From the NCBI GenBank assembly GCA_937864365.1, contig CALMJT010000216.1, positions 1 to 64,000 of the forward strand: a stretch of 64,000 nucleotides of DNA. Direction: 5' to 3'. The notes under the pieces are model-generated. The model saw only the letters and a list, made by a program, of their open reading frames with translations, searched no databases and was not told where the DNA came from. Below, one piece after another: positions 1 through 64,000 of this stretch (positions within the stretch are counted from its first letter, which is position 1; every line of letters begins with the position of its first letter). The position numbers and the translations under genes are program-made. Source of the stretch: an uncultured Alteromonadales bacterium (GTDB taxonomy: Bacteria; Pseudomonadota; Gammaproteobacteria; Pseudomonadales; Cellvibrionaceae).

Positions 1-641
1 ATTTAAATGATAAAAACCTCCTACAGGGTGGTATGAAAATAATTGACCACTACAAGCCTATTTGTGCAGCAAACAGCAACGGTGTAGATGAGCATTCATA
101 TGTATCTTCATTCGACGAATTTGAGCGTAAAGTATTGTCATTAAAAAATAACTTTAACCAAACTTCTCTCGTTGAAGAGTATTTAGATGGGGCAGAATAT
201 ACAGTTGCTATATTAACCGCAAAAAACGGAGAACTTCTTATCTCAGCGGTAGAGGTAGAACCACCAGAGTTAAACCAAGGTCGCCGAATACTTAGCAAAG
301 ATACAAAATATGAAAACAATGAAGTACTTAAAGTAATAACCGACCCTCAAATTAGTTATGAAGTAAGAAGAATTGCTGTTGAGGTATTCACGAAAATAGG
401 GGCCGAAGGTTTTGCACGAATAGACATCAAGTCAAACAAATCTGGAAAATGTTTTTTTATGGAAATTAATTTAGTCCCTGGAATGACCATGGGAACCAGT
501 TATTTTCCAGAAGCATTTAGAATCGATCAAGGTCATGATTATGATCAGACAATCGTTAATTTAATAGATTATTGTCTTTTTAAAACTATGCAAAAACAAC
601 CACTTATTGAACAAGTAGCTATGGAATTTTCTAGTAATTAA
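1..641 (+). CDS. ATP-grasp (D-Ala-D-Ala ligase-like) protein, 5' truncated by the window edge
   Basis: The frame stays open upstream of the listed ATG (LNDKNLLQGGMKIIDHYKPICAANSNGVDEHS...). Motifs KPxxxxNSNGVD, EEYLDGAEYTVA, GFARIDI and FMEINLVPGMT match the ATP-grasp C-terminal half. Confidence 0.75.
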   Translation, partial: LNDKNLLQGGMKIIDHYKPICAANSNGVDEHSYVSSFDEFERKVLSLKNNFNQTSLVEEYLDGAEYTVAILTAKNGELLISAVEVEPPELNQGRRILSKDTKYENNEVLKVITDPQISYEVRRIAVEVFTKIGAEGFARIDIKSNKSGKCFFMEINLVPGMTMGTSYFPEAFRIDQGHDYDQTIVNLIDYCLFKTMQKQPLIEQVAMEFSSN

Positions 642-653
642 ACCTGAATTTCA

Positions 654-773
654 ATGAGCATCATCAAGACTAAAAACGTAGCATCACTATTTACAGTTGA
701 AAATGCGCTTAGTGAAAAATTTAAAGGCAACTCTGGTTATTTAGGGGAGAGCTCGTCAGGGTTCATAAAATAA
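654..773 (+). CDS. Possible 39-aa peptide MSIIKTKNVASLFTVENALSEKFKGNSGYLGESSSGFIK
   Basis: ATG...TAA read by hand 12 nt after the ATP-grasp stop; no convincing Shine-Dalgarno. Confidence 0.3.
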   Translation: MSIIKTKNVASLFTVENALSEKFKGNSGYLGESSSGFIK

Positions 774-938
774 TGCCTCCGTTTTTAAAAAATGTCACGT
801 ATAAATATCTATACACAATGAACTATATCTAAGTAAAAGTGAAATCTCGTACATTTAACTAACCTCATAAAGTGAAACCTCATCATAAAGAAATTAGCCG
901 ATCTTTTACTCTCAAATAATAGAGGTCGACCCTCTCAG

Positions 939-2255
939 TTGCCAGCAGTCCCCATTGATTGGTTGACACAACCTGTCAGGCGATTTATTAAAATAGAAGC
1001 CGCCGCGGGTTTATTACTCTTATTCTTTACCGTTCTAACGTTAATTGTGGCCAATTCACCATTTGGCGATTTTTTTAAAGATATTTGGAAAATTTCATTT
1101 GGTTTGACCATCAACGGCTATTCATTTGAACGAACTTTACATGATTGGATAAATGATGCCTTAATGACATTATTTTTCTTCTTAATTGCACTTGAATTAA
1201 AACGAGAGATTGTACTGGGAGACTTTAGTCAGCCACGCTTGGCGATGTTATCTATATCAGCGGCGACCGGTGGAATGATAGTACCGGCACTTATTTACCT
1301 GTTTTTTCAACATGGGGAATTAGGTCAACACGGGTGGGGGACTGTGATGGCAACTGATACCGCGTTTGTTATTGGCGGGCTCGCATTACTAGAACGGCGC
1401 ATACCACGCACATTGCGTGTATTTATGCTCTCTCTCGCTGTGGTTGATGATATCGGCGCGATTATGGTTGTCGCTATTGGTTACGGTAAGCAATTAAGCT
1501 TCTCTTATATTGGATTATCGCTTATTGGTTTTGTTGTTATCCGATTAATGGCTTTAGCCGGAATTCGTAATTTAGGGCTTTTTTTTGGTGTTGGTATCAT
1601 TATTTGGTTGTTTGTGGATGCATCTGGTATTCACGCTACTGCAACAGGTGTTATTCTCGGATTGATGACACCGACGACTAAGTGGGTAAGTGAAGAACGC
1701 CTTCGTAAAATTATTGATTGTGTTGTGATGCCACCGTCTAAAGAATATTTGAGTGATAACATTCACAATCGACAGCTATTAAAAACTGCTGAGGCAGCTG
1801 CGCGGGAAGCGTTGTCTCCCGTTGAGCGCTTGGAAATTATGCTTCATCCTTGGGTAAGTTTTGTTATTATGCCATTATTTGCGCTCGCCAATGCAGGTAT
1901 TGATCTTGTCAATATGAAATTTTCAAGCTCAATTTCTTTGGCGGTTTTTTTGGGATTTTTTATAGGCAAACCACTTGGAATATCTCTGTTTAGTTGGTTA
2001 GCTGTTCGTTTAAAAATTGCGAGTCTACCTAATGATTTAAATTGGTCTTTGGTTTTCTCCGCAAGTATTCTTGCCGGCATTGGTTTTACTATGGCGATAT
2101 TCATTGCCAATATGGCGTTCACCACCGAATTAATTGCCTCAGCCAAGCTGGGCATACTCTTGGCTTCACTTGCATCAGGAATATTGGGAATTAGTTTGTT
2201 GTTTTTTCTTACCCGTAAAAACAATACGCTAAACCATAACGAAGTACGAAATTAA
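939..2255 (+). CDS. nhaA: Na+/H+ antiporter NhaA
   Basis: TTG start; ATDTAFVIGGLALL, LAVVDDIGAI and GIGFTMAIFIA are NhaA hallmark segments. Confidence 0.93.
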   Translation: MPAVPIDWLTQPVRRFIKIEAAAGLLLLFFTVLTLIVANSPFGDFFKDIWKISFGLTINGYSFERTLHDWINDALMTLFFFLIALELKREIVLGDFSQPRLAMLSISAATGGMIVPALIYLFFQHGELGQHGWGTVMATDTAFVIGGLALLERRIPRTLRVFMLSLAVVDDIGAIMVVAIGYGKQLSFSYIGLSLIGFVVIRLMALAGIRNLGLFFGVGIIIWLFVDASGIHATATGVILGLMTPTTKWVSEERLRKIIDCVVMPPSKEYLSDNIHNRQLLKTAEAAAREALSPVERLEIMLHPWVSFVIMPLFALANAGIDLVNMKFSSSISLAVFLGFFIGKPLGISLFSWLAVRLKIASLPNDLNWSLVFSASILAGIGFTMAIFIANMAFTTELIASAKLGILLASLASGILGISLLFFLTRKNNTLNHNEVRN

Positions 2256-2279
2256 TAATAGTAAACAAAGAGAATTAAT

Positions 2280-3131
2280 TTGAAGCGACTTAAGATCACT
2301 CATAAAACAAGATATGATTTCACCGATCATGTAGAGCTATTACCGCATACCTTTCGTTTACGACCACGAGAGGGGCATGATTTACGAATTGAGTCCTCCA
2401 AGTTGACTATCTTTCCTCCTGCTGTTGTGCGTTGGTATCGAGATGTAGAAAGCAATTCGGTGGCTACTGCGTCATTTACAGATAAATCAAACTTTTTAAC
2501 CATTGAAAGTGAAATAATAATACAAAAATACGATTTAAATCCTTTAGACTTTTTAGTTTCCGTGCATGCAGTTAATTACCCATTCACTTATCGATATGAA
2601 GATACTATTTCTTTATCACCTTATTTAACAAATCCAGACAAATTAAATCGGATTTTCACTGATTGGGTGGATGAGAATTGGAAAAACTATGAAAAAATTC
2701 AAACATTTTCGTTACTTGAACGTATAAATCGACGTATTTTTAAAACCCTAGTCTATGTAAGACGAGAAGAAGAGGGCGTTCAAAGTGCGGAGTATACCGT
2801 TGCCAGCAATTCGGGCTCTTGTCGGGATTTTGCCAGTCTTTTTATGGCTGCTGCACAACGACTGGGTTTTGCCGCACGGTTTGTTAGCGGTTATATCTAT
2901 TCAGACGGTATATCGAAAGAAAATCAATCTACCCATGCATGGGCAGAAGTCTTTATTCCCGGTGCCGGTTGGAAAGGGTTCGACCCCACCTACGGAACCG
3001 TAGCTGGAGTTCACCATATCGCTACCGCGGTCGCCAGACGGCCAGAATCCGTGCCACCCATTTCTGGAAGCTTCTATGGAAGTAGTGGCGCGTCTATGAA
3101 TGTGGAAGTTTTGGTGACTGAGATCAGTTAA
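2280..3131 (+). CDS. Transglutaminase-like cysteine peptidase family protein
   Basis: GSCRDFA (Cys), [21 protein letters not shown] (His, Asp); N-terminal 'bacterial transglutaminase-like' region. Confidence 0.85.
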
Positions 3132-3154
3132 TCATTATTAAAAGGAATAATTTA

Positions 3155-3946
3155 ATGTGGTTACGCACAAGTTGTAAATTAAGGTTCGATATTAAAACTC
3201 CCACACCGTTTATTTTGATGCTACGACCCAGAAGTGGAGACCAGCAATGGGTTGCCTCTGAGGCTTACATTCTTAGCCCACCTGTATCTGCTTTTGAATT
3301 TACAGACGATTTTGGAAACCTCTGCCAAAGGTTAGTCGCACCACCGGGCGATTTCATGGTATCGACCACCGCAATTATTAAAACCTCTGATACAGTGGAC
3401 ATCGGTCACGGAGGTGAATTTATTAATGTAGAGAATCTTCCTAACAGCGTGCTCAAGTATCTTCTTCCTAGCCGGTATTGTGAATCTGATTTTTTTAACG
3501 AGATGGCGACAGAAATTGTGTTAAATCACTCTCCAGGCTACGATCAGGTCGCAGCAATTGAGAGATGGCTACGAGAGAACATCCGTTTCGAACCAGGTAG
3601 CAGTTCGTTTCCATCATCTGCCATTGAAGTAAATAAGGTTCGCGTCGGAGTATGTCGAGATCTATCGCATCTTGGTATCGCATTGTGCCGCAGTTTGTGC
3701 ATTCCAACACGTATGGTTGTGGGTTATTTTCACACATTAAACCCTATGGAATTGCATGCATGGTTCGAAGCCTATGTCTCGGGACGTTGGTATACATTCG
3801 ACGCAACACAAGATACTAAAAAAGGGGGTTATGTAGCAATTGGATACGGTCGTGACGCGGCTGATGTTGCAATCTACAACCAATTTGGGCCTTCTGTTTT
3901 TCCGTATGAAGAAACCGTAAGTGTTACTTTATCAAATATTACATAA
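3155..3946 (+). CDS. Transglutaminase-like family protein
   Basis: [36 protein letters not shown] catalytic segments. Confidence 0.85.
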
Positions 3947-4029
3947 ATAGTACCTAGAGTTGTGTAATGCTATTAAACTCTAAGAATAAAACGCACATCG
4001 AAATGACTACAGAATAAAGCTCATTTAAA

Positions 4030-4096
4030 AATTTCTTCTAATCAAAAAATTACTTCTAATCAAAAAATTACTTCTAATCAAAAAATTACTTCTAAA
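4030..4096. repeat. 18-bp tandem repeat (caaaaaattacttctaat), about 3.7 copies
   Basis: Directly visible: cttctaatcaaaaaattacttctaatcaaaaaattacttctaatcaaaaaattacttctaa. Confidence 0.9.
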
Positions 4097-4401
4097 TAGG
4101 CCAATTTCTTCGAGTGGCCAAATGTAGAAGAATAGAAGGTTGTTGTGCAATGATTTCATCGTACCGCGCCTTCTTTCTGCCTTCAAACTGTCGCAAGTGG
4201 CGTTTCGCCTAATTATTAAAAATATCTTAACTCGATCAATACGATTTTTATCCATAAATATTTTTGAATGACTTAACTGATGAGTGATAAAATATATCAC
4301 GCAATTATGCCACTTATCTGGTCATAGTTACTGTTTCCGGTCATAGTTACTATTAAAACTTGCTTTGCGTCTGTAAAATATTGTTATAAACAGAAGTATT
4401 C

Positions 4402-4872
4402 ATGGAAAAAGAAATCATTCATATAATCCCAGGCGCCTTTGTGTTGGTAATGGGGCTGTTTAATTTGTATCGGGCTTTAGTTAAGCGCAAATGGCCAGAA
4501 ACAATAGGTAAGATTCAAAAAAACGAAATTAGACAGATAACTATTGCTATCTATCCAATAATAAAGATTGGCATGTTAAATAGCTATAATACAAACCTTG
4601 GTTCAAGTAAAAAACAAAAATTAATCCTCAATTATGTTTATGTTGTTGATGGAGGCAAATACACCGGCAATCAGCTTTATTCCGCGCCGATTATAGAAAC
4701 TAGGCGGAGATTGGTAGGCTTATATGTTGGTGATAAAGTCAAAGTTTTCTACAACCCCAAAAATCCAGCCAACTCTTTTTTAGCTCATTCATTTGCGTGG
4801 CCTAGTCTTGTTGTAATCTTTATTGGCTTAGCGCTAATAGCGGGTGGTGTGTACATGCAGCTCAATCAATAA
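4402..4872 (+). CDS. DUF3592-like membrane protein
   Basis: Two TM segments flanking a YTGNQLYSAP...VGDKVKVFYNPKNPANSFL region typical of DUF3592. Confidence 0.6.
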   Translation: MEKEIIHIIPGAFVLVMGLFNLYRALVKRKWPETIGKIQKNEIRQITIAIYPIIKIGMLNSYNTNLGSSKKQKLILNYVYVVDGGKYTGNQLYSAPIIETRRRLVGLYVGDKVKVFYNPKNPANSFLAHSFAWPSLVVIFIGLALIAGGVYMQLNQ

Positions 4873-4982
4873 CAATCAATTGCACGTTACTCAACAAAAA
4901 TATGTAATCGAAAACACTCCAATTATGCTGGTATTTTTCGTCGTTAACTCAGTACGATAAGTTTATAAGGAATCGTTCAATT

Positions 4983-5726
4983 ATGAGTCACTACAAAGAA
5001 TTTCATGATCCAAGCCAAAATTTATTAATTGCGAGCCTTCCCCACACGGTTCGGCAACGCCTATTAGTAAACCTTGAGCTGATCGAACTACCTCTTGGAC
5101 ATGTATTGTATGAGTCCGGCGATACTCTTCGTCACGCATACTTCCCTACAGACTCTATAGTATCGTTATTATATGTAATGGAGAACGGTGATTCCGCAGA
5201 GATAGCTGTGGTTGGGAACGAAGGCATGGTGGGTACAGCGCTATTTTTAGGCGGGGAAAGCACGCCAAGTAGAGCGGTAACACAGAGCTACGGTTTCGCT
5301 TATCGGTTACCTAGGCAAAAATTTATTGAGGAATTTAGTCTCCACAAAGAGTTGCTGGTTTTACTTTTGCGGTACACACAAGCGGTTATTACTCAAATGG
5401 CTCAAACGGCTGTTTGCAACCGTCATCACTCAATAGATCAACAATTGTGCCGCTGGCTACTTTTGTCACTCGACAGAATGAGTGGCAAAAATTTGTTTAT
5501 GACACAGGAATTAATTGCCAATATGCTAGGTGTACGACGTGAAGGTGTTACAGAGGCCGCCGGGAAACTTCAGAAATTGGGAGTGATCGAGTATCACAGA
5601 GGCCATATAACAGTGCTTGATCGATCAAAACTGGAGAACTTGTCATGTGAATGCTATGCGGTTGTAAAAAAGGAAACTGATCGGCTATTTCCTTTATTAA
5701 AAAAGAGTTCAATTAATAATTGTTGA
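4983..5726 (+). CDS. Crp/Fnr family transcriptional regulator
   Basis: cNMP-binding-like N-terminus (GHVLYESGDTLRHAYFPTDSIVSLL) and C-terminal HTH (TQELIANMLGVRREGVTEAAGKLQKLGVIEYHRGHI). Confidence 0.85.
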   Translation: MSHYKEFHDPSQNLLIASLPHTVRQRLLVNLELIELPLGHVLYESGDTLRHAYFPTDSIVSLLYVMENGDSAEIAVVGNEGMVGTALFLGGESTPSRAVTQSYGFAYRLPRQKFIEEFSLHKELLVLLLRYTQAVITQMAQTAVCNRHHSIDQQLCRWLLLSLDRMSGKNLFMTQELIANMLGVRREGVTEAAGKLQKLGVIEYHRGHITVLDRSKLENLSCECYAVVKKETDRLFPLLKKSSINNC

Positions 5727-5784
5727 ATATTATTAAATTTCTTATCGTCAAAATAGGGTATTTGAACCTAATATAGCCTCAAAT

Positions 5785-6114
5785 TCAGCAATATTGAGTT
5801 GTCAGAACTTCTTTTCCTATATTCAGCAGAAAATGTTTTCTTTCTACGTCGAATTTAAGAGCATTTACTAGTTTAGGCATGAGCTTTCTGTTTATGCTTA
5901 AAAATAAATCAGAGGAAAGTATCACGTAACTAATATATCCACGTGTTACGCTAAATACAATATCTTTAATATTCCCCATAATTTTATTTTTTTTAACAAT
6001 TTTATAACCAAGCATGTTGCTTACATTCACTAAAAGAGTGTCTGAATCAACCTGTACGCCAGCACTAGTATTAATATTTAATTTACTACTGCTAGTACCA
6101 TTTTCTTGAATCAT
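5785..6114 (-). CDS. PRC-barrel domain protein
   Basis: LLVNVSNMLGYKIVKKNKIMGNIKDIVFSVTRGYISYVILS resembles PRC-barrel. Confidence 0.6.
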   Translation of the reverse strand: MIQENGTSSSKLNINTSAGVQVDSDTLLVNVSNMLGYKIVKKNKIMGNIKDIVFSVTRGYISYVILSSDLFLSINRKLMPKLVNALKFDVERKHFLLNIGKEVLTTQYC

Positions 6115-6230
6115 AAAGTACTCCGCTTTTGTTTTTAAAATTTATAGAAAACTCTTATTAGCCTAAAGTTTATATAGTCACAGGGAGGCATTGCCGACCT
6201 CAAGACCAGCAAGCGCTTGATATTATGAAT

Positions 6231-6297
6231 AAATTGGAATCGCATCTTTCAATTTCTTTCCTCCAATTAAATCATGGATGAGTTAATCAGAGGTTCC
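6231..6297. repeat. Copy A of a ~67-bp dispersed intergenic repeat with two inverted repeats
   Basis: aaattggaatcgcatctttcaatttctttcctccaattaaatcatggatgagttaatcagaggttcct; close copy at 16455-16522. Confidence 0.75.
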
Positions 6298-6445
6298 TAT
6301 AGATATTTTTTGTTTCATAGCCATCTTAAAAATAAATAAATGTCGGGTATGTTCGGTAACGTACGGACATTGCACTAAAAGAATAGCATTATGTTCGTAA
6401 CGAGAAACCACAGTCTGTGGACTCGAAAATAGAAAGTGAGAAGAA

Positions 6446-6601
6446 ATGAAAACGTCACAAGAAAATAAAGAACACCAAAACAAGCCTGAAAAACCAGCTC
6501 AAACATCACAACCAAAACCTGAGCAACAAAAACAATTTGCGCAGAAGCCAGACCAATCTAATCAAAAAAACGACCCAAAAGATTCAATTAAAAAGAACTA
6601 A
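6446..6601 (+). CDS. Small Q/K/P-rich hydrophilic protein (51 aa)
   Basis: ATG...TAA read by hand: MKTSQENKEHQNKPEKPAQTSQPKPEQQKQFAQKPDQSNQKNDPKDSIKKN; purine-rich upstream stretch. Confidence 0.5.
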   Translation: MKTSQENKEHQNKPEKPAQTSQPKPEQQKQFAQKPDQSNQKNDPKDSIKKN

Positions 6602-6635
6602 CTCGACTCTCTTGAAATTGATTTTTGAATTTCTC

Positions 6636-6666
6636 TGTATCCGTTCTGTTTTTTTGAGCGGATACA
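6636..6666. other. Intergenic hairpin (tgtatccg ... cggataca)
   Basis: Perfect 8-bp inverted repeat downstream of the 51-aa ORF; no following T-run, so terminator status is uncertain. Confidence 0.35.
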
Positions 6667-6770
6667 ATTTCCGCCTCTAAAGGATTTATAGCAAACTTTT
6701 AATGAAATAAAGGATTTAAAGGCTCAAATATAATTTCTAACATTAGTAATATAATTAAAGAGTAAATAAA

Positions 6771-6944
6771 ATGAATAAACAAAGTACAATTTCAAATAAA
6801 CCAACACCAGCTGAGATTCAAATAACATTGATTGATTCAGGCAAGGTGCTGGCACTCAGCCGTCATACCGGTTTATCTTGGCACATCGAAAATAAGTCTA
6901 CCAATTTAGGTTGCAAGCTCCCCGCTACGAGCATCGTTCAATAG
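6771..6944 (+). CDS. Hypothetical 57-aa protein
   Basis: ATG...TAG read by hand: MNKQSTISNKPTPAEIQITLIDSGKVLALSRHTGLSWHIENKSTNLGCKLPATSIVQ. Confidence 0.4.
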   Translation: MNKQSTISNKPTPAEIQITLIDSGKVLALSRHTGLSWHIENKSTNLGCKLPATSIVQ

Positions 6945-6976
6945 CGTATGGCATCCACAGACTGGTCTTGTTTATT

Positions 6977-9766
6977 ATGATTAACATAATTCCTACTACG
7001 AAAAAGCAATGGCGTGAACGCTATCTCACTCATCTGGGTGAAAGCGGCTGTAGAAACATGTATTGGTCTTTAAAGCAATTGGCACAAGATTTTGACTTTA
7101 CGTTAGGTGATCAACCTTTAGTTATAAGACTGTTTTTAGAAAATATCATGCGCAACATTGAAAACAATGTAGATGAAGAAAATACCGCATATTTACAGGT
7201 CTTAATTAAGGCGTTGATCTCAGGTATTAATACCGCCGAATTCGAGTTTCAATTTTACCCTAGCCGCGTACTCATGCAAGACTACACTGGCGTACCCGCC
7301 ATTGCTGACTTGGCAGCTATGCGCGATGCCGTATTTGCGAGTGGCGGCGATGCTGAAAAAATCAATCCTATGTGTCCCGTCGATCTTGTCATTGATCACT
7401 CCGTTATTGCAGATCAAACAGGCCATTCAAATGCATTGCAGTACAACCGCCAACGTGAAATGGAACGAAATAAAGAACGCTATCAGTTTTTAAAATGGGC
7501 TCAGGGTTCATTTGAAAATCTTACAGTGGTTCCTCCAGGAAAAGGTATTTGCCATCAGGTTAATCTCGAATATTTTGCCCAAGTGATACGTAAAAAAGAG
7601 GACGTGCTATTTCCAGATACGCTGGTGGGCACTGATAGTCATACCACCATGATCAATGGGCTCGGGGTGCTCGGCTGGGGCGTGGGCGGCATTGAAGCCG
7701 AAGCGGTTATGTTAGGGCAGCCTTTAAGTTTGAATGCGCCTCGTGTTGTGGGCGTTAGATTAGACGGTGAGTTGCCCTGTGGCGTTACCGCAACGGATCT
7801 CGTTCTAAGTATCACGGAGATTTTAAGAAATCATGGTGTGGTAGGAAAATATGTTGAATTTTATGGAGCTGGTGTCAGTAATCTTAGCGTCGCTGACCGT
7901 GCCACAATTGCCAACATGTCGCCTGAATACGGAGCAACCTGCGCATTGTTTCCAATTGATGCAAGAGTTATCGAGTACTTAACCTTAACGAATAGACCGG
8001 CCTCATTAGTTGAGAGAGTCCACAATTACGCTGTTACACAAGAACTATTTTACAGTTCTGATCATGAATCCCAAGCGCCCACTTATGGGGAAAGCTTAGT
8101 CATCAACTTAAATAACATTGTTCCGTGTATCGCAGGTCCCAAGCGTCCACAAGATCGCCTACCACTTGCCGCTATTAAGCAAAAAACCCTCGACGAATGT
8201 GCACTGGCAGGTCACGGTGGCGTTAGTGAATCAAGTGATGCTCAGTCGTCGCTGATGGATGGTGACTTGGTGATTGCTGCCATTACTTCCTGCACGAATA
8301 CATCCAATCCCAGCGTCATGCTGCTTGCCGGCTTGCTTGCCAAAGCAGCTGTTAAAAAAGGTTTGTTGGTTAAGCCCCATGTTAAAACGTCACTTGCACC
8401 CGGCTCCCAAGTAGTTGCTCGTTATCTGAACCGTTCTGGATTGCAAACCTACCTAGATCAGCTGGGTTTTCAGCGAATTGGCTTTGGCTGTACAACCTGT
8501 ATTGGCAATTCAGGCCCCTTAAACAATAATCTTGAATCCGTGATTGAAATGGGCAATTTACACGTCAGTGCTGTGCTTTCTGGCAATCGTAACTTTGAGG
8601 GAAGAATTCACCCCTCCGTCCGACTCAACTGGCTGGCCTCACCACCGTTGGTCGTAGCTTTTGCTTTAGTAGGGCATACGCGGATCAATTTTGATAAAGA
8701 GCCTTTAGGCTTTGATCAAGAAAATAACCCGGTTTTTTTAAGTGATATCTGGCCAGATAATTCGCAGCTCGAACACGCGATGCTGCAGGTCAGCCAAGAA
8801 CTCTATGCGCTGTCTTATAAAGATATTTTGCAAGGCGATGAGTATTGGAATGACTTAGATGTCACAAGCAGTAAGTGTTTTCCCTGGAATCCAGAATCGA
8901 CCTATATTCGTAAGCCTCCCTTCTTTCAGCAGCATGAAAAACCCAATCCAATTATTGCGGCAAGAATTTTAGCGATAGTGGGCGACTCCATTACCACAGA
9001 TCATATCTCACCAGCAGGAAGAATTAGCCTGGATAGTCCTGCAGGAGAATATTTGCTAAAGCGCCATGTTAAACCGGACCAATTTAACAGTTATGTTGCA
9101 CGTCGAGGTAATCATGAAATTATGGTACGCGGTACCTTTGCTAACAAACGACTGAAAAATGCCATAGTGACGCCAATGGAAGGGGGGTTTACTCGCATAT
9201 ATGAAGACGCCGAGAATACACAAAATACAAGCCAATCAATCAACATTGAAGAAGCTGGGCCCGTGACTATTTTCGCGGCTAGCCAGTATTACACAGAGAA
9301 AAATATTCCTTTGGTCATTTTTGCAGGCAAAGAATATGGTACCGGCTCAAGCCGTGACTGGGCCGCGAAAGGATGCTTGTTGTTGAATGTTAAAGCCGTT
9401 ATTGCAGAAAGTTTTGAACGTATTCATCGTAGCAACTTAGTTGGAATGGGTATTATGCCATTGCAACTATTACCAGAAACAACCATCGATGATTTGTCGT
9501 TAAACGGTGACGAGAGCATCTCCATTCTAAGGCCAACCGATACTATCAAAAATAATCAACTGCTACCCAAACAAAGGATGCTTCTGGAAATAACAAGTAG
9601 TCAACAGACATCCAGCAGTCACAAACCTCTATTGACGCGCACTATCTCGGTAGTTCTTAGAATCGACAATCATCAAGAACTCGATTATTTTTTTGCCGGT
9701 GGTGTTCTGCCGTATGTTGCTCAACAATTCATAAATAACCAACACAATGACCGATATCACGACTAA
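6977..9766 (+). CDS. acnA: Aconitate hydratase (AcnA family); start placed at ATG 6977
   Basis: VGTDSHTTMINGLGVLGWGVGGIEAEAVMLGQP, AITSCTNTSNPSVM, GFGCTTCIGNSGP, GKEYGTGSSRDWAAKG. Confidence 0.93.
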   Translation: MINIIPTTKKQWRERYLTHLGESGCRNMYWSLKQLAQDFDFTLGDQPLVIRLFLENIMRNIENNVDEENTAYLQVLIKALISGINTAEFEFQFYPSRVLMQDYTGVPAIADLAAMRDAVFASGGDAEKINPMCPVDLVIDHSVIADQTGHSNALQYNRQREMERNKERYQFLKWAQGSFENLTVVPPGKGICHQVNLEYFAQVIRKKEDVLFPDTLVGTDSHTTMINGLGVLGWGVGGIEAEAVMLGQPLSLNAPRVVGVRLDGELPCGVTATDLVLSITEILRNHGVVGKYVEFYGAGVSNLSVADRATIANMSPEYGATCALFPIDARVIEYLTLTNRPASLVERVHNYAVTQELFYSSDHESQAPTYGESLVINLNNIVPCIAGPKRPQDRLPLAAIKQKTLDECALAGHGGVSESSDAQSSLMDGDLVIAAITSCTNTSNPSVMLLAGLLAKAAVKKGLLVKPHVKTSLAPGSQVVARYLNRSGLQTYLDQLGFQRIGFGCTTCIGNSGPLNNNLESVIEMGNLHVSAVLSGNRNFEGRIHPSVRLNWLASPPLVVAFALVGHTRINFDKEPLGFDQENNPVFLSDIWPDNSQLEHAMLQVSQELYALSYKDILQGDEYWNDLDVTSSKCFPWNPESTYIRKPPFFQQHEKPNPIIAARILAIVGDSITTDHISPAGRISLDSPAGEYLLKRHVKPDQFNSYVARRGNHEIMVRGTFANKRLKNAIVTPMEGGFTRIYEDAENTQNTSQSINIEEAGPVTIFAASQYYTEKNIPLVIFAGKEYGTGSSRDWAAKGCLLLNVKAVIAESFERIHRSNLVGMGIMPLQLLPETTIDDLSLNGDESISILRPTDTIKNNQLLPKQRMLLEITSSQQTSSSHKPLLTRTISVVLRIDNHQELDYFFAGGVLPYVAQQFINNQHNDRYHD

Positions 9767-11210
9767 ACAATCAAAACAAAGTTCGGTAAATAAGCGGTCC
9801 GAAATCCAGCAGGACACAGGTGCCGATGGTTTGTCTGCAATCCAAACAAATGAGTTATGGGGCAAACAAACTCAACTGTCGCTAAAATATTTTGATATCG
9901 GAAACCATACATTTAATTCGGACTTTATTAACGCCCTAGTTTCCATCAAACGTGCCTGCGCAACCATTAATTACCAATTAAAACTGATAAACGTTAAACG
10001 GTTTAAAGCCATTGTTCATGCTTGTGATGAGATTCTAAACGGTAAGCACCGTGATCAATTTCCATTACGGATATGGCAAACAGGATCGGGCACGCAAACT
10101 AATATGAATGTCAACGAGGTCATTGCATCGTTGGCGAATACCTTTTTGCGCCAAAACAATCCAAGTGACAAATCAATAGATGCTGAAGAATTACACCCGA
10201 ATGATCACGTTAATATGTCACAGTCGTCCAATGACGTATTTCCCAGCGCCATGCATATCGTTGTAGCACAGCAGACAATAAAAATACTGCTGCCCGCTAT
10301 CGAGTTAATGGAGCGCGAATTATCCCATAAACAAACAGAATTTAAGAGCATCTATACGGTCGGGCGTACTCATTTGATGGATGCGCTACCAATTAATGCG
10401 GGCGCTCTGTTGTCGGGCTATGGCAATCAAATAACAGCAGCAAAAATTGCAATTAAAGACAGTTTGAGTGCGGTTTATCAGTTAGCTCAGGGAGGTACGG
10501 CAGTGGGCTCAGGTGCTAACGCACCGGAGTTATTCGGCCAAAAGGTGGTTGCACTGTTGGCAGAGCAATACCAGTTACCATTTGTTCAGCACCCAAACTT
10601 ATACGCGGCAGTTTCTGGAGCAGATGCGTTACTATTTTACAGCAGTTCACTCAAACAGTTGGCCGCGACCTTATTTAAAATCGCCAACGATTTTCGACTG
10701 CTCGGTAGTGGGCCTCGTTGTGGACTAAATGAATGGCATTTACCGGCAAATGAACCTGGCAGCTCTATTATGCCAAGCAAGGTAAATCCAACCCAATGTG
10801 AAGCATTAAGCATGGTATGTTTACAGGTATTTGGCAATGATCTGACGGTTTCTCTTGCTGCTTCAAACGGTCAGTTGCAAATGAATACCTATCGCCCAGT
10901 AATTATTCATAATGTTTTAGAAAGCATCGATTTGCTGGCCGATGCAATAACTTCTTTTTCAGAAAACGCTATACGAGGTTTAAAAATTAATCGTACTCAA
11001 GTTGATATCAATATGCGTAACAACTTGTCCGTTATTACTCTGCTAGCACCTAAAATTGGCTATGATGTGGCGACAAAGATCGCTCAGCAAGCAGACATAT
11101 GCAATAAAACTTTAGCAGAATCTGCAGAATCTCTGCATCTTTTTAGTCAGGAAGAATTTAAACGCTTGATAAACGAACAACTGGAAATCCAATTAATAGA
11201 ACATGAATAA
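9747..11210 (+). CDS. fumC: Class II (iron-independent) fumarate hydratase
   Basis: QTGSGTQTNMNVNEVIA, HPNDHVNMSQSSNDVFPSAMH, GSSIMPSKVNPTQCEAL; 20-bp overlap with the aconitase gene. Confidence 0.93.
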   Translation: MTDITTKQSKQSSVNKRSEIQQDTGADGLSAIQTNELWGKQTQLSLKYFDIGNHTFNSDFINALVSIKRACATINYQLKLINVKRFKAIVHACDEILNGKHRDQFPLRIWQTGSGTQTNMNVNEVIASLANTFLRQNNPSDKSIDAEELHPNDHVNMSQSSNDVFPSAMHIVVAQQTIKILLPAIELMERELSHKQTEFKSIYTVGRTHLMDALPINAGALLSGYGNQITAAKIAIKDSLSAVYQLAQGGTAVGSGANAPELFGQKVVALLAEQYQLPFVQHPNLYAAVSGADALLFYSSSLKQLAATLFKIANDFRLLGSGPRCGLNEWHLPANEPGSSIMPSKVNPTQCEALSMVCLQVFGNDLTVSLAASNGQLQMNTYRPVIIHNVLESIDLLADAITSFSENAIRGLKINRTQVDINMRNNLSVITLLAPKIGYDVATKIAQQADICNKTLAESAESLHLFSQEEFKRLINEQLEIQLIEHE

Positions 11211-11726
11211 TCTCAGATCGAACACGTCGCAACGGATTTACAGGATCCTCCTAAGCTAAGATATTACTCACGGAGCAAAATTTCTTTATCGTTTTTCAAT
11301 CATCGAACGTCGGATGCCTTACTTATCTCCGATATGATCTCAACAATTGATTAAGCAGAACAGGGAGGTCTTCTGACAACTGAGCTTGTTCTATCCAGCC
11401 CTTTATCGCAGTACTTGAGCAAACATCTTTTGCTTCAAATGGTAAAGCTTAATTTCTGGGAAGGGGCAGGTTAATAATCTAAATTGATTAAGTACAACCT
11501 CTAATGCCTATAATTGGGAACCCATACTGAAGAAAGAAATTGAACGGATGATTTCCTCGTAGGGCAAGTCTAACAACACGCCAACAACACTTCTAAATCC
11601 GTTTATAACCTCGTGTGTTACCGCAGTCACTTACTTCACAAAGCACATAATCTGTGTCCATCCATATCATCGTTAATTCCAATCAGCATAGATATTTAGA
11701 CAATTGCAAGAAAGTTTGGTTGTAAT

Positions 11727-11741
11727 TATAAATAATTATCA
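11727..11741. promoter_or_regulatory. Fur-box-like sequence upstream of the PepSY gene
   Basis: tataaataATTATCA; the second half is perfect against the TGATAATnATTATCA 7-1-7 model, the first half is degenerate. Confidence 0.4.
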
Positions 11742-11994
11742 TTAGTATTAAAAATACATTTCTGCTAAATAATGATATATCGCCCTTAACTAACAGGCCG
11801 TTTATTAGCTCAGACTGTAGAAGCCAAAAATATCACTATCAATTTTTTAACAAATGCCAATATTTATAATTCTTAAAACAGGTGGCATCACATTATGTCG
11901 CACGAAATAATGCTTAGTTTGAGCTTCCTGTAGTTTTATATGGAAGATCAACCTTGTGATGTGTATTCATATTTTTGTTCAGCGTGGTTTTGAT

Positions 11995-13755
11995 GTGATA
12001 TCAAACAAAAAACTATTTGCAGTTCACTCATGGGTTGGGCTTATTGTTGGGCCAATTTTATTCTTTATCTGTATTTCGGGTACTGTTTCGACAATTAGTT
12101 ATGAATTAGATTGGTTGCTTGACCCCGAAATTCGAGTCCCAACCTCAGAAAATACAACCCCAGTAACCGCCGATGTTCTCTATCATTCATTGCAAGAGAC
12201 TTATCCCGGCGCTTTAGTGCCTGTGTTAAGTTTATCTCCGGCTCTTCCTTATGTGCCAGCTGTAGCCTTGATGGAAGATTATGAGAGGGGGGCATTTATT
12301 GTTTATTTAAACCCTTACAGTGGCGAGATCATTGCCGAGAGAAATCGTTTAAATATAAAAAATTTCTTTCGTATTCTGCACAAACAATTTTTTATTATAA
12401 AAACAAAAATGACCCCCAACGGCGTGTTTTTTGTGGGTATTTTTGGCTTATTTTTACTTGTTTCTTTAGTCGCTGGTTTTTTATTGTTGAAAAATCGCCT
12501 AAAAAACATGTCTCGAATTCGTTCATCCAAGGGCTCACGAATATTTTGGATTGATTTACACAGATCTTTAGGGCTTTGGTTTTTGGCGTTTACATTGCTA
12601 TTTGCCGTGACCGGTGTTTGGTACTTAATAGAAAAAATTTCCGGTGAATCAGATGTGGTATTACATCAAGAAGACAATTTACATTATCTTGGCCAAGAGA
12701 ATTATTTACCCGAATTACGCGTTGATGAATATCTCTCTGTAGCGAGAGAGGCCATTCCTTCACTAGAAATCGCTTACTTATTTTTACCCAGAAAACCCGG
12801 CGAGTTGGTACACGTTTACGGTCAAGCAGGGCCTTTATTGGTTCGAGACGCCGCAAATTACGTGGCAATTGACCCGGTTACCTTAAAGGTATACGAACAT
12901 TATGTAGCCTCTGATTTATCTGCTTATGATCGTTGGGTACATACCGCTGATGTTTTACACTTTGGTACATTTGGTGGCGTTTTCACTCGTTTTATCTGGT
13001 TTTTTGCAGGTCTCGTTTTATCGTTTTCTATTTTAGCCGGATGGTATTTGTGGTTACTCAGGATAAAAGCCGTTGGCTCAAAAGCAGTTAAATCAACTTG
13101 GTACTCTGTTGTAACCACCACAACCTGCGTGTTTTTAGTATTACTCAGCACTACGTTTTCTGTTTTAGGCTTCTTTAAAATGGAAGGAGCACCAATTCAA
13201 CCTATTGTTCAGGCGGTTGATTTTACCGAGCTTGGGCCATTTAACGGCATGTTCTATCAACGCGGCTTGGCTTCTGAAGCGACTGATCCTGATCGGTCAG
13301 AAACCTTAGCGTCTGGGTATTTGATCAATCTAGGCGTAGAGTTTACGCGACCCGTTAATTTAGATTTTTTAGAATTAATCATCAATGATCGGTCTTGGTT
13401 ATTCTCTTCCGGTTGGAATATTTTTGAAACGAAAATTTTTATCGAGAAAGCCAATCTAAATCAACCGATAGAAGCAACCCTGGTCGCTAAAAATGCACAA
13501 GGCCAGATATTTAAGACAGAGATTTTATTAAATTCACCACACACCACATACACACCAGCGCAACAACATTACATCCAACAAAACCAACCTCACAGCGCTG
13601 TTGCGGTTAGAGTTTTTCTTGTTTTGTTTTCGGTAATTATGTTGCCAACGCTTTTAGGCTGGATGTTATTCAGTAACAAACTAGCGAAGAAAGCCAGCAG
13701 GGCAGTACCAACAAAACTGGCAGGCAATCAAATAGTTATGCAACCACTTAAATAA
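11995..13755 (+). CDS. PepSY-associated TM domain protein (ORF open from 11956; alternative GTG start at 11995)
   Basis: FAVHSWVGLIVGPILFFICISGTV, WIDLHRSLGLWFLAFTLLFAVTGVWY, four-helix PepSY_TM pattern; typical neighbour of siderophore receptors. Confidence 0.85.
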   Translation: MISNKKLFAVHSWVGLIVGPILFFICISGTVSTISYELDWLLDPEIRVPTSENTTPVTADVLYHSLQETYPGALVPVLSLSPALPYVPAVALMEDYERGAFIVYLNPYSGEIIAERNRLNIKNFFRILHKQFFIIKTKMTPNGVFFVGIFGLFLLVSLVAGFLLLKNRLKNMSRIRSSKGSRIFWIDLHRSLGLWFLAFTLLFAVTGVWYLIEKISGESDVVLHQEDNLHYLGQENYLPELRVDEYLSVAREAIPSLEIAYLFLPRKPGELVHVYGQAGPLLVRDAANYVAIDPVTLKVYEHYVASDLSAYDRWVHTADVLHFGTFGGVFTRFIWFFAGLVLSFSILAGWYLWLLRIKAVGSKAVKSTWYSVVTTTTCVFLVLLSTTFSVLGFFKMEGAPIQPIVQAVDFTELGPFNGMFYQRGLASEATDPDRSETLASGYLINLGVEFTRPVNLDFLELIINDRSWLFSSGWNIFETKIFIEKANLNQPIEATLVAKNAQGQIFKTEILLNSPHTTYTPAQQHYIQQNQPHSAVAVRVFLVLFSVIMLPTLLGWMLFSNKLAKKASRAVPTKLAGNQIVMQPLK

Positions 13756-13997
13756 CAGGAAGTTTCCATTAAAAGCGAAGAACGTTTCTGCTTTTTGTAT
13801 TCTTACCTAAAGCTTTTAACTCAAGTGGTAGGGTTGTAACCTTAAACATTAATGGCGTGCGCTATGCATTTAGTGTGCGTTCTGGCAATTCAATAACTCC
13901 ACTCACGAGCAGCAGTCTCACACACCGACGTATCTGATTTTTATCAAATTACCTTAAATTAGAATAGTTAGATTTGTTATATCACTCAATTGCGATT

Positions 13998-14010
13998 GAT
14001 AATTATTGTT
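13998..14010. promoter_or_regulatory. Fur-box-like sequence upstream of the TonB receptor
   Basis: GATAATTATTGTT, 10/13 to GATAATCATTATC by eye. Confidence 0.45.
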
Positions 14011-14129
14011 ATTTGTAGTAATTTCTCGTTCTAGTTCAAGGCTAGGGGCCATCTTTAGGCATTGCAATGGCTATTTGTTTTGTAAAAACAATGGGTGACG
14101 TAAAATTATTATATATCTTGGGTCAATGT

Positions 14130-16373
14130 ATGAATATTAAGAAATCGCAACGTTGTGGGTTGTGCGTGGCTATTTTATCGGTCAACTCTATTTCTTTTGC
14201 TCAATCAAATACACAAATCGAAGAAGTGTCTGTAACGGGCCATAAGCGAGAGTACCAAACCGAAGAGGTTTCCGGTTCTATCGGTTTTAATGTATCTCCA
14301 CTAGATGTGCCAATTTCGATTGACGTAATCAACCAAGATATCTTAAAAGACCAGCAGGTTAATAACGTTGATGATGCATTACGTAACGTATCTGGCGTAA
14401 CTAAATTTAAAACCGGTAATGGTGGTGAAGAACAATTCGCAATTCACGGCTTTAGTGCGTCGCAGTCGATATATAAAGATGGTGCACGCATTAATAATGC
14501 GCAAAACTCTACCAATATACCTTCTACCGAAACTGCAAATATTGAAAAGGTCGAGGTCTTAAAAGGGCCTAGCGCTATTTTATACGGCCAGGGTGAACCT
14601 GGCGGCACTATTAATTACGTTACAAAAAAACCTGAGTTTGAATCTTTTCATGAAGTCGAACTATTAACCGGAAGCGATTCATTTTCAAAAATTGAATTTG
14701 ATAGCACCGGTGCTATTGGTAACTCAGACCAGTTTGCTTATCGTATTGTTGGCTCTTACGAAGATTCAGACAGCTTCCGAGATTTTGTAGAGCGCGAACG
14801 ATTTCTGTTAAATCCGTCAATTTCGTATCTTAACAATACCGGCGGAATATTAACGGCATCCGTCGAATATATTGACGACGACTTCACCACCGATCGTTCA
14901 CAAATTTTAAGCGGCGACTTTATCAACGGTTTCGATTACGATTCCAGTGTATTAGACACAGAACAGTTTTATGGTATTGCAGGATTTAATAATCGCAGTA
15001 ATGCAGAGTCAACTCGTGTATCGTTAACTTACAATCAGCCAATTAATGATTTTTACAGTATTGATCTTTTAGCATCCTATACAAAAAACGAAAAAACAAA
15101 TTTCGATTCCACGCCGCTTTTTGCAACGCCAGCAACCATTGGTTTATTGGCTCAAATAGGATTTCCCGCGCCGGTTAACCTAGGGCAAGTATTATTGCCA
15201 GATGGTACGGTTTTAATTCAACCGCGTTTTGGTGAAGGCGAGGGTGAAACAACTTATCTGCAAGCAAACAATTTATTTGAATTTTCAAGTGGATCGCTAG
15301 CGCATAAATTATTGCTTGGTATTTCTTACGAAGAATTAGAAACCAACTCATTTACCACAACCGGTTTAAATATCGCTACTTATAACATCTTCAGCAATCA
15401 ACGGTCGTTCGTACCATTGGCTGCGGGAATTCCAACCGATGAGGTATTTTTAAATCCAGTTGGTACCGATATAAAAATCAAATCGGAAGAAATTTCTCTT
15501 AATGTACAAGACTTAATTGAAATTAATGAACAATTCACAGTTCTACTTGGTGGTCGATTTGTCGATTACGAAAGCAATGCTAATCTTGGCGGCGATGAGG
15601 CATTCGACGATACAGATTTTACCGGTCGTTTAGGTGTGATCTATAAACCTGCCGAAAATATTTCGTTATATGCAAGTTACGCGCAAGGTTACCTACCAGC
15701 AACAGGTAGCTTAGACGTTAATGGTAACCAAATCGACTCCGAAACAAACTCTCAATTTGAAATTGGCTTAAAAGCTAATGTATTGAATGAACGTTTATTG
15801 TTCACGGTTGCTTTATACGATGCCGAACGTAAAGATGTCGCAAGCTTTGACGCGGCGGCCACACAACAATCTAACTTTAATGTTTTTGATACGATTGGTC
15901 GGGTTGAGTCTAGAGGTTTGGACGTACAAATTATCGGTAAAATTACCGATGCTTGGCGTATTGTTGCCGGTTACGCGTATATAGACAGCGAAATAGATAC
16001 AGTAACTACATCCATTTTTGGTGGCGTGTTGGATCTCGATGGCAGAGAGCAAGCCGGTATTCCAGAAAATAGCGCTAACCTTTGGAGCGTTTACGAGTTT
16101 ACCAATGGCTTTGGTATTGGTGGCGGTCTTTTTTATCAAGATGATACCTTCGCCAGTGCCGAAAATAATACCGAATTTGACGGTTTTACGCAGGTTGATG
16201 CCGTTGCCTACTACAAGCACAATTTATGGAAGTTTCAATTTAATGCCATTAACCTTACTGACGAAGAATATCAGTTAGCCCAAGGTGGCGTAGCGGAAGA
16301 TCTTTTTGCGTCTGTTCGCGTTGGCACCTCTGTGCCGAGAAGTTTTGTTTTTTCAGTGTCAAAAGAGTTTTAA
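14130..16373 (+). CDS. TonB-dependent siderophore receptor; likely start ATG 14130
   Basis: Signal peptide MNIKKSQRCGLCVAILSVNSISFAQS; plug motifs DDALRNVSGV, IEKVEVLKGPSAILYGQGEPGGTINYVTKKP; ends RSFVFSVSKEF. Confidence 0.93.
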   Translation: MNIKKSQRCGLCVAILSVNSISFAQSNTQIEEVSVTGHKREYQTEEVSGSIGFNVSPLDVPISIDVINQDILKDQQVNNVDDALRNVSGVTKFKTGNGGEEQFAIHGFSASQSIYKDGARINNAQNSTNIPSTETANIEKVEVLKGPSAILYGQGEPGGTINYVTKKPEFESFHEVELLTGSDSFSKIEFDSTGAIGNSDQFAYRIVGSYEDSDSFRDFVERERFLLNPSISYLNNTGGILTASVEYIDDDFTTDRSQILSGDFINGFDYDSSVLDTEQFYGIAGFNNRSNAESTRVSLTYNQPINDFYSIDLLASYTKNEKTNFDSTPLFATPATIGLLAQIGFPAPVNLGQVLLPDGTVLIQPRFGEGEGETTYLQANNLFEFSSGSLAHKLLLGISYEELETNSFTTTGLNIATYNIFSNQRSFVPLAAGIPTDEVFLNPVGTDIKIKSEEISLNVQDLIEINEQFTVLLGGRFVDYESNANLGGDEAFDDTDFTGRLGVIYKPAENISLYASYAQGYLPATGSLDVNGNQIDSETNSQFEIGLKANVLNERLLFTVALYDAERKDVASFDAAATQQSNFNVFDTIGRVESRGLDVQIIGKITDAWRIVAGYAYIDSEIDTVTTSIFGGVLDLDGREQAGIPENSANLWSVYEFTNGFGIGGGLFYQDDTFASAENNTEFDGFTQVDAVAYYKHNLWKFQFNAINLTDEEYQLAQGGVAEDLFASVRVGTSVPRSFVFSVSKEF

Positions 16374-16454
16374 GGTAACAGGCTCCAAGCTGAATTTCGA
16401 TAACGCAAGGATGTGTCGTCAATTCCAAGAACGGTAAGTGATTAAAATTGTGAA

Positions 16455-16522
16455 GAAATTGGAAATCCCATTTTCAATTTCTTCCTCTGATTAAATCACG
16501 GATGAACTAATCAGAGGCTCCT
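16455..16522. repeat. Copy B of the dispersed intergenic repeat; contains perfect inverted repeat cctctgatta/taatcagagg
   Basis: gaaattggaaatcccattttcaatttcttcctctgattaaatcacggatgaactaatcagaggctcct; compare 6231-6297. Confidence 0.75.
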
Positions 16523-16667
16523 TAAATAATACTAATGAATTTACCTTTACCGAAAAATAACCAACATATCAAAACCAACCCAATTAATAGTTATTTAATA
16601 AGTGGCACTTAGGTTAAAAAGCATTAATTTGATTAAAAAGAATTAACTTCCAAAACAAGCAAATTCT

Positions 16668-16695
16668 AAAAAAACCGGCTTTTGCCGGTTTTTTT
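16668..16695. terminator. Bidirectional rho-independent terminator
   Basis: Perfect AAAAAAACCGGC-TTTT-GCCGGTTTTTTT between convergent genes. Confidence 0.9.
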
Positions 16696-16733
16696 AGCAC
16701 AAATAACTCATCCGTTAATTAGCAATCTAATTG

Positions 16734-18188
16734 TTATGGCTCATGAATAGTTTGTGCAACTTCAGCAACACAAGCCAGAAATATGTTAATTACAATGCTC
16801 ATTTCTTGCTGTGTGATGTTCAGCGGTGGTAAAAATCTTACCGTGGCACCGGCTCGACCACCTAACTCTAAAATAAGGCCATGATGTAAACAAAGTTGTT
16901 GTATTTTTCGTGCAATATTTCCGTCTGCCATTTTTGGTTTTTGTGGGCTGTTGTTTGCCGATACAATTTCAACACCGATCATTAAACCTCGTCCGCGAAC
17001 ATCGCCTAAAAATTCGTAGTCTTGTTGTAAACGTTTAAGTGCCGATAAAAGTTGATCACCACGTTTACGCACGTTTTCTAAAATATTCTCACTGCGAATA
17101 AGCTGTAATGTTTTAGCACCGGCCACCATGGCTAATTGGTTACCACGAAAAGTACCTGTATGCGCTCCGGGAAGCCATTTATCCAGTTTTTCATGATATG
17201 CAATTAATGCCATAGGAAGACCACCACCAATCGCTTTAGACATGACCAAAATATCCGGCTGAATATTGGCAAATTCGAAAGCAAACATATTTCCGCTTCT
17301 GCCAACGCCGCATTGAATTTCATCAAAAATTAACGGAACATCAAAGCGATCACACAAATCTCTTAACCCTTGTAGCCATTTTAGCGGAGCAGGAATAACA
17401 CCGCCTTCGCCTTGAATGGCTTCAACAACAATTGCAGCAGGCAAGGGCGTACCCGAATGAGAATCTAATAGCTGATGTTCTAATAAATTTAAATTAGCGT
17501 AAATACTTGCCTCTCCAGTTAATCCAAAGGGGCAACGATACTCATAGGGATACGGCATAAACTGGACATTGGCCATTAAATCAGGAACCGGAGACTTAGT
17601 TCCTCGATTACCCATAAGTGACAAGGTGCCGTTGGTCATTCCGTGATAAGCGCCCGAAAAAGACCAAATACCGCTGCGTTTTGTTGCCGTTTTAGCAAGT
17701 TTAATTGCAGCTTCTACCGCATCGGTTCCGGCTGGACCGCAAAATTGTAACTTAGCGCAACGTGCAAATTCCTTCGGTAAAATACTGAATACTTCCTTTA
17801 CAAACTCTCGCTTTGCTGGCGATGTTAGATCAAGTGTTTGCCAGGGCCCGCCGGATACTAAATAGTCGTTTACTGCACGAACAACTTCAGGGTGATTGTG
17901 TCCCAACGCAAATGTGCCCGCACCGGCCAAGCAATCTATAAATAATTGCCCCTGTGTATCTTCAACGAAAATTCCCTGAGCTTTTTTTATCGCGATCGGA
18001 ATATTTCTAGGATAACTGCGCGCATTTGATTCTGTTTGGTTTTGCTCTGATAAAAAAACATTGTCAGCAATCTTAAATTCTTCTTGCTGTAAAAATCTCG
18101 TTAAAGAATCAGACAAAACCGAAATAACGTTGTGTCGATCATTTTTTGCTTGTTTATTTTCATACTCGATAATTGTTTCTAGAGTCAT
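16734..18188 (-). CDS. Diaminobutyrate--2-oxoglutarate aminotransferase (PvdH/Dat-like)
   Basis: Class III aminotransferase: GAGTFALGHNHPEV, GPAGTDAVEAAIKLAK, FDEIQCGVGRSG, SKAIGGGLPMA, TGTFRGNQLAM; Dab supply fits the two Dab-type A domains. Confidence 0.9.
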   Translation of the reverse strand: MTLETIIEYENKQAKNDRHNVISVLSDSLTRFLQQEEFKIADNVFLSEQNQTESNARSYPRNIPIAIKKAQGIFVEDTQGQLFIDCLAGAGTFALGHNHPEVVRAVNDYLVSGGPWQTLDLTSPAKREFVKEVFSILPKEFARCAKLQFCGPAGTDAVEAAIKLAKTATKRSGIWSFSGAYHGMTNGTLSLMGNRGTKSPVPDLMANVQFMPYPYEYRCPFGLTGEASIYANLNLLEHQLLDSHSGTPLPAAIVVEAIQGEGGVIPAPLKWLQGLRDLCDRFDVPLIFDEIQCGVGRSGNMFAFEFANIQPDILVMSKAIGGGLPMALIAYHEKLDKWLPGAHTGTFRGNQLAMVAGAKTLQLIRSENILENVRKRGDQLLSALKRLQQDYEFLGDVRGRGLMIGVEIVSANNSPQKPKMADGNIARKIQQLCLHHGLILELGGRAGATVRFLPPLNITQQEMSIVINIFLACVAEVAQTIHEP

Positions 18189-18418
18189 TTCGATATCCCA
18201 TATAGGTCGAGCACATTTAAATTAATAACGTAAGAGAGTCGAGAAAGTAGCCAGTCTGTATATGCGCCGGTATAAATCTCGGCACAGTAATAAGCGCGTA
18301 AGTTTTTATGTGTGTTAATTAACCCAAACTTTCTTAGAAAAAATAATTTCCAAGTATGCGTTAATTTATGTTGAAGAATGATGCATCAATACTTTAAACT
18401 TATCAATAACAAGAGTAC

Positions 18419-18435
18419 GAATCATTATCATTTAT
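18419..18435. promoter_or_regulatory. Fur-box-like sequence in the divergent intergenic region
   Basis: gaATCATTATCATTTAT; the reverse strand ATAAATGATAATGATTC has 12/16 matches to the Fur consensus by eye. Confidence 0.5.
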
Positions 18436-18539
18436 ATTCGTGAAGTGATCCACATTGCTGAGTTTTTCTAAGAAAAACAACAATATCTGCTTAAGTGATC
18501 GCTTTATTACTATTCTCCAAAATAGATCTGGCACAGACT

Positions 18540-19574
18540 ATGAGCGCATTACCATACATCATTACGCCCAGTACGATTGCAGGTGTAATTGATAAAAGTT
18601 ACTCGAATATTCAACATCTAAATCAGCAAATCGCGCAACTAAAATCAGTAATAGAACGTAGTTTTGATCACTATGGTGCTGTATTAATGCGAGGATTCTC
18701 AGTTGATAACGAAGAACAATTTGCTTCAATAATACGTATATTTGATTTTGATTTATTGAACTACGATTTTGGTTCAACGCCCAGAAGTGTGATAAAAAAA
18801 GGCGTCTATACATCTACAGAATATCCGTCTCATCAAGTTATTCCACAACATTGCGAGCAAGCATACTGTTTACAATGGCCGAAAAAATTATGGTTCTACA
18901 GTCGTCTTGTTGCCGAAAACAATGGTGAAACGCCTATAGCCGACTGTCAAAAAATCTACGATTCAATTCCTGCCCAAATTAAAAATATCTTCGAAAAGAA
19001 AGGATTATTGTACGTAAGAAACTATGGTAATGGTTTGGATTTACCTTGGCAGCAAGCCTTCGGGACTGACAATCAAGAAGAAGTTTCTGCGTACTGCGAC
19101 AAAAATAATATTGGGTTTCAATGGAAAGATGACGATGAATTACGTACTTGGCAAAAATGTCAGGTAAGTATTCAACATCCTAAAAATCACCGGTGGACAT
19201 GGTTCAACCAAGCGCATCTGTTCCATATTTCTAATCTATCTGATTCAGTAAAAGAAACTTTATTGTCCGTAGTGGATAAAGAAGATCTACCCAGAAACGT
19301 ATATTTCGGCGATGGCTCCGAAATCCCAGATCAAATACTCGATGAAATTCGTGCAGTAATAGAAGAACACACGGTAAGTTTCCCGTGGCAAGAAAGTGAC
19401 GTAATGCTGATCGACAATCTACGTGTGAGCCATGGTAGAAATGTTTTTTCTGGCAATCGCAAAGTGTTTGTTGCAATGACGGAACCGTTCGGCGCAGTTA
19501 ATTTAGAAGCAAGCTCTGTAATGCCTAAATTAAACGAGCTACAGCCGGGCCAATTTCCCAGCTCGTTATTCTAA
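18540..19574 (+). CDS. Stand-alone TauD/TfdA (SyrP-like) Fe(II)/2-oxoglutarate dioxygenase, putative aspartyl beta-hydroxylase
   Basis: HCE proximal motif (VIPQHCEQAYCLQWPKKLWFYS), distal His in DVMLIDNLRVSHGRNVFSGNRKVFVAM; adjacent to Asp-loading NRPS modules. ATG at 18540 preferred over GTG 18495. Confidence 0.85.
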   Translation: MSALPYIITPSTIAGVIDKSYSNIQHLNQQIAQLKSVIERSFDHYGAVLMRGFSVDNEEQFASIIRIFDFDLLNYDFGSTPRSVIKKGVYTSTEYPSHQVIPQHCEQAYCLQWPKKLWFYSRLVAENNGETPIADCQKIYDSIPAQIKNIFEKKGLLYVRNYGNGLDLPWQQAFGTDNQEEVSAYCDKNNIGFQWKDDDELRTWQKCQVSIQHPKNHRWTWFNQAHLFHISNLSDSVKETLLSVVDKEDLPRNVYFGDGSEIPDQILDEIRAVIEEHTVSFPWQESDVMLIDNLRVSHGRNVFSGNRKVFVAMTEPFGAVNLEASSVMPKLNELQPGQFPSSLF

Positions 19575-19634
19575 GTTCTCTCGTAAAAATTTAACGCCAT
19601 TGTTTAGACAACACTTACATTACATACAACGCTT

Positions 19635-22600
19635 ATGACTTTACGCAAATTTCCACTTACCGAAAATCAAATGTCTTTGTGGCTTGCACAATTGTCAGAC
19701 CCTAACAGTGTTGCATACAATATGGTGCACTCTCTGGAATTGGATATTTCTTCGTACAAAGAAACGTTACAGAACAATCATGAGTCATTAATAACATGCT
19801 TTAACACGGCCTTTTTAGCAGTATTGTTAGAAAATCCGGCGTTGCGCTGTATTTATAGGCAAAACAGCAACACTGTAGAGCAAGTGGTTCAAAACCCCGA
19901 TAATTTTGAAACTCCTTTTTATTCGATGGAGCTTGTATCGCTCGAAACGGAATGTGTTTGGCCACATTTACAACAACAAGCAGATCACATTTTTAATTTA
20001 GAAGAAGAATTACCTTGTAAAGGAATCCTATACCACAGTAAAAACGATAACGACAGGGTGGCATTACAAATTATTCTCCACCATATTGCCGGTGACTTTT
20101 TCTCCTGCGAATTGGTTTTTAATCAATTATTAATGCATTTAGACAAGCTATGTTCGATATTTAATGACTCTACGGCCTATCATAATTATTTGGAAGAACT
20201 TTTAAATCACTCCGATGATGCTTTCAAAAAATCTTTTTTTCATTATCAAAATGACGAATCCAATTACCGTTCTAGCGAAAGCAGTAAAATCGACCGCGGT
20301 TTCTGGCACGACTACTTAAATAATAGCGTGCCTTTAGAGCTACCACTCAATTTTATTCGCCCAAGTGTTCAAACATTTTTAGGCGATGAAATACAGACTC
20401 AATTTACAAAAGAAGAAATTATCGGAATCAAGCATGTAGCTAAAGCATTACACACAACACCCTACATTTTTTTATTCGGTCTATTTCAATGGTTGCTCAA
20501 CCAATATAGCTGTCAACAGAACTTTCGTATTGCAACACCTGTTACCGCTAGAACTCAAAAAAATTATCGAAAATCCATTGGTTATTTTGTTAGTCCAATT
20601 GTCTTAAATTGCCATGTCGATAAATCGGCTTTGCTGATCGATTTTGTGGCCGATGTCCAGAACAATCTTAGCAAAACGTTAGAGCATCAACGTTATCCTT
20701 TACGACGAATCATTAAAGACTGTATTGAAACCGGTGTAGTAGAGCAAACTTCAGATCGAACACCATTGTTCCAACACATGTTTACCTATTCAAGAATTCA
20801 ACGTCACTCCCACAGAAATAAGGTTAAAAAACACCTTCTTTCACAACAGCGGGGTAGCGCCCATGAATTAAACCTTATGGTGGTAGAAGATCGATACGGA
20901 ATCGAGCCACTATTGGAAATGCGCTGGCGTTTTAACGAAGCGCTCTATCACAGTAAATTCGTAAAAGAACTTTCAGATCAATATCGTTGTTTTATTAACA
21001 CACTTATTGCGTTACCAGAGCAATCACTGTTACGTACTCGGCTTGCAGATATTACGGTTCCGGAAAAATTTTTATCGATTATTAAAGCGTCTGAAATTTC
21101 GTTCAAAGGTGCACATGCGTTAAACGATTGGTTAACGATATGCTTAAACAGTCGTAACAACCTTGCAATTAAGACCGCTAACCAAGTATTTTCATACCAA
21201 GAGTTATTTTTTAATGCGCACGCCTATGCGCAAAAAATCAGCAAATTCGCTAACAAACCAACCATTGTTGGTATTTGTTTAGAACGCTCACCTGAAGCAA
21301 TTTTCGCTATGCTCGGCGCATGGCTACAGGGTGTACCATACCTATGTTTTGATCGGTCACTACCCAAACAACGCCTTGAATTACTGATAAACCAAGTTAA
21401 ACCCGATGTTTTATGGCTTGATCAAGCTGTATCAGAACTACCAAAAATTCAGGGCGTTGACATAATTCATGTTAACGAGCTTGAAGACATATCAAATCCA
21501 GACATTAGCTTTGAACAACTGGTTACTAGTGCACAGGCTCAAGACGATTTCGTTGCCTATAAGATATTTACTTCGGGCACAACTGGCCTACCAAAGCTTA
21601 TTTCCGTGTTACAGAGCAACCTATCGAATTACGTAAACAGTATCGCTCACGCCAATTTATTACCCGAAGGTAACAACAGCACACTATTATCACTAACCTC
21701 ATTTGCCACCGATCTTGGTCACACGGCTTTATTCGGCGCTTTATTAACCGGTAGAACCTATGTATTGCTTAATGACGAACAATGCAAAGATCCTAATTTT
21801 CTACAGGATTATCTGTCAATAAATCCGGTTGATGCCCTAAAAATTACACCGTCGTTTTTTTCCGCGTTGAGTGACGGCGTGCCCAACATTACACCCAAAC
21901 AACGCTTAATTTTTGGTGGTGAAAAGCTCACAGCTAATATCGTAAATACAGTTCTCGCAAACGAAAGCGATTCAAGCCCGCATGTGTTTAACCATTACGG
22001 TCCCAGCGAAAGCACCGTAGGTATTGTATGTGGCGAAATAACAAAAAATACTCGCTTAGATGAAATTCCTTTGGGTAGGGCGCTCAAAACCAGTAGTCTT
22101 GCCGTCGTTGATGCTGAGTTAAATGCGGTACCCAAAGGCGTAGTAGGTGAGCTTTTAATTGCAGGTGCTACGCTGAGTTTAGGTTACGACGATAAAACAC
22201 TCAATAAAGGCAGATTTATTGAGCACCCCTTAATCGGTCGTTGTTATCGCAGCGGCGATGTGGTCAAAATTGATCACAACGACAATTTAATATTTATAGG
22301 ACGAATTGATCGCCAAATAAAAATTCGTGGTCACAGAATTGAGCTCGACGAAATTGACGCAGTCCTATTGAAATGGGATGAGATTAAGCACGTTACTTCA
22401 GCGCCCAGAGAAGGCATAAATACGACCATTGATACGTATATCAGTTTTAAAAATGCTGTCTCTTTAACCCAATTAAAAGATAAATTGCAGCGTATTGAGC
22501 GTTTCGTATCAAACGCTCTGCCCGAATACATGCTTCCCGGTTATTGGCGAATTGTCAGTGAGATTCCTCGTACTGCCAGTGGTAAATTGGATATTAACGC

Positions 22601-24497
22601 GGTTAAAACATTGTCATTTGTGGAAATTCCCTTTGGTCAGTGTTCTGATGATCCCAATAGCACCATAAAGTCAGATCTACACTCAGATGTTATCCCATCT
22701 AACGACCTAGTAGTAAAACACGCTGCAACAAAAAAAGAAGACACTGGTAAAAATGTATATACTCCCGATAAAAAAATTCATGAAAAAGCCGTACGCAACG
22801 TTGCCGATAAACTTCACGATATTTGGTGTGAAGTGTTACAAAAAGAATCTATAAAACATAACCAAGACTTTTTCTCGCTTGGTGGTGACTCTATTTTAAG
22901 CTTGCAGATTATTGCTAAAGCCCGTAAACAACACCTTAAAATAACACCTAAACAATTTTTCACCGGAAAATCCATTTCAGGCATTGCAGAATTAATTACC
23001 CCTAAAACCGATATTGAAGAAGTGTATGCCACTAAAGCTACTGAGTTAAATAACGCAAAAGAACCGAAAGTCAATCAAAAACAATATCCTTTAACGGCAA
23101 TCCAGTCGTGGTTTTTTAATCAATTTCCAACGGGGGAAAACTTCTGGAATCAAAGTATTTTGATCTGTGATTTACCCGTAATTAGCTATGATCGTTTACG
23201 AGAATTTGTACGGCTCACACTAATAAAACATCCTCAACTTAGAGCGCGATTTGCCTGCGAAAACAACCGTTGGATTCAATTTTATGCCCCCGTTGAAGAC
23301 TCACTTATTACTGCATCGGTACAAACATTATCAACAGAATATTGGCAAGACTCTTCTAATCAGCAATATCAAGGTTTTTTGACGGGATTTCAGGCCACAA
23401 TGGATATTACCTACGGCCCGTTGTTTAAACTGCTGCAAGTAACAGACGGCAATGAGCAATCTAAAATTCTGTTCACTGCGCATCACCTTGTTATTGATGG
23501 CGTTTCTTGGCGAATTCTCTTAGAAGAATTTGACGAATTTTTCTTTACGGATAAATCTACATCACACATAAACAACGTGGTGGATAATACATTTAATGAT
23601 TGGCTAACCGAAGTTCAAACACGATCTACCATGCTGCAAAAACTTCCAAATCACTGGAACCCGGTTTTACACACGCTAACCAATACACAAACGGTAACTA
23701 GATCGTTAGTTGCCGATGCTCGGGATTATCAGCAAGTATTTAGTGAAGATTTTCTACTTTCTACAAAACTTCCTGAGCGGTTAACAGTAAAACATTATTT
23801 GTTAGCCAGTCTCAGTAAAGCTTTAACGCTCTGGTTTGATGACAACCCAGAATTAAAAAAATCATTCACATTCAATAATTACACCGTTATTGAATGTGAA
23901 AATCATGGACGAGAATCAACACACAACGATATAGATTTAAGTTCTACCGTTGGTTGGTTTACCTGCCGATATCCAGTGCTGGTACCGGTTAACACAACCG
24001 ATTCTAATCCGCTTATCGAGCAAACGAAATTAAACTTACCTTCAAATAACGATGCTATTGATTATGGAATTTGGCGCTATTTGCATGCTAATAGTACACA
24101 CTGGAATCACACACCGTTAAATCATCAAGAACCTTTTATGGTAGTTAACTACCTGGGCAAATTTATATCGCAGCCGGCTGGCCGAAATTACCAAATTATA
24201 GATCCGCTCAGTAACACATTAGAAGGTGCCGCGCTACACAACAGTCGCGCTAACACTTCGTTACGCGCACAACAACTGGATCTTAATTTGGTCTCGCGAG
24301 AAGACGGTTTACAGGTTCATTGGAGCTACAATCCGGCAATTTTTAGCGAAGTACAAATTATTGCGTTATCTCAATTATTTAAAGGTTCGTTAAATGAATT
24401 CAAACAGTTTATTGAAAACAACCTAGACGACCAACCTCAAGCGGCTGATTTTCATCTAACCGACGACGAGTTTTCTAGTTTACTAGAAGACCTTTAA
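19635..24497 (+). CDS. NRPS 1: C(starter?)-A(Asp)-T-E
   Basis: LHHIAGDFFS (C); FTSGTTGLPK (A3); A-domain code read as DLTKIGHVG(K); FFSLGGDSILSLQ (T); AHHLVIDGVSWRILLEEF and GWFTCRYPVLVP (E). Confidence 0.93.
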   Translation: MTLRKFPLTENQMSLWLAQLSDPNSVAYNMVHSLELDISSYKETLQNNHESLITCFNTAFLAVLLENPALRCIYRQNSNTVEQVVQNPDNFETPFYSMELVSLETECVWPHLQQQADHIFNLEEELPCKGILYHSKNDNDRVALQIILHHIAGDFFSCELVFNQLLMHLDKLCSIFNDSTAYHNYLEELLNHSDDAFKKSFFHYQNDESNYRSSESSKIDRGFWHDYLNNSVPLELPLNFIRPSVQTFLGDEIQTQFTKEEIIGIKHVAKALHTTPYIFLFGLFQWLLNQYSCQQNFRIATPVTARTQKNYRKSIGYFVSPIVLNCHVDKSALLIDFVADVQNNLSKTLEHQRYPLRRIIKDCIETGVVEQTSDRTPLFQHMFTYSRIQRHSHRNKVKKHLLSQQRGSAHELNLMVVEDRYGIEPLLEMRWRFNEALYHSKFVKELSDQYRCFINTLIALPEQSLLRTRLADITVPEKFLSIIKASEISFKGAHALNDWLTICLNSRNNLAIKTANQVFSYQELFFNAHAYAQKISKFANKPTIVGICLERSPEAIFAMLGAWLQGVPYLCFDRSLPKQRLELLINQVKPDVLWLDQAVSELPKIQGVDIIHVNELEDISNPDISFEQLVTSAQAQDDFVAYKIFTSGTTGLPKLISVLQSNLSNYVNSIAHANLLPEGNNSTLLSLTSFATDLGHTALFGALLTGRTYVLLNDEQCKDPNFLQDYLSINPVDALKITPSFFSALSDGVPNITPKQRLIFGGEKLTANIVNTVLANESDSSPHVFNHYGPSESTVGIVCGEITKNTRLDEIPLGRALKTSSLAVVDAELNAVPKGVVGELLIAGATLSLGYDDKTLNKGRFIEHPLIGRCYRSGDVVKIDHNDNLIFIGRIDRQIKIRGHRIELDEIDAVLLKWDEIKHVTSAPREGINTTIDTYISFKNAVSLTQLKDKLQRIERFVSNALPEYMLPGYWRIVSEIPRTASGKLDINAVKTLSFVEIPFGQCSDDPNSTIKSDLHSDVIPSNDLVVKHAATKKEDTGKNVYTPDKKIHEKAVRNVADKLHDIWCEVLQKESIKHNQDFFSLGGDSILSLQIIAKARKQHLKITPKQFFTGKSISGIAELITPKTDIEEVYATKATELNNAKEPKVNQKQYPLTAIQSWFFNQFPTGENFWNQSILICDLPVISYDRLREFVRLTLIKHPQLRARFACENNRWIQFYAPVEDSLITASVQTLSTEYWQDSSNQQYQGFLTGFQATMDITYGPLFKLLQVTDGNEQSKILFTAHHLVIDGVSWRILLEEFDEFFFTDKSTSHINNVVDNTFNDWLTEVQTRSTMLQKLPNHWNPVLHTLTNTQTVTRSLVADARDYQQVFSEDFLLSTKLPERLTVKHYLLASLSKALTLWFDDNPELKKSFTFNNYTVIECENHGRESTHNDIDLSSTVGWFTCRYPVLVPVNTTDSNPLIEQTKLNLPSNNDAIDYGIWRYLHANSTHWNHTPLNHQEPFMVVNYLGKFISQPAGRNYQIIDPLSNTLEGAALHNSRANTSLRAQQLDLNLVSREDGLQVHWSYNPAIFSEVQIIALSQLFKGSLNEFKQFIENNLDDQPQAADFHLTDDEFSSLLEDL

Positions 24498-24521
24498 AAA
24501 TTATCTAACTTAATTAATCTC

Positions 24522-27500
24522 ATGACAGAATCTAAAGACTCAAATAGCAAAGCTAAAAATATAGAATCAATATATCCCTTGTCGCCAATGCAAGAAGGGT
24601 TGCTGTTTCATAGCTTAATGAACCCAGGTACAGGTATCTATTTGCTACAGTACCGTCATGTGATGGAGATAGATAATCTTAATATTGAGGCTTTTATTCA
24701 AGCATGGGATTTCGTGTTCCAAAAACATGAACTGCTGCGCACGTCGTTTGTTTGGAAAAATCAAAAACAACCGCTACAAGTTGTTCATAAGACTATTAAT
24801 TCTCCCGTTGAAATTTTAGACTGGCAACATCTTAATGAAACCAACCAGCGTGAAGCTCTGGATGAACTCTTAAAATCTGAACGTGAGACGGGCTTTGAAT
24901 TTACAAAAGCCCCGTTGATGCGCGTAAAGCTGATTAAACTAAGCAGTAATAAATATCAATTTTTACGCAGTTATCATCATATTTTAATGGATGCTTGGTG
25001 CTTTTCATTAATTATGATGGATTTTTTATCGGCTTATCGAGACATTATTTCTGGCCGGGTTAATACACCAACTATTCATAAACCCGTACCTTACTCAAAA
25101 TTTATTCAATGGTTGCAACGACAAGATAAGGACAAAGGCCTAACTTTTTGGCGCGATTGCCTTGCAGGTTTTGATCAGCCAACGTTTGTGCCCTTATTAA
25201 CTTCTAACGCAAACGATAAAAGCAATGCAGTAGAAGATTTGGTGACGATCTTAGATGAACACACCACCGATACTCTTAATCGAGCAGCTTCTAGCGCGCA
25301 GGTTACGCTCAATACATTAATTCAAGGGGCTTGGTCGTTATTATTGAGTCGCTATTCACAAACCTCCGATATAGTGTTTGGAGTAACAGTAGCAGGGCGC
25401 CCGGCAAGTCTTCCAGACATGTCGGATGTCGTTGGCCTATTTATCAATACTATTCCACTAAGAGTGAATGTAAACTCAAATAGCGAATTAACATCATGGT
25501 TAAAAAATCTATTCGAGGATAATTTATTAATTCGTGAATACGAACAGATTCCCCTAGCAGACATTCAAAAAATCAGTGAAATTGACTCCGCAAGAGGTCT
25601 GTTTGATACCTTATTTGTTTTTGAAAACGCGCCTTTTGATGCCGGTTTAAAACAGGAGAATCTCGAATTTTTGGTTAGCGAGGCAACCAATCGCACCCAC
25701 ACAAATTATCCTTATACCGTTGTCGTTATTCCCGGTAAAACCGTACATTTACAACTGAGCATTCACAGTGAACGCGTCGATAAAGACATTGCTCAACGAA
25801 TGCTTCAGCAATTTTCTCGTCTTGTGTGTTCTATTGCGCAACACATTTGCAGCGAAGATATAATTACTCTGGGCGAAATTCCGTTGTTAAATGCGCAAGA
25901 AATTTATGCATTAACACAAGGGTTAAACGCACATTCTGCCGATTTAATCGACAAAAAGTCTTTAGAATACGGTTATTTACAACGCGTCCAAGAACAGGTT
26001 TTAAGCAAGAGCAAAGAAACACTGCTGATTCACAACGGCAATTCGTACAGCTACGAGTATATCGACAAGCAATCCAGTAAAATCGCACACTCCATTTTCG
26101 CGGCGAACTTACCGCCGGAAAGTGTTATTGCGGTATTGGGCAAGCGCAGCGCAGACTATTTAAGCACAATATTAGGAATACTAAAGGCAGGCTGTGCTTT
26201 TTTACCGCTCGATCCCGCGCATCCTAAACAGCGTCATTGCGATATATTAACCGAGGCGCAACCTGCTGCATTAATTTTGTTGGATGAGAACCGGTCATTT
26301 ACAACAGCCGATTTTTCGTCATCGACTGTTACATTTAGCCAATGGCACTTCTCACATTTGCAGCAACGTAATCTGAACTCTTCGGAGCCTTTAATACTGC
26401 CGAGCCTAAAAGGCAATAATTTAGCCTATGTTATTTACACCTCGGGATCTACCGGTAAACCCAAAGGCGTTTTAATTGAGCATAAAGGTATGCTTAATAA
26501 TATGCTGGGGAAATTGCCCGAATTACAACTAGATTCATCAGACGTTATCGCCCAAACAGCGTCCCAAGCCTTTGATATTTCGGTGTGGCAATTACTCACG
26601 GCACCCATTCTCGGTGCTAAGATTTGTATTGTTGATGACGAAGATGTACGCAATCCATCGGCGTTAACCGCAATTGTTGAAAAGCAAAAAATAACCATTT
26701 TAGAAATTGTACCGGCGTTAATCCAATCGTTACTCGATCAACCGAGTAACGCGTTACAATCCTTGTGCTGGGTAATGTCAACCGGCGAAGCGCTATCGCC
26801 GGAACTTGCAAAAAAATGGCTGCGTAAATACCCACAAATTCCTCTCATGAATGCTTATGGGCCTGCGGAATGCTCTGACGACGTTGCGTTTTATCCCCTT
26901 AAAACCATTAGTGATGCAGAATTTAATCCGTTACCCATCGGTCGGGCTACCGCAAATTTAGAGCTTTATGTTTTAGACAGTCATTTACAACCGGTACCGG
27001 TCGGTGCGGTGGGAGAAATTTATGTGGCCGGTATTGGTGTTGGCCGAGGTTATCACCGTCGCGCCGATTTGACCGAACAAAGTTTTTTGTTAAATCCCTT
27101 TAAAAATTCCAGCACTTATATTTATCGCACGGGTGATTTAGGTTCGTATAACTGTCAAGGAGTAATCAGTTATCACGGTCGTATCGATGGGCAGGTAAAA
27201 ATTCGTGGATTTCGAATTGAAGTTGGTGAAATAGAAAACTGTATTGAGGCGCTACCAGACTGTGAGCGCGCGTTGGTTATTGTTGAAGGTTGTAACGATA
27301 CCAAACGCTTGGTTGCCTATGTACAACATAAAAGCGCCAATGCCTCAAATCTTAAACAGTGGACAAGCGAAAAACTACCCAGCTATATGGTGCCGAGCAC
27401 GTTTATTGTTCTCGATAAAATGCCATTGAACGCCAATGGTAAAATTGATAAAAAAGCTCTGCCAAAGCCCGATAATATAACGCATGAAATTATCGCTCCT

Positions 27501-30500
27501 AATACAGAACAAGAGCAGCTTCTCCACCAAATTTGGTGCGATGTACTTGGAATAACTCAATTTGGCGTCACCGACAATTTCTTTGAATTGGGCGGTCATT
27601 CCCTTTTAGCAACGCAAATTACCGCACGCGCTTGTAAACAGTTGCAACGCGATGTTGATCTAAAATGTATTTTCCAAAACCCAACCATACGCGGCTTCCT
27701 TGACACGCTAGACAGTGATAACACCGGTACCGTAGATTATAAAACGTCAATTCAACCCATAAAAAATCGAACACAACTTCCGTTATCGTTTAACCAGCAA
27801 CGATTGTGGTTTTTATATCAACTCGATAAAAGCAACGCGTCGCTGGCATCCTACAATATGCCTTCTGCCGTTAAATTAACGGGACACTTAGATACAAACC
27901 TATTGTTAAAAGCCGTTCGATTTATTGTTGACCGTCACGAAGTACTAAGACTTAATTTCGCGGAAGATGATCAAGGTCATGCCTACGCCTTTGATGCCAA
28001 ACATAACGTAACCGATATTCATCCTATAGAAATAACGAACAACACCGTATTAAATGAATTAAAACACTTTGCCAATACTCCGTTTAACCTAGAGCACGAT
28101 GCTTTATTTGCGGTTAAGCTATATTCAATTTCAGAAGATGAATCCATTTTGGCGGTGGTACTTCACCACATTATTGCCGATGGTTGGTCGGTACGAATTT
28201 TATTAAATGAGTTGTCTCAAGCCTACCGCGCCTTAATTGAGAACCGTGACATTAATTTAAATACCGTCATTAAACCTCTTAGCATTCAATACAGTGATTA
28301 TGCACAGTGGGCCAACTCAACGTTTACCGACGATGTATTAACGCAACAAGTTCAATATTGGCAGAATGAAATTGGTGGTGAACAACCTTTATTAAATTTG
28401 CCTCTAGATAAACCACGGCCCAATAAACAAAGTTATCGTGGTCAACGTGTGCATTTTGATTTTCATAAGATAGGTGAAAAATCTTTAAGCACACTATGCT
28501 CGGACCTAAATAGTAAAGGCGCCAACGTTACCATTTTTAATCTGTTGCTATCAGCCTACCAGTGGTTATTACACGGCTTAACTGGGCAATCGGATATTCG
28601 TATTGGTATTCCCGTTGCAGAACGTCAACATTGGCAAACTCAAGATTTAATCGGCTTTTTTATTAATACGCAGGTCATTAAAAGCGAGCTAAACGATATT
28701 ACCGATATTCGCAATTGGTTGCTAACAACCAACCAAAAACTTAACCAAGCTCGGCAACATCAAGATGTACCCTTTGAAAAGTTAGTTGATGCCATTAATC
28801 CAGAACGGCAACAAAGCTTCTCGCCTATATTTCAAGCCATGCTTAATGTTATGCATGGCAATGCTCTGCAAGAGTTTTCGCTACCAGGATTAGCGGTTGA
28901 AGCGGTTGATCTTTTACCAGAAACCGCGATGTTTGATATTACCCTGGATGTGCATGTACTCGAAAACTCAATGAAGGGTTCTATTGAATATGCTAGTGAT
29001 CTGTTTAATCGATCAACGATAGAACAATTTATAAATGCATTTGAAAAAATATTGCATGATTTTATCCGCGATATCGACCAACCACTTTCGACCGTCAGTT
29101 TAATTGAGTTCGATGCCACCAAAGTAATTTCTCCGACCACACTCAATATCGATTTTAACCGAACATGGTTACATAGATTTAACGACCAGTTACACGCCCA
29201 TGGTGATCAAACCCTGTTAATAGATTGCCAAGAACATTCTACTCATCACTACACCTACAACGAACTAAATCAACGAGCGGAATTTCTTTGCCAGGGAATT
29301 CTAGCCACACATTCCGGTGAGAATCAGCTACAAGGTTGTGTTGTTGCGCTGTTGAGTGAGCGTAACGTCGATTTTTTTGTACAGGTATTATCTTGTTTTA
29401 AATTGGGTGCAGCTTACTTACCCTTAGATCCAAAACATCCAAGTTCACGACATCTACAAATTATTAAGGCAGGTCAGTTACGTCATATACTCATACAGAC
29501 TGATGAACAACACGATGCGTTGTTGTATGCCTTATCAAAGGATTCGACGGTAAACGTATCTGATATTACGCTCCTGCAACAACCGAAGTTGTCGATTGCT
29601 CAAGCTGGTACCAGCGATTTTTACGAATCTGTTAATTATTATAAAAATTCGGACGATTTAGCCTATGTAATTTTCACCTCGGGCTCTACCGGAGAACCCA
29701 AGGGGGCTTGTGTTACAGAAGCGGGCATGTTGAACAACATACTGTCTAAGGCTCCAGAACTCAATTTAGATGAAAGCAGCGTAATTGCTCAAACAGCTTC
29801 GCAATCGTTTGATATTTCTGTGTGGCAGCTATTAACGTCGGCAATAATTGGGGCAAAGGTATGCATATTGGGCGATGGTGTCAGTCAAAACCCCGACCGA
29901 TTTATACCCGAAATCGACAATAATCGTATATCGATTGTGGAATGGGTACCCAGTCTTATTCACGCTGTTTTAACCACAGTTGAGTCAACAACAGATTCTG
30001 CTTTTAAAGAAATTATTCGCCAAAATATTCGTTATTGTTTACCCACAGGTGAAGCGCTTTCTTTACATTTAGCTCAGCAATGGTTTAAACATTTCAGTGA
30101 AATACCGTTAATAAATGCCTACGGCCCCGCTGAATGCGCAGACGATGTGGCCACGGCAAAAATTACACCTAATACATTAACTCAATACCAACAACTCGGC
30201 CTTATGCCCATTGGCCGCGCCACCGCCAACAATCAGGTACATATTTTAGATACGTTCTTAAACCCGGTACCCAATGGCGTGATTGGTGAAATTTGTGTTT
30301 CGGGTATTGGTGTAGGTAAGGGCTATTTAAATAATAAAGAACTTACTCAAAAGAGCTTTGTTGATAATCCTTGGCCAATCGATACCTGCCTAAACCAAAG
30401 TAAATTGTATTTAACGGGTGACCTTGGCCGTATGAACGCCTTTGGAGAAATAGAATATGTAGGCCGAAAAGATTTTCAAATTAAACTCAGAGGTTATCGT

Positions 30501-33500
30501 ATAGAGCTCGGTGAAATTGAATATCAATTAGAGCTACTCGATAAGGTAACTCAAGCCGTTGCCTGTGTTAAATCGTCAGAGGTAGGTGAAACTAATCACC
30601 AGCAACTTATTGCCTATGTTGTGTGCGATTCGATTAATTTAAGTGATTACGCAAACAACGGCGATTTATCGCTCGACAAAGATTCAAATGCGCTTTACGG
30701 CACGGTTATCGACGAGTTAACGTTTCAATGGCGCAACCATTTATTGCAATCTCTACCGGAATATATGGTACCCAACCAGTTTATTGTGTTGGCTGATTTA
30801 CCGCACAATGCCAACGGCAAGGTCGATCGTAAACAATTACCAGAACCCAATTGGAAAACATCCGACAATTTGGTTCCAGCCAATAACCACATTGAAGCAA
30901 CGCTTTTAAGTGCTTGGCAGCAACTTTTAAATCGCCAAGACTTTGGTATCACCGATAACTTTTTTGCGTTGGGTGGCGATTCTATTCAGTGTTTGCAATT
31001 AACGGCAAAACTAAAAGAATTGGGATTAAAAATTACGCCTTCGCAAGTATTCGAACACCAAACCATTTGTCGTTTAGCAAAACATGTTGAGATTATTAAA
31101 GAGGTTCAAAACAATTACGAACCCATACACGGCTCTGTAAAAATAAGTCCTATTCAATACGATTTTATTCAGCAGAAACAGCCTAACAGTCATCATTGGA
31201 ACATGGCTGTTGCCCTTGAATTTACCGATAATTTTTCAATACCCGATATGCAAGATGCTTTGCACGATCTGGCAATATATCACGATATGTTACGGGTTGT
31301 TTACGACGATAAATCTCAGTGGCAATTTGTGCGCACGGTAGAAGATTACGCAAACACTAGCGTCTTAGAAGTCTTTGCTATCGAGCCAAACACAAACGGC
31401 ATTTCGGTAGATCAAGCCATCAATCATATTCTCGACCAACAACACGCCTCGTTAAACTTGTGCGAGGGCAGGGTGTTTAAATGTATTTACCTACAAACAC
31501 CGGATGCATTTAATAATCAGCTGATTTTTATTGCCCACCATTGGTTAGTAGATGCGATTTCTTGGCGTATTTTAATTGAAGATTTTTATCAAATTTACAG
31601 CGCACGATTGCAAGCACGCAGCAATAATACGCAATACACAATCGAACAAACGCTTCCGGCAAAATCGGCGAGCTACCAAGAATGGGTAAACGTACTTTCT
31701 AGTAAGTCTTCTAATCTTGACTATTGGCAGATCCTTAAAAAACGCTCAGCAAACATAGGAATATCCGATAATTTCGCCGATCTTTTACCAGTACAAGTAC
31801 CCAACACTCAATTAAGCACAGAACAGCTTCGTAACATGCTTACATTTAGTGTGCAAAAAGAGGTGGTTTATGAGTTGGACAAAAACACAACCCAGTTGCT
31901 ATTAGAAAAAGGTTTAAGCGCCTACGGGTTACAAGTACAAGATATTTTGTTAACAGCACTGGCGTTAACCTTAAATAAAGACCAGCAATTGTGGATAGAA
32001 TTAGAATCCCATGGTCGGCAAGACCTGTGTACCGAGCACGGCGATATTTTGGATATCAGCCGTACCGTCGGTTGGTTTACCCGGGTGTTTCCGGTAGTAA
32101 TTACTCTGGGCGAGAATATCAGCACAGAAAAACATCATCTCGATCAGCTTATAAAGTCGACGAAAGAAAACCTAAGAACCGCTAATAACCAAAGCTTAGA
32201 TTATTCTTTAGGATATTTACACGGACAACTTACTGATTTTCCGCGTCCCAAAGTCACGTTTAATTACTACGGCAATCTTGATTTGGATAGCGATGCAAAT
32301 GCGGCAAACCAAGAACACGTAAAACCAAATTTAACCGCAACAACGGGTAAATTATTTGACGACCAAAACTACGCAAGCTCGTGGTTAGAATTAAACATTG
32401 AAGTTAAAAATAGTATTTTGCAACTACGCTGGCGTTACAGCCAAGCCTTGTTGTCCGATAGGGATATTGAGAACACATTATGTGTCTTTGATCGCAATTT
32501 ACGTGCAATTATCGAGCATTGTTGTCACGCACTGCCTACAAAAACTCCTTCCGATTTTCCGTTGCTGCGTGCCACTCAAGCAGATTTAGATGAGCTTTCA
32601 GAAAAGGTTACGTGGCAAGATATTCAAGATATCTACCCGTTATCGCCCGTACAATCGGGTATTTATTTACACACGTTACTAGAGAAACGTGCCGCCGTTT
32701 ATGTTGATCAAGTGTGTGTCGATATTCAAGGTAATCTTAATCTCGATTTATTCCAACAAAGTTGGGATCTCGTGTTTAATCGTCACGATATATTACGTAG
32801 CGCCTTTATTCAGTTGCACGATGGTAAACCCGTGCATCTAGTCTATAACTCGGTTGCCTTAAATATTAAGCTCACCGATTTGGAGCACCACTCAGAAGCA
32901 AGCTCAAGTCTCTATTTGAATACACTTAAAAATAACGACATTAATACCCAGTTCGATTTGTCAAGTGCGCCTGTAATGCGTTTACATTTGGTTAAAACCG
33001 CTGCGTGTAGTTACAAATTAATTTGGACACATCATCACGTACAATTGGATGGTTGGTGCGCGATGCAACTGATAACCGAAGTGCTGAATACTTATCGTTG
33101 TTTATTACAATCAAACGATAACAGTGGTTATGTTCAATTATTAAGTCAACCGGCGACAAGTTTTAAAGAATACATTCGCTGGATAAACTCACGACGAAAT
33201 ACAGATGATCACTATTGGCGGGAGCAATTAGGAGCTATTTCTCGCTCAACAAGTTTGCCTTTAACCACTAAAAAAATAACGGTACAAGAATCTCAACCAT
33301 CGGCTGATGAATTAAAACATGCAACGAACGCAAACGACTCTGCCTTTGCCTGTCATGAAACGGTTTTACCTAAAAATTGGGTAAAAACCATAGAGGCCTT
33401 TGCGGCGGAAAATCATCTAACGTTAAATACTCTCTATCAAAGTGCTTGGGCCTTGTTATTGGCATATTTTGATCGCCAAGAAAGTTTAAACACAGAAGAC

Positions 33501-36050
33501 GATACCCCCTGGCAGGTGGTTTTGGGCTTAACCACAGCCGGTCGACCGGCAGAACTTAGTCAGGTTGATACAATTATTGGTATGTTTATTAATACCTTAC
33601 CAATGGTCTTGCAATGGCAAGGTAACGAGGCCGTGGGCCAATGGTTGACATATATTCAAGATCAAAATGTGCGGCTGCGAGAGCATGAACACTCGTCTTT
33701 GGCCAACATTCAAAAATTGTCTGCCGTAGCCCATGGTCAACCGTTGTTTGAAAATTTAATGGTGTTTGAGAATTTTCCAACGTCGGAATTTAATGCTAAC
33801 GACATAAACTTATCACTAGAAGTTGAAAGCAGTCGTGAATTTACGCATTATCCAATTACCTTCACGGTAGCCCCCGGTAATGCCGAAAACACCAAATTGC
33901 ATTGGTTATACAAAACGGATATCTACAATGCTTTAGGCGTACAAAAAATCAGTGACCTGTATGTACATTTATTACAGCAAATCGTAAGCTCGGCGCAAAA
34001 ACCTCTGGCTGATATAAATTTTGTGACCGATAAAGACCTCAATATATGGCAAGGTTACAACAATACCCATAACCCATGGCTAGAAAAAAATCCTGCGCAT
34101 AAACCGGCATTAAATTTTGTCGATTTTTTTGAGACCAAGGCCTTGGCTCAACCTAACAACATTGCCATTACCGACAATACATCAAATTCCGAGATAATAA
34201 CTTACCAAACACTGTCTCGGCGTTCGGCAAAATTGGCTAAATTAATTGGCGATAAAATAGGCCCGACTGACACACAAAAAATAGTTGCCGTTTGTTTACC
34301 GCGCGAATCCAGTTTGATTTGTGCGCTATTGGCTGTGTTAAAATCCGGACACATTTATCTACCTATTGATCCCGATCAGCCTTCGGCAAGAAGAGCGTTA
34401 ATTCTTGAATCTGCACAAGCAGACATCATAATAACCAACGAATTTTTTGCGCCGTCGTTTGAAGATCAATTTGCTTCAAATATACTCTTATACGATGAGG
34501 CCTTAATAGATGCTGAAAAAATACTTACTATTAATGGTTCATCAATCGCAACAGATTGTGCACACAATACCAACAAACCATTAGCCTACATTCTTTATAC
34601 GTCTGGCTCTACGGGTAAACCCAAAGGCGTTAGTATTAGTCATTTAGCGCTGTGTAATTTCTTGTTGGATATGGGCAAGCGCTTTAACGTTAGCAATACA
34701 ACCAAATCCCTTGCAATTACCACCTTGGGTTTTGATATATCGGGCTTAGAAATATGGCTGCCGCTTATGCACGGCGGTGAAGTGGTACTGGCCGATGATG
34801 CTCAACGTAAACAACCAGTTGATATTATTGCTTTAATTAAAGCTCACCAATGCAATTTAATACAGGCCACACCGGCAACCTGGTCTGCGTTATTTGCAAC
34901 CGGTGAACTCTCTAATTTAGCACCGTTTACCTTGCTCTGTGGTGGCGAAGCGTTAATACCCGAATTAGGTAAAAAACTTACTCGTGCATTGCCTGCGAAC
35001 AGTTCTATTTATAACGTGTATGGGCCAACAGAAACGACCATCTGGTCTACGTCACAAGCTTTATCTGAAAAATGGCAATACACCGGGCCAAGCGGCACAA
35101 CCATTATTGGCGAGCCCATCGCTAACACACAGTGCTATCTGCTTGATGAACACTTAAAACCCGTACCCGTGGGTTGCGTGGGTAATTTATACATTGCCGG
35201 CGATGGCGTGGGTGAAGGGTATTACTTACGTGACGATTTAACACGCAACGCATTTGTACCTAACAATACCCAAAATTTATCGCAGCATCGCTCGAATATT
35301 ATGTATAAAACCGGTGATCTTGCACGTTTGATTACCAGCAACAATTGCACCAGCGGATACGTTCTAGACTTTATGGGCCGGGGTGATTTTCAAGTAAAAA
35401 TACGAGGACACCGCATAGAATTGTGTGAAATCGAAAACGTATTATTGATGAATGACGATGTTGAGCAGGTCACGGTGATAGTGCAGGGTGACCAACCCTC
35501 AGAACGCTTGGTCGCTTTCTTTACCACGTTAAGTAACAATTCCCGCGGCCCGCAAGATCATAAAGATGATACGTCACTAATACGTCAATTAAGTGAATTA
35601 TCAAAAACTCATTTGCCACACTATATGCAGCCAAGCGTGTTTACGCGTTTAGATAAGATGCCATTAAATGCTAACGGTAAAATTGACCGCAAGGCACTAC
35701 CCAAGGCCGAAATAAAACCTACATTTTTAGCTTCTAACGTTATTGCACCCAAAACAAATACCGAGTTTATTCTGTATGACTTGTGGCGAGATCTACTCTT
35801 CGCAGACATGAACGAGTTATCGATACCTGAATTTGGTATTACGGATAACTTTTTTCAGCTAGGCGGCCACTCATTAATTGCCATGCAATTACAAGCAAAA
35901 GTAAATCACACCTTCGGCGTTAAAATTGACCTTGCCGATTTATTTGAAGAACCAACCATTCAGCATCTTGCTTGTACGGTAGAAATCCTACAAACAAAAC
36001 AAGCTGGTGACTTGGATATTATGGACCAATTACTTTCGGAGCTTGAATAA
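24522..36050 (+). CDS. NRPS 2: C-A(Dab)-T-C-A(Dab)-T-E-C-A(Gly)-T
   Basis: C motifs HHILMDAWC, HHIIADGWS, HHHVQLDGWC; E motif AHHWLVDAISWRIL; codes DIWEMTADD(K), DIWELTADD(K), DILQLGVIW(K); T motifs LGGHS, LGGDS, LGGHS. Confidence 0.93.
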   Translation: MTESKDSNSKAKNIESIYPLSPMQEGLLFHSLMNPGTGIYLLQYRHVMEIDNLNIEAFIQAWDFVFQKHELLRTSFVWKNQKQPLQVVHKTINSPVEILDWQHLNETNQREALDELLKSERETGFEFTKAPLMRVKLIKLSSNKYQFLRSYHHILMDAWCFSLIMMDFLSAYRDIISGRVNTPTIHKPVPYSKFIQWLQRQDKDKGLTFWRDCLAGFDQPTFVPLLTSNANDKSNAVEDLVTILDEHTTDTLNRAASSAQVTLNTLIQGAWSLLLSRYSQTSDIVFGVTVAGRPASLPDMSDVVGLFINTIPLRVNVNSNSELTSWLKNLFEDNLLIREYEQIPLADIQKISEIDSARGLFDTLFVFENAPFDAGLKQENLEFLVSEATNRTHTNYPYTVVVIPGKTVHLQLSIHSERVDKDIAQRMLQQFSRLVCSIAQHICSEDIITLGEIPLLNAQEIYALTQGLNAHSADLIDKKSLEYGYLQRVQEQVLSKSKETLLIHNGNSYSYEYIDKQSSKIAHSIFAANLPPESVIAVLGKRSADYLSTILGILKAGCAFLPLDPAHPKQRHCDILTEAQPAALILLDENRSFTTADFSSSTVTFSQWHFSHLQQRNLNSSEPLILPSLKGNNLAYVIYTSGSTGKPKGVLIEHKGMLNNMLGKLPELQLDSSDVIAQTASQAFDISVWQLLTAPILGAKICIVDDEDVRNPSALTAIVEKQKITILEIVPALIQSLLDQPSNALQSLCWVMSTGEALSPELAKKWLRKYPQIPLMNAYGPAECSDDVAFYPLKTISDAEFNPLPIGRATANLELYVLDSHLQPVPVGAVGEIYVAGIGVGRGYHRRADLTEQSFLLNPFKNSSTYIYRTGDLGSYNCQGVISYHGRIDGQVKIRGFRIEVGEIENCIEALPDCERALVIVEGCNDTKRLVAYVQHKSANASNLKQWTSEKLPSYMVPSTFIVLDKMPLNANGKIDKKALPKPDNITHEIIAPNTEQEQLLHQIWCDVLGITQFGVTDNFFELGGHSLLATQITARACKQLQRDVDLKCIFQNPTIRGFLDTLDSDNTGTVDYKTSIQPIKNRTQLPLSFNQQRLWFLYQLDKSNASLASYNMPSAVKLTGHLDTNLLLKAVRFIVDRHEVLRLNFAEDDQGHAYAFDAKHNVTDIHPIEITNNTVLNELKHFANTPFNLEHDALFAVKLYSISEDESILAVVLHHIIADGWSVRILLNELSQAYRALIENRDINLNTVIKPLSIQYSDYAQWANSTFTDDVLTQQVQYWQNEIGGEQPLLNLPLDKPRPNKQSYRGQRVHFDFHKIGEKSLSTLCSDLNSKGANVTIFNLLLSAYQWLLHGLTGQSDIRIGIPVAERQHWQTQDLIGFFINTQVIKSELNDITDIRNWLLTTNQKLNQARQHQDVPFEKLVDAINPERQQSFSPIFQAMLNVMHGNALQEFSLPGLAVEAVDLLPETAMFDITLDVHVLENSMKGSIEYASDLFNRSTIEQFINAFEKILHDFIRDIDQPLSTVSLIEFDATKVISPTTLNIDFNRTWLHRFNDQLHAHGDQTLLIDCQEHSTHHYTYNELNQRAEFLCQGILATHSGENQLQGCVVALLSERNVDFFVQVLSCFKLGAAYLPLDPKHPSSRHLQIIKAGQLRHILIQTDEQHDALLYALSKDSTVNVSDITLLQQPKLSIAQAGTSDFYESVNYYKNSDDLAYVIFTSGSTGEPKGACVTEAGMLNNILSKAPELNLDESSVIAQTASQSFDISVWQLLTSAIIGAKVCILGDGVSQNPDRFIPEIDNNRISIVEWVPSLIHAVLTTVESTTDSAFKEIIRQNIRYCLPTGEALSLHLAQQWFKHFSEIPLINAYGPAECADDVATAKITPNTLTQYQQLGLMPIGRATANNQVHILDTFLNPVPNGVIGEICVSGIGVGKGYLNNKELTQKSFVDNPWPIDTCLNQSKLYLTGDLGRMNAFGEIEYVGRKDFQIKLRGYRIELGEIEYQLELLDKVTQAVACVKSSEVGETNHQQLIAYVVCDSINLSDYANNGDLSLDKDSNALYGTVIDELTFQWRNHLLQSLPEYMVPNQFIVLADLPHNANGKVDRKQLPEPNWKTSDNLVPANNHIEATLLSAWQQLLNRQDFGITDNFFALGGDSIQCLQLTAKLKELGLKITPSQVFEHQTICRLAKHVEIIKEVQNNYEPIHGSVKISPIQYDFIQQKQPNSHHWNMAVALEFTDNFSIPDMQDALHDLAIYHDMLRVVYDDKSQWQFVRTVEDYANTSVLEVFAIEPNTNGISVDQAINHILDQQHASLNLCEGRVFKCIYLQTPDAFNNQLIFIAHHWLVDAISWRILIEDFYQIYSARLQARSNNTQYTIEQTLPAKSASYQEWVNVLSSKSSNLDYWQILKKRSANIGISDNFADLLPVQVPNTQLSTEQLRNMLTFSVQKEVVYELDKNTTQLLLEKGLSAYGLQVQDILLTALALTLNKDQQLWIELESHGRQDLCTEHGDILDISRTVGWFTRVFPVVITLGENISTEKHHLDQLIKSTKENLRTANNQSLDYSLGYLHGQLTDFPRPKVTFNYYGNLDLDSDANAANQEHVKPNLTATTGKLFDDQNYASSWLELNIEVKNSILQLRWRYSQALLSDRDIENTLCVFDRNLRAIIEHCCHALPTKTPSDFPLLRATQADLDELSEKVTWQDIQDIYPLSPVQSGIYLHTLLEKRAAVYVDQVCVDIQGNLNLDLFQQSWDLVFNRHDILRSAFIQLHDGKPVHLVYNSVALNIKLTDLEHHSEASSSLYLNTLKNNDINTQFDLSSAPVMRLHLVKTAACSYKLIWTHHHVQLDGWCAMQLITEVLNTYRCLLQSNDNSGYVQLLSQPATSFKEYIRWINSRRNTDDHYWREQLGAISRSTSLPLTTKKITVQESQPSADELKHATNANDSAFACHETVLPKNWVKTIEAFAAENHLTLNTLYQSAWALLLAYFDRQESLNTEDDTPWQVVLGLTTAGRPAELSQVDTIIGMFINTLPMVLQWQGNEAVGQWLTYIQDQNVRLREHEHSSLANIQKLSAVAHGQPLFENLMVFENFPTSEFNANDINLSLEVESSREFTHYPITFTVAPGNAENTKLHWLYKTDIYNALGVQKISDLYVHLLQQIVSSAQKPLADINFVTDKDLNIWQGYNNTHNPWLEKNPAHKPALNFVDFFETKALAQPNNIAITDNTSNSEIITYQTLSRRSAKLAKLIGDKIGPTDTQKIVAVCLPRESSLICALLAVLKSGHIYLPIDPDQPSARRALILESAQADIIITNEFFAPSFEDQFASNILLYDEALIDAEKILTINGSSIATDCAHNTNKPLAYILYTSGSTGKPKGVSISHLALCNFLLDMGKRFNVSNTTKSLAITTLGFDISGLEIWLPLMHGGEVVLADDAQRKQPVDIIALIKAHQCNLIQATPATWSALFATGELSNLAPFTLLCGGEALIPELGKKLTRALPANSSIYNVYGPTETTIWSTSQALSEKWQYTGPSGTTIIGEPIANTQCYLLDEHLKPVPVGCVGNLYIAGDGVGEGYYLRDDLTRNAFVPNNTQNLSQHRSNIMYKTGDLARLITSNNCTSGYVLDFMGRGDFQVKIRGHRIELCEIENVLLMNDDVEQVTVIVQGDQPSERLVAFFTTLSNNSRGPQDHKDDTSLIRQLSELSKTHLPHYMQPSVFTRLDKMPLNANGKIDRKALPKAEIKPTFLASNVIAPKTNTEFILYDLWRDLLFADMNELSIPEFGITDNFFQLGGHSLIAMQLQAKVNHTFGVKIDLADLFEEPTIQHLACTVEILQTKQAGDLDIMDQLLSELE

Positions 36051-36053
36051 ATC

Positions 36054-39000
36054 ATGACTCAAAAAAGCTCACTTCAAGCAAATGTATCGAATAATTTTTC
36101 AATACAAAACACCACAGATTGGCAAAAGAAATGTTTGTTAGCACAACGCCTGCAATCGTTACCTAATGAAAAGCAACAAGTATTTCGAGCAAAATTGGCA
36201 GAGCAGGGCATTAATTCTTGGCAGCTACCAATTGTTGGTAATTCCGCCAACACACAGCTTAACATTCCCTTAAGTGCTGCACAGTCGAGCTTGTGGTTTA
36301 TACAAACACTTGCCGACGAAGACGGTTCACAATTCCTAAGAACCTCATACAATTTAAATTCTAATTTATTGATTAAAGGTGATTTAAATCTTGAGATTTT
36401 TAAACGTGCTTTAGAATTGTTTTTTATTGAAAATGAAATTTTCTACACAATTTACCTGAGAGATACCGAAACCGGTAAGCCCATTCAAACACTATTACCC
36501 AATCCCGAATCAGTTTTCAATGAGGTTTGGCACTTTCAACGCATTGATTATGCCTATGAAGAAAATCAACAACGTGTAAACGATATTATCAACAAGCAGA
36601 AATTAATCCCTTTTGAATTATCATCCAAAGCGCCAATTGCGTTTTTTCTAAACCAATTTAATTGCTCAACCTGGATGTTCTCGATTACCGTGCATCACAT
36701 TGCTTTTGACGCTTGGTCTGAAGGAATTATGATAGGGCGCTTGTGTGAAATTTACGATCAACTTTTGCAGAACACTGCTAATACACCCGAACAAAATACT
36801 CAGGTTTTAGCCAAGAACATACCCGAGAATACAAACACAGAATTACCCACGTACAAAGATTACGCAATTTGGCAAGAACAGTGGTTAGCCGGAAGTGATG
36901 CGCAACTTCAGTTAGACTACTGGCAAAAACACCTACAAAACTGCCAATTATCCTTACCTTTACCTAGAGATTTTGCGCCGTCGAATAATCTTAGCGATTC
37001 CGATATTTTTGAAGTCGACGTAACCCTATCAAAACAGTTTTTCGAGAAACTCACGCATATTACTCAGCAACACAACGCCACACCCTACCACTGGTTGTTA
37101 ACTGCGTTTAAATGGTTGTTATGCAAATACACCAACAGCTACGATATTAACGTGGGCACCTCGGTGGCTTTACGTGATAGGCCAGAACTGCAAAACCTTG
37201 TGGGCATGTTTGTTAACACACTGGTATTGCGTGATCAATTTACTCACGACAGTCCATTTTTAACATCCCTTAATAGCGTTAAAAACACTGTTAAAAACGC
37301 ATACGATTACAAAGAATATCCGTTTTATCGTTTACTCGATGCACTCAATATCGATCGTGCTTCTACTTACCACTCATTGTTTCAAGTACTGTTTGTCTAC
37401 GTTGATTTGCCGTCTTCAGAATTACCGTCTATTCATGGCGCATCACTAACACCCATACTCAGCAAAACCCAAGAAGCGCGTTTTGAATTAACGTTGCGCG
37501 TAGAAGAACTTATTAACGGAGACGTAAAATTACGTTTAGAATTTGATCCCAAACTCTATCGCGAATCGACTGTTACGCAAATGCTTGTTGATTATGAAGC
37601 GCTATTACTTCAACTCAACAATGATATAGACCTGAATTTACAGAACTGGCTACCACCGTCCGTTATTAACCAATACAAGTCATCAAACACAAGATTTAAC
37701 AACGTAAAAGCAATTAGCAACAATTCTGAAATTGCCAATAACGGTATTTCATCGGCATTTAATGCTTATCATCATTGGGTTCACCAAACACCCAGCGCAC
37801 CTGCATTAATTTGGCAAGATGAAGCGGAGCAAACAATATTCACTTACGCAGAGTTCGATCAACAAGCGAATTTATTGGCCGGTGTGTTACAGCAACAAGG
37901 TATTAACCAAAACGACTGCATAGCATTCGTTAGTGATCGTGCTTATTGGCAAATTATTGCCGTTATTGCAGCGTGGAAGTTAGGTGCAAGTTACGTTGCG
38001 CTCGATGCCCAGTGGCCCAATCGTAGAATTAACGAGCTTTTAGCCATTATTAAACCAAAATGCGTCTTGCACAACTGTAATACAGACTGCCATTATTTTA
38101 ACGATGATAATACGGGTTACGTTGCCGACATTTCTATTGCCTTAGAAAACGATATACTCGCCATTGAAAAGTTATCAAAACAGTTCAACAGTAACGCTTC
38201 AGCTAATATTTTAACATTTCCCCCAAATTTATCGGTTGCTTATTATATTTTTACCTCCGGTTCAACTGGTAAGCCTAAAGCTGTCGCCATTAGTCACAGG
38301 GCATTGTCAACCTATACTAGCGCCATTAACAACGCGTTAAATTTGCCCAATAGCAGTCAATTAACCAGTGTCTCTTCTTTAGCAACCGACCTCGGTCATA
38401 CCGCCGTATTTGGTGCATTACTTAATGGGCATTGTTTGCGGTGGTTTGCCACGGATCTTATTAACGACCCAATGCTGTTGGCCAAGAAGTTACAACAAAA
38501 CCCGGTAGACGTTATTAAATTAACACCATCGCACGTTAAAGCGTTTACACCGGTTCTTGAGTTAATGTCGCCAAGCTACTACTGGGTATGCGGTGGTGAG
38601 TCATTATCGGCAGACACCGCCGAAACGCTGTTAAAAATAAACCCACAATGCCAATTAATTAACCATTATGGCCCCACAGAAACAACCGTTGGCGCTTTGA
38701 TTAATTTTGTAACACTCAACGATATTGCTCGCTATCGATCCCAAGGCTGCATTGATATTGGTAAACCACTCAAGGGATATCGGGCGTTGATTTTAAACGA
38801 GTATAATCAGCTCACCGTACCGGGCTGTATTGGCGAATTGGCAATTGCCGGTGACGCCTTGGCAGATGGATATCACGATGACCCTACAGCAACCGATCAC
38901 AGTTTTATCGAAGTTGACATTTTGGGTGAACACCTTCGCGTGTATAAAACCTCTGATCAAGTACGTATAAATAAGCTGGGTAACATTGAATATATTGGCC

Positions 39001-42000
39001 GCAACGATAATCAGGTGAAAATACGCGGTAATCGTGTAGAACTGAATGAAATCGAACAGAAGCTAGAAGCTTTTGAAGGAATATCAAACGCCGTAGCATT
39101 ATTCATCGGTAACGTTGATGATCAACCAGTCAATCGCTTGGTTGCGTTTATCACCGGGGAAATCTCTCAAAAACAAAATACTGAAAAATACATCGAACAG
39201 ATTACTCAATCGTTAGAGCAACAACTACCAAATTATGCGGTGCCTGAGACATTACGAATTTTAGAGCAATTTCCGCTCTTAGCTAGCGGCAAAATTGATC
39301 GTAAAAAACTTATCAACGATTATCTTGAATCTTCTCAAAAATTAAACAATGTTCAGCAAAACATTCTCGATAACAACGGCAAACAAAACGCTATTGTGAC
39401 TGCCGTTGTGGTTACTGAAGACCAACAGCAACTTTTATCGATTTGGCGTAAAGTTCTGCAACGGGACGATCTAACCATTCACGATGATTTTTTCCGCGTG
39501 GGCGGCGATTCTATTTTAAGCCTACAGGTTATTGCTCTGGCGAGAAAATCGGGAATAAAGCTAACGCCGAAAGAATTTTTTAAGAAAAAATCGATTTCAA
39601 AACTACTGCCCAATAATCCTAGCGATGATGTTAATAGCAAAGATTTAACAGTAAGTGAAGGTGTTGTTAAGAAGAACGGTTTTGAAAAAATTGATTCTGA
39701 AAAAACAGCTACTGACATAAGTATTGTCGAAAAAGATTTAAATTCATTTCCGTTATCACTCTCACAAGAGAGAATCGCCTGGTTAGAAGATTTTAACGGC
39801 GGTGACAACAGCTATCACCTTAATGTGGCTTTATGCTTTGCACAAAAAATTAATCAGCAAGCAATTGAGCGCACACTTAAACACCTTATCTTTGAGCACG
39901 AATCCTTTCGCATGGGATTTAAACAATCGGCCGGACAATATCGCGCCTTCGTTATTGACGGTTTTACCGCAGTCAATCATTTTTCGATCGAAATATTACC
40001 CTCAATAGACACGGCAAAAATCTGGACTGAACACGGCTTTTGTCTTGACCAACCACCTTTATTAAGAGCGGCGATTATTGAACAACAAGACGAGTCAATT
40101 TTGTTGCTCAAGCTTCATCACATTATTACCGACGGTTGGTCTATGCGTTTGTTTACCGAACAAGCCATTGCGCATTACACACATTACTGTGAAGATAAGA
40201 ATACACAAAACAATGAATGGATTAGCGAATTACCAGCGGACAATGTAAAAGCAGCTCGTGTTCAGTATTCCGACTACGCAATCTGGCAAAGGCAGCAATC
40301 GTTTAGTGACGACATCCATTTTTGGCAATCTTTTTTAGCAACAACGCCTTCTTATTTAAATTTACCCAATGACACATCGGTAACCGGCACACCCAATCTT
40401 AGTGATGCAAGACATCATAGTGGTTTATTTACCGCGCAACTTTCTAACGATTTGTGTCGCCAGCTCGATGAGTATTTATTGACTCAAACTCAAGGCTTAA
40501 CGGCGTCTAATTTATTGTTATCGAGTTTTGCGCTTGCCCTGTATCGTGTTTGTCAGCAGTCTCAATTTCGAATTGGTCTACCTGTAAGTGGTCGGGTTCA
40601 TCCTGATTTAAACGATATTATTGGATTGTTTATCAACACACTGGTAATTCCTTTTGATTTAAAACCCGAACAATCGGCAAGCGAATTTATTACCACTAGT
40701 CAAGAAAATGTTCAGGCAGCATTAAATCATCAAAACGTACCTTTTGAGTGTTTGGTAAAAGAATTAGAACAACACAGAGACACCACTAAAACACCGTTAT
40801 TTAACGTGTTGTTTAACTTTCAGCACAGTAATTTTAATAAAACTGAGTCCATAGATAATGAATCGGTAACCATTGATCGCAATCATTTCGGGCAGTCTAT
40901 TGCTAAATTTGAATTAACATTAGATGTGACTGAAACTCGTGCGCCACAACAAAGAACTTATCAGCTTGAATGGGAATATAAAGCAGAGTGTTTTAGCAAA
41001 GCGACTATCAAAAATCTACAGGATTATTTTAGTCTATCGTTACAGTGGTTGTTGAATGAATCAAAAGAGTCTTTACATGCAACAGCCAAAAAATTAGCAG
41101 AATTTGATGACATCACCGAAAACAATCAACAACTTCTAAACGTTACCAATACAACGCAAGGTGAAGTATCTATAAATGCTGTTCGAGACATTATCACTCA
41201 AGGTATTAAGCAAAAACATAAAACGGCAATTATTGATCAGTTTGGTAGTCTTAGTTACCAAAATTTATTACTAGGTGCTTGGTCATTATCGGCCGAAATA
41301 AATTCCCGGCTCGAACAATCCGATATTCAGCCAGAAAACAACGCGGTTATTATTTGTTTAGAACGTGACCGCAGTCTACCCATTAGCTTGTTGGCTTGTT
41401 GGTTGGCAGGAAAAGCCTATGTTCCAATAGACCCAAATCACCCTAAAGATAGAAATCAATTAATTATTGAATCTTGTCGCGCCTCTGTTTGTATCGTAAG
41501 CAATACAACCAACATTGATGGCTTCAGCGGGATAACAGTTAATGTCGATAAGGTTCTTAAAAACACCGTTACTACACCTGAAGAACTCGACTACCTAACG
41601 CAGCAAGCGCTTCCCGGTCAAAATCCGCTCGCCTACAGTTTGTATACATCGGGATCAACGGGTAAACCCAAAGGCGTACTGATTGAGTTTGATCCGCTTA
41701 ATAATTTCTTGCAGGCAATGCAGAATATTTTCCAGCTAAATGATACCGATGTGTGTTTGGCATCTACCACCATTACTTTCGATATTGCCGGTTTAGAACT
41801 GTGGTTACCCTTGGTACATGGTGCAACGGTAGTGCTTGCCAGCGAAGCGCAGCGTGTCTCCGAATTAAGTGACTTAATCGCTAAATACGGCGTTAATTTA
41901 GTACAGGCTACACCATCCGGTTGGAAGTTATTACTTGAGCAAGTAACCGCGGCAAAAACTCCAACATTGTTATCTCAGGTTACCGCAATTTGCGGTGGCG

Positions 42001-45000
42001 AAGCCTTAAGTGAATCGCTTGCTCGGCGTATTCAAAACCACACTAAAACAGTGTTTAACGTTTATGGGCCAACGGAAACCACAATCTGGTCTACCTGTTA
42101 TCAAGTGTCCAATCATTTTTCGCATTACAGTGGCAATGTTGCCATAGGCAAACCCATTTTAAATACTCAGTGCTTGGTTTTAGATTCAAACCATAATCAG
42201 GTGCCGGTAGGTGCGGTGGGTGAACTCTTTATTGGTGGTCACGGGTTAGCAAAAGGATATGCGGGACAAGAACAGCTAACACGCGAGAAATTCGTTCACT
42301 TAGAAAAATACAAACACCTAGCCACTCGGTTTTATCAAACCGGCGATCGTGTTCGATACAACAACAACGGTGATTTACAGTTTGTTAGTCGCACCGATTC
42401 GCAAATTAAATTACGTGGTTATCGCATAGAGCTGGGCGAAATTGAAAACGCGCTAGAGTCTATTTCAGGTATACAACAAGCAGCTGTGATACTGAAAGAC
42501 ACCGATGAACATGCCTATTTAGCGGCTTTTATACAACTAGTAGAAGATACACAACGCACAGATTTCGCGAAAAAAGATCTAATCGTTGCACAACTGAAAG
42601 CGCTAATTCCAACTTATATGGTACCTCAATGTTTTACCGTGCTGGAGAATCTACCTTTAAATACCAACGGTAAAATTGATCGGTTAGCCCTTGCTGGAAT
42701 AGACATTAATGACACCACTAAAGAAACGCAGCAAAATATCAACGCCGACTGCTCACAAACTCAAGGAATAGTTTTAAACACTTGGCAGGAATTACTGTTT
42801 CCAAATTATACCGATGTTGAATTAAGAAACACCGATAACTTTTTTGAGTTGGGCGGTCATTCATTATTGGCATCACAAGCACTTGCCAGAATTAACACCC
42901 ATTTTAATTTTGAAAACCCAATTAATTTAAGGCAATTTTTTGATAATGCCACCATAGGCCAATTATCAAATTTGTGTGATGCCAAATTAACTACAGCGGA
43001 ATCGACACACACATCTATCTCTGGCTTGGTGAAAATAGAAGCGTCTTTCGCTAAACGTGCGCCGGTATCAACGCAGCAATATCGCTTATGGTTGGCCGAG
43101 CAGTTTACGCCCGCTGCATACAATATGAGCCTAGCGGTTAAGCTGAAAGGTGCCGTTAACCTTGAAGCCGTTAATCTTGCCATTAAATCTATTTTTGATC
43201 GTCATGAAAGTTTAAGAACGCGCTTTGAACTTATCGGCGAGCATTTAGAGCAAGTAATTGATGACACAACGGCACTACCGTTTACCACACAAAAAATAAC
43301 TGGTTGTACAGATACAGACGTTGAAAATTTACGTAATGAACTGCTAAAACAAAGATTTGATTTGCAAACACAACTGCCATTCAATGTGTATTTAATTGAA
43401 TCCTCACCAAGTCAATATTATTTAATTTTTATTATTCACCATATTATTACCGATGAGTGGTCGATGAATAACCTGGTGGCAGAATTTACCAAAATCTACA
43501 GCAGCTACACGAAAGACTCTAATCAGGAACAGTTTGTACTGCCGAATTTAACGATACAATATAAAGACTATAGCATTTGGCAACACAAACAGTTCACAAA
43601 AAGCTACGGCGAACAATTAGATGAATTTTGGCAACAGCAACTCAAAAATTATAAAAACTTCCAATGGCCACAAAATTCATCAGGTCAGGTGAGAAAAAAT
43701 GGGTTGGCAAAACGCCTTAACGTGCTGCTATCCCAAGAGCAAACGGCGGTCATTAAATCTTTTGCTAGAGCTCAAAATACCAGTGAGTTTATAGTGCTGT
43801 CTGCAATATTTAGAGTATGGTTAGCAAGGCTCGTTAGCGCAAATGATGTAGTCATAGGAACAGATTTCGCCAACAGACCTTCGCCAGATCTAGAACCTTT
43901 GGTCGGTTTTTTCATTAACTTATTACCTTTGCGATTATCGGTTGATGAACACTCCACATTCGCAGAAATAGTATCGCATGAAAAAGAACATTTCCTTGAA
44001 GTAAACGAATTTCAGCAGCAACCCTATGAAAAAGTCATTGAGCACTACCGAGCGAATAACAGCAGCGACAGAAGTGCGTTAATAAAATTCTTATTGGTAA
44101 TGCAAAACACGCCAGCGGCAGATATTCATTTGCCAGATTTATCAGTATCGGTTTTGCCAAACAGCAATCAAACAGCTCGTTTTGATTTATCGGTATTTAT
44201 TAATCTCGATAAACAATGCGAACTTCAATGGGTTTATGACTGCTCAATATTCGACGACATTACCATTAACCATTACGCCACACAGTTGAGTGAGATTTTG
44301 AATACCTTAACCCATAATCCCAATCAAAAAATTGCGTCACTGAGTGATCTGAAGCCTACAAAAATTGAGCGTGTCGACTCTAAGAAAAATAAATTAAGTA
44401 AATTAAAATATCTAAAATCAAAAAAAGACAACTCGGCACTAGATAACAATCTTATTATAGAACAGTGCGATACTCATGAAAAAAGCCTTGTCGACGACAA
44501 AAACCGGGTAACGTTTGGGCGCTGGGTACGTTCATCCAGCGGTAGTGATGCATTACCTTACGTCTTTCTTTGTAATAATTCAGACATTAATTCAACTGTT
44601 TGGGTAAAGGAATATATTGATACTATCCATGAAAAATTGCTGAGTCATGGTGCGGTATTATTTAGAAATTTTGGTTTACAAACGCCAGTAGATTTCGAGC
44701 AATTTGTAGAGTCTATGCATCCTCAATTATTTGGTAAATATGGTGATTTACCTAAGAAAGAGGGCGGCAAAAATATTTATCGTTCGACGCCATACCCTGA
44801 TGATCGAATGATTTTATTCCATAACGAAAGCTCACACATGAGCCGCTGGCCGCGTAAACAATGGTTTTTCTCAGAAATTGTCGCCACCGAAGGTGGTGCC
44901 ACACCCATAGTTGATTGCCGTCTTGTGTATCAACAATTACCTGAGAATATCAAATATAAACTGCTCAATAACGGCTTACTGTATGCACGCACCTTTTTAC

Positions 45001-45506
45001 CCGGCGTAGACGTAAGCTGGCAGGACTTCTTTAAAACCGATTCAAAACAACAGGTAGAAACCATTTGTGAGACATCAAAAATTCAGTGGCAATGGTTGCA
45101 GAACAATAAAGGCTTACAAATAAGTCAACGTTCCCCCGGAATTATTAAACATCCAATAACTCAAGAATTTAGTTTTTTCAATCAAGTTCAATTACACCAT
45201 CCCGCGTGTTTAGAGCCTGAGGTACGACAAGATCTTGTGGCTTTAGTCGACCAAGACCAACTACCGAGAAATGTCTATTACGGTGATGGTTCGGTTATTT
45301 CTGACGAAGAAATGGCGGTAATTGGCGAATTATACGAAGTCAACGCAATTCGACCGTCGTGGCAGGCTGGAGACGTTCTAATGGTTGACAATATGCTAAT
45401 TGCCCATGCCAGAGACCCTTTTAAAGGACCTCGCAAAATCGCGGTAGCTATGGCCGATATGTATGAACAATCCGACGTTTGGTCACCGCCGACAGTTGGT
45501 CTTTAA
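36054..45506 (+). CDS. NRPS 3: C-A(Asp)-T-C-A(Gly)-T-C-TauD (Asp beta-hydroxylase)
   Basis: C motifs HHIAFDAWS, HHIITDGWS, HHIITDEWS; codes DLTKVGHVG(K), DILQIGVIW(K); C-terminal TauD domain with FHNESSHMSRWPRKQWFFSE and distal AHARDPFKGPRKIAVAM. Confidence 0.93.
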   Translation: MTQKSSLQANVSNNFSIQNTTDWQKKCLLAQRLQSLPNEKQQVFRAKLAEQGINSWQLPIVGNSANTQLNIPLSAAQSSLWFIQTLADEDGSQFLRTSYNLNSNLLIKGDLNLEIFKRALELFFIENEIFYTIYLRDTETGKPIQTLLPNPESVFNEVWHFQRIDYAYEENQQRVNDIINKQKLIPFELSSKAPIAFFLNQFNCSTWMFSITVHHIAFDAWSEGIMIGRLCEIYDQLLQNTANTPEQNTQVLAKNIPENTNTELPTYKDYAIWQEQWLAGSDAQLQLDYWQKHLQNCQLSLPLPRDFAPSNNLSDSDIFEVDVTLSKQFFEKLTHITQQHNATPYHWLLTAFKWLLCKYTNSYDINVGTSVALRDRPELQNLVGMFVNTLVLRDQFTHDSPFLTSLNSVKNTVKNAYDYKEYPFYRLLDALNIDRASTYHSLFQVLFVYVDLPSSELPSIHGASLTPILSKTQEARFELTLRVEELINGDVKLRLEFDPKLYRESTVTQMLVDYEALLLQLNNDIDLNLQNWLPPSVINQYKSSNTRFNNVKAISNNSEIANNGISSAFNAYHHWVHQTPSAPALIWQDEAEQTIFTYAEFDQQANLLAGVLQQQGINQNDCIAFVSDRAYWQIIAVIAAWKLGASYVALDAQWPNRRINELLAIIKPKCVLHNCNTDCHYFNDDNTGYVADISIALENDILAIEKLSKQFNSNASANILTFPPNLSVAYYIFTSGSTGKPKAVAISHRALSTYTSAINNALNLPNSSQLTSVSSLATDLGHTAVFGALLNGHCLRWFATDLINDPMLLAKKLQQNPVDVIKLTPSHVKAFTPVLELMSPSYYWVCGGESLSADTAETLLKINPQCQLINHYGPTETTVGALINFVTLNDIARYRSQGCIDIGKPLKGYRALILNEYNQLTVPGCIGELAIAGDALADGYHDDPTATDHSFIEVDILGEHLRVYKTSDQVRINKLGNIEYIGRNDNQVKIRGNRVELNEIEQKLEAFEGISNAVALFIGNVDDQPVNRLVAFITGEISQKQNTEKYIEQITQSLEQQLPNYAVPETLRILEQFPLLASGKIDRKKLINDYLESSQKLNNVQQNILDNNGKQNAIVTAVVVTEDQQQLLSIWRKVLQRDDLTIHDDFFRVGGDSILSLQVIALARKSGIKLTPKEFFKKKSISKLLPNNPSDDVNSKDLTVSEGVVKKNGFEKIDSEKTATDISIVEKDLNSFPLSLSQERIAWLEDFNGGDNSYHLNVALCFAQKINQQAIERTLKHLIFEHESFRMGFKQSAGQYRAFVIDGFTAVNHFSIEILPSIDTAKIWTEHGFCLDQPPLLRAAIIEQQDESILLLKLHHIITDGWSMRLFTEQAIAHYTHYCEDKNTQNNEWISELPADNVKAARVQYSDYAIWQRQQSFSDDIHFWQSFLATTPSYLNLPNDTSVTGTPNLSDARHHSGLFTAQLSNDLCRQLDEYLLTQTQGLTASNLLLSSFALALYRVCQQSQFRIGLPVSGRVHPDLNDIIGLFINTLVIPFDLKPEQSASEFITTSQENVQAALNHQNVPFECLVKELEQHRDTTKTPLFNVLFNFQHSNFNKTESIDNESVTIDRNHFGQSIAKFELTLDVTETRAPQQRTYQLEWEYKAECFSKATIKNLQDYFSLSLQWLLNESKESLHATAKKLAEFDDITENNQQLLNVTNTTQGEVSINAVRDIITQGIKQKHKTAIIDQFGSLSYQNLLLGAWSLSAEINSRLEQSDIQPENNAVIICLERDRSLPISLLACWLAGKAYVPIDPNHPKDRNQLIIESCRASVCIVSNTTNIDGFSGITVNVDKVLKNTVTTPEELDYLTQQALPGQNPLAYSLYTSGSTGKPKGVLIEFDPLNNFLQAMQNIFQLNDTDVCLASTTITFDIAGLELWLPLVHGATVVLASEAQRVSELSDLIAKYGVNLVQATPSGWKLLLEQVTAAKTPTLLSQVTAICGGEALSESLARRIQNHTKTVFNVYGPTETTIWSTCYQVSNHFSHYSGNVAIGKPILNTQCLVLDSNHNQVPVGAVGELFIGGHGLAKGYAGQEQLTREKFVHLEKYKHLATRFYQTGDRVRYNNNGDLQFVSRTDSQIKLRGYRIELGEIENALESISGIQQAAVILKDTDEHAYLAAFIQLVEDTQRTDFAKKDLIVAQLKALIPTYMVPQCFTVLENLPLNTNGKIDRLALAGIDINDTTKETQQNINADCSQTQGIVLNTWQELLFPNYTDVELRNTDNFFELGGHSLLASQALARINTHFNFENPINLRQFFDNATIGQLSNLCDAKLTTAESTHTSISGLVKIEASFAKRAPVSTQQYRLWLAEQFTPAAYNMSLAVKLKGAVNLEAVNLAIKSIFDRHESLRTRFELIGEHLEQVIDDTTALPFTTQKITGCTDTDVENLRNELLKQRFDLQTQLPFNVYLIESSPSQYYLIFIIHHIITDEWSMNNLVAEFTKIYSSYTKDSNQEQFVLPNLTIQYKDYSIWQHKQFTKSYGEQLDEFWQQQLKNYKNFQWPQNSSGQVRKNGLAKRLNVLLSQEQTAVIKSFARAQNTSEFIVLSAIFRVWLARLVSANDVVIGTDFANRPSPDLEPLVGFFINLLPLRLSVDEHSTFAEIVSHEKEHFLEVNEFQQQPYEKVIEHYRANNSSDRSALIKFLLVMQNTPAADIHLPDLSVSVLPNSNQTARFDLSVFINLDKQCELQWVYDCSIFDDITINHYATQLSEILNTLTHNPNQKIASLSDLKPTKIERVDSKKNKLSKLKYLKSKKDNSALDNNLIIEQCDTHEKSLVDDKNRVTFGRWVRSSSGSDALPYVFLCNNSDINSTVWVKEYIDTIHEKLLSHGAVLFRNFGLQTPVDFEQFVESMHPQLFGKYGDLPKKEGGKNIYRSTPYPDDRMILFHNESSHMSRWPRKQWFFSEIVATEGGATPIVDCRLVYQQLPENIKYKLLNNGLLYARTFLPGVDVSWQDFFKTDSKQQVETICETSKIQWQWLQNNKGLQISQRSPGIIKHPITQEFSFFNQVQLHHPACLEPEVRQDLVALVDQDQLPRNVYYGDGSVISDEEMAVIGELYEVNAIRPSWQAGDVLMVDNMLIAHARDPFKGPRKIAVAMADMYEQSDVWSPPTVGL

Positions 45507-45521
45507 CTAGGAATTTTTGCT

Positions 45522-48500
45522 ATGATTTTTTCTTTGAATACCATTCAAAAGCAACTGACTTTGAGCAGTGACAGCCGAATTGTTACTGTTGTAATTAATG
45601 GCCTTGCAGACGTTGATCTTTTAAAACAAGCACTCGAAAAGATCATTAAATTTAATGACATTCTGCGAGCACAGTTAGTTGACGATGTTGATTTAACAAT
45701 ACCGGTGGTTGAATACTTAGCAGAATCCAACGTAGTGCTCAAAGATTATTGTGAAGGCGATGAGTTATTGCCTAAACATTGGTATCTGCAAAAGCGCTCT
45801 GAAGACCAACATTCTTTAATGTTTAAAGTGTTAAATGTTTTATTCGACGAAACCAGTGAATCTCTTTTTTGCCATCAATTACAGGTAATTTACAACAGCT
45901 TAGTTAGTGACGATTTAAGCAAAAATCATGATGAAAACAATTTTTTTGAAGATTTATTGGGTGAATCTACCATTCAGTATTCGGAGTTCACACAGTGGCT
46001 TAATGATTTAGAAAACGATGAAGATAATTTTGAAGCGAAACAATATTGGGCAAAATATGCAGACGCTGCGCCGATAAGTTTATCTCATCTCGAAACATTT
46101 GATGAAACGTTAAACAGTATAAAAACTTATCACCAACACTCTACAACAGTGGCACTGCCCGATGGAATAAATCTTACCAATGATGAACTCGCCGTTGTTT
46201 GTAAGCTTTTATGGTCAAAACTGCTTTGTGACCACAGCGGCAGCGATAGCATTACTATGGTTGAATATTACGATGCTCGCCATGAATATGACGAGATGTC
46301 TACTTCTATGGGTTGCTTTGCTAGATTAGCGCCTTTTCATTTTGTATTAACTGCCGAACAATCTTTTCAAGATTATATCGATAACGCATTGCACGAGTAT
46401 GAATTAAGTTCCGAATATATTGAAGCACTGCCAAACAGCTGCTTACAATTTGCCAATGTTGCCTACGAATTTAAAAATTCTTGTAATATTATTGCTGATA
46501 GTAATTCAAGTGAAAATGCTCAATCTAAAAAAAATACATCAAGAATTAGTTTTAAACCTACGCCGTCAACTTTGGAACCACCCGAGCAGATTGCGCTTAA
46601 ATTAACCGTGTCAGCGTCGGTTTCTGGCGAGTTGTCAATTACTGTTACCATCAATAACAGAATTAACGAATTAGCTGCGACGCTGTTGGCGGATCAATTT
46701 AAATCAATCTTGCAGCAATACTTATTTACCTCTAAAGATAAACAATTTAGCTTAAATAATGTCAATTACATGTCTGCTCTTGACCAGTCATTGAATGATA
46801 TTTGGATTAACCGACAAACTTCGTACAAAGGCGACGTTTTAGAGGCAATATTATCTGCGGCAATAAGTAACAGTAATCACATCGCTATTATCGAAGGTCA
46901 CAAGCAGTGGACTTACGGTGAGGTTGTTCATCAAGCACACACTCTTGCAAACCAGCTAAACAACACGACTTTAAATGCTAATTCGCAACAATCAGCACCG
47001 GTTGCCATTTTATTAGGCCAAAAAGCAGAAACCTTAATTTGCCAACTCGCCAGCTGGATGGCAAATCGCGCTTTTATTGTGGTAGATATCAAACAGCCAG
47101 AAAGTAATATTTTATCTATTTTACAAGAAACGAACGCGAGCATTATTGCTAATTCTTTTGCGGATATAGAATATTTACGATTAAAAGCGCAGGAGCAGGG
47201 CATCGGTGATTTTAATCATCAGATGATCAGCTATGAAAATCTGAATTTTGCGAGTGATTCCAGTTCTGTACGAGATGACTACGATTTTCATCGACCTACA
47301 AACAATATTCCCGCTTATATTTTGTATACATCAGGAACCACGGGTAAACCCAAAGGCGTTATCATCGGTCGTCAGCAGATTTCTAATTACGCCTTCGCCA
47401 TTGCTGAGCAGTTAGGTTTTAAACGAGGTGTTCATTGTGCGGTAGCCTCATCGTTGAGTACCGATCTCGCGTATACCTGTATTTTTTCGGCGTGGTTACA
47501 GGCCGGTTGCGTAAATTTAATACCCGATCAAACACGCACCAATGCAATTGCTTTCTCGAATTATATTGAATCATTTAAGCATCAGGGTAATGCAATAGAA
47601 TTTCTCAAAATCGTACCGGGGCATTTTCAGGCGTTAATAGGCGATACCAACACAATACCTAAATACCTACCCAGCAGCGGTTTAATCTTTGGTGGCGAAA
47701 AAGCTAGTGCGACGCTAATTGATGCTATTCACCAGTGTGATGCTGCGATTTCTATTTACAACCATTATGGCCCAACAGAAACCACTGTTGGCGTAGCCAT
47801 TGGCCGTTACAACAAAGATAACCCGCAATTTTTATTGCAGCGGCCGTTATCGGGCAACACACTTGTACTCGTAAACAACAACCTAGAACCCGTTTCAACG
47901 GGCTCAATCGGTGAGTTGGCTATTTCTGGTCAACAAGTAGCCATGGGTTATTGGAATTTGCCGTCTGAAACTGCTCGACGCTTTAAATCGTTAATGATTA
48001 ATGGCAAAGACGACTTAGTTTATCTAACGGGCGATATTGCGCGCTTTACAATTAACGGTCAGTTAGAAATTCTAGCTCGTAAAGATCAACAGGTGAAGGT
48101 ACGAGGTTTTCGCGTTGAATTGGATGCGATCTGTTCCGTCATTGAAGCACAACAACACGTAAAAAAAGCGTTGGTTAAAGTTGATGACCAATCGAGCCAA
48201 GTTTTAATTGCCTACATACAAACAACTTCGAGCACGGTTGATCTTCTACTGCTTGAACAAAGTCTAAAACAGTCACTGGCATCGGCATTACCGGATTATA
48301 TGTGTCCTAGTCAGTATCGTTTTATTACCGGTATTCCATTATTGGCGTCGGGAAAGATAGATTTAGCCAAGATTGATACCTGTGTCATTCAGACTAATAA
48401 CACGGAATTTGTAGCACCTCAAAGCGCGCTAGAAACACTCGTCTGTGAAATTTGGCAAGACAAATTAACCCGTAAACCAATTGGCATTAATGATGATTTT

Positions 48501-48764
48501 TTTGCTTTAGGTGGCCATTCGTTAATTGCGATTAAAATCGCAGCGGCTTTAAGCCAACAAGTCAACATTGTATTACCGCCAGGCATTGTGTTTGAAAATC
48601 CAACGCCTTCTGATTTATCGCAATTTTTACTGGCTAATAGTGACAACAAAGCCAAACTAGAAGCAATTGCTAAGGCGCGTTTGAAGCTACGAAATATGTC
48701 TGACGAAGAAAAAGCTGTATTACTTGCACAACGTCACTCACAGGAGCCCGCCGGTGCAGTTTGA
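45522..48764 (+). CDS. NRPS 4: degenerate C-like (interface?) - A(Asp) - T
   Basis: About 420-aa C-like N-terminus without HHxxxDG (VLNVLFDETSESLFCHQL at that position); code DLTKIGHVG(K); FFALGGHSLIAIK (T). Confidence 0.9.
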   Translation: MIFSLNTIQKQLTLSSDSRIVTVVINGLADVDLLKQALEKIIKFNDILRAQLVDDVDLTIPVVEYLAESNVVLKDYCEGDELLPKHWYLQKRSEDQHSLMFKVLNVLFDETSESLFCHQLQVIYNSLVSDDLSKNHDENNFFEDLLGESTIQYSEFTQWLNDLENDEDNFEAKQYWAKYADAAPISLSHLETFDETLNSIKTYHQHSTTVALPDGINLTNDELAVVCKLLWSKLLCDHSGSDSITMVEYYDARHEYDEMSTSMGCFARLAPFHFVLTAEQSFQDYIDNALHEYELSSEYIEALPNSCLQFANVAYEFKNSCNIIADSNSSENAQSKKNTSRISFKPTPSTLEPPEQIALKLTVSASVSGELSITVTINNRINELAATLLADQFKSILQQYLFTSKDKQFSLNNVNYMSALDQSLNDIWINRQTSYKGDVLEAILSAAISNSNHIAIIEGHKQWTYGEVVHQAHTLANQLNNTTLNANSQQSAPVAILLGQKAETLICQLASWMANRAFIVVDIKQPESNILSILQETNASIIANSFADIEYLRLKAQEQGIGDFNHQMISYENLNFASDSSSVRDDYDFHRPTNNIPAYILYTSGTTGKPKGVIIGRQQISNYAFAIAEQLGFKRGVHCAVASSLSTDLAYTCIFSAWLQAGCVNLIPDQTRTNAIAFSNYIESFKHQGNAIEFLKIVPGHFQALIGDTNTIPKYLPSSGLIFGGEKASATLIDAIHQCDAAISIYNHYGPTETTVGVAIGRYNKDNPQFLLQRPLSGNTLVLVNNNLEPVSTGSIGELAISGQQVAMGYWNLPSETARRFKSLMINGKDDLVYLTGDIARFTINGQLEILARKDQQVKVRGFRVELDAICSVIEAQQHVKKALVKVDDQSSQVLIAYIQTTSSTVDLLLLEQSLKQSLASALPDYMCPSQYRFITGIPLLASGKIDLAKIDTCVIQTNNTEFVAPQSALETLVCEIWQDKLTRKPIGINDDFFALGGHSLIAIKIAAALSQQVNIVLPPGIVFENPTPSDLSQFLLANSDNKAKLEAIAKARLKLRNMSDEEKAVLLAQRHSQEPAGAV

Positions 48765-51700
48765 TGATGAATTACTACTTTCATTGCTGCTAGACGATAA
48801 GCTGCTAGACGATAATAGCAATGAAGTAATCGACGCTTGCGAGCGGACAAAAGCTCATGGGGCGACACCTGCCGTTGGTACGCAGATTAAAAAGCACGCA
48901 ACAACCGGCGTGTTTCCGTTGTCTTCCAGTCAGCAGCGTATTTGGTTGACGCAAACCATCGAAAATGATGCCAGTTACCATATCCCTAGGCATTTTATCT
49001 TGGATAAAAGCGTTGACCTGCGAGCCATAGAACCAGCACTTCAATGTTTAATTGGTCATCATCCGTCGTTACGTACGCGTTTTTATTTAAATGAAAATAC
49101 CGCGAATCCCGAACAGGAAGTTCTGGCATTTGACCAAATCAGTTTTAAATTAGAAACTGATCACACTAACGCTGAAGCGCTAACCGATTTTTGCTCACAG
49201 TGGTTTAACACGCTGTTTACGCTGAATAAACCGCCGTTGATACGCGCTTGTTTGCTCAAAGTTACCTCACAAGATAATAATCTTAGCGATTGTCATAAAG
49301 TACAACCACAAACTCAGCAGCATTTATTAATTTGTATTCATCATATAGTTTCTGATGCACGTTCTAGCGAAATACTCAGCGATGAATTTTTGCATAATTA
49401 TTGGCATTTTGCCGCGCAACTAAAAAATGGCGTTACGGTTGACGATTTAACCGCGCCCAAACAACCCCCTATCGATTTGCAATACAGCGATTATGCTTTG
49501 TGGCAAAATGACTGGTTTAACTCTGAACAATATCAGAACCAAAAAGATTATTGGCAAAGTAAATTTAAAGGTTTGATCGAGTCAGGTCATGATTTATCGA
49601 ATATTGATTCGCCAGTATTGATTAAAGATCGCTCGTCTACACTAATTCAAAAAAGTGATGCCATTAAACGTGAATTTTTTCTGGAATCTTCACTGAAAAA
49701 TGCCGTCGAGCAAAAAGCTAAGCGATTGAAGATTTCGGAAAATTCGTTGCTGCTTGCAGCTTATCATCGATTATTATTTCGCGTCAGTGGTAATCGTCTA
49801 ACCAGTGTAGGATACGCTCTAACCAATCGTGAATCCGATCAACTCAACGACATAGTAGGTTGTTTTATCAACACGCAGGTATCTTTTGCTGAATTTACAG
49901 ATTCTCACGAAAATCTGGATCTGTTCATTGGCGATATACATCAGCAACAAATAGGGGCGTTAAACAACGCCAGTTTTCCCTACGAGCACTTACTTGCCTT
50001 GTTTAATAATGTTACCGCTCAACAGGTTGGATCGCTATTTAATGCTTTTTTCAATTTTAAACAGGTCGATAAAAATACCAAAGGTGTTGGCAATTTGGGT
50101 TTTAACGATCAAATAATAGCGGGTTTATCTGCTAAATTTGATGTAAGCCTTGAGATTACTCGTAATCAAGAGACATTTTATGGTGTTTTTGAATGTGCCG
50201 CTAAACATTGTAAACCAGAGACCGTCGAGTATTTAACAGCCCTGTACCAAGAATGTGTAATGGAGCTTTGTGATGTTAATCATGCTTCTAGCTCAAGTTA
50301 CGCTACAAAAAATAAAGCACTCTTGTCATCTAATCAGCATTGCTTTTTTGAAGAATATTTAAATAACGGCTTATCTAAATCAAAAAACAATAAACAATCG
50401 CTCTTTACTTATTACAACGATAACAACGAGCGTGAAGTTTATTTTGATCAATTATTTTTATGCGCACACAAACTTGCGGAAAAACTTAATGAGCTTATCG
50501 ACGTTGACTCTAGATTACAAAAACAACCATTAATAGCAATCAGTTTACCGCGCTCAATAAGTTTGCTGGTTTCATACCTTGCAGTTCGTTTTATTGGTGC
50601 GGGTTATGTTGCTATTGATCCAGATTTACCCGATGAAAGAATTACATACATATTGAATCAATCAAAACCCATCGTATTTCTAACCGATGTTCACACCAAT
50701 CTATCCGACAAGGTATTTTCACCAGAAGATTTTGCAACTATAAGCGACGACGATACCGCGAACACGTCTGCTTTTAAGCAGTTAATTTGTTACAACCCAA
50801 CGGTTTATATTGAAAATTTATTAACCCATAAACTGCCAGTAAACGATGCGCCATTACAGCCCTCACTTGTTCGCAAGATTAGTTTTTCTACGCTTAGCAA
50901 TAACATCGCGTACATTCTTTTTACGTCGGGCTCTACGGGAAAACCCAAGGGCGTTCAAATTGGTAATCGTGCATTAGATAATTTTTTAGCCGCTTTTCAA
51001 GATATTCTTAAACTCAATAAAACTCATAGCTTCCTTGCTTTAACCACCATCTCTTTTGATATTTCAGGTCTAGAAATATGGTTGCCGCTGTGTACTGGCG
51101 CAAATTTGGTGTTGGGTAAAAAAGAGCATCAGCGCGATCCAGAAGCGCTTTTTGAGCTGATTTTGCAAAAGAATATTACTCATTTACAGGCAACGCCTAC
51201 AACCTGGGCAATGTTAATGGCGCTTGAGGTTGAATTTCCACCCGGTTTTGTAGGTATCTGTGGAGGCGAAGCGTTATCGGACAGTCTAGCGGCCAAAATT
51301 TGCGCTCGCGGCATACAATTACTGCACGTGTATGGGCCGACCGAAACAACCATATGGTCCACCGCCAAGTGGATTAATCGCGCTGATAAAACCGACCTCG
51401 GTGAATACAGTTTCGGAGCAAACAATATCAATAATTATCGCGATAACCGCTGCGACGGTAATAGCACCGGAAATATTACCTTAGGTAGACCCATTGCCAA
51501 TACCGACATTTATATTTTGGATGAACACAACCGATTACTTGATAAAACCCGAGTAGGGGAGTTGTGTATCGGCGGAGCTGGATTAGCCGAAGGTTATTAC
51601 AACCGCGACGATCTTACCCAAGCAAGTTTTATACATTGGAAAGATGTAAATGGTTATAGTCGTCGAATTTATAAAACCGGCGATCTAGCCAGACTTAATG

Positions 51701-53304
51701 CCCGCGATGAATTGGAGTTTTTTGGACGTAAAGATAACCAAGTTAAAATTCGCGGTCATAGAATTGAGCTTGGCGAAATTGAAAGCGAAATGTCATCGTA
51801 TGAATATATTAAGCATTCGTGCGCTTTGGTAATTGATGAGCAGATCATAGTTTGTGCGGTATTAAATAACGGTGAATCAAAAGTATCGTCACCAGATTCG
51901 GTAGTCGACCAAGACTCAATTAAAGCAGTATTGGCTCAACATCTACCGTATTACATGGTGCCCAATCAGATTGTGTTCTATAACGAATTTCCGCTTAATT
52001 CGAGCGGTAAAACCGATAGAAATGCCTTAACGCTGATGGTTAAACAATCCTTACAAGAGAATCGATTTAACAGAAACAGCCACTCTAAAGCCAATGACCA
52101 GAGCCTTAACCAAACCCAACAATGGGTAATAGAGACGCTGTCTCAGGTGTTGAACAAAACACTCACTTTACAGGACGATTTTTTTGCCAACGGTGGTAAT
52201 TCGTTATTAGCGGTACAGTCAACAATTGCATTAAATAAACGCCTAAATCAAAACCAACAAACAGAATTATGCTTGCCTATGACGGCGTTATTTGAATATC
52301 CCACGGCCAAAGAACTCGCAGACTTTATCGATCACAAAAGTGACCAACAATTAAGACATGTTATCCAACGACGCTTATTAAACGTTGTAGACAAGCCAGT
52401 GACTAAGTTGGTGTGCTTTCATCCAGCCGGAGGCGGGGTAGAGGCTTATGCAAATCTGGCGTCTTTTTTGAGCAATGCATCAATTCAAGTTTATGGAATT
52501 GAAAGTAGACAAAAAATTGCTTTAAACAGTCACACAAAAAATCAAATCTCAACAGACACATTATTAGATCAGTACTGTGAGCAGGTTTTAGCCTCGGTTA
52601 ACGATAATGACCCAATAAACCTACTTGGTTGGTGCTTAGGTGGTCATTTAGCCTTAGCCGTAGCCAATCGCTTAGTTGCGCACCACCAGCGCGTGGTCGC
52701 TTGGGTTGGCGTTATTGATTACGACGCGGCCAATCTCATCAATTTAGAAGGTGCAGAAGATAATCATCAACATAACACCGATTATTTACAATCAAGCACA
52801 GAGCTTTGGAAGGACTTTTTAGATTTTAAGAATTTTTACAGCTTCGCCATCCCTGAAACCGATATAAGAAGAATAAAAGACGAATACGAAGAGTATCTCA
52901 AGACTGAACGCATCGATAATAAAACATCACTCTACCAACAAGGTTTAGGGTTTTTACTTAAAAAATCCAAACAATTAGGTGTGTTAGATAAGATTGTCGC
53001 GTTGGTATTAGACGATAATCAATCTCTACCCAATGAAGAATTATTAGAGTTGCTAGAATTAAGATTTATGACCGAAAAAAGCATAAATATGACCGCCAAG
53101 CGGCTTATTGTTAAGCCTAAAAATCATTGTGTTGATGTATGGCTTTGTGAGAATCGCGTTCGTAACAATGAACAAATTATTTCAGACTGGCAGAATTTCA
53201 GTAATAAAGTGGATTTGAACGTAAAACGTATCGAAGATGATCACTTTGGCATTGTTAGCAATGATAAGTTTAAACAGCAATTATTAAATTCGTTGGGTTT
53301 TTAA
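48754..53304 (+). CDS. NRPS 5: C-A(Gly)-T-TE
   Basis: HHIVSDARS (C); code DILQIGVIW(K); FFANGGNSLLAVQ (T); CFHPAGGGVEAY and LLGWCLGGHLAL (TE with Cys). GTG start at 48754, after caggagcc, overlaps the NRPS 4 stop. Confidence 0.92.
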   Translation: MQFDDELLLSLLLDDKLLDDNSNEVIDACERTKAHGATPAVGTQIKKHATTGVFPLSSSQQRIWLTQTIENDASYHIPRHFILDKSVDLRAIEPALQCLIGHHPSLRTRFYLNENTANPEQEVLAFDQISFKLETDHTNAEALTDFCSQWFNTLFTLNKPPLIRACLLKVTSQDNNLSDCHKVQPQTQQHLLICIHHIVSDARSSEILSDEFLHNYWHFAAQLKNGVTVDDLTAPKQPPIDLQYSDYALWQNDWFNSEQYQNQKDYWQSKFKGLIESGHDLSNIDSPVLIKDRSSTLIQKSDAIKREFFLESSLKNAVEQKAKRLKISENSLLLAAYHRLLFRVSGNRLTSVGYALTNRESDQLNDIVGCFINTQVSFAEFTDSHENLDLFIGDIHQQQIGALNNASFPYEHLLALFNNVTAQQVGSLFNAFFNFKQVDKNTKGVGNLGFNDQIIAGLSAKFDVSLEITRNQETFYGVFECAAKHCKPETVEYLTALYQECVMELCDVNHASSSSYATKNKALLSSNQHCFFEEYLNNGLSKSKNNKQSLFTYYNDNNEREVYFDQLFLCAHKLAEKLNELIDVDSRLQKQPLIAISLPRSISLLVSYLAVRFIGAGYVAIDPDLPDERITYILNQSKPIVFLTDVHTNLSDKVFSPEDFATISDDDTANTSAFKQLICYNPTVYIENLLTHKLPVNDAPLQPSLVRKISFSTLSNNIAYILFTSGSTGKPKGVQIGNRALDNFLAAFQDILKLNKTHSFLALTTISFDISGLEIWLPLCTGANLVLGKKEHQRDPEALFELILQKNITHLQATPTTWAMLMALEVEFPPGFVGICGGEALSDSLAAKICARGIQLLHVYGPTETTIWSTAKWINRADKTDLGEYSFGANNINNYRDNRCDGNSTGNITLGRPIANTDIYILDEHNRLLDKTRVGELCIGGAGLAEGYYNRDDLTQASFIHWKDVNGYSRRIYKTGDLARLNARDELEFFGRKDNQVKIRGHRIELGEIESEMSSYEYIKHSCALVIDEQIIVCAVLNNGESKVSSPDSVVDQDSIKAVLAQHLPYYMVPNQIVFYNEFPLNSSGKTDRNALTLMVKQSLQENRFNRNSHSKANDQSLNQTQQWVIETLSQVLNKTLTLQDDFFANGGNSLLAVQSTIALNKRLNQNQQTELCLPMTALFEYPTAKELADFIDHKSDQQLRHVIQRRLLNVVDKPVTKLVCFHPAGGGVEAYANLASFLSNASIQVYGIESRQKIALNSHTKNQISTDTLLDQYCEQVLASVNDNDPINLLGWCLGGHLALAVANRLVAHHQRVVAWVGVIDYDAANLINLEGAEDNHQHNTDYLQSSTELWKDFLDFKNFYSFAIPETDIRRIKDEYEEYLKTERIDNKTSLYQQGLGFLLKKSKQLGVLDKIVALVLDDNQSLPNEELLELLELRFMTEKSINMTAKRLIVKPKNHCVDVWLCENRVRNNEQIISDWQNFSNKVDLNVKRIEDDHFGIVSNDKFKQQLLNSLGF

Positions 53305-53306
53305 CC

Positions 53307-55076
53307 GTGCAGTTACTAAAAAATTTAATGTATGAATCAAAACGCGAGCTAATATTTGCCTTGATTATGAGTGCAATTAGCGCGGCCATAGGTATTTTAC
53401 TCATTAATTATCTAAACCAACAAATTGAAGGGCAGAACCTAGTCAGCGGTAATCTTAAGCTTAATATCGTATTGTATTTTCTGTGTTTATGGTTGTTGTT
53501 AATTATAAGCGGGGCAGTGGCGCAAGTTAAGCTCATGCGATTTGGTCAAGATATTGTCTATAAATTGCGCGTTAATGTGTTTAGTCGAATGCTCAACACC
53601 GAATTTATTGTTAAAGAAAAGGCGGGGGCACACCGCTTGCACGCCGTTCTTGCTAAAGATATTCAAACTATCGCGCAGGCATTTAATCGCGCACCCATGG
53701 CTTTTTATAACGCTTTTTTAATAACTGCATCTATTGCGTATCTGGGTTATTTGTCTTTGATTTTTTTGGCATTAACGCTGGTTGTAGTAGCGCTCGGATT
53801 AGTCGTTGACCGTTTTATTACTAAAAAAATGATGAAATATTTAAAACTAGTTCGAGATTATGAAGATGATTTGTTTGCTTGTTATAACGAAGTTATTTAT
53901 GGCGCAAAAGAGCTTGAGCTAGATGCCCATAGAAAACAGTCTTTATTGGATGTTGATTTAAAATCTGCTGCGAACAATTGCAAAAGTGCGCAAAAAAATT
54001 CAGATCTATTTTGGTCGTTAAATCTAAATTGGACGGTTGCGTTGGTTTTTTTACTGTTGGGTGCCGTGGTGTTATTCGGTGGTATTGTCTATCAAACGCT
54101 TGGTTTAAACCTGAGTTTAGCTACGGTAAGCAGCTTTGTGGTAACCATACTCTTTATGCGTTCACCGTTAACAGGACTTGTTGAAATGATTCCGGCGATT
54201 ACCAATGGAGTTATTGCTGCGCGTAAAATCAATCAGCTTGAACTCGCACCAACATCGGTAGAAAACAAGGTCGTTAATGGTGTGAAATCATCTATTATTG
54301 ATCAATCTTATACCGTAAAACTGCCGTTTAAGAGTATTACCTTCAGTGAAATTACCTTCGATTATGGCGTATTCAACAATACAGTAAACAGTAACCATTT
54401 AAACGATCGCAATTTAAACCATCATCACACGAACAATCACCATTTAAACAATGACTATCAATTTCAGCTAGGGCCAATTGACTTATCTCTGCACCAGGGT
54501 GGCTGCTATTTTATTGTCGGCGGTAATGGCAGCGGTAAATCTACTTTCTCAAAAATCATCACCGGAATATATCCCACAAGCTCTGGTTCTGTCGCAATTG
54601 ACGGTAATTTTATTTCGGCAGAATTATTGAAAGAGATGTTTATCACCGTGTACGCAGATTTCTACTTGTTTAAAAAAATTAAAGATTACGAACGTAAAAA
54701 ACCCGCCATTGATTACTGGTTGCAAGAATTAAAGCTGGATCACAAGGTATCTGTTGTTGATGGACGCTTTAGCACGACTGACTTGTCTACCGGACAGAAA
54801 AAACGATTAGCGTTATTACACGTGTGCGTATCAGACCGACCATTAGTCTTGTTGGACGAATGGGCCGCCGACCAAGACCCAGAGTTTAAACACCATTTTT
54901 ACACAGAAGTTTTGCCTCAGTTACAAGCTCAAGGGAAAACCATCATCGCAATTACCCATGATGACCATTACTTTTATTGTGCCGACCAAGTAATTACATT
55001 ACATAACGGCATTATCGAAAGCGCCACAAGCAATGTTAAAAGGGCTTTGATAAATTCTGTGCAAACGGAAACCTGA
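53307..55076 (+). CDS. Cyclic-peptide/siderophore export ABC transporter (SyrD/PvdE-like, fused TMD-NBD)
   Basis: Six-TM N-terminus, Walker A GGNGSGKST, signature LSTGQKKRLALL, Walker B PLVLLDEWAADQDP; directly 3' of the NRPS genes. Confidence 0.92.
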   Translation: MQLLKNLMYESKRELIFALIMSAISAAIGILLINYLNQQIEGQNLVSGNLKLNIVLYFLCLWLLLIISGAVAQVKLMRFGQDIVYKLRVNVFSRMLNTEFIVKEKAGAHRLHAVLAKDIQTIAQAFNRAPMAFYNAFLITASIAYLGYLSLIFLALTLVVVALGLVVDRFITKKMMKYLKLVRDYEDDLFACYNEVIYGAKELELDAHRKQSLLDVDLKSAANNCKSAQKNSDLFWSLNLNWTVALVFLLLGAVVLFGGIVYQTLGLNLSLATVSSFVVTILFMRSPLTGLVEMIPAITNGVIAARKINQLELAPTSVENKVVNGVKSSIIDQSYTVKLPFKSITFSEITFDYGVFNNTVNSNHLNDRNLNHHHTNNHHLNNDYQFQLGPIDLSLHQGGCYFIVGGNGSGKSTFSKIITGIYPTSSGSVAIDGNFISAELLKEMFITVYADFYLFKKIKDYERKKPAIDYWLQELKLDHKVSVVDGRFSTTDLSTGQKKRLALLHVCVSDRPLVLLDEWAADQDPEFKHHFYTEVLPQLQAQGKTIIAITHDDHYFYCADQVITLHNGIIESATSNVKRALINSVQTET

Positions 55077-55808
55077 AATGAATTTTCATGACTAGAAACC
55101 ATTGATTTACTCGTCGATAACGTAATCAACGGACTGATAACTAACCAGGAATGGTTGTTGATCTCCGATTCTTCACAGGCTTAAGGATGAGCCCAATCAA
55201 GACAAAGCTTTCCAGTAACGCCAAAACTACAGATCTGGCGATGGAGAAAACGAAAAATCTCTAATAATAAAGGAACGCTAAGTCAGCAGAGGAACACGTC
55301 AGAAGAACACTAAACGGGCCGAATTAAGCGCAATAAACGTAAGGGGTACTGAACAGTTCGACAAAAAGGCACTGATGGGTCGATCGATCACATTACTAGT
55401 TCATATACTGTTTAGTATTCGACATAGTGATTTTAGTGAAATACAATGGTTTTACACGGTGTTTTGTTCTTCTTTCTACAGAACCTTGATCAATCTAGAT
55501 TTCCAGTAATCCAATAAGCTTCCGTAAACCTACGGTTTTTAGCAATCCCAGAGTTAATCAAAAGCTCCTAATGCCGTTATGTAATGTAATTACTTGATCG
55601 GCACAATAAAAGTAATAGGGGTGCTAGCCACTTCTTATCACTTTATTTCGTGAAACAGTTTGTGAAACATTTCTTGAGGCGTAGAGCCATCTAATGTGAT
55701 GTTATCACTAGCTTTTCCTTGATTTATCAGCCGCATATCGCTGTTTTTTCCACATTTGCTTTATACAATTCGTGATCTCATAGGTCGACACGCTTCAGGG
55801 TAGTCCTA

Positions 55809-58800
55809 ATGCGGTATCCAATATTGATTTGGTTGTGTATTGTGAAAATCCTAACAGAAGAAGAAATCGCCGATTACCACGCCTCCCCAATAATCAGCTC
55901 CGAGAGCCAAGATTATGAATTTTCGTTAAATGACAAAGAGCAGTCCTTCATCAAGAAGCGCGAGTCGGAGGACATTCAAATTTACTATCGGCTATTACTA
56001 AGCTATTTCAGAATAAAACCCATTAAAATTCGGTTTGATCCAATTAGGTCCGAACTGGATCTGAAATTTATCGTTGGGAAATATTTTCCAAATTTGAAGC
56101 GAGAACTTATACCACTCACTTCGCTAAGAAAATCCAATATTTACAGCCGGATATTTGCAGCGGTAGGAGTTAAGCCTTTTAATACAAACGTAGAAGAACA
56201 ACTAAAGAAATACCTTTACCAGGAGGTTAGGACCAAGTTGGATCCACGTGAGTTGCTTGATCAAGCATTAGACTGGCTTGATCACCGCAATATCGAAAGG
56301 CCGTCCTACAGAATCATTAGCCAGGTTATCGCAAGCGTTATCTATTCAGAAAATTCCCGAGTAAAAGAGTTAGTAAAAAATATTCTTTCGGATAACACGA
56401 AGGACATATTGACGAGCCTGCTCCAGGACGCAAAATCAAAAGATGTTTTCGATGCGATTCGATATCAATCGACCGACTTTAGACCGTCCCAGGTTAACAA
56501 AGAGACGAGAGCTTATCTCTGTCTAAGCGAAATATACGCAGAAATTAAAGATATGGTCAGTCAACTTAAGTTGCCGAAGTCCGTTGTTGAATATTATGCC
56601 ACTTTGTTCAACTACCATGATGCGTGGGAGCATAAAAGATCTGACCCTCTGAATTTCTACCTGTATTTTTCGTGTTTTATATACTTGAGATTTACGGAAA
56701 TTACGGACTATTTCGTATTGGCTTTCGATTACCACTATAAGAATACGCATGCGTCTGCGAAGGAATTTGTAAAAAAAAGAATTATTAGCGAGCGGGAGGG
56801 GATGGCTGAGTTATTAATCAAGGTGGGCGAAGTGTTGGATCTTCACGGCAGTGCAAAGGTATCCGATTTAGATCTAAGAAAAAAATCAGAAGATATTTTG
56901 CCATCCGATCAGAGAGTAATCGTTGCCAAATATCTTAAGTCAATAAATGTTGACGAAGAGGCCTATTACTGGGAGTACATTGATTCGATAAAAGACAGCA
57001 ACCTTAAGCTTCTTAGAAAAGTCTTCAGGTTCCTTAAATTTGTGGAACCGTCCAGTAAGTTGTCATTGTTTGTTCAAGCGATGAAATTGAAATCAGAGTT
57101 GGACGCAGATGGGATATGTCAAACGTTTGACGATAGACTAATTTACAAGAAAAACAGAGTACATCTATACGACGAGGAGAAATCTTTAATATCCCATAGG
57201 GCTGAATATTATATCTATCGTTTAATCTCTGGTCGCCTCAGCAAAACACATTGGGGAGTTGAAAACAGTTCCGAATTCTCTCCACTGGAGGAATCCCTCG
57301 TAGGCATTGATGTGTTTGAAAAAGACGGTGACACCATGATAGAGGCGATTAACTCCGTCAATTTGGACATGCCTATAGAAACGCTCTTGGCTCTGAAGCA
57401 TGAGCAATTTAGCAAATTGAAGAAGAGGGTAGTGGAGCGAATCATCAGCAGGGAAAACGAATCGGTTATTTTATCCACCACAAGTGGTAAGAAAACTTGG
57501 ACCGTAAAACAAATGAAGGGAAACGCTGAGGTTAATGACCGTATCTTTTTAAACCTGCCCAAGCGCGGTATTTCATCGGTTATTGCTATCGTCGCAAGAG
57601 AAACTGGTTTTTACGAACGAATTCGACACATTAAATATCGACAAAAAGATCCAAATTTTTCAGGAAAGCTTATATCGTGTCTAATTGCTAATGCGACCCG
57701 GCTCGGTGTGCATAAAATGGCAGACCTTTGCCCTTTTTCGTATGATCAACTCAAAAATTTCGAATCCAATTACTTGAGAGCGTCTGCCCTCGAAAATGCG
57801 GCTGATTGCATCAGCGATGAAATTGCAAAATTAGGAATTTTCAAGTATTACAATTTTCGACCAGATGTTATTCACGGGAGTATTGATGGTCAAAAATTTC
57901 GATCCAAAAGAAATACTGTAAGAACCCGTTATTCAAGTAAAGACTTTGGCAAGGGGAAAGGATTGTCAGCACTCACACTATCAATAAATCACGTGCCGGT
58001 AAACGTTGAAATAATGCCTCTTAATCATCATGAGTCTCATTATACATTTGATCTTCTCTACAATAATACCAGCCAGTTACAACCTGATATAGTCTCTACG
58101 GATACCCATGGCACTAATAAGTGTAACTTCGCTTTATTGGATTTGTTTAGTTGGGTTTTCGCGCCGCGATACCGGGATGTTGCTAGTGAGCTGGACAAAA
58201 TGTTTTTCGTTTCTGAATCAAAAAAAGGGCTTTCAATTGAGCTATCAAAACCCATTGATGATCACAAGATTATTGATGGTTGGAAGCATACTCAAAGGAT
58301 TTGTGTGTCATTGCATCAAAAAGAAGTAAAGCAATACGAAATCGTCAAGAAGATTTCGCGCTCTACTGAATCTGATAAGATGCTGGATGCGCTGCGTGAG
58401 TATGACAGGCTGGTCAAGGCGATTTATCTCTTGGAGTATGTTGATGATGACAACCTAAAGCGCTATGTGCAAAGGGCGCTTAATAGGGGAGAGGCCTATC
58501 ATCAATTGCAAAAAGCCATTTCTAAAGTAAATGGTCCATCGAGCTTTCGCGGCAAAAGCGACAGGGAGATTGACATATGGTATTCGTGTGCCCGGCTTCT
58601 TGCGAACTGTACTATCTTCTATAATTCTGCACTCATGTCTAATGCGCTCAGTAGATTGGAGGAACAAAATAAAGGACCTTTGGCAGATGCTCTAAAAAAG
58701 ATTTCACCGGTTGCATGGGAGCATCTTGTTTTTAATGGGGAGTATCCACTTGACGATATTGTTGAACTGCCCTCAATTTTGGATTTGTCTCTAAACATTC

Positions 58801-58811
58801 TAAACGAGTAA
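55809..58811 (+). CDS. tnpA: Tn3-family transposase TnpA
   Basis: About 1000 aa; IHGSIDGQKFRSKRNTVRTRYSSKDFGKGKGLSALTL, DIVSTDTHGTNKCNFALLDLFSWVFAPRYRD, and the Tn3 TnpA C-terminal NCTIFYNSALMS...PVAWEHLVFNGEYPL. Confidence 0.95.
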   Translation: MRYPILIWLCIVKILTEEEIADYHASPIISSESQDYEFSLNDKEQSFIKKRESEDIQIYYRLLLSYFRIKPIKIRFDPIRSELDLKFIVGKYFPNLKRELIPLTSLRKSNIYSRIFAAVGVKPFNTNVEEQLKKYLYQEVRTKLDPRELLDQALDWLDHRNIERPSYRIISQVIASVIYSENSRVKELVKNILSDNTKDILTSLLQDAKSKDVFDAIRYQSTDFRPSQVNKETRAYLCLSEIYAEIKDMVSQLKLPKSVVEYYATLFNYHDAWEHKRSDPLNFYLYFSCFIYLRFTEITDYFVLAFDYHYKNTHASAKEFVKKRIISEREGMAELLIKVGEVLDLHGSAKVSDLDLRKKSEDILPSDQRVIVAKYLKSINVDEEAYYWEYIDSIKDSNLKLLRKVFRFLKFVEPSSKLSLFVQAMKLKSELDADGICQTFDDRLIYKKNRVHLYDEEKSLISHRAEYYIYRLISGRLSKTHWGVENSSEFSPLEESLVGIDVFEKDGDTMIEAINSVNLDMPIETLLALKHEQFSKLKKRVVERIISRENESVILSTTSGKKTWTVKQMKGNAEVNDRIFLNLPKRGISSVIAIVARETGFYERIRHIKYRQKDPNFSGKLISCLIANATRLGVHKMADLCPFSYDQLKNFESNYLRASALENAADCISDEIAKLGIFKYYNFRPDVIHGSIDGQKFRSKRNTVRTRYSSKDFGKGKGLSALTLSINHVPVNVEIMPLNHHESHYTFDLLYNNTSQLQPDIVSTDTHGTNKCNFALLDLFSWVFAPRYRDVASELDKMFFVSESKKGLSIELSKPIDDHKIIDGWKHTQRICVSLHQKEVKQYEIVKKISRSTESDKMLDALREYDRLVKAIYLLEYVDDDNLKRYVQRALNRGEAYHQLQKAISKVNGPSSFRGKSDREIDIWYSCARLLANCTIFYNSALMSNALSRLEEQNKGPLADALKKISPVAWEHLVFNGEYPLDDIVELPSILDLSLNILNE

Positions 58812-58820
58812 AGGCATTCA

Positions 58821-59618
58821 TTAGTTATCTTGTATGAAGGGCTTGATACATGTCCCGCAGACAATTTTTAAACCCGGTTTTCCCCAGACTTGGGAAAAGC
58901 AGCTTGAACAGTAGTACTTGGTCTTGCTTGAAGGCTTCTGTGGTCGAGAAGTCACATTTTCAGACGGAAAGTTATCGAGCAAAGATGCCTCAATCGCTGC
59001 GGTGAAGGCATCCATATCCACGCCCAAATCGATTTCTTTCACCAGGCTGGAGCTAACACTCAATGTTTCTGACGTTGAGGCAGACATGGGAACATTTTTT
59101 GAAGACAGTGTTGCTGATGGTTTTGGCGAAATGGAAATGGTGTCAAACCAAATCAACTCAAAACCTTGTTGAATAATGTCTTCGACAGCCGATTCAAATG
59201 GCCCACCTTCGATAACATAGTCCATCATTCGTTGGCCAACGGTGTTTCCACCTGGTTTGCCTGTGGACGATGGCATTAGACCAATGGCTATCATTTTTTG
59301 GCTCCACTCCTGATTGTGGTAGCCGTTTCGCGTGGGTGAGCCAAAGTGAGCTTGCCAAATATGGACCATTTCATGGCATAATGTTTGGAGTATGTCCGTC
59401 AATGGGAAGTTTGCAAAATATTCCGGGTTGATCGCAAGCTCATCGATTGATTCGTTACGCTTGTTTTTCCATCGATTAAAGGAGACGTAGCCCATTAGTC
59501 GGCTTTGTCTCTGGAAAGTGATGAGACATTTGGGCAAAGCATTTTCAAACAGCCGCGCATTAAAAAACGCGTAGGCCACTTCGAATATTTTATACGTTTC
59601 TTCGCTGATCTCAGCCAT
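58821..59618 (-). CDS. SprT-like zinc metalloprotease domain protein
   Basis: TLCHEMVHIWQAHFG (HExxH), C-terminal Zn-ribbon CSSCFSQVW...CGTC. Confidence 0.85.
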   Translation of the reverse strand: MAEISEETYKIFEVAYAFFNARLFENALPKCLITFQRQSRLMGYVSFNRWKNKRNESIDELAINPEYFANFPLTDILQTLCHEMVHIWQAHFGSPTRNGYHNQEWSQKMIAIGLMPSSTGKPGGNTVGQRMMDYVIEGGPFESAVEDIIQQGFELIWFDTISISPKPSATLSSKNVPMSASTSETLSVSSSLVKEIDLGVDMDAFTAAIEASLLDNFPSENVTSRPQKPSSKTKYYCSSCFSQVWGKPGLKIVCGTCIKPFIQDN

Positions 59619-59914
59619 TGGTTAAAATTTGTGCGTATCGTACGATACACAAATCTCCAATTTTGGTTATAAAAAAAATATATTTATTCCTTTCGGAAAT
59701 ATCACACTGATTTCAGTACGATGATACATAAAGTTTACTAAGAACTATGTGCTTAATAGTACTCATTGATTCATATTCGTACCAAAAAGATTTGTTACTC
59801 ATAAACGCAAGTTACAAGAACGGACCAACAGGACCTCGCTGGCTTAGTGCCGGTGCGAGTGGTTGTCTGTTTTCAATGAAGGAAGGAAAACGGGATGCTA
59901 AATCAGGTTGTTCT

Positions 59915-60118
59915 TCAGAGTTGATGACGAGGGACGATGAGTGTTTGGGCAAACGTTCCATCAGAGAGCCCCTGAAGCACGTGTAACGAAAGGTCGTGTC
60001 CGGACTCTTCTTTTGTCCAGCTTCCACTTCGAATCGCAGCGAACGTCAAACTGGCGATCCTGCGCTTCTGCTCAAAGGCCATTCGAGTCATTAGTTCACG
60101 GTACGTGGTGGTGCTCAT
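59915..60118 (-). CDS. Hypothetical 67-aa protein, ATGA overlap with the upstream helicase gene
   Basis: Start codon overlaps the helicase stop (gaatggATGA), suggesting translational coupling. Confidence 0.5.
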   Translation of the reverse strand: MSTTTYRELMTRMAFEQKRRIASLTFAAIRSGSWTKEESGHDLSLHVLQGLSDGTFAQTLIVPRHQL

Positions 60119-61548
60119 CCATTCACCGGCGAAAAGTTGATCATGCGTTTTCGAAAACGACCGAATAAGCCCAGAGTCGACTCGTAAGCTTCCGCTAACG
60201 TGGTGAAGGGCAAAGCGGTAATGTCTTCTTCAGGTTCCCCCAGAGATAGCAGGCCAGGCTGATGCTCTTGATCTTCACCAGAATCGTTCGTTTTAATTGT
60301 ATCTATCTCATTGGTGCCGGATTCGACCTCTGCTTCTACTTGGTCGGTCAACAGCGGTTGCAGACTTCCCTCCATTGTCTTGAGTGATACGGTATTGGCA
60401 GAAGGAATATCTTCAGCGACCCGATGTGCATATTCGATTAATTTGGGCTCGGCTGGCATGATGAGTAGCGCTTCCTCATTGCCACTATTTTGTACCCTCA
60501 AAATCCTGCCTAGTACTTGTCGAAAATACAATTCCGTTTTAACGCGAGTGAGGTGACAACATACCTGTAAACGAGGAATATCGGTGCCTTCGCTGATCAT
60601 GCCGACCGAGACGATCCATCGGGTCTGTCCATCACGAAAATGTTGAATTGCCTGTTGAGACTTGTCATGCAGATATGTCACCACCGTCGGAGATTCTCCA
60701 CAAATGCGTTCTAATATTGTGGCGATAAGAACCGCATGTTCCACTGAAGCTGCGACGATGAGTCCGCCTGCATTTGGTTGAACCCGTCTTAACGTGTTGA
60801 GGGCTTTGTGGCTTTGCTCAACCAAATATCGAATGAGTGTGAGGTTTTCAAGGAGTTGCTGGTATGTGCACCGAGAGGACTTCAGTAGATCACCAATGGA
60901 TCCATAGACCTTTTCTTTCCCATTATTTTGTACGGTGATTTTTTCATTGTCTATTACGGTGATTTTGGGCGTACGGCAAACGCCATCTTTGATGGCTTGA
61001 GCCAAACCATAGCTGTAGTCGCAATGAACTTTTCCTTCCCGGCAATACGACGTCAATGCGATGGGAATCCGATCCGAGCGCCAGGGTGTGCCGGTTAAAG
61101 CGAGACTATAGGTCGCCTTACCTTGAATGTGCTGAATGATCTTTTGACCCCAGGCGTTGGCATTGCCGAGATGATCGCCGGAGCAATGGTGGATTTCATC
61201 AAAGATTACCAAGGTGCGATGTGTCTTCATCAATAACCAGAATGATCGGCCAAGATTGAGCATGGATTGGTACGTTATTACATTGCCTTTCGCACCGAGC
61301 AGTCCGTTTAAACGAACCCCAAGTACAGACTCCAATGTGGACTGAAAGGAAAGAGAGACGTTTAGCGATGGGGAAAAGCAGAAAACAAAATCAATATCTC
61401 CGTTTTCAAGCAACCTTTTGGCAACGGTAGACGCCATGTACGTTTTACCGGCACCAGGAGTGGCCAAGCATAGAAAATGGCTTTGGCCGTTGCGAAAACG
61501 GGATATACAGCGTGACACAGCTTCGCGCTGCCAGCGTCGCAGTTCCAT
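60115..61548 (-). CDS. DEAD/DEAH-box SF2 helicase family protein
   Basis: Walker A TPGAGKTYMA, DEIHH box, LTGTPWR, motif V/VI SEGTDIPRLQ...QVLGRILR. Confidence 0.9.
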   Translation of the reverse strand: MELRRWQREAVSRCISRFRNGQSHFLCLATPGAGKTYMASTVAKRLLENGDIDFVFCFSPSLNVSLSFQSTLESVLGVRLNGLLGAKGNVITYQSMLNLGRSFWLLMKTHRTLVIFDEIHHCSGDHLGNANAWGQKIIQHIQGKATYSLALTGTPWRSDRIPIALTSYCREGKVHCDYSYGLAQAIKDGVCRTPKITVIDNEKITVQNNGKEKVYGSIGDLLKSSRCTYQQLLENLTLIRYLVEQSHKALNTLRRVQPNAGGLIVAASVEHAVLIATILERICGESPTVVTYLHDKSQQAIQHFRDGQTRWIVSVGMISEGTDIPRLQVCCHLTRVKTELYFRQVLGRILRVQNSGNEEALLIMPAEPKLIEYAHRVAEDIPSANTVSLKTMEGSLQPLLTDQVEAEVESGTNEIDTIKTNDSGEDQEHQPGLLSLGEPEEDITALPFTTLAEAYESTLGLFGRFRKRMINFSPVNG

Positions 61549-61550
61549 GT

Positions 61551-62108
61551 CTATTTCCTGGAGCCGCGGGATGACAGAAGACTTTCCAGCGCTTTGATTT
61601 TTCCCAACAGTAAAGCACTCCGTTCTCTGGCTTCCGAATAGAGAGCTTGTGCTTCCTCGCTAAGTTCAGGCAACTCCTTACATAGAGACTCGTATTCCTC
61701 CGCCTCACCCAACGCACATAACATGTCGGATCGGTGTTTATTGAGCCGCTCTCTTAACGCGGTGATGGGCTTGCTGGGGGGAGCCGATTGAATTTTGACG
61801 CTTGTATTCGGCTTGGAGGGAAGGGAGGTGAGTGCCTCTTTTTCGGTTAATCCAGAGCGATGCGATCTGAACTTCTGGGTGAGTCGGTACTTTGGCCACC
61901 CACCATTGTCAGGCAGTTTCTCCATGAATCCCGTATTTATCATCCGTACTATATTCCGGTAGATGAATTGCCTCGCTGGCTTTTTACCTTTATGCAGGCT
62001 TTCCGGATGTTCCAAATAGTGTGTCGTTAATTCGGCAACGGTGAAAGACTCTCCTTGGATTTCGTTAAGTGCGTGAAGGAGTTCGGGTTTTATATGGATC
62101 ATGCTCAT
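61551..62108 (-). CDS. Hypothetical protein (185 aa), first gene of the helicase cassette
   Basis: Long ORF ending 3 nt before the helicase ATG on the same strand; N-terminus resembles a winged-helix-like segment (inference). Confidence 0.65.
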   Translation of the reverse strand: MSMIHIKPELLHALNEIQGESFTVAELTTHYLEHPESLHKGKKPARQFIYRNIVRMINTGFMEKLPDNGGWPKYRLTQKFRSHRSGLTEKEALTSLPSKPNTSVKIQSAPPSKPITALRERLNKHRSDMLCALGEAEEYESLCKELPELSEEAQALYSEARERSALLLGKIKALESLLSSRGSRK

Positions 62109-62128
62109 GACGTAAATTGACGCGTATA

Positions 62129-62176
62129 TTGTCTCGAATTTCGCGACATTCTACCTTGTCTCTATCATCGAGACAA
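62129..62176. promoter_or_regulatory. Two operator-like palindromes sharing half-site TTGTCTC
   Basis: ttgtctcgaatttcgcgaca (62129-62148) and TTGTCTC-tatcatc-GAGACAA (62156-62176), between divergent genes. Confidence 0.6.
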
Positions 62177-62415
62177 TGAAGCCATCCTCATACTCACCTC
62201 ACTACGACAAACTGCGCACCTGGATGAAGCAAAAACGGGAGGAGAGCGGTTTGTCTTTAAGGGCGGTGGCAAATATCGTAGGTCGCCATCACTCAGTGGT
62301 AGGTAAAATGGAACAAGATCGGCGGAAAATTGAATTGATGGAGTTCGTTATATACTGTGAGGCTATTGGCGCTGACCCGCATGAGGGGCTCGGTCTTATC
62401 ATTTCAAAGAAGTAA
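62176..62415 (+). CDS. XRE-family HTH transcriptional regulator
   Basis: KREESGLSLRAVANIVGRHHSVVGKMEQDRRKIELMEFVIYCEAIGADP. Confidence 0.85.
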   Translation: MKPSSYSPHYDKLRTWMKQKREESGLSLRAVANIVGRHHSVVGKMEQDRRKIELMEFVIYCEAIGADPHEGLGLIISKK

Positions 62416-62761
62416 TCTTATTATAAACAAGACAGTGCAAACTACGGTAAGCTCTATTTGAATACCGAATCTATAATTCAGAGGTATTCCACCCCACCAA
62501 AATAATGCTCATCCCAAATAAGTGTGACAAATGCATCTATCCAATCCATAGTGAAACACCCACAACACGCAGCCAAACCTAAGACTTGGACATTGTCGCA
62601 ACGACGCCAACTCAAGCGACTGAAGGACTTTCTTTTTGCAGCAAGCTGGTAGAATTATACTTCAGCCCCTCATCGATAGATCAAACTTATGGAACTATAT
62701 TCTTAACCTTCGCTCTGAGTGTCGATTAAATTGCAGAGCATAAATAACAGTTAAACTAGAT

Positions 62762-63190
62762 GTGAATAAGTTACGATCTACTCATTGGGCCAAAAGGGCT
62801 CTAACCGTATTGATGCTTTGCGCGTTATTGCTGCAGGTACAGTCGGTTTTTGCTTGCCAAATGATGGATCACAGCGGCCCTATTGAGCAGTGCTGCTGTG
62901 ACAATGAATGCTCACCTGCGGCAGTAGGTGAAAATCAAAATTCTGCGATGCAATGCTGCGATTATGGACTGGAAGTTTCCATGGACGTGGATATTGATGA
63001 AGAGCACCCCGTTCTTCTCACTTCGCATTCCTCTCTCGATCCACCGCCGATCTCTGTCTATTTTATACTGGCCGCCTTATGGCCCGAGCTTGAACAAACC
63101 TCTCCGGCCCCAGCCCTTTGGGATCTGGACTCTCAACCCGCCCATCCAGGAACCGAAACCTGGATGTCTACCTTGCGCTTACGTATCTAA
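62762..63190 (+). CDS. Cys/Met-rich exported hypothetical protein preceding an efflux operon
   Basis: Signal peptide RALTVLMLCALLLQVQSVFA followed by CQMMDHSGPIEQCCCDNECS...MQCCDYG. Confidence 0.6.
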   Translation: MNKLRSTHWAKRALTVLMLCALLLQVQSVFACQMMDHSGPIEQCCCDNECSPAAVGENQNSAMQCCDYGLEVSMDVDIDEEHPVLLTSHSSLDPPPISVYFILAALWPELEQTSPAPALWDLDSQPAHPGTETWMSTLRLRI

Positions 63191-63298
63191 GACACTCCTC
63201 CAATCCTGACTCGCTCGGGATAAAAATTCAGCGTTTTTGTTAACACCGTCAGCTTTGAATGGCTGACGCTTAAACCTTGATTTTTAGAGGAGTTCCTC

Positions 63299-64000
63299 GT
63301 GAATTTTTACACATTTCTGGTGCCATTTGGATTGGCACTACTAGTGGCCGGGGTCTGGCCCGTTCCTGCTACAGCTTCGGAAGAAGCTGAGTGCAGCATC
63401 CCCACAATTGTGAGAATCGAAGATCTCGTGAGGCATTCGCTGGCATGTAACGGCACTCAACAGGCCATAGATGCCCGTTGGGAAGCACAACTGCTTCGCG
63501 CCGAGGTGGTTGGCTACCTGGATGACCCAAAACTTTCGGTGGGCGTTGCCCCACAAACCCTGGGCGATGAGCGATTTGACGATGGATATATCGTTGAACT
63601 CAGCCAACCGTTGCCCTGGCCGGGCGTTTTGTCTTTGCGAAAACAAGCGGCAGGCGCCCAGGCCGATGCTCTAGGGGCCATGCAACTGCAGGGGCGGGTA
63701 AATCTCGCCAAACAGGTCCGACTGGCCTACGCCCAATGGCAATACCACCTGCAATTATTGTTGATTAATCAACGCCATCAGGCGCTCTGGCAGGAGTTTC
63801 TTACCGTCGTGCGCGCAAAGTACGCGGCGGGCACAGCCGCCAAGTCCGATGTCTTGCATGCGACGCATGAATATCATTTGTTGTTGCAGGAAGCCATTGA
63901 ACTGAAAGCACGTGTTGAGCGTGATCTCAGTGAAATGAAGCGATTGGGCAATCTGGATCAAGGTACGCCCATTGAGTTGAACATCCTCCTACCGCTGACA
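63299..64000 (+). CDS. TolC/CusC-type outer membrane efflux protein, 3' truncated by the window
   Basis: Hand-translated from GTG 63299 after agaggag: MNFYTFLVPFGLALLVAGVWPVPATASEEAECSIPTIVRIEDLVRHSLACNGTQQAIDARWEAQLLRAEVVGYLDDPKLSVGVAP...; open to the window end. Confidence 0.8.
   Translation, partial: MNFYTFLVPFGLALLVAGVWPVPATASEEAECSIPTIVRIEDLVRHSLACNGTQQAIDARWEAQLLRAEVVGYLDDPKLSVGVAPQTLGDERFDDGYIVELSQPLPWPGVLSLRKQAAGAQADALGAMQLQGRVNLAKQVRLAYAQWQYHLQLLLINQRHQALWQEFLTVVRAKYAAGTAAKSDVLHATHEYHLLLQEAIELKARVERDLSEMKRLGNLDQGTPIELNILLPLT

Follow-up and report, generated by a model that had tools for sequence, protein, structure and literature searches.

Three β-hydroxyaspartate residues predicted in a putative octapeptide siderophore from an uncultured gammaproteobacterium

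Introduction

Corrugatin, ornicorrugatin and histicorrugatin are acylated octapeptide siderophores of Pseudomonas; marinobactin and formomarinobactin begin with fatty acyl-(OH)Asp-Dab, and their clusters carry a 2,4-diaminobutyrate (Dab) transaminase gene (PMC13037486). In potashchelin, a stand-alone hydroxylase acting in a C-A(Asp)-T module that has no epimerization (E) domain yields L-erythro β-hydroxyaspartate (OHAsp), and a fused enzyme yields the L-threo form; hydroxylases of both types, giving both isomers, are found for the potashchelins and cupriachelin (PMC7100376). Alterobactin and pseudoalterobactin are catechol siderophores containing OHAsp, with two such residues in pseudoalterobactin (PMC6836290).

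Here, we describe a nonribosomal peptide synthetase (NRPS) locus in a window of 64 000 nucleotides (positions 1–64 000 of contig CALMJT010000216.1) from an uncultured Alteromonadales bacterium. Like the corrugatin family it has eight modules and a predicted acyl group. Its predicted acyl-(OH)Asp-Dab start and its Dab transaminase are shared with marinobactin and formomarinobactin, but these have six residues and two hydroxamates (N-OH-Orn), whereas the window has eight modules and no hydroxamate gene. Both hydroxylase types are present, as for the potashchelins and cupriachelin, which differ in having two OHAsp residues and, in the potashchelins, numerous Ser residues and a hydroxamate formed by cyclic N-OH-Orn. 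The order OHAsp-Gly-OHAsp in alterobactin matches residues 5–7 of the predicted product; the third ligand is a catechol in alterobactin and pseudoalterobactin, whereas a third OHAsp is predicted here. The parts are familiar, but we know of no described siderophore that combines them in this way, and a literature search covering a minority of subscription journals returned no paper on three OHAsp residues.

Locus and domain organization

Five collinear NRPS genes span positions 19635–53304 on the plus strand, all with open reading frames. The coordinates bear out the gaps of at most 60 nt given in the first-pass annotation, also when the hydroxylase gene at 18495–19574 is counted in. NRPS1 (19635–24497) encodes starter C-A(Asp1)-T-E; NRPS2 (24522–36050) encodes DCL C-A(Dab2)-T, C-A(Dab3)-T-E and DCL C-A(Gly4)-T; NRPS3 (36054–45506) encodes C-A(Asp5)-T with a GGDSI carrier motif, C-A(Gly6)-T and C followed by a fused hydroxylase; NRPS4 (45522–48764) encodes an interface domain, A(Asp7) and T with a GGHSL motif; and NRPS5 (48724–53304) encodes C-A(Gly8)-T-TE. 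The start of NRPS5 is more likely to be the GTG at 48754, which overlaps NRPS4. All 11 condensation-family matches of the genome fall inside the window, which is therefore the sole NRPS locus of the assembly. Neither an MbtH gene nor an NIS siderophore synthetase was found in the genome.

The eight A domains and their pocket residues were recomputed by alignment at nine positions each and were identical to those noted earlier: DLTKIGHVG, DIWEMTADD, DIWELTADD and DILQLGVIW for modules 1–4, and DLTKVGHVG, DILQIGVIW, DLTKIGHVG and DILQIGVIW for modules 5–8. These codes predict Asp at modules 1, 5 and 7, Dab at 2 and 3, and Gly at 4, 6 and 8. The DIWE-type codes probably specify Dab, to judge from the usual reading of the code and from context (the adjoining transaminase and the relatives); the code string itself gave no match in a search of the literature. 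None of the eight domains has a His code.

The E, DCL, interface and first-C domains were each assigned by clade in a condensation-domain tree. Module 1 contains an E domain (23040–24455, plus strand; motifs HHLVIDGVSWRI, ENHGRE and TVGWFT; E-clade support 1.0) that was overlooked in the first-pass annotation. Residue 1 keeps its Asp code but is predicted to be D-Asp, since this E domain is followed by a matching DCL domain. The first C domain groups with other first C domains, including that of a related locus (G760) with a FAAL-like gene in its cluster; in the present cluster a FAAL gene was not seen. This starter-type domain points to an N-terminal acyl group in the predicted product.

The interface domain at the start of NRPS4 (45525–46808, plus strand; clade support 0.965) has a condensation fold without HHxxxD. 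In an alignment of 21 interface domains both His residues were lost and Asp109 was retained in all 21, and the predicted model matched C domains and a glycopeptide X-domain in the PDB. Only module 7 has such a domain; module 5, which carries the Asp5 code, does not.

The thioesterase has the nucleophile elbow GWCLGG (52627–52644, plus strand), in which a Cys codon (TGC at 52633) replaces Ser; the Asp and His of the triad are conserved, and the change is common to a second related locus (G637). A Cys nucleophile is shared with the β-lactone- and β-lactam-forming thioesterases ObiF (motif GXCXG; PMC6668435) and SulM (Cys2818; PMC11298585). In those systems the terminal residue can close a four-membered ring (a β-hydroxy amino acid or an N-sulfonated diaminopropionate), whereas the terminal code here is Gly. 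Because the last residue is Gly, an obafluorin-type β-lactone ending was rejected.

Hydroxylases and carrier domains

The first-pass annotation placed two hydroxylases beside the NRPS genes. Both are present, but only one is a separate gene, the other being the C-terminal domain of NRPS3. The stand-alone enzyme (18495–19574, plus strand; TauD, PF02668) is an Fe(II)/2-oxoglutarate Asp β-hydroxylase of the TBH_Asp class and groups with the stand-alone enzymes of G760, G637 and Nitrococcus mobilis (support 0.937), within a clade consisting entirely of stand-alone enzymes. The fused domain (about 44568–45485, plus strand; TauD, PF02668), of the IBH_Asp class, lies in a mostly fused clade, is 49–58% identical to fused homologues and retains the invariant HNE...H...R residues. 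Clade labels in this tree were set by gene context.

The arrangement is that of β-OH-Asp NRPS siderophore loci: a fused C-terminal hydroxylase is followed by interface-A(Asp)-T, a TBH_Asp-clade stand-alone hydroxylase lies beside a C-A(Asp)-T module, and a TonB receptor and a PvdE-like exporter are encoded in the cluster. In 80 named loci that encode the hydroxylase, X-A(Asp)-T (X, interface domain) follows it directly in almost every complete one, as in the window. In a pool that was selected by the fused hydroxylase and includes the window's own modules, the GGDSI carrier motif was missing from 84 of 84 X-A(Asp) modules and occurred in 22 of 24 C-A(Asp) modules; after removal of redundancy and of modules followed by E the figure was 9/10, compared with 9/113 non-Asp modules that precede C. 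X-A(Asp) modules go with the fused enzyme. GGDSI is almost constant in C-A(Asp) modules, among them modules 1 and 5 of the window, and is a signature that would fit the stand-alone hydroxylase. Alternatively, the GGDSI of module 5 may be left over from an E domain that has been lost. The assignment of position and stereochemistry to the two enzymes was calibrated on potashchelin.

Transport and accessory genes

Upstream of the NRPS genes lie a PepSY-TM membrane protein (11956–13755, plus strand; PF03929, 1.1e-53), a probable inner-membrane ferric-siderophore reductase, a role that we assume from its position and family, and a TonB-dependent siderophore receptor (14067–16373, plus strand; TIGR01783, 282.5 bits, cutoff 223.5), whose nearest solved relatives are the enantio-pyochelin, FoxA and pseudopaline receptors. 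The Dab aminotransferase noted earlier is real: a 2,4-diaminobutyrate–2-oxoglutarate transaminase (16734–18188, minus strand; TIGR00709, 531 bits, cutoff 401.6), predicted to supply Dab, occupies the same place in G760 and is also encoded close to the clusters of G637 and G829 (51–57% identity). A PvdE-like cyclic-peptide/siderophore ABC exporter (53307–55076, plus strand; TIGR01194, 338.7 bits, cutoff 286.2) directly follows the last NRPS gene in the window, G760 and G637. The earlier statement that no hydroxamate or catechol gene is visible was upheld. Sites resembling Fur boxes upstream of the transport and hydroxylase genes were weak at best, and Fur boxes were no more numerous in the window than in shuffled sequences; of the several regions tested, only a site at aconitase stood out (P = 0.005).

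Related loci

The relatives are G760:C1:3553976-3588540 and G637:C1:3618449-3651988. Both have Asp at positions 1, 5 and 7, Dab at 2 and Gly at 6, the same accessory order and a module 1 ending in an E-like domain. They differ from the window in having seven modules, with unassigned codes at 3 and 4, and in having carrier domains in tandem at Asp positions 1 and 5. Their NRPS proteins are 27–36% identical to those of the window over the best stretches. A corrugatin-like cluster in G656 likewise combines a stand-alone and a fused Asp hydroxylase with interface-A(Asp), but has a predicted β-OH-His module, two Asp modules, Ser and His, whereas the codes of the window point to three Asp and three Gly modules and to none for His. 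A corrugatin-type β-OH-His module with its own hydroxylase was not found in the window, and a hydroxylase query detected no third hydroxylase in the genome. Pattern and tblastn searches of 84 980 species genomes gave no direct relative of NRPS4; plasmids showed weak NRPS similarity only, and no relative was found among viral contigs. Mupirochelin (salicylate/Cys-derived), lactuchelin (a hydroxamate siderophore) and turnercyclamycin (doubly charged ions at 787–800, about 1.57 kDa, larger than the predicted product) were rejected as models.

Proposed product and alternatives

We propose, with a probability of roughly 0.7, that the product is fatty acyl-D-threo-OHAsp-L-Dab-D-Dab-Gly-L-erythro-OHAsp-Gly-L-threo-OHAsp-Gly, made, transported and bound to iron as follows. 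The starter C domain would attach a fatty acid to Asp1; the stand-alone hydroxylase would oxidize carrier-bound Asp1 and Asp5; the hydroxylase fused to NRPS3, docked by the His-less interface domain, would oxidize Asp7; and the E domains would give residues 1 and 3 the D configuration. Release of the chain by the Cys thioesterase may use water or an internal nucleophile. The PvdE-like pump would export the siderophore, and the adjoining TonB receptor and PepSY protein would return the iron. Fe(III) would be held by three bidentate β-hydroxy-carboxylates, probably by these and nothing else. The earlier idea that three OHAsp residues form the full hexadentate donor set is plausible, backed by the comparison with the 80 named loci and several genomes; hydroxylation of Asp5 is the least certain step. 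The pocket codes, the domain order and the lack of an NIS siderophore synthetase in the genome favour the proposal; the lack of an interface domain in module 5, the missing FAAL and MbtH genes and the weak Fur-box-like sites weigh against it.

It is unlikely, if worth serious consideration, that only Asp1 and Asp7 are hydroxylated, with Asp5 plain and the remaining iron sites taken by its carboxylate, a Dab amine or water. Such an arrangement would suit the presence of two hydroxylases for three Asp modules, an interface domain confined to module 7 and the possible pairing of each hydroxylase with one Asp module in most of the other clusters examined. Module 5, however, bears the GGDSI motif typical of C-A(Asp) modules; G760 and G637 keep the motif, even duplicated, in modules 1 and 5 with no E domain at 5; and potashchelin is hydroxylated in such a module (PMC7100376).

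We prefer the siderophore with three OHAsp residues also to a calcium-dependent lipopeptide antibiotic, which we consider improbable given the adjoining genes for a siderophore-class TonB receptor, a PepSY protein and a PvdE-like exporter and the placement of both hydroxylases in siderophore-type clades, together with the interface domain. By code, residues 5–8 (Asp-Gly-Asp-Gly) do follow DXDG, the calcium motif of daptomycin-type peptides; the peptide is predicted to be acylated, and the Cys thioesterase could cyclize it. β-OH-Asp also occurs in non-siderophore lipopeptides, for example turnercyclamycin (PMC12971057). Slighter still is the chance that a silent or defective cluster was gained by transfer and makes no product. 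A Tn3 transposase (55809–58811) lies just downstream, the G+C content jumps after 60001 and the fused hydroxylase has no match at an E value of 1e-50 in most members of the same family, but the NRPS frames are open and the A, T, E, TE and hydroxylase active-site motifs are intact except for the Ser-to-Cys change shared with G637.

Implications

The chances are evenly balanced that this would be the first siderophore with a hexadentate set made entirely of three OHAsp residues, each a different stereoisomer (D-threo, L-erythro and L-threo), formed by two hydroxylases of which one serves two modules, released by a Cys thioesterase, perhaps as a macrocycle, and belonging to a small class that includes G760 and G637. 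β-OH-Asp makes ferric siderophores light-sensitive, with UV cleavage and reduction of the iron, which can then be used by other microbes (PMC12628792). If the proposal is true, a siderophore with purely β-OH-Asp ligands would lie at the extreme of this behaviour and provide a clean model of ligand photochemistry. A testable rule can also be drawn from the cluster, by which the stand-alone hydroxylase visits Asp modules with a normal C domain and GGDSI and the fused enzyme visits those with an interface domain and GGHSL. Such a rule would improve structure prediction from genomes.

Organization of the NRPS locus

Translation of the window gave five collinear, tightly packed NRPS genes on the plus strand (NRPS1–NRPS5; 19635–53304), with a TauD-type gene 60 nt upstream. 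Pfam and custom domain models located eight adenylation (A) domains, eight carrier (T) domains and eleven domains of the condensation family, of which ten are complete and one is degenerate. They also located a single fused TauD domain and, at the end of the assembly line, one thioesterase (TE). The modules, numbered 1–8, run C1-A(Asp)-T-E (NRPS1); C2-A(Dab)-T, C3-A(Dab)-T-E, C4-A(Gly)-T (NRPS2); C5-A(Asp)-T, C6-A(Gly)-T, C7-hydroxylase (NRPS3); X-A(Asp)-T (NRPS4); and C8-A(Gly)-T-TE (NRPS5), where Dab is 2,4-diaminobutyrate and X an interface domain. The pocket codes read in the first-pass annotation were recomputed by alignment at nine positions and were identical in all eight A domains. The rest of the 4.72 Mb assembly yielded no condensation domain, which makes this its sole NRPS locus; a run of eight modules, complete and in order, is not a product of chance. 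Around the NRPS genes lie a TonB receptor and a PvdE-like exporter, each scoring above its cutoff (for the receptor, the siderophore cutoff), together with a Dab transaminase and a PepSY-TM protein. One phosphopantetheinyl transferase is present, and no MbtH or IucA/IucC family member was found in the genome.

Condensation-family domains

A tree built from 153 domains of the condensation family placed both E domains of the window within the E clade (support 1.0) and C2 and C4, each directly behind an E domain, in a clade containing DCL domains (support 1.0). The Asp code assigned earlier to module 1 stands; the E domain at the end of that module had been overlooked. Because this E domain is followed by a DCL domain, residue 1 is predicted to be D. 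C1 belongs to a clade of seven C domains, each the first in its protein (support 0.999), and it matches best the C domains that initiate the chain in Nitrococcus and in comparison genome G760. X groups with domains that lack the His residues and stand before Asp A domains (support 0.965); in all 21 aligned interface domains both His residues of HHxxxD are lost and the Asp is kept. When an AlphaFold2 model of X (mean pLDDT 72, pTM 0.74) was compared with the PDB, it matched C domains of NRPSs as well as the X-domain of glycopeptide synthesis (E about 1e-14, TM about 0.6). The latter was solved in complex with P450 oxygenases, and these matches fit a putative docking role for the hydroxylase.

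Predicted aspartate hydroxylation

The window encodes two Fe(II)/2-oxoglutarate enzymes, one stand-alone and one fused, matching the division in the literature into TBH_Asp and IBH_Asp classes (PMC12971057); fused enzymes give the S and stand-alone enzymes the R configuration at the β-carbon (PMC12628792; PMC7100376). In a tree of 113 hydroxylase domains, with clade classes assigned by gene context, the fused domain lies among 84 fused and six separate hydroxylases. The stand-alone enzyme groups exclusively with other stand-alone hydroxylases; its nearest neighbours come from G760, G637, Nitrococcus mobilis and a Pseudomonas MAG. At three Pseudoalteromonas loci (L093, L109 and L112) the fused-type query retrieved a hydroxylase that is a separate 357 aa frame before X-A(Asp), showing that class and fusion do not strictly go together.

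The fused-domain alignment, searched against 84,980 species genomes, yielded 80 named loci, nearly all complete ones having C-hydroxylase followed by X-A(Asp)-T in the next gene; this layout points, with good confidence, to Asp7 as the predicted substrate of the fused enzyme. The carrier motif GGDSI was absent from X-A(Asp) modules (84 of 84) and present in 22 of 24 C-A(Asp) modules, 15 of these without a recognised E domain next. In non-Asp modules it accompanied a following E domain (40/40) and was uncommon before a C domain (9/113). With redundancy removed, GGDSI in modules without E next was found in 9/10 C-A(Asp) versus 9/113 non-Asp modules (Fisher P 3e-8, only indicative given the relatedness of the sequences and the inclusion of modules from the window itself). 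Window modules 1 and 5 carry GGDSI, and module 7 GGHSL. In potashchelin, L-erythro β-hydroxyaspartate (OHAsp) was assigned to the stand-alone enzyme at a C-A(Asp)-PCP module that lacks E (PMC7100376); Halomonas loci L085 and L103, which have the potashchelin layout, carry GGDSI in the corresponding module. Taken together, these data predict OHAsp1 as D-threo (after epimerization), OHAsp5 as L-erythro and OHAsp7 as L-threo, hydroxylation of Asp5 being the weakest of the three predictions.

Related clusters

G760 and G637, genomes from the same taxonomic order as the host, repeat the arrangement of the window. A transaminase and a stand-alone hydroxylase are followed in the same sequence by C-A(Asp)-T-T with an E-like domain behind it, a Dab module at position 2, modules for Asp and Gly at positions 5 and 6, C-hydroxylase, X-A(Asp)-T and the exporter. 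The best domain matches often come from the same position in these clusters (C2, 54% and 52%); the stand-alone hydroxylase is 55% identical to that of G760, the first E domain matches G760 best and C5 matches G637 best. Their Asp modules 1 and 5 (NRPS1, NRPS3) have tandem carrier domains, both GGDSI, as found also in N. mobilis (G827:C1:779788–789012); these are the Asp modules expected to be served by a stand-alone hydroxylase. The cousin clusters of N. mobilis and the Pseudomonas MAG differ in having two Asp modules and one His-type module.

Chain release and probable acylation

The thioesterase has the nucleophile elbow GWCLGG (Cys codon TGC at 52633), with Asp and His conserved in the alignment. 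The nucleophile is Cys in G637, Ser in G760 and Ser with a clear motif in nearly all of the other thioesterases of the pool (about two dozen). Cys thioesterases are less common and form a β-lactone in ObiF (PMC6668435) and a β-lactam in SulM (PMC11298585). A β-lactone ending is ruled out for the window product, the last residue being Gly; release may proceed by macrocyclisation or hydrolysis. In G637 a Cys thioesterase (GWCLAS) lies directly behind an OHAsp-loading terminal module (G637:C1:3623795–3627598), where an obafluorin-like β-lactone ending would be conceivable. The window has no FAAL gene; since a FAAL-like gene sits between the hydroxylase and NRPS1 in G760, acylation of the peptide was rated likely.

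Flanking regions

A 160-bp element at 6143–6302 with inverted ends of about 20 bp (TATAGGAAACTCTGATTAAC ... GTTAATCAGAGGTTCCTATA) has at least 40 dispersed copies in its own genome and was not seen in G001, a genome of the same genus; it represents a MITE-like family. Overlapping genes for an aconitase and a class II fumarase/aspartase-like protein (6911–11210) lie upstream of the iron-uptake genes, with a Fur-box-like site (14/19) at 6973, near the aconitase start. Iron-starvation genes include FumC-type enzymes. Directly behind the exporter gene is a Tn3-family transposase, and past 60001 the G+C content climbs to 0.485 from a level of about 0.40. With its SprT-like and helicase genes, 55809–64000 is a probable mobile boundary adjoining the cluster.

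Proposed assignment of the product

Among products with another function, a calcium-dependent lipopeptide is the chief alternative, as Asp-Gly-Asp-Gly has the DXDG pattern; the transport genes at the cluster speak against it, and we consider it very improbable. A literature search with incomplete coverage of the field returned no description of a siderophore that contains three β-OH-Asp residues, so the structure is likely, though not proven, to be novel. The cluster belongs to, and would work like, the β-OH-Asp lipopeptide siderophore systems; it is set apart by its predicted product, which would carry three OHAsp residues of differing stereochemistry and no other chelating group.
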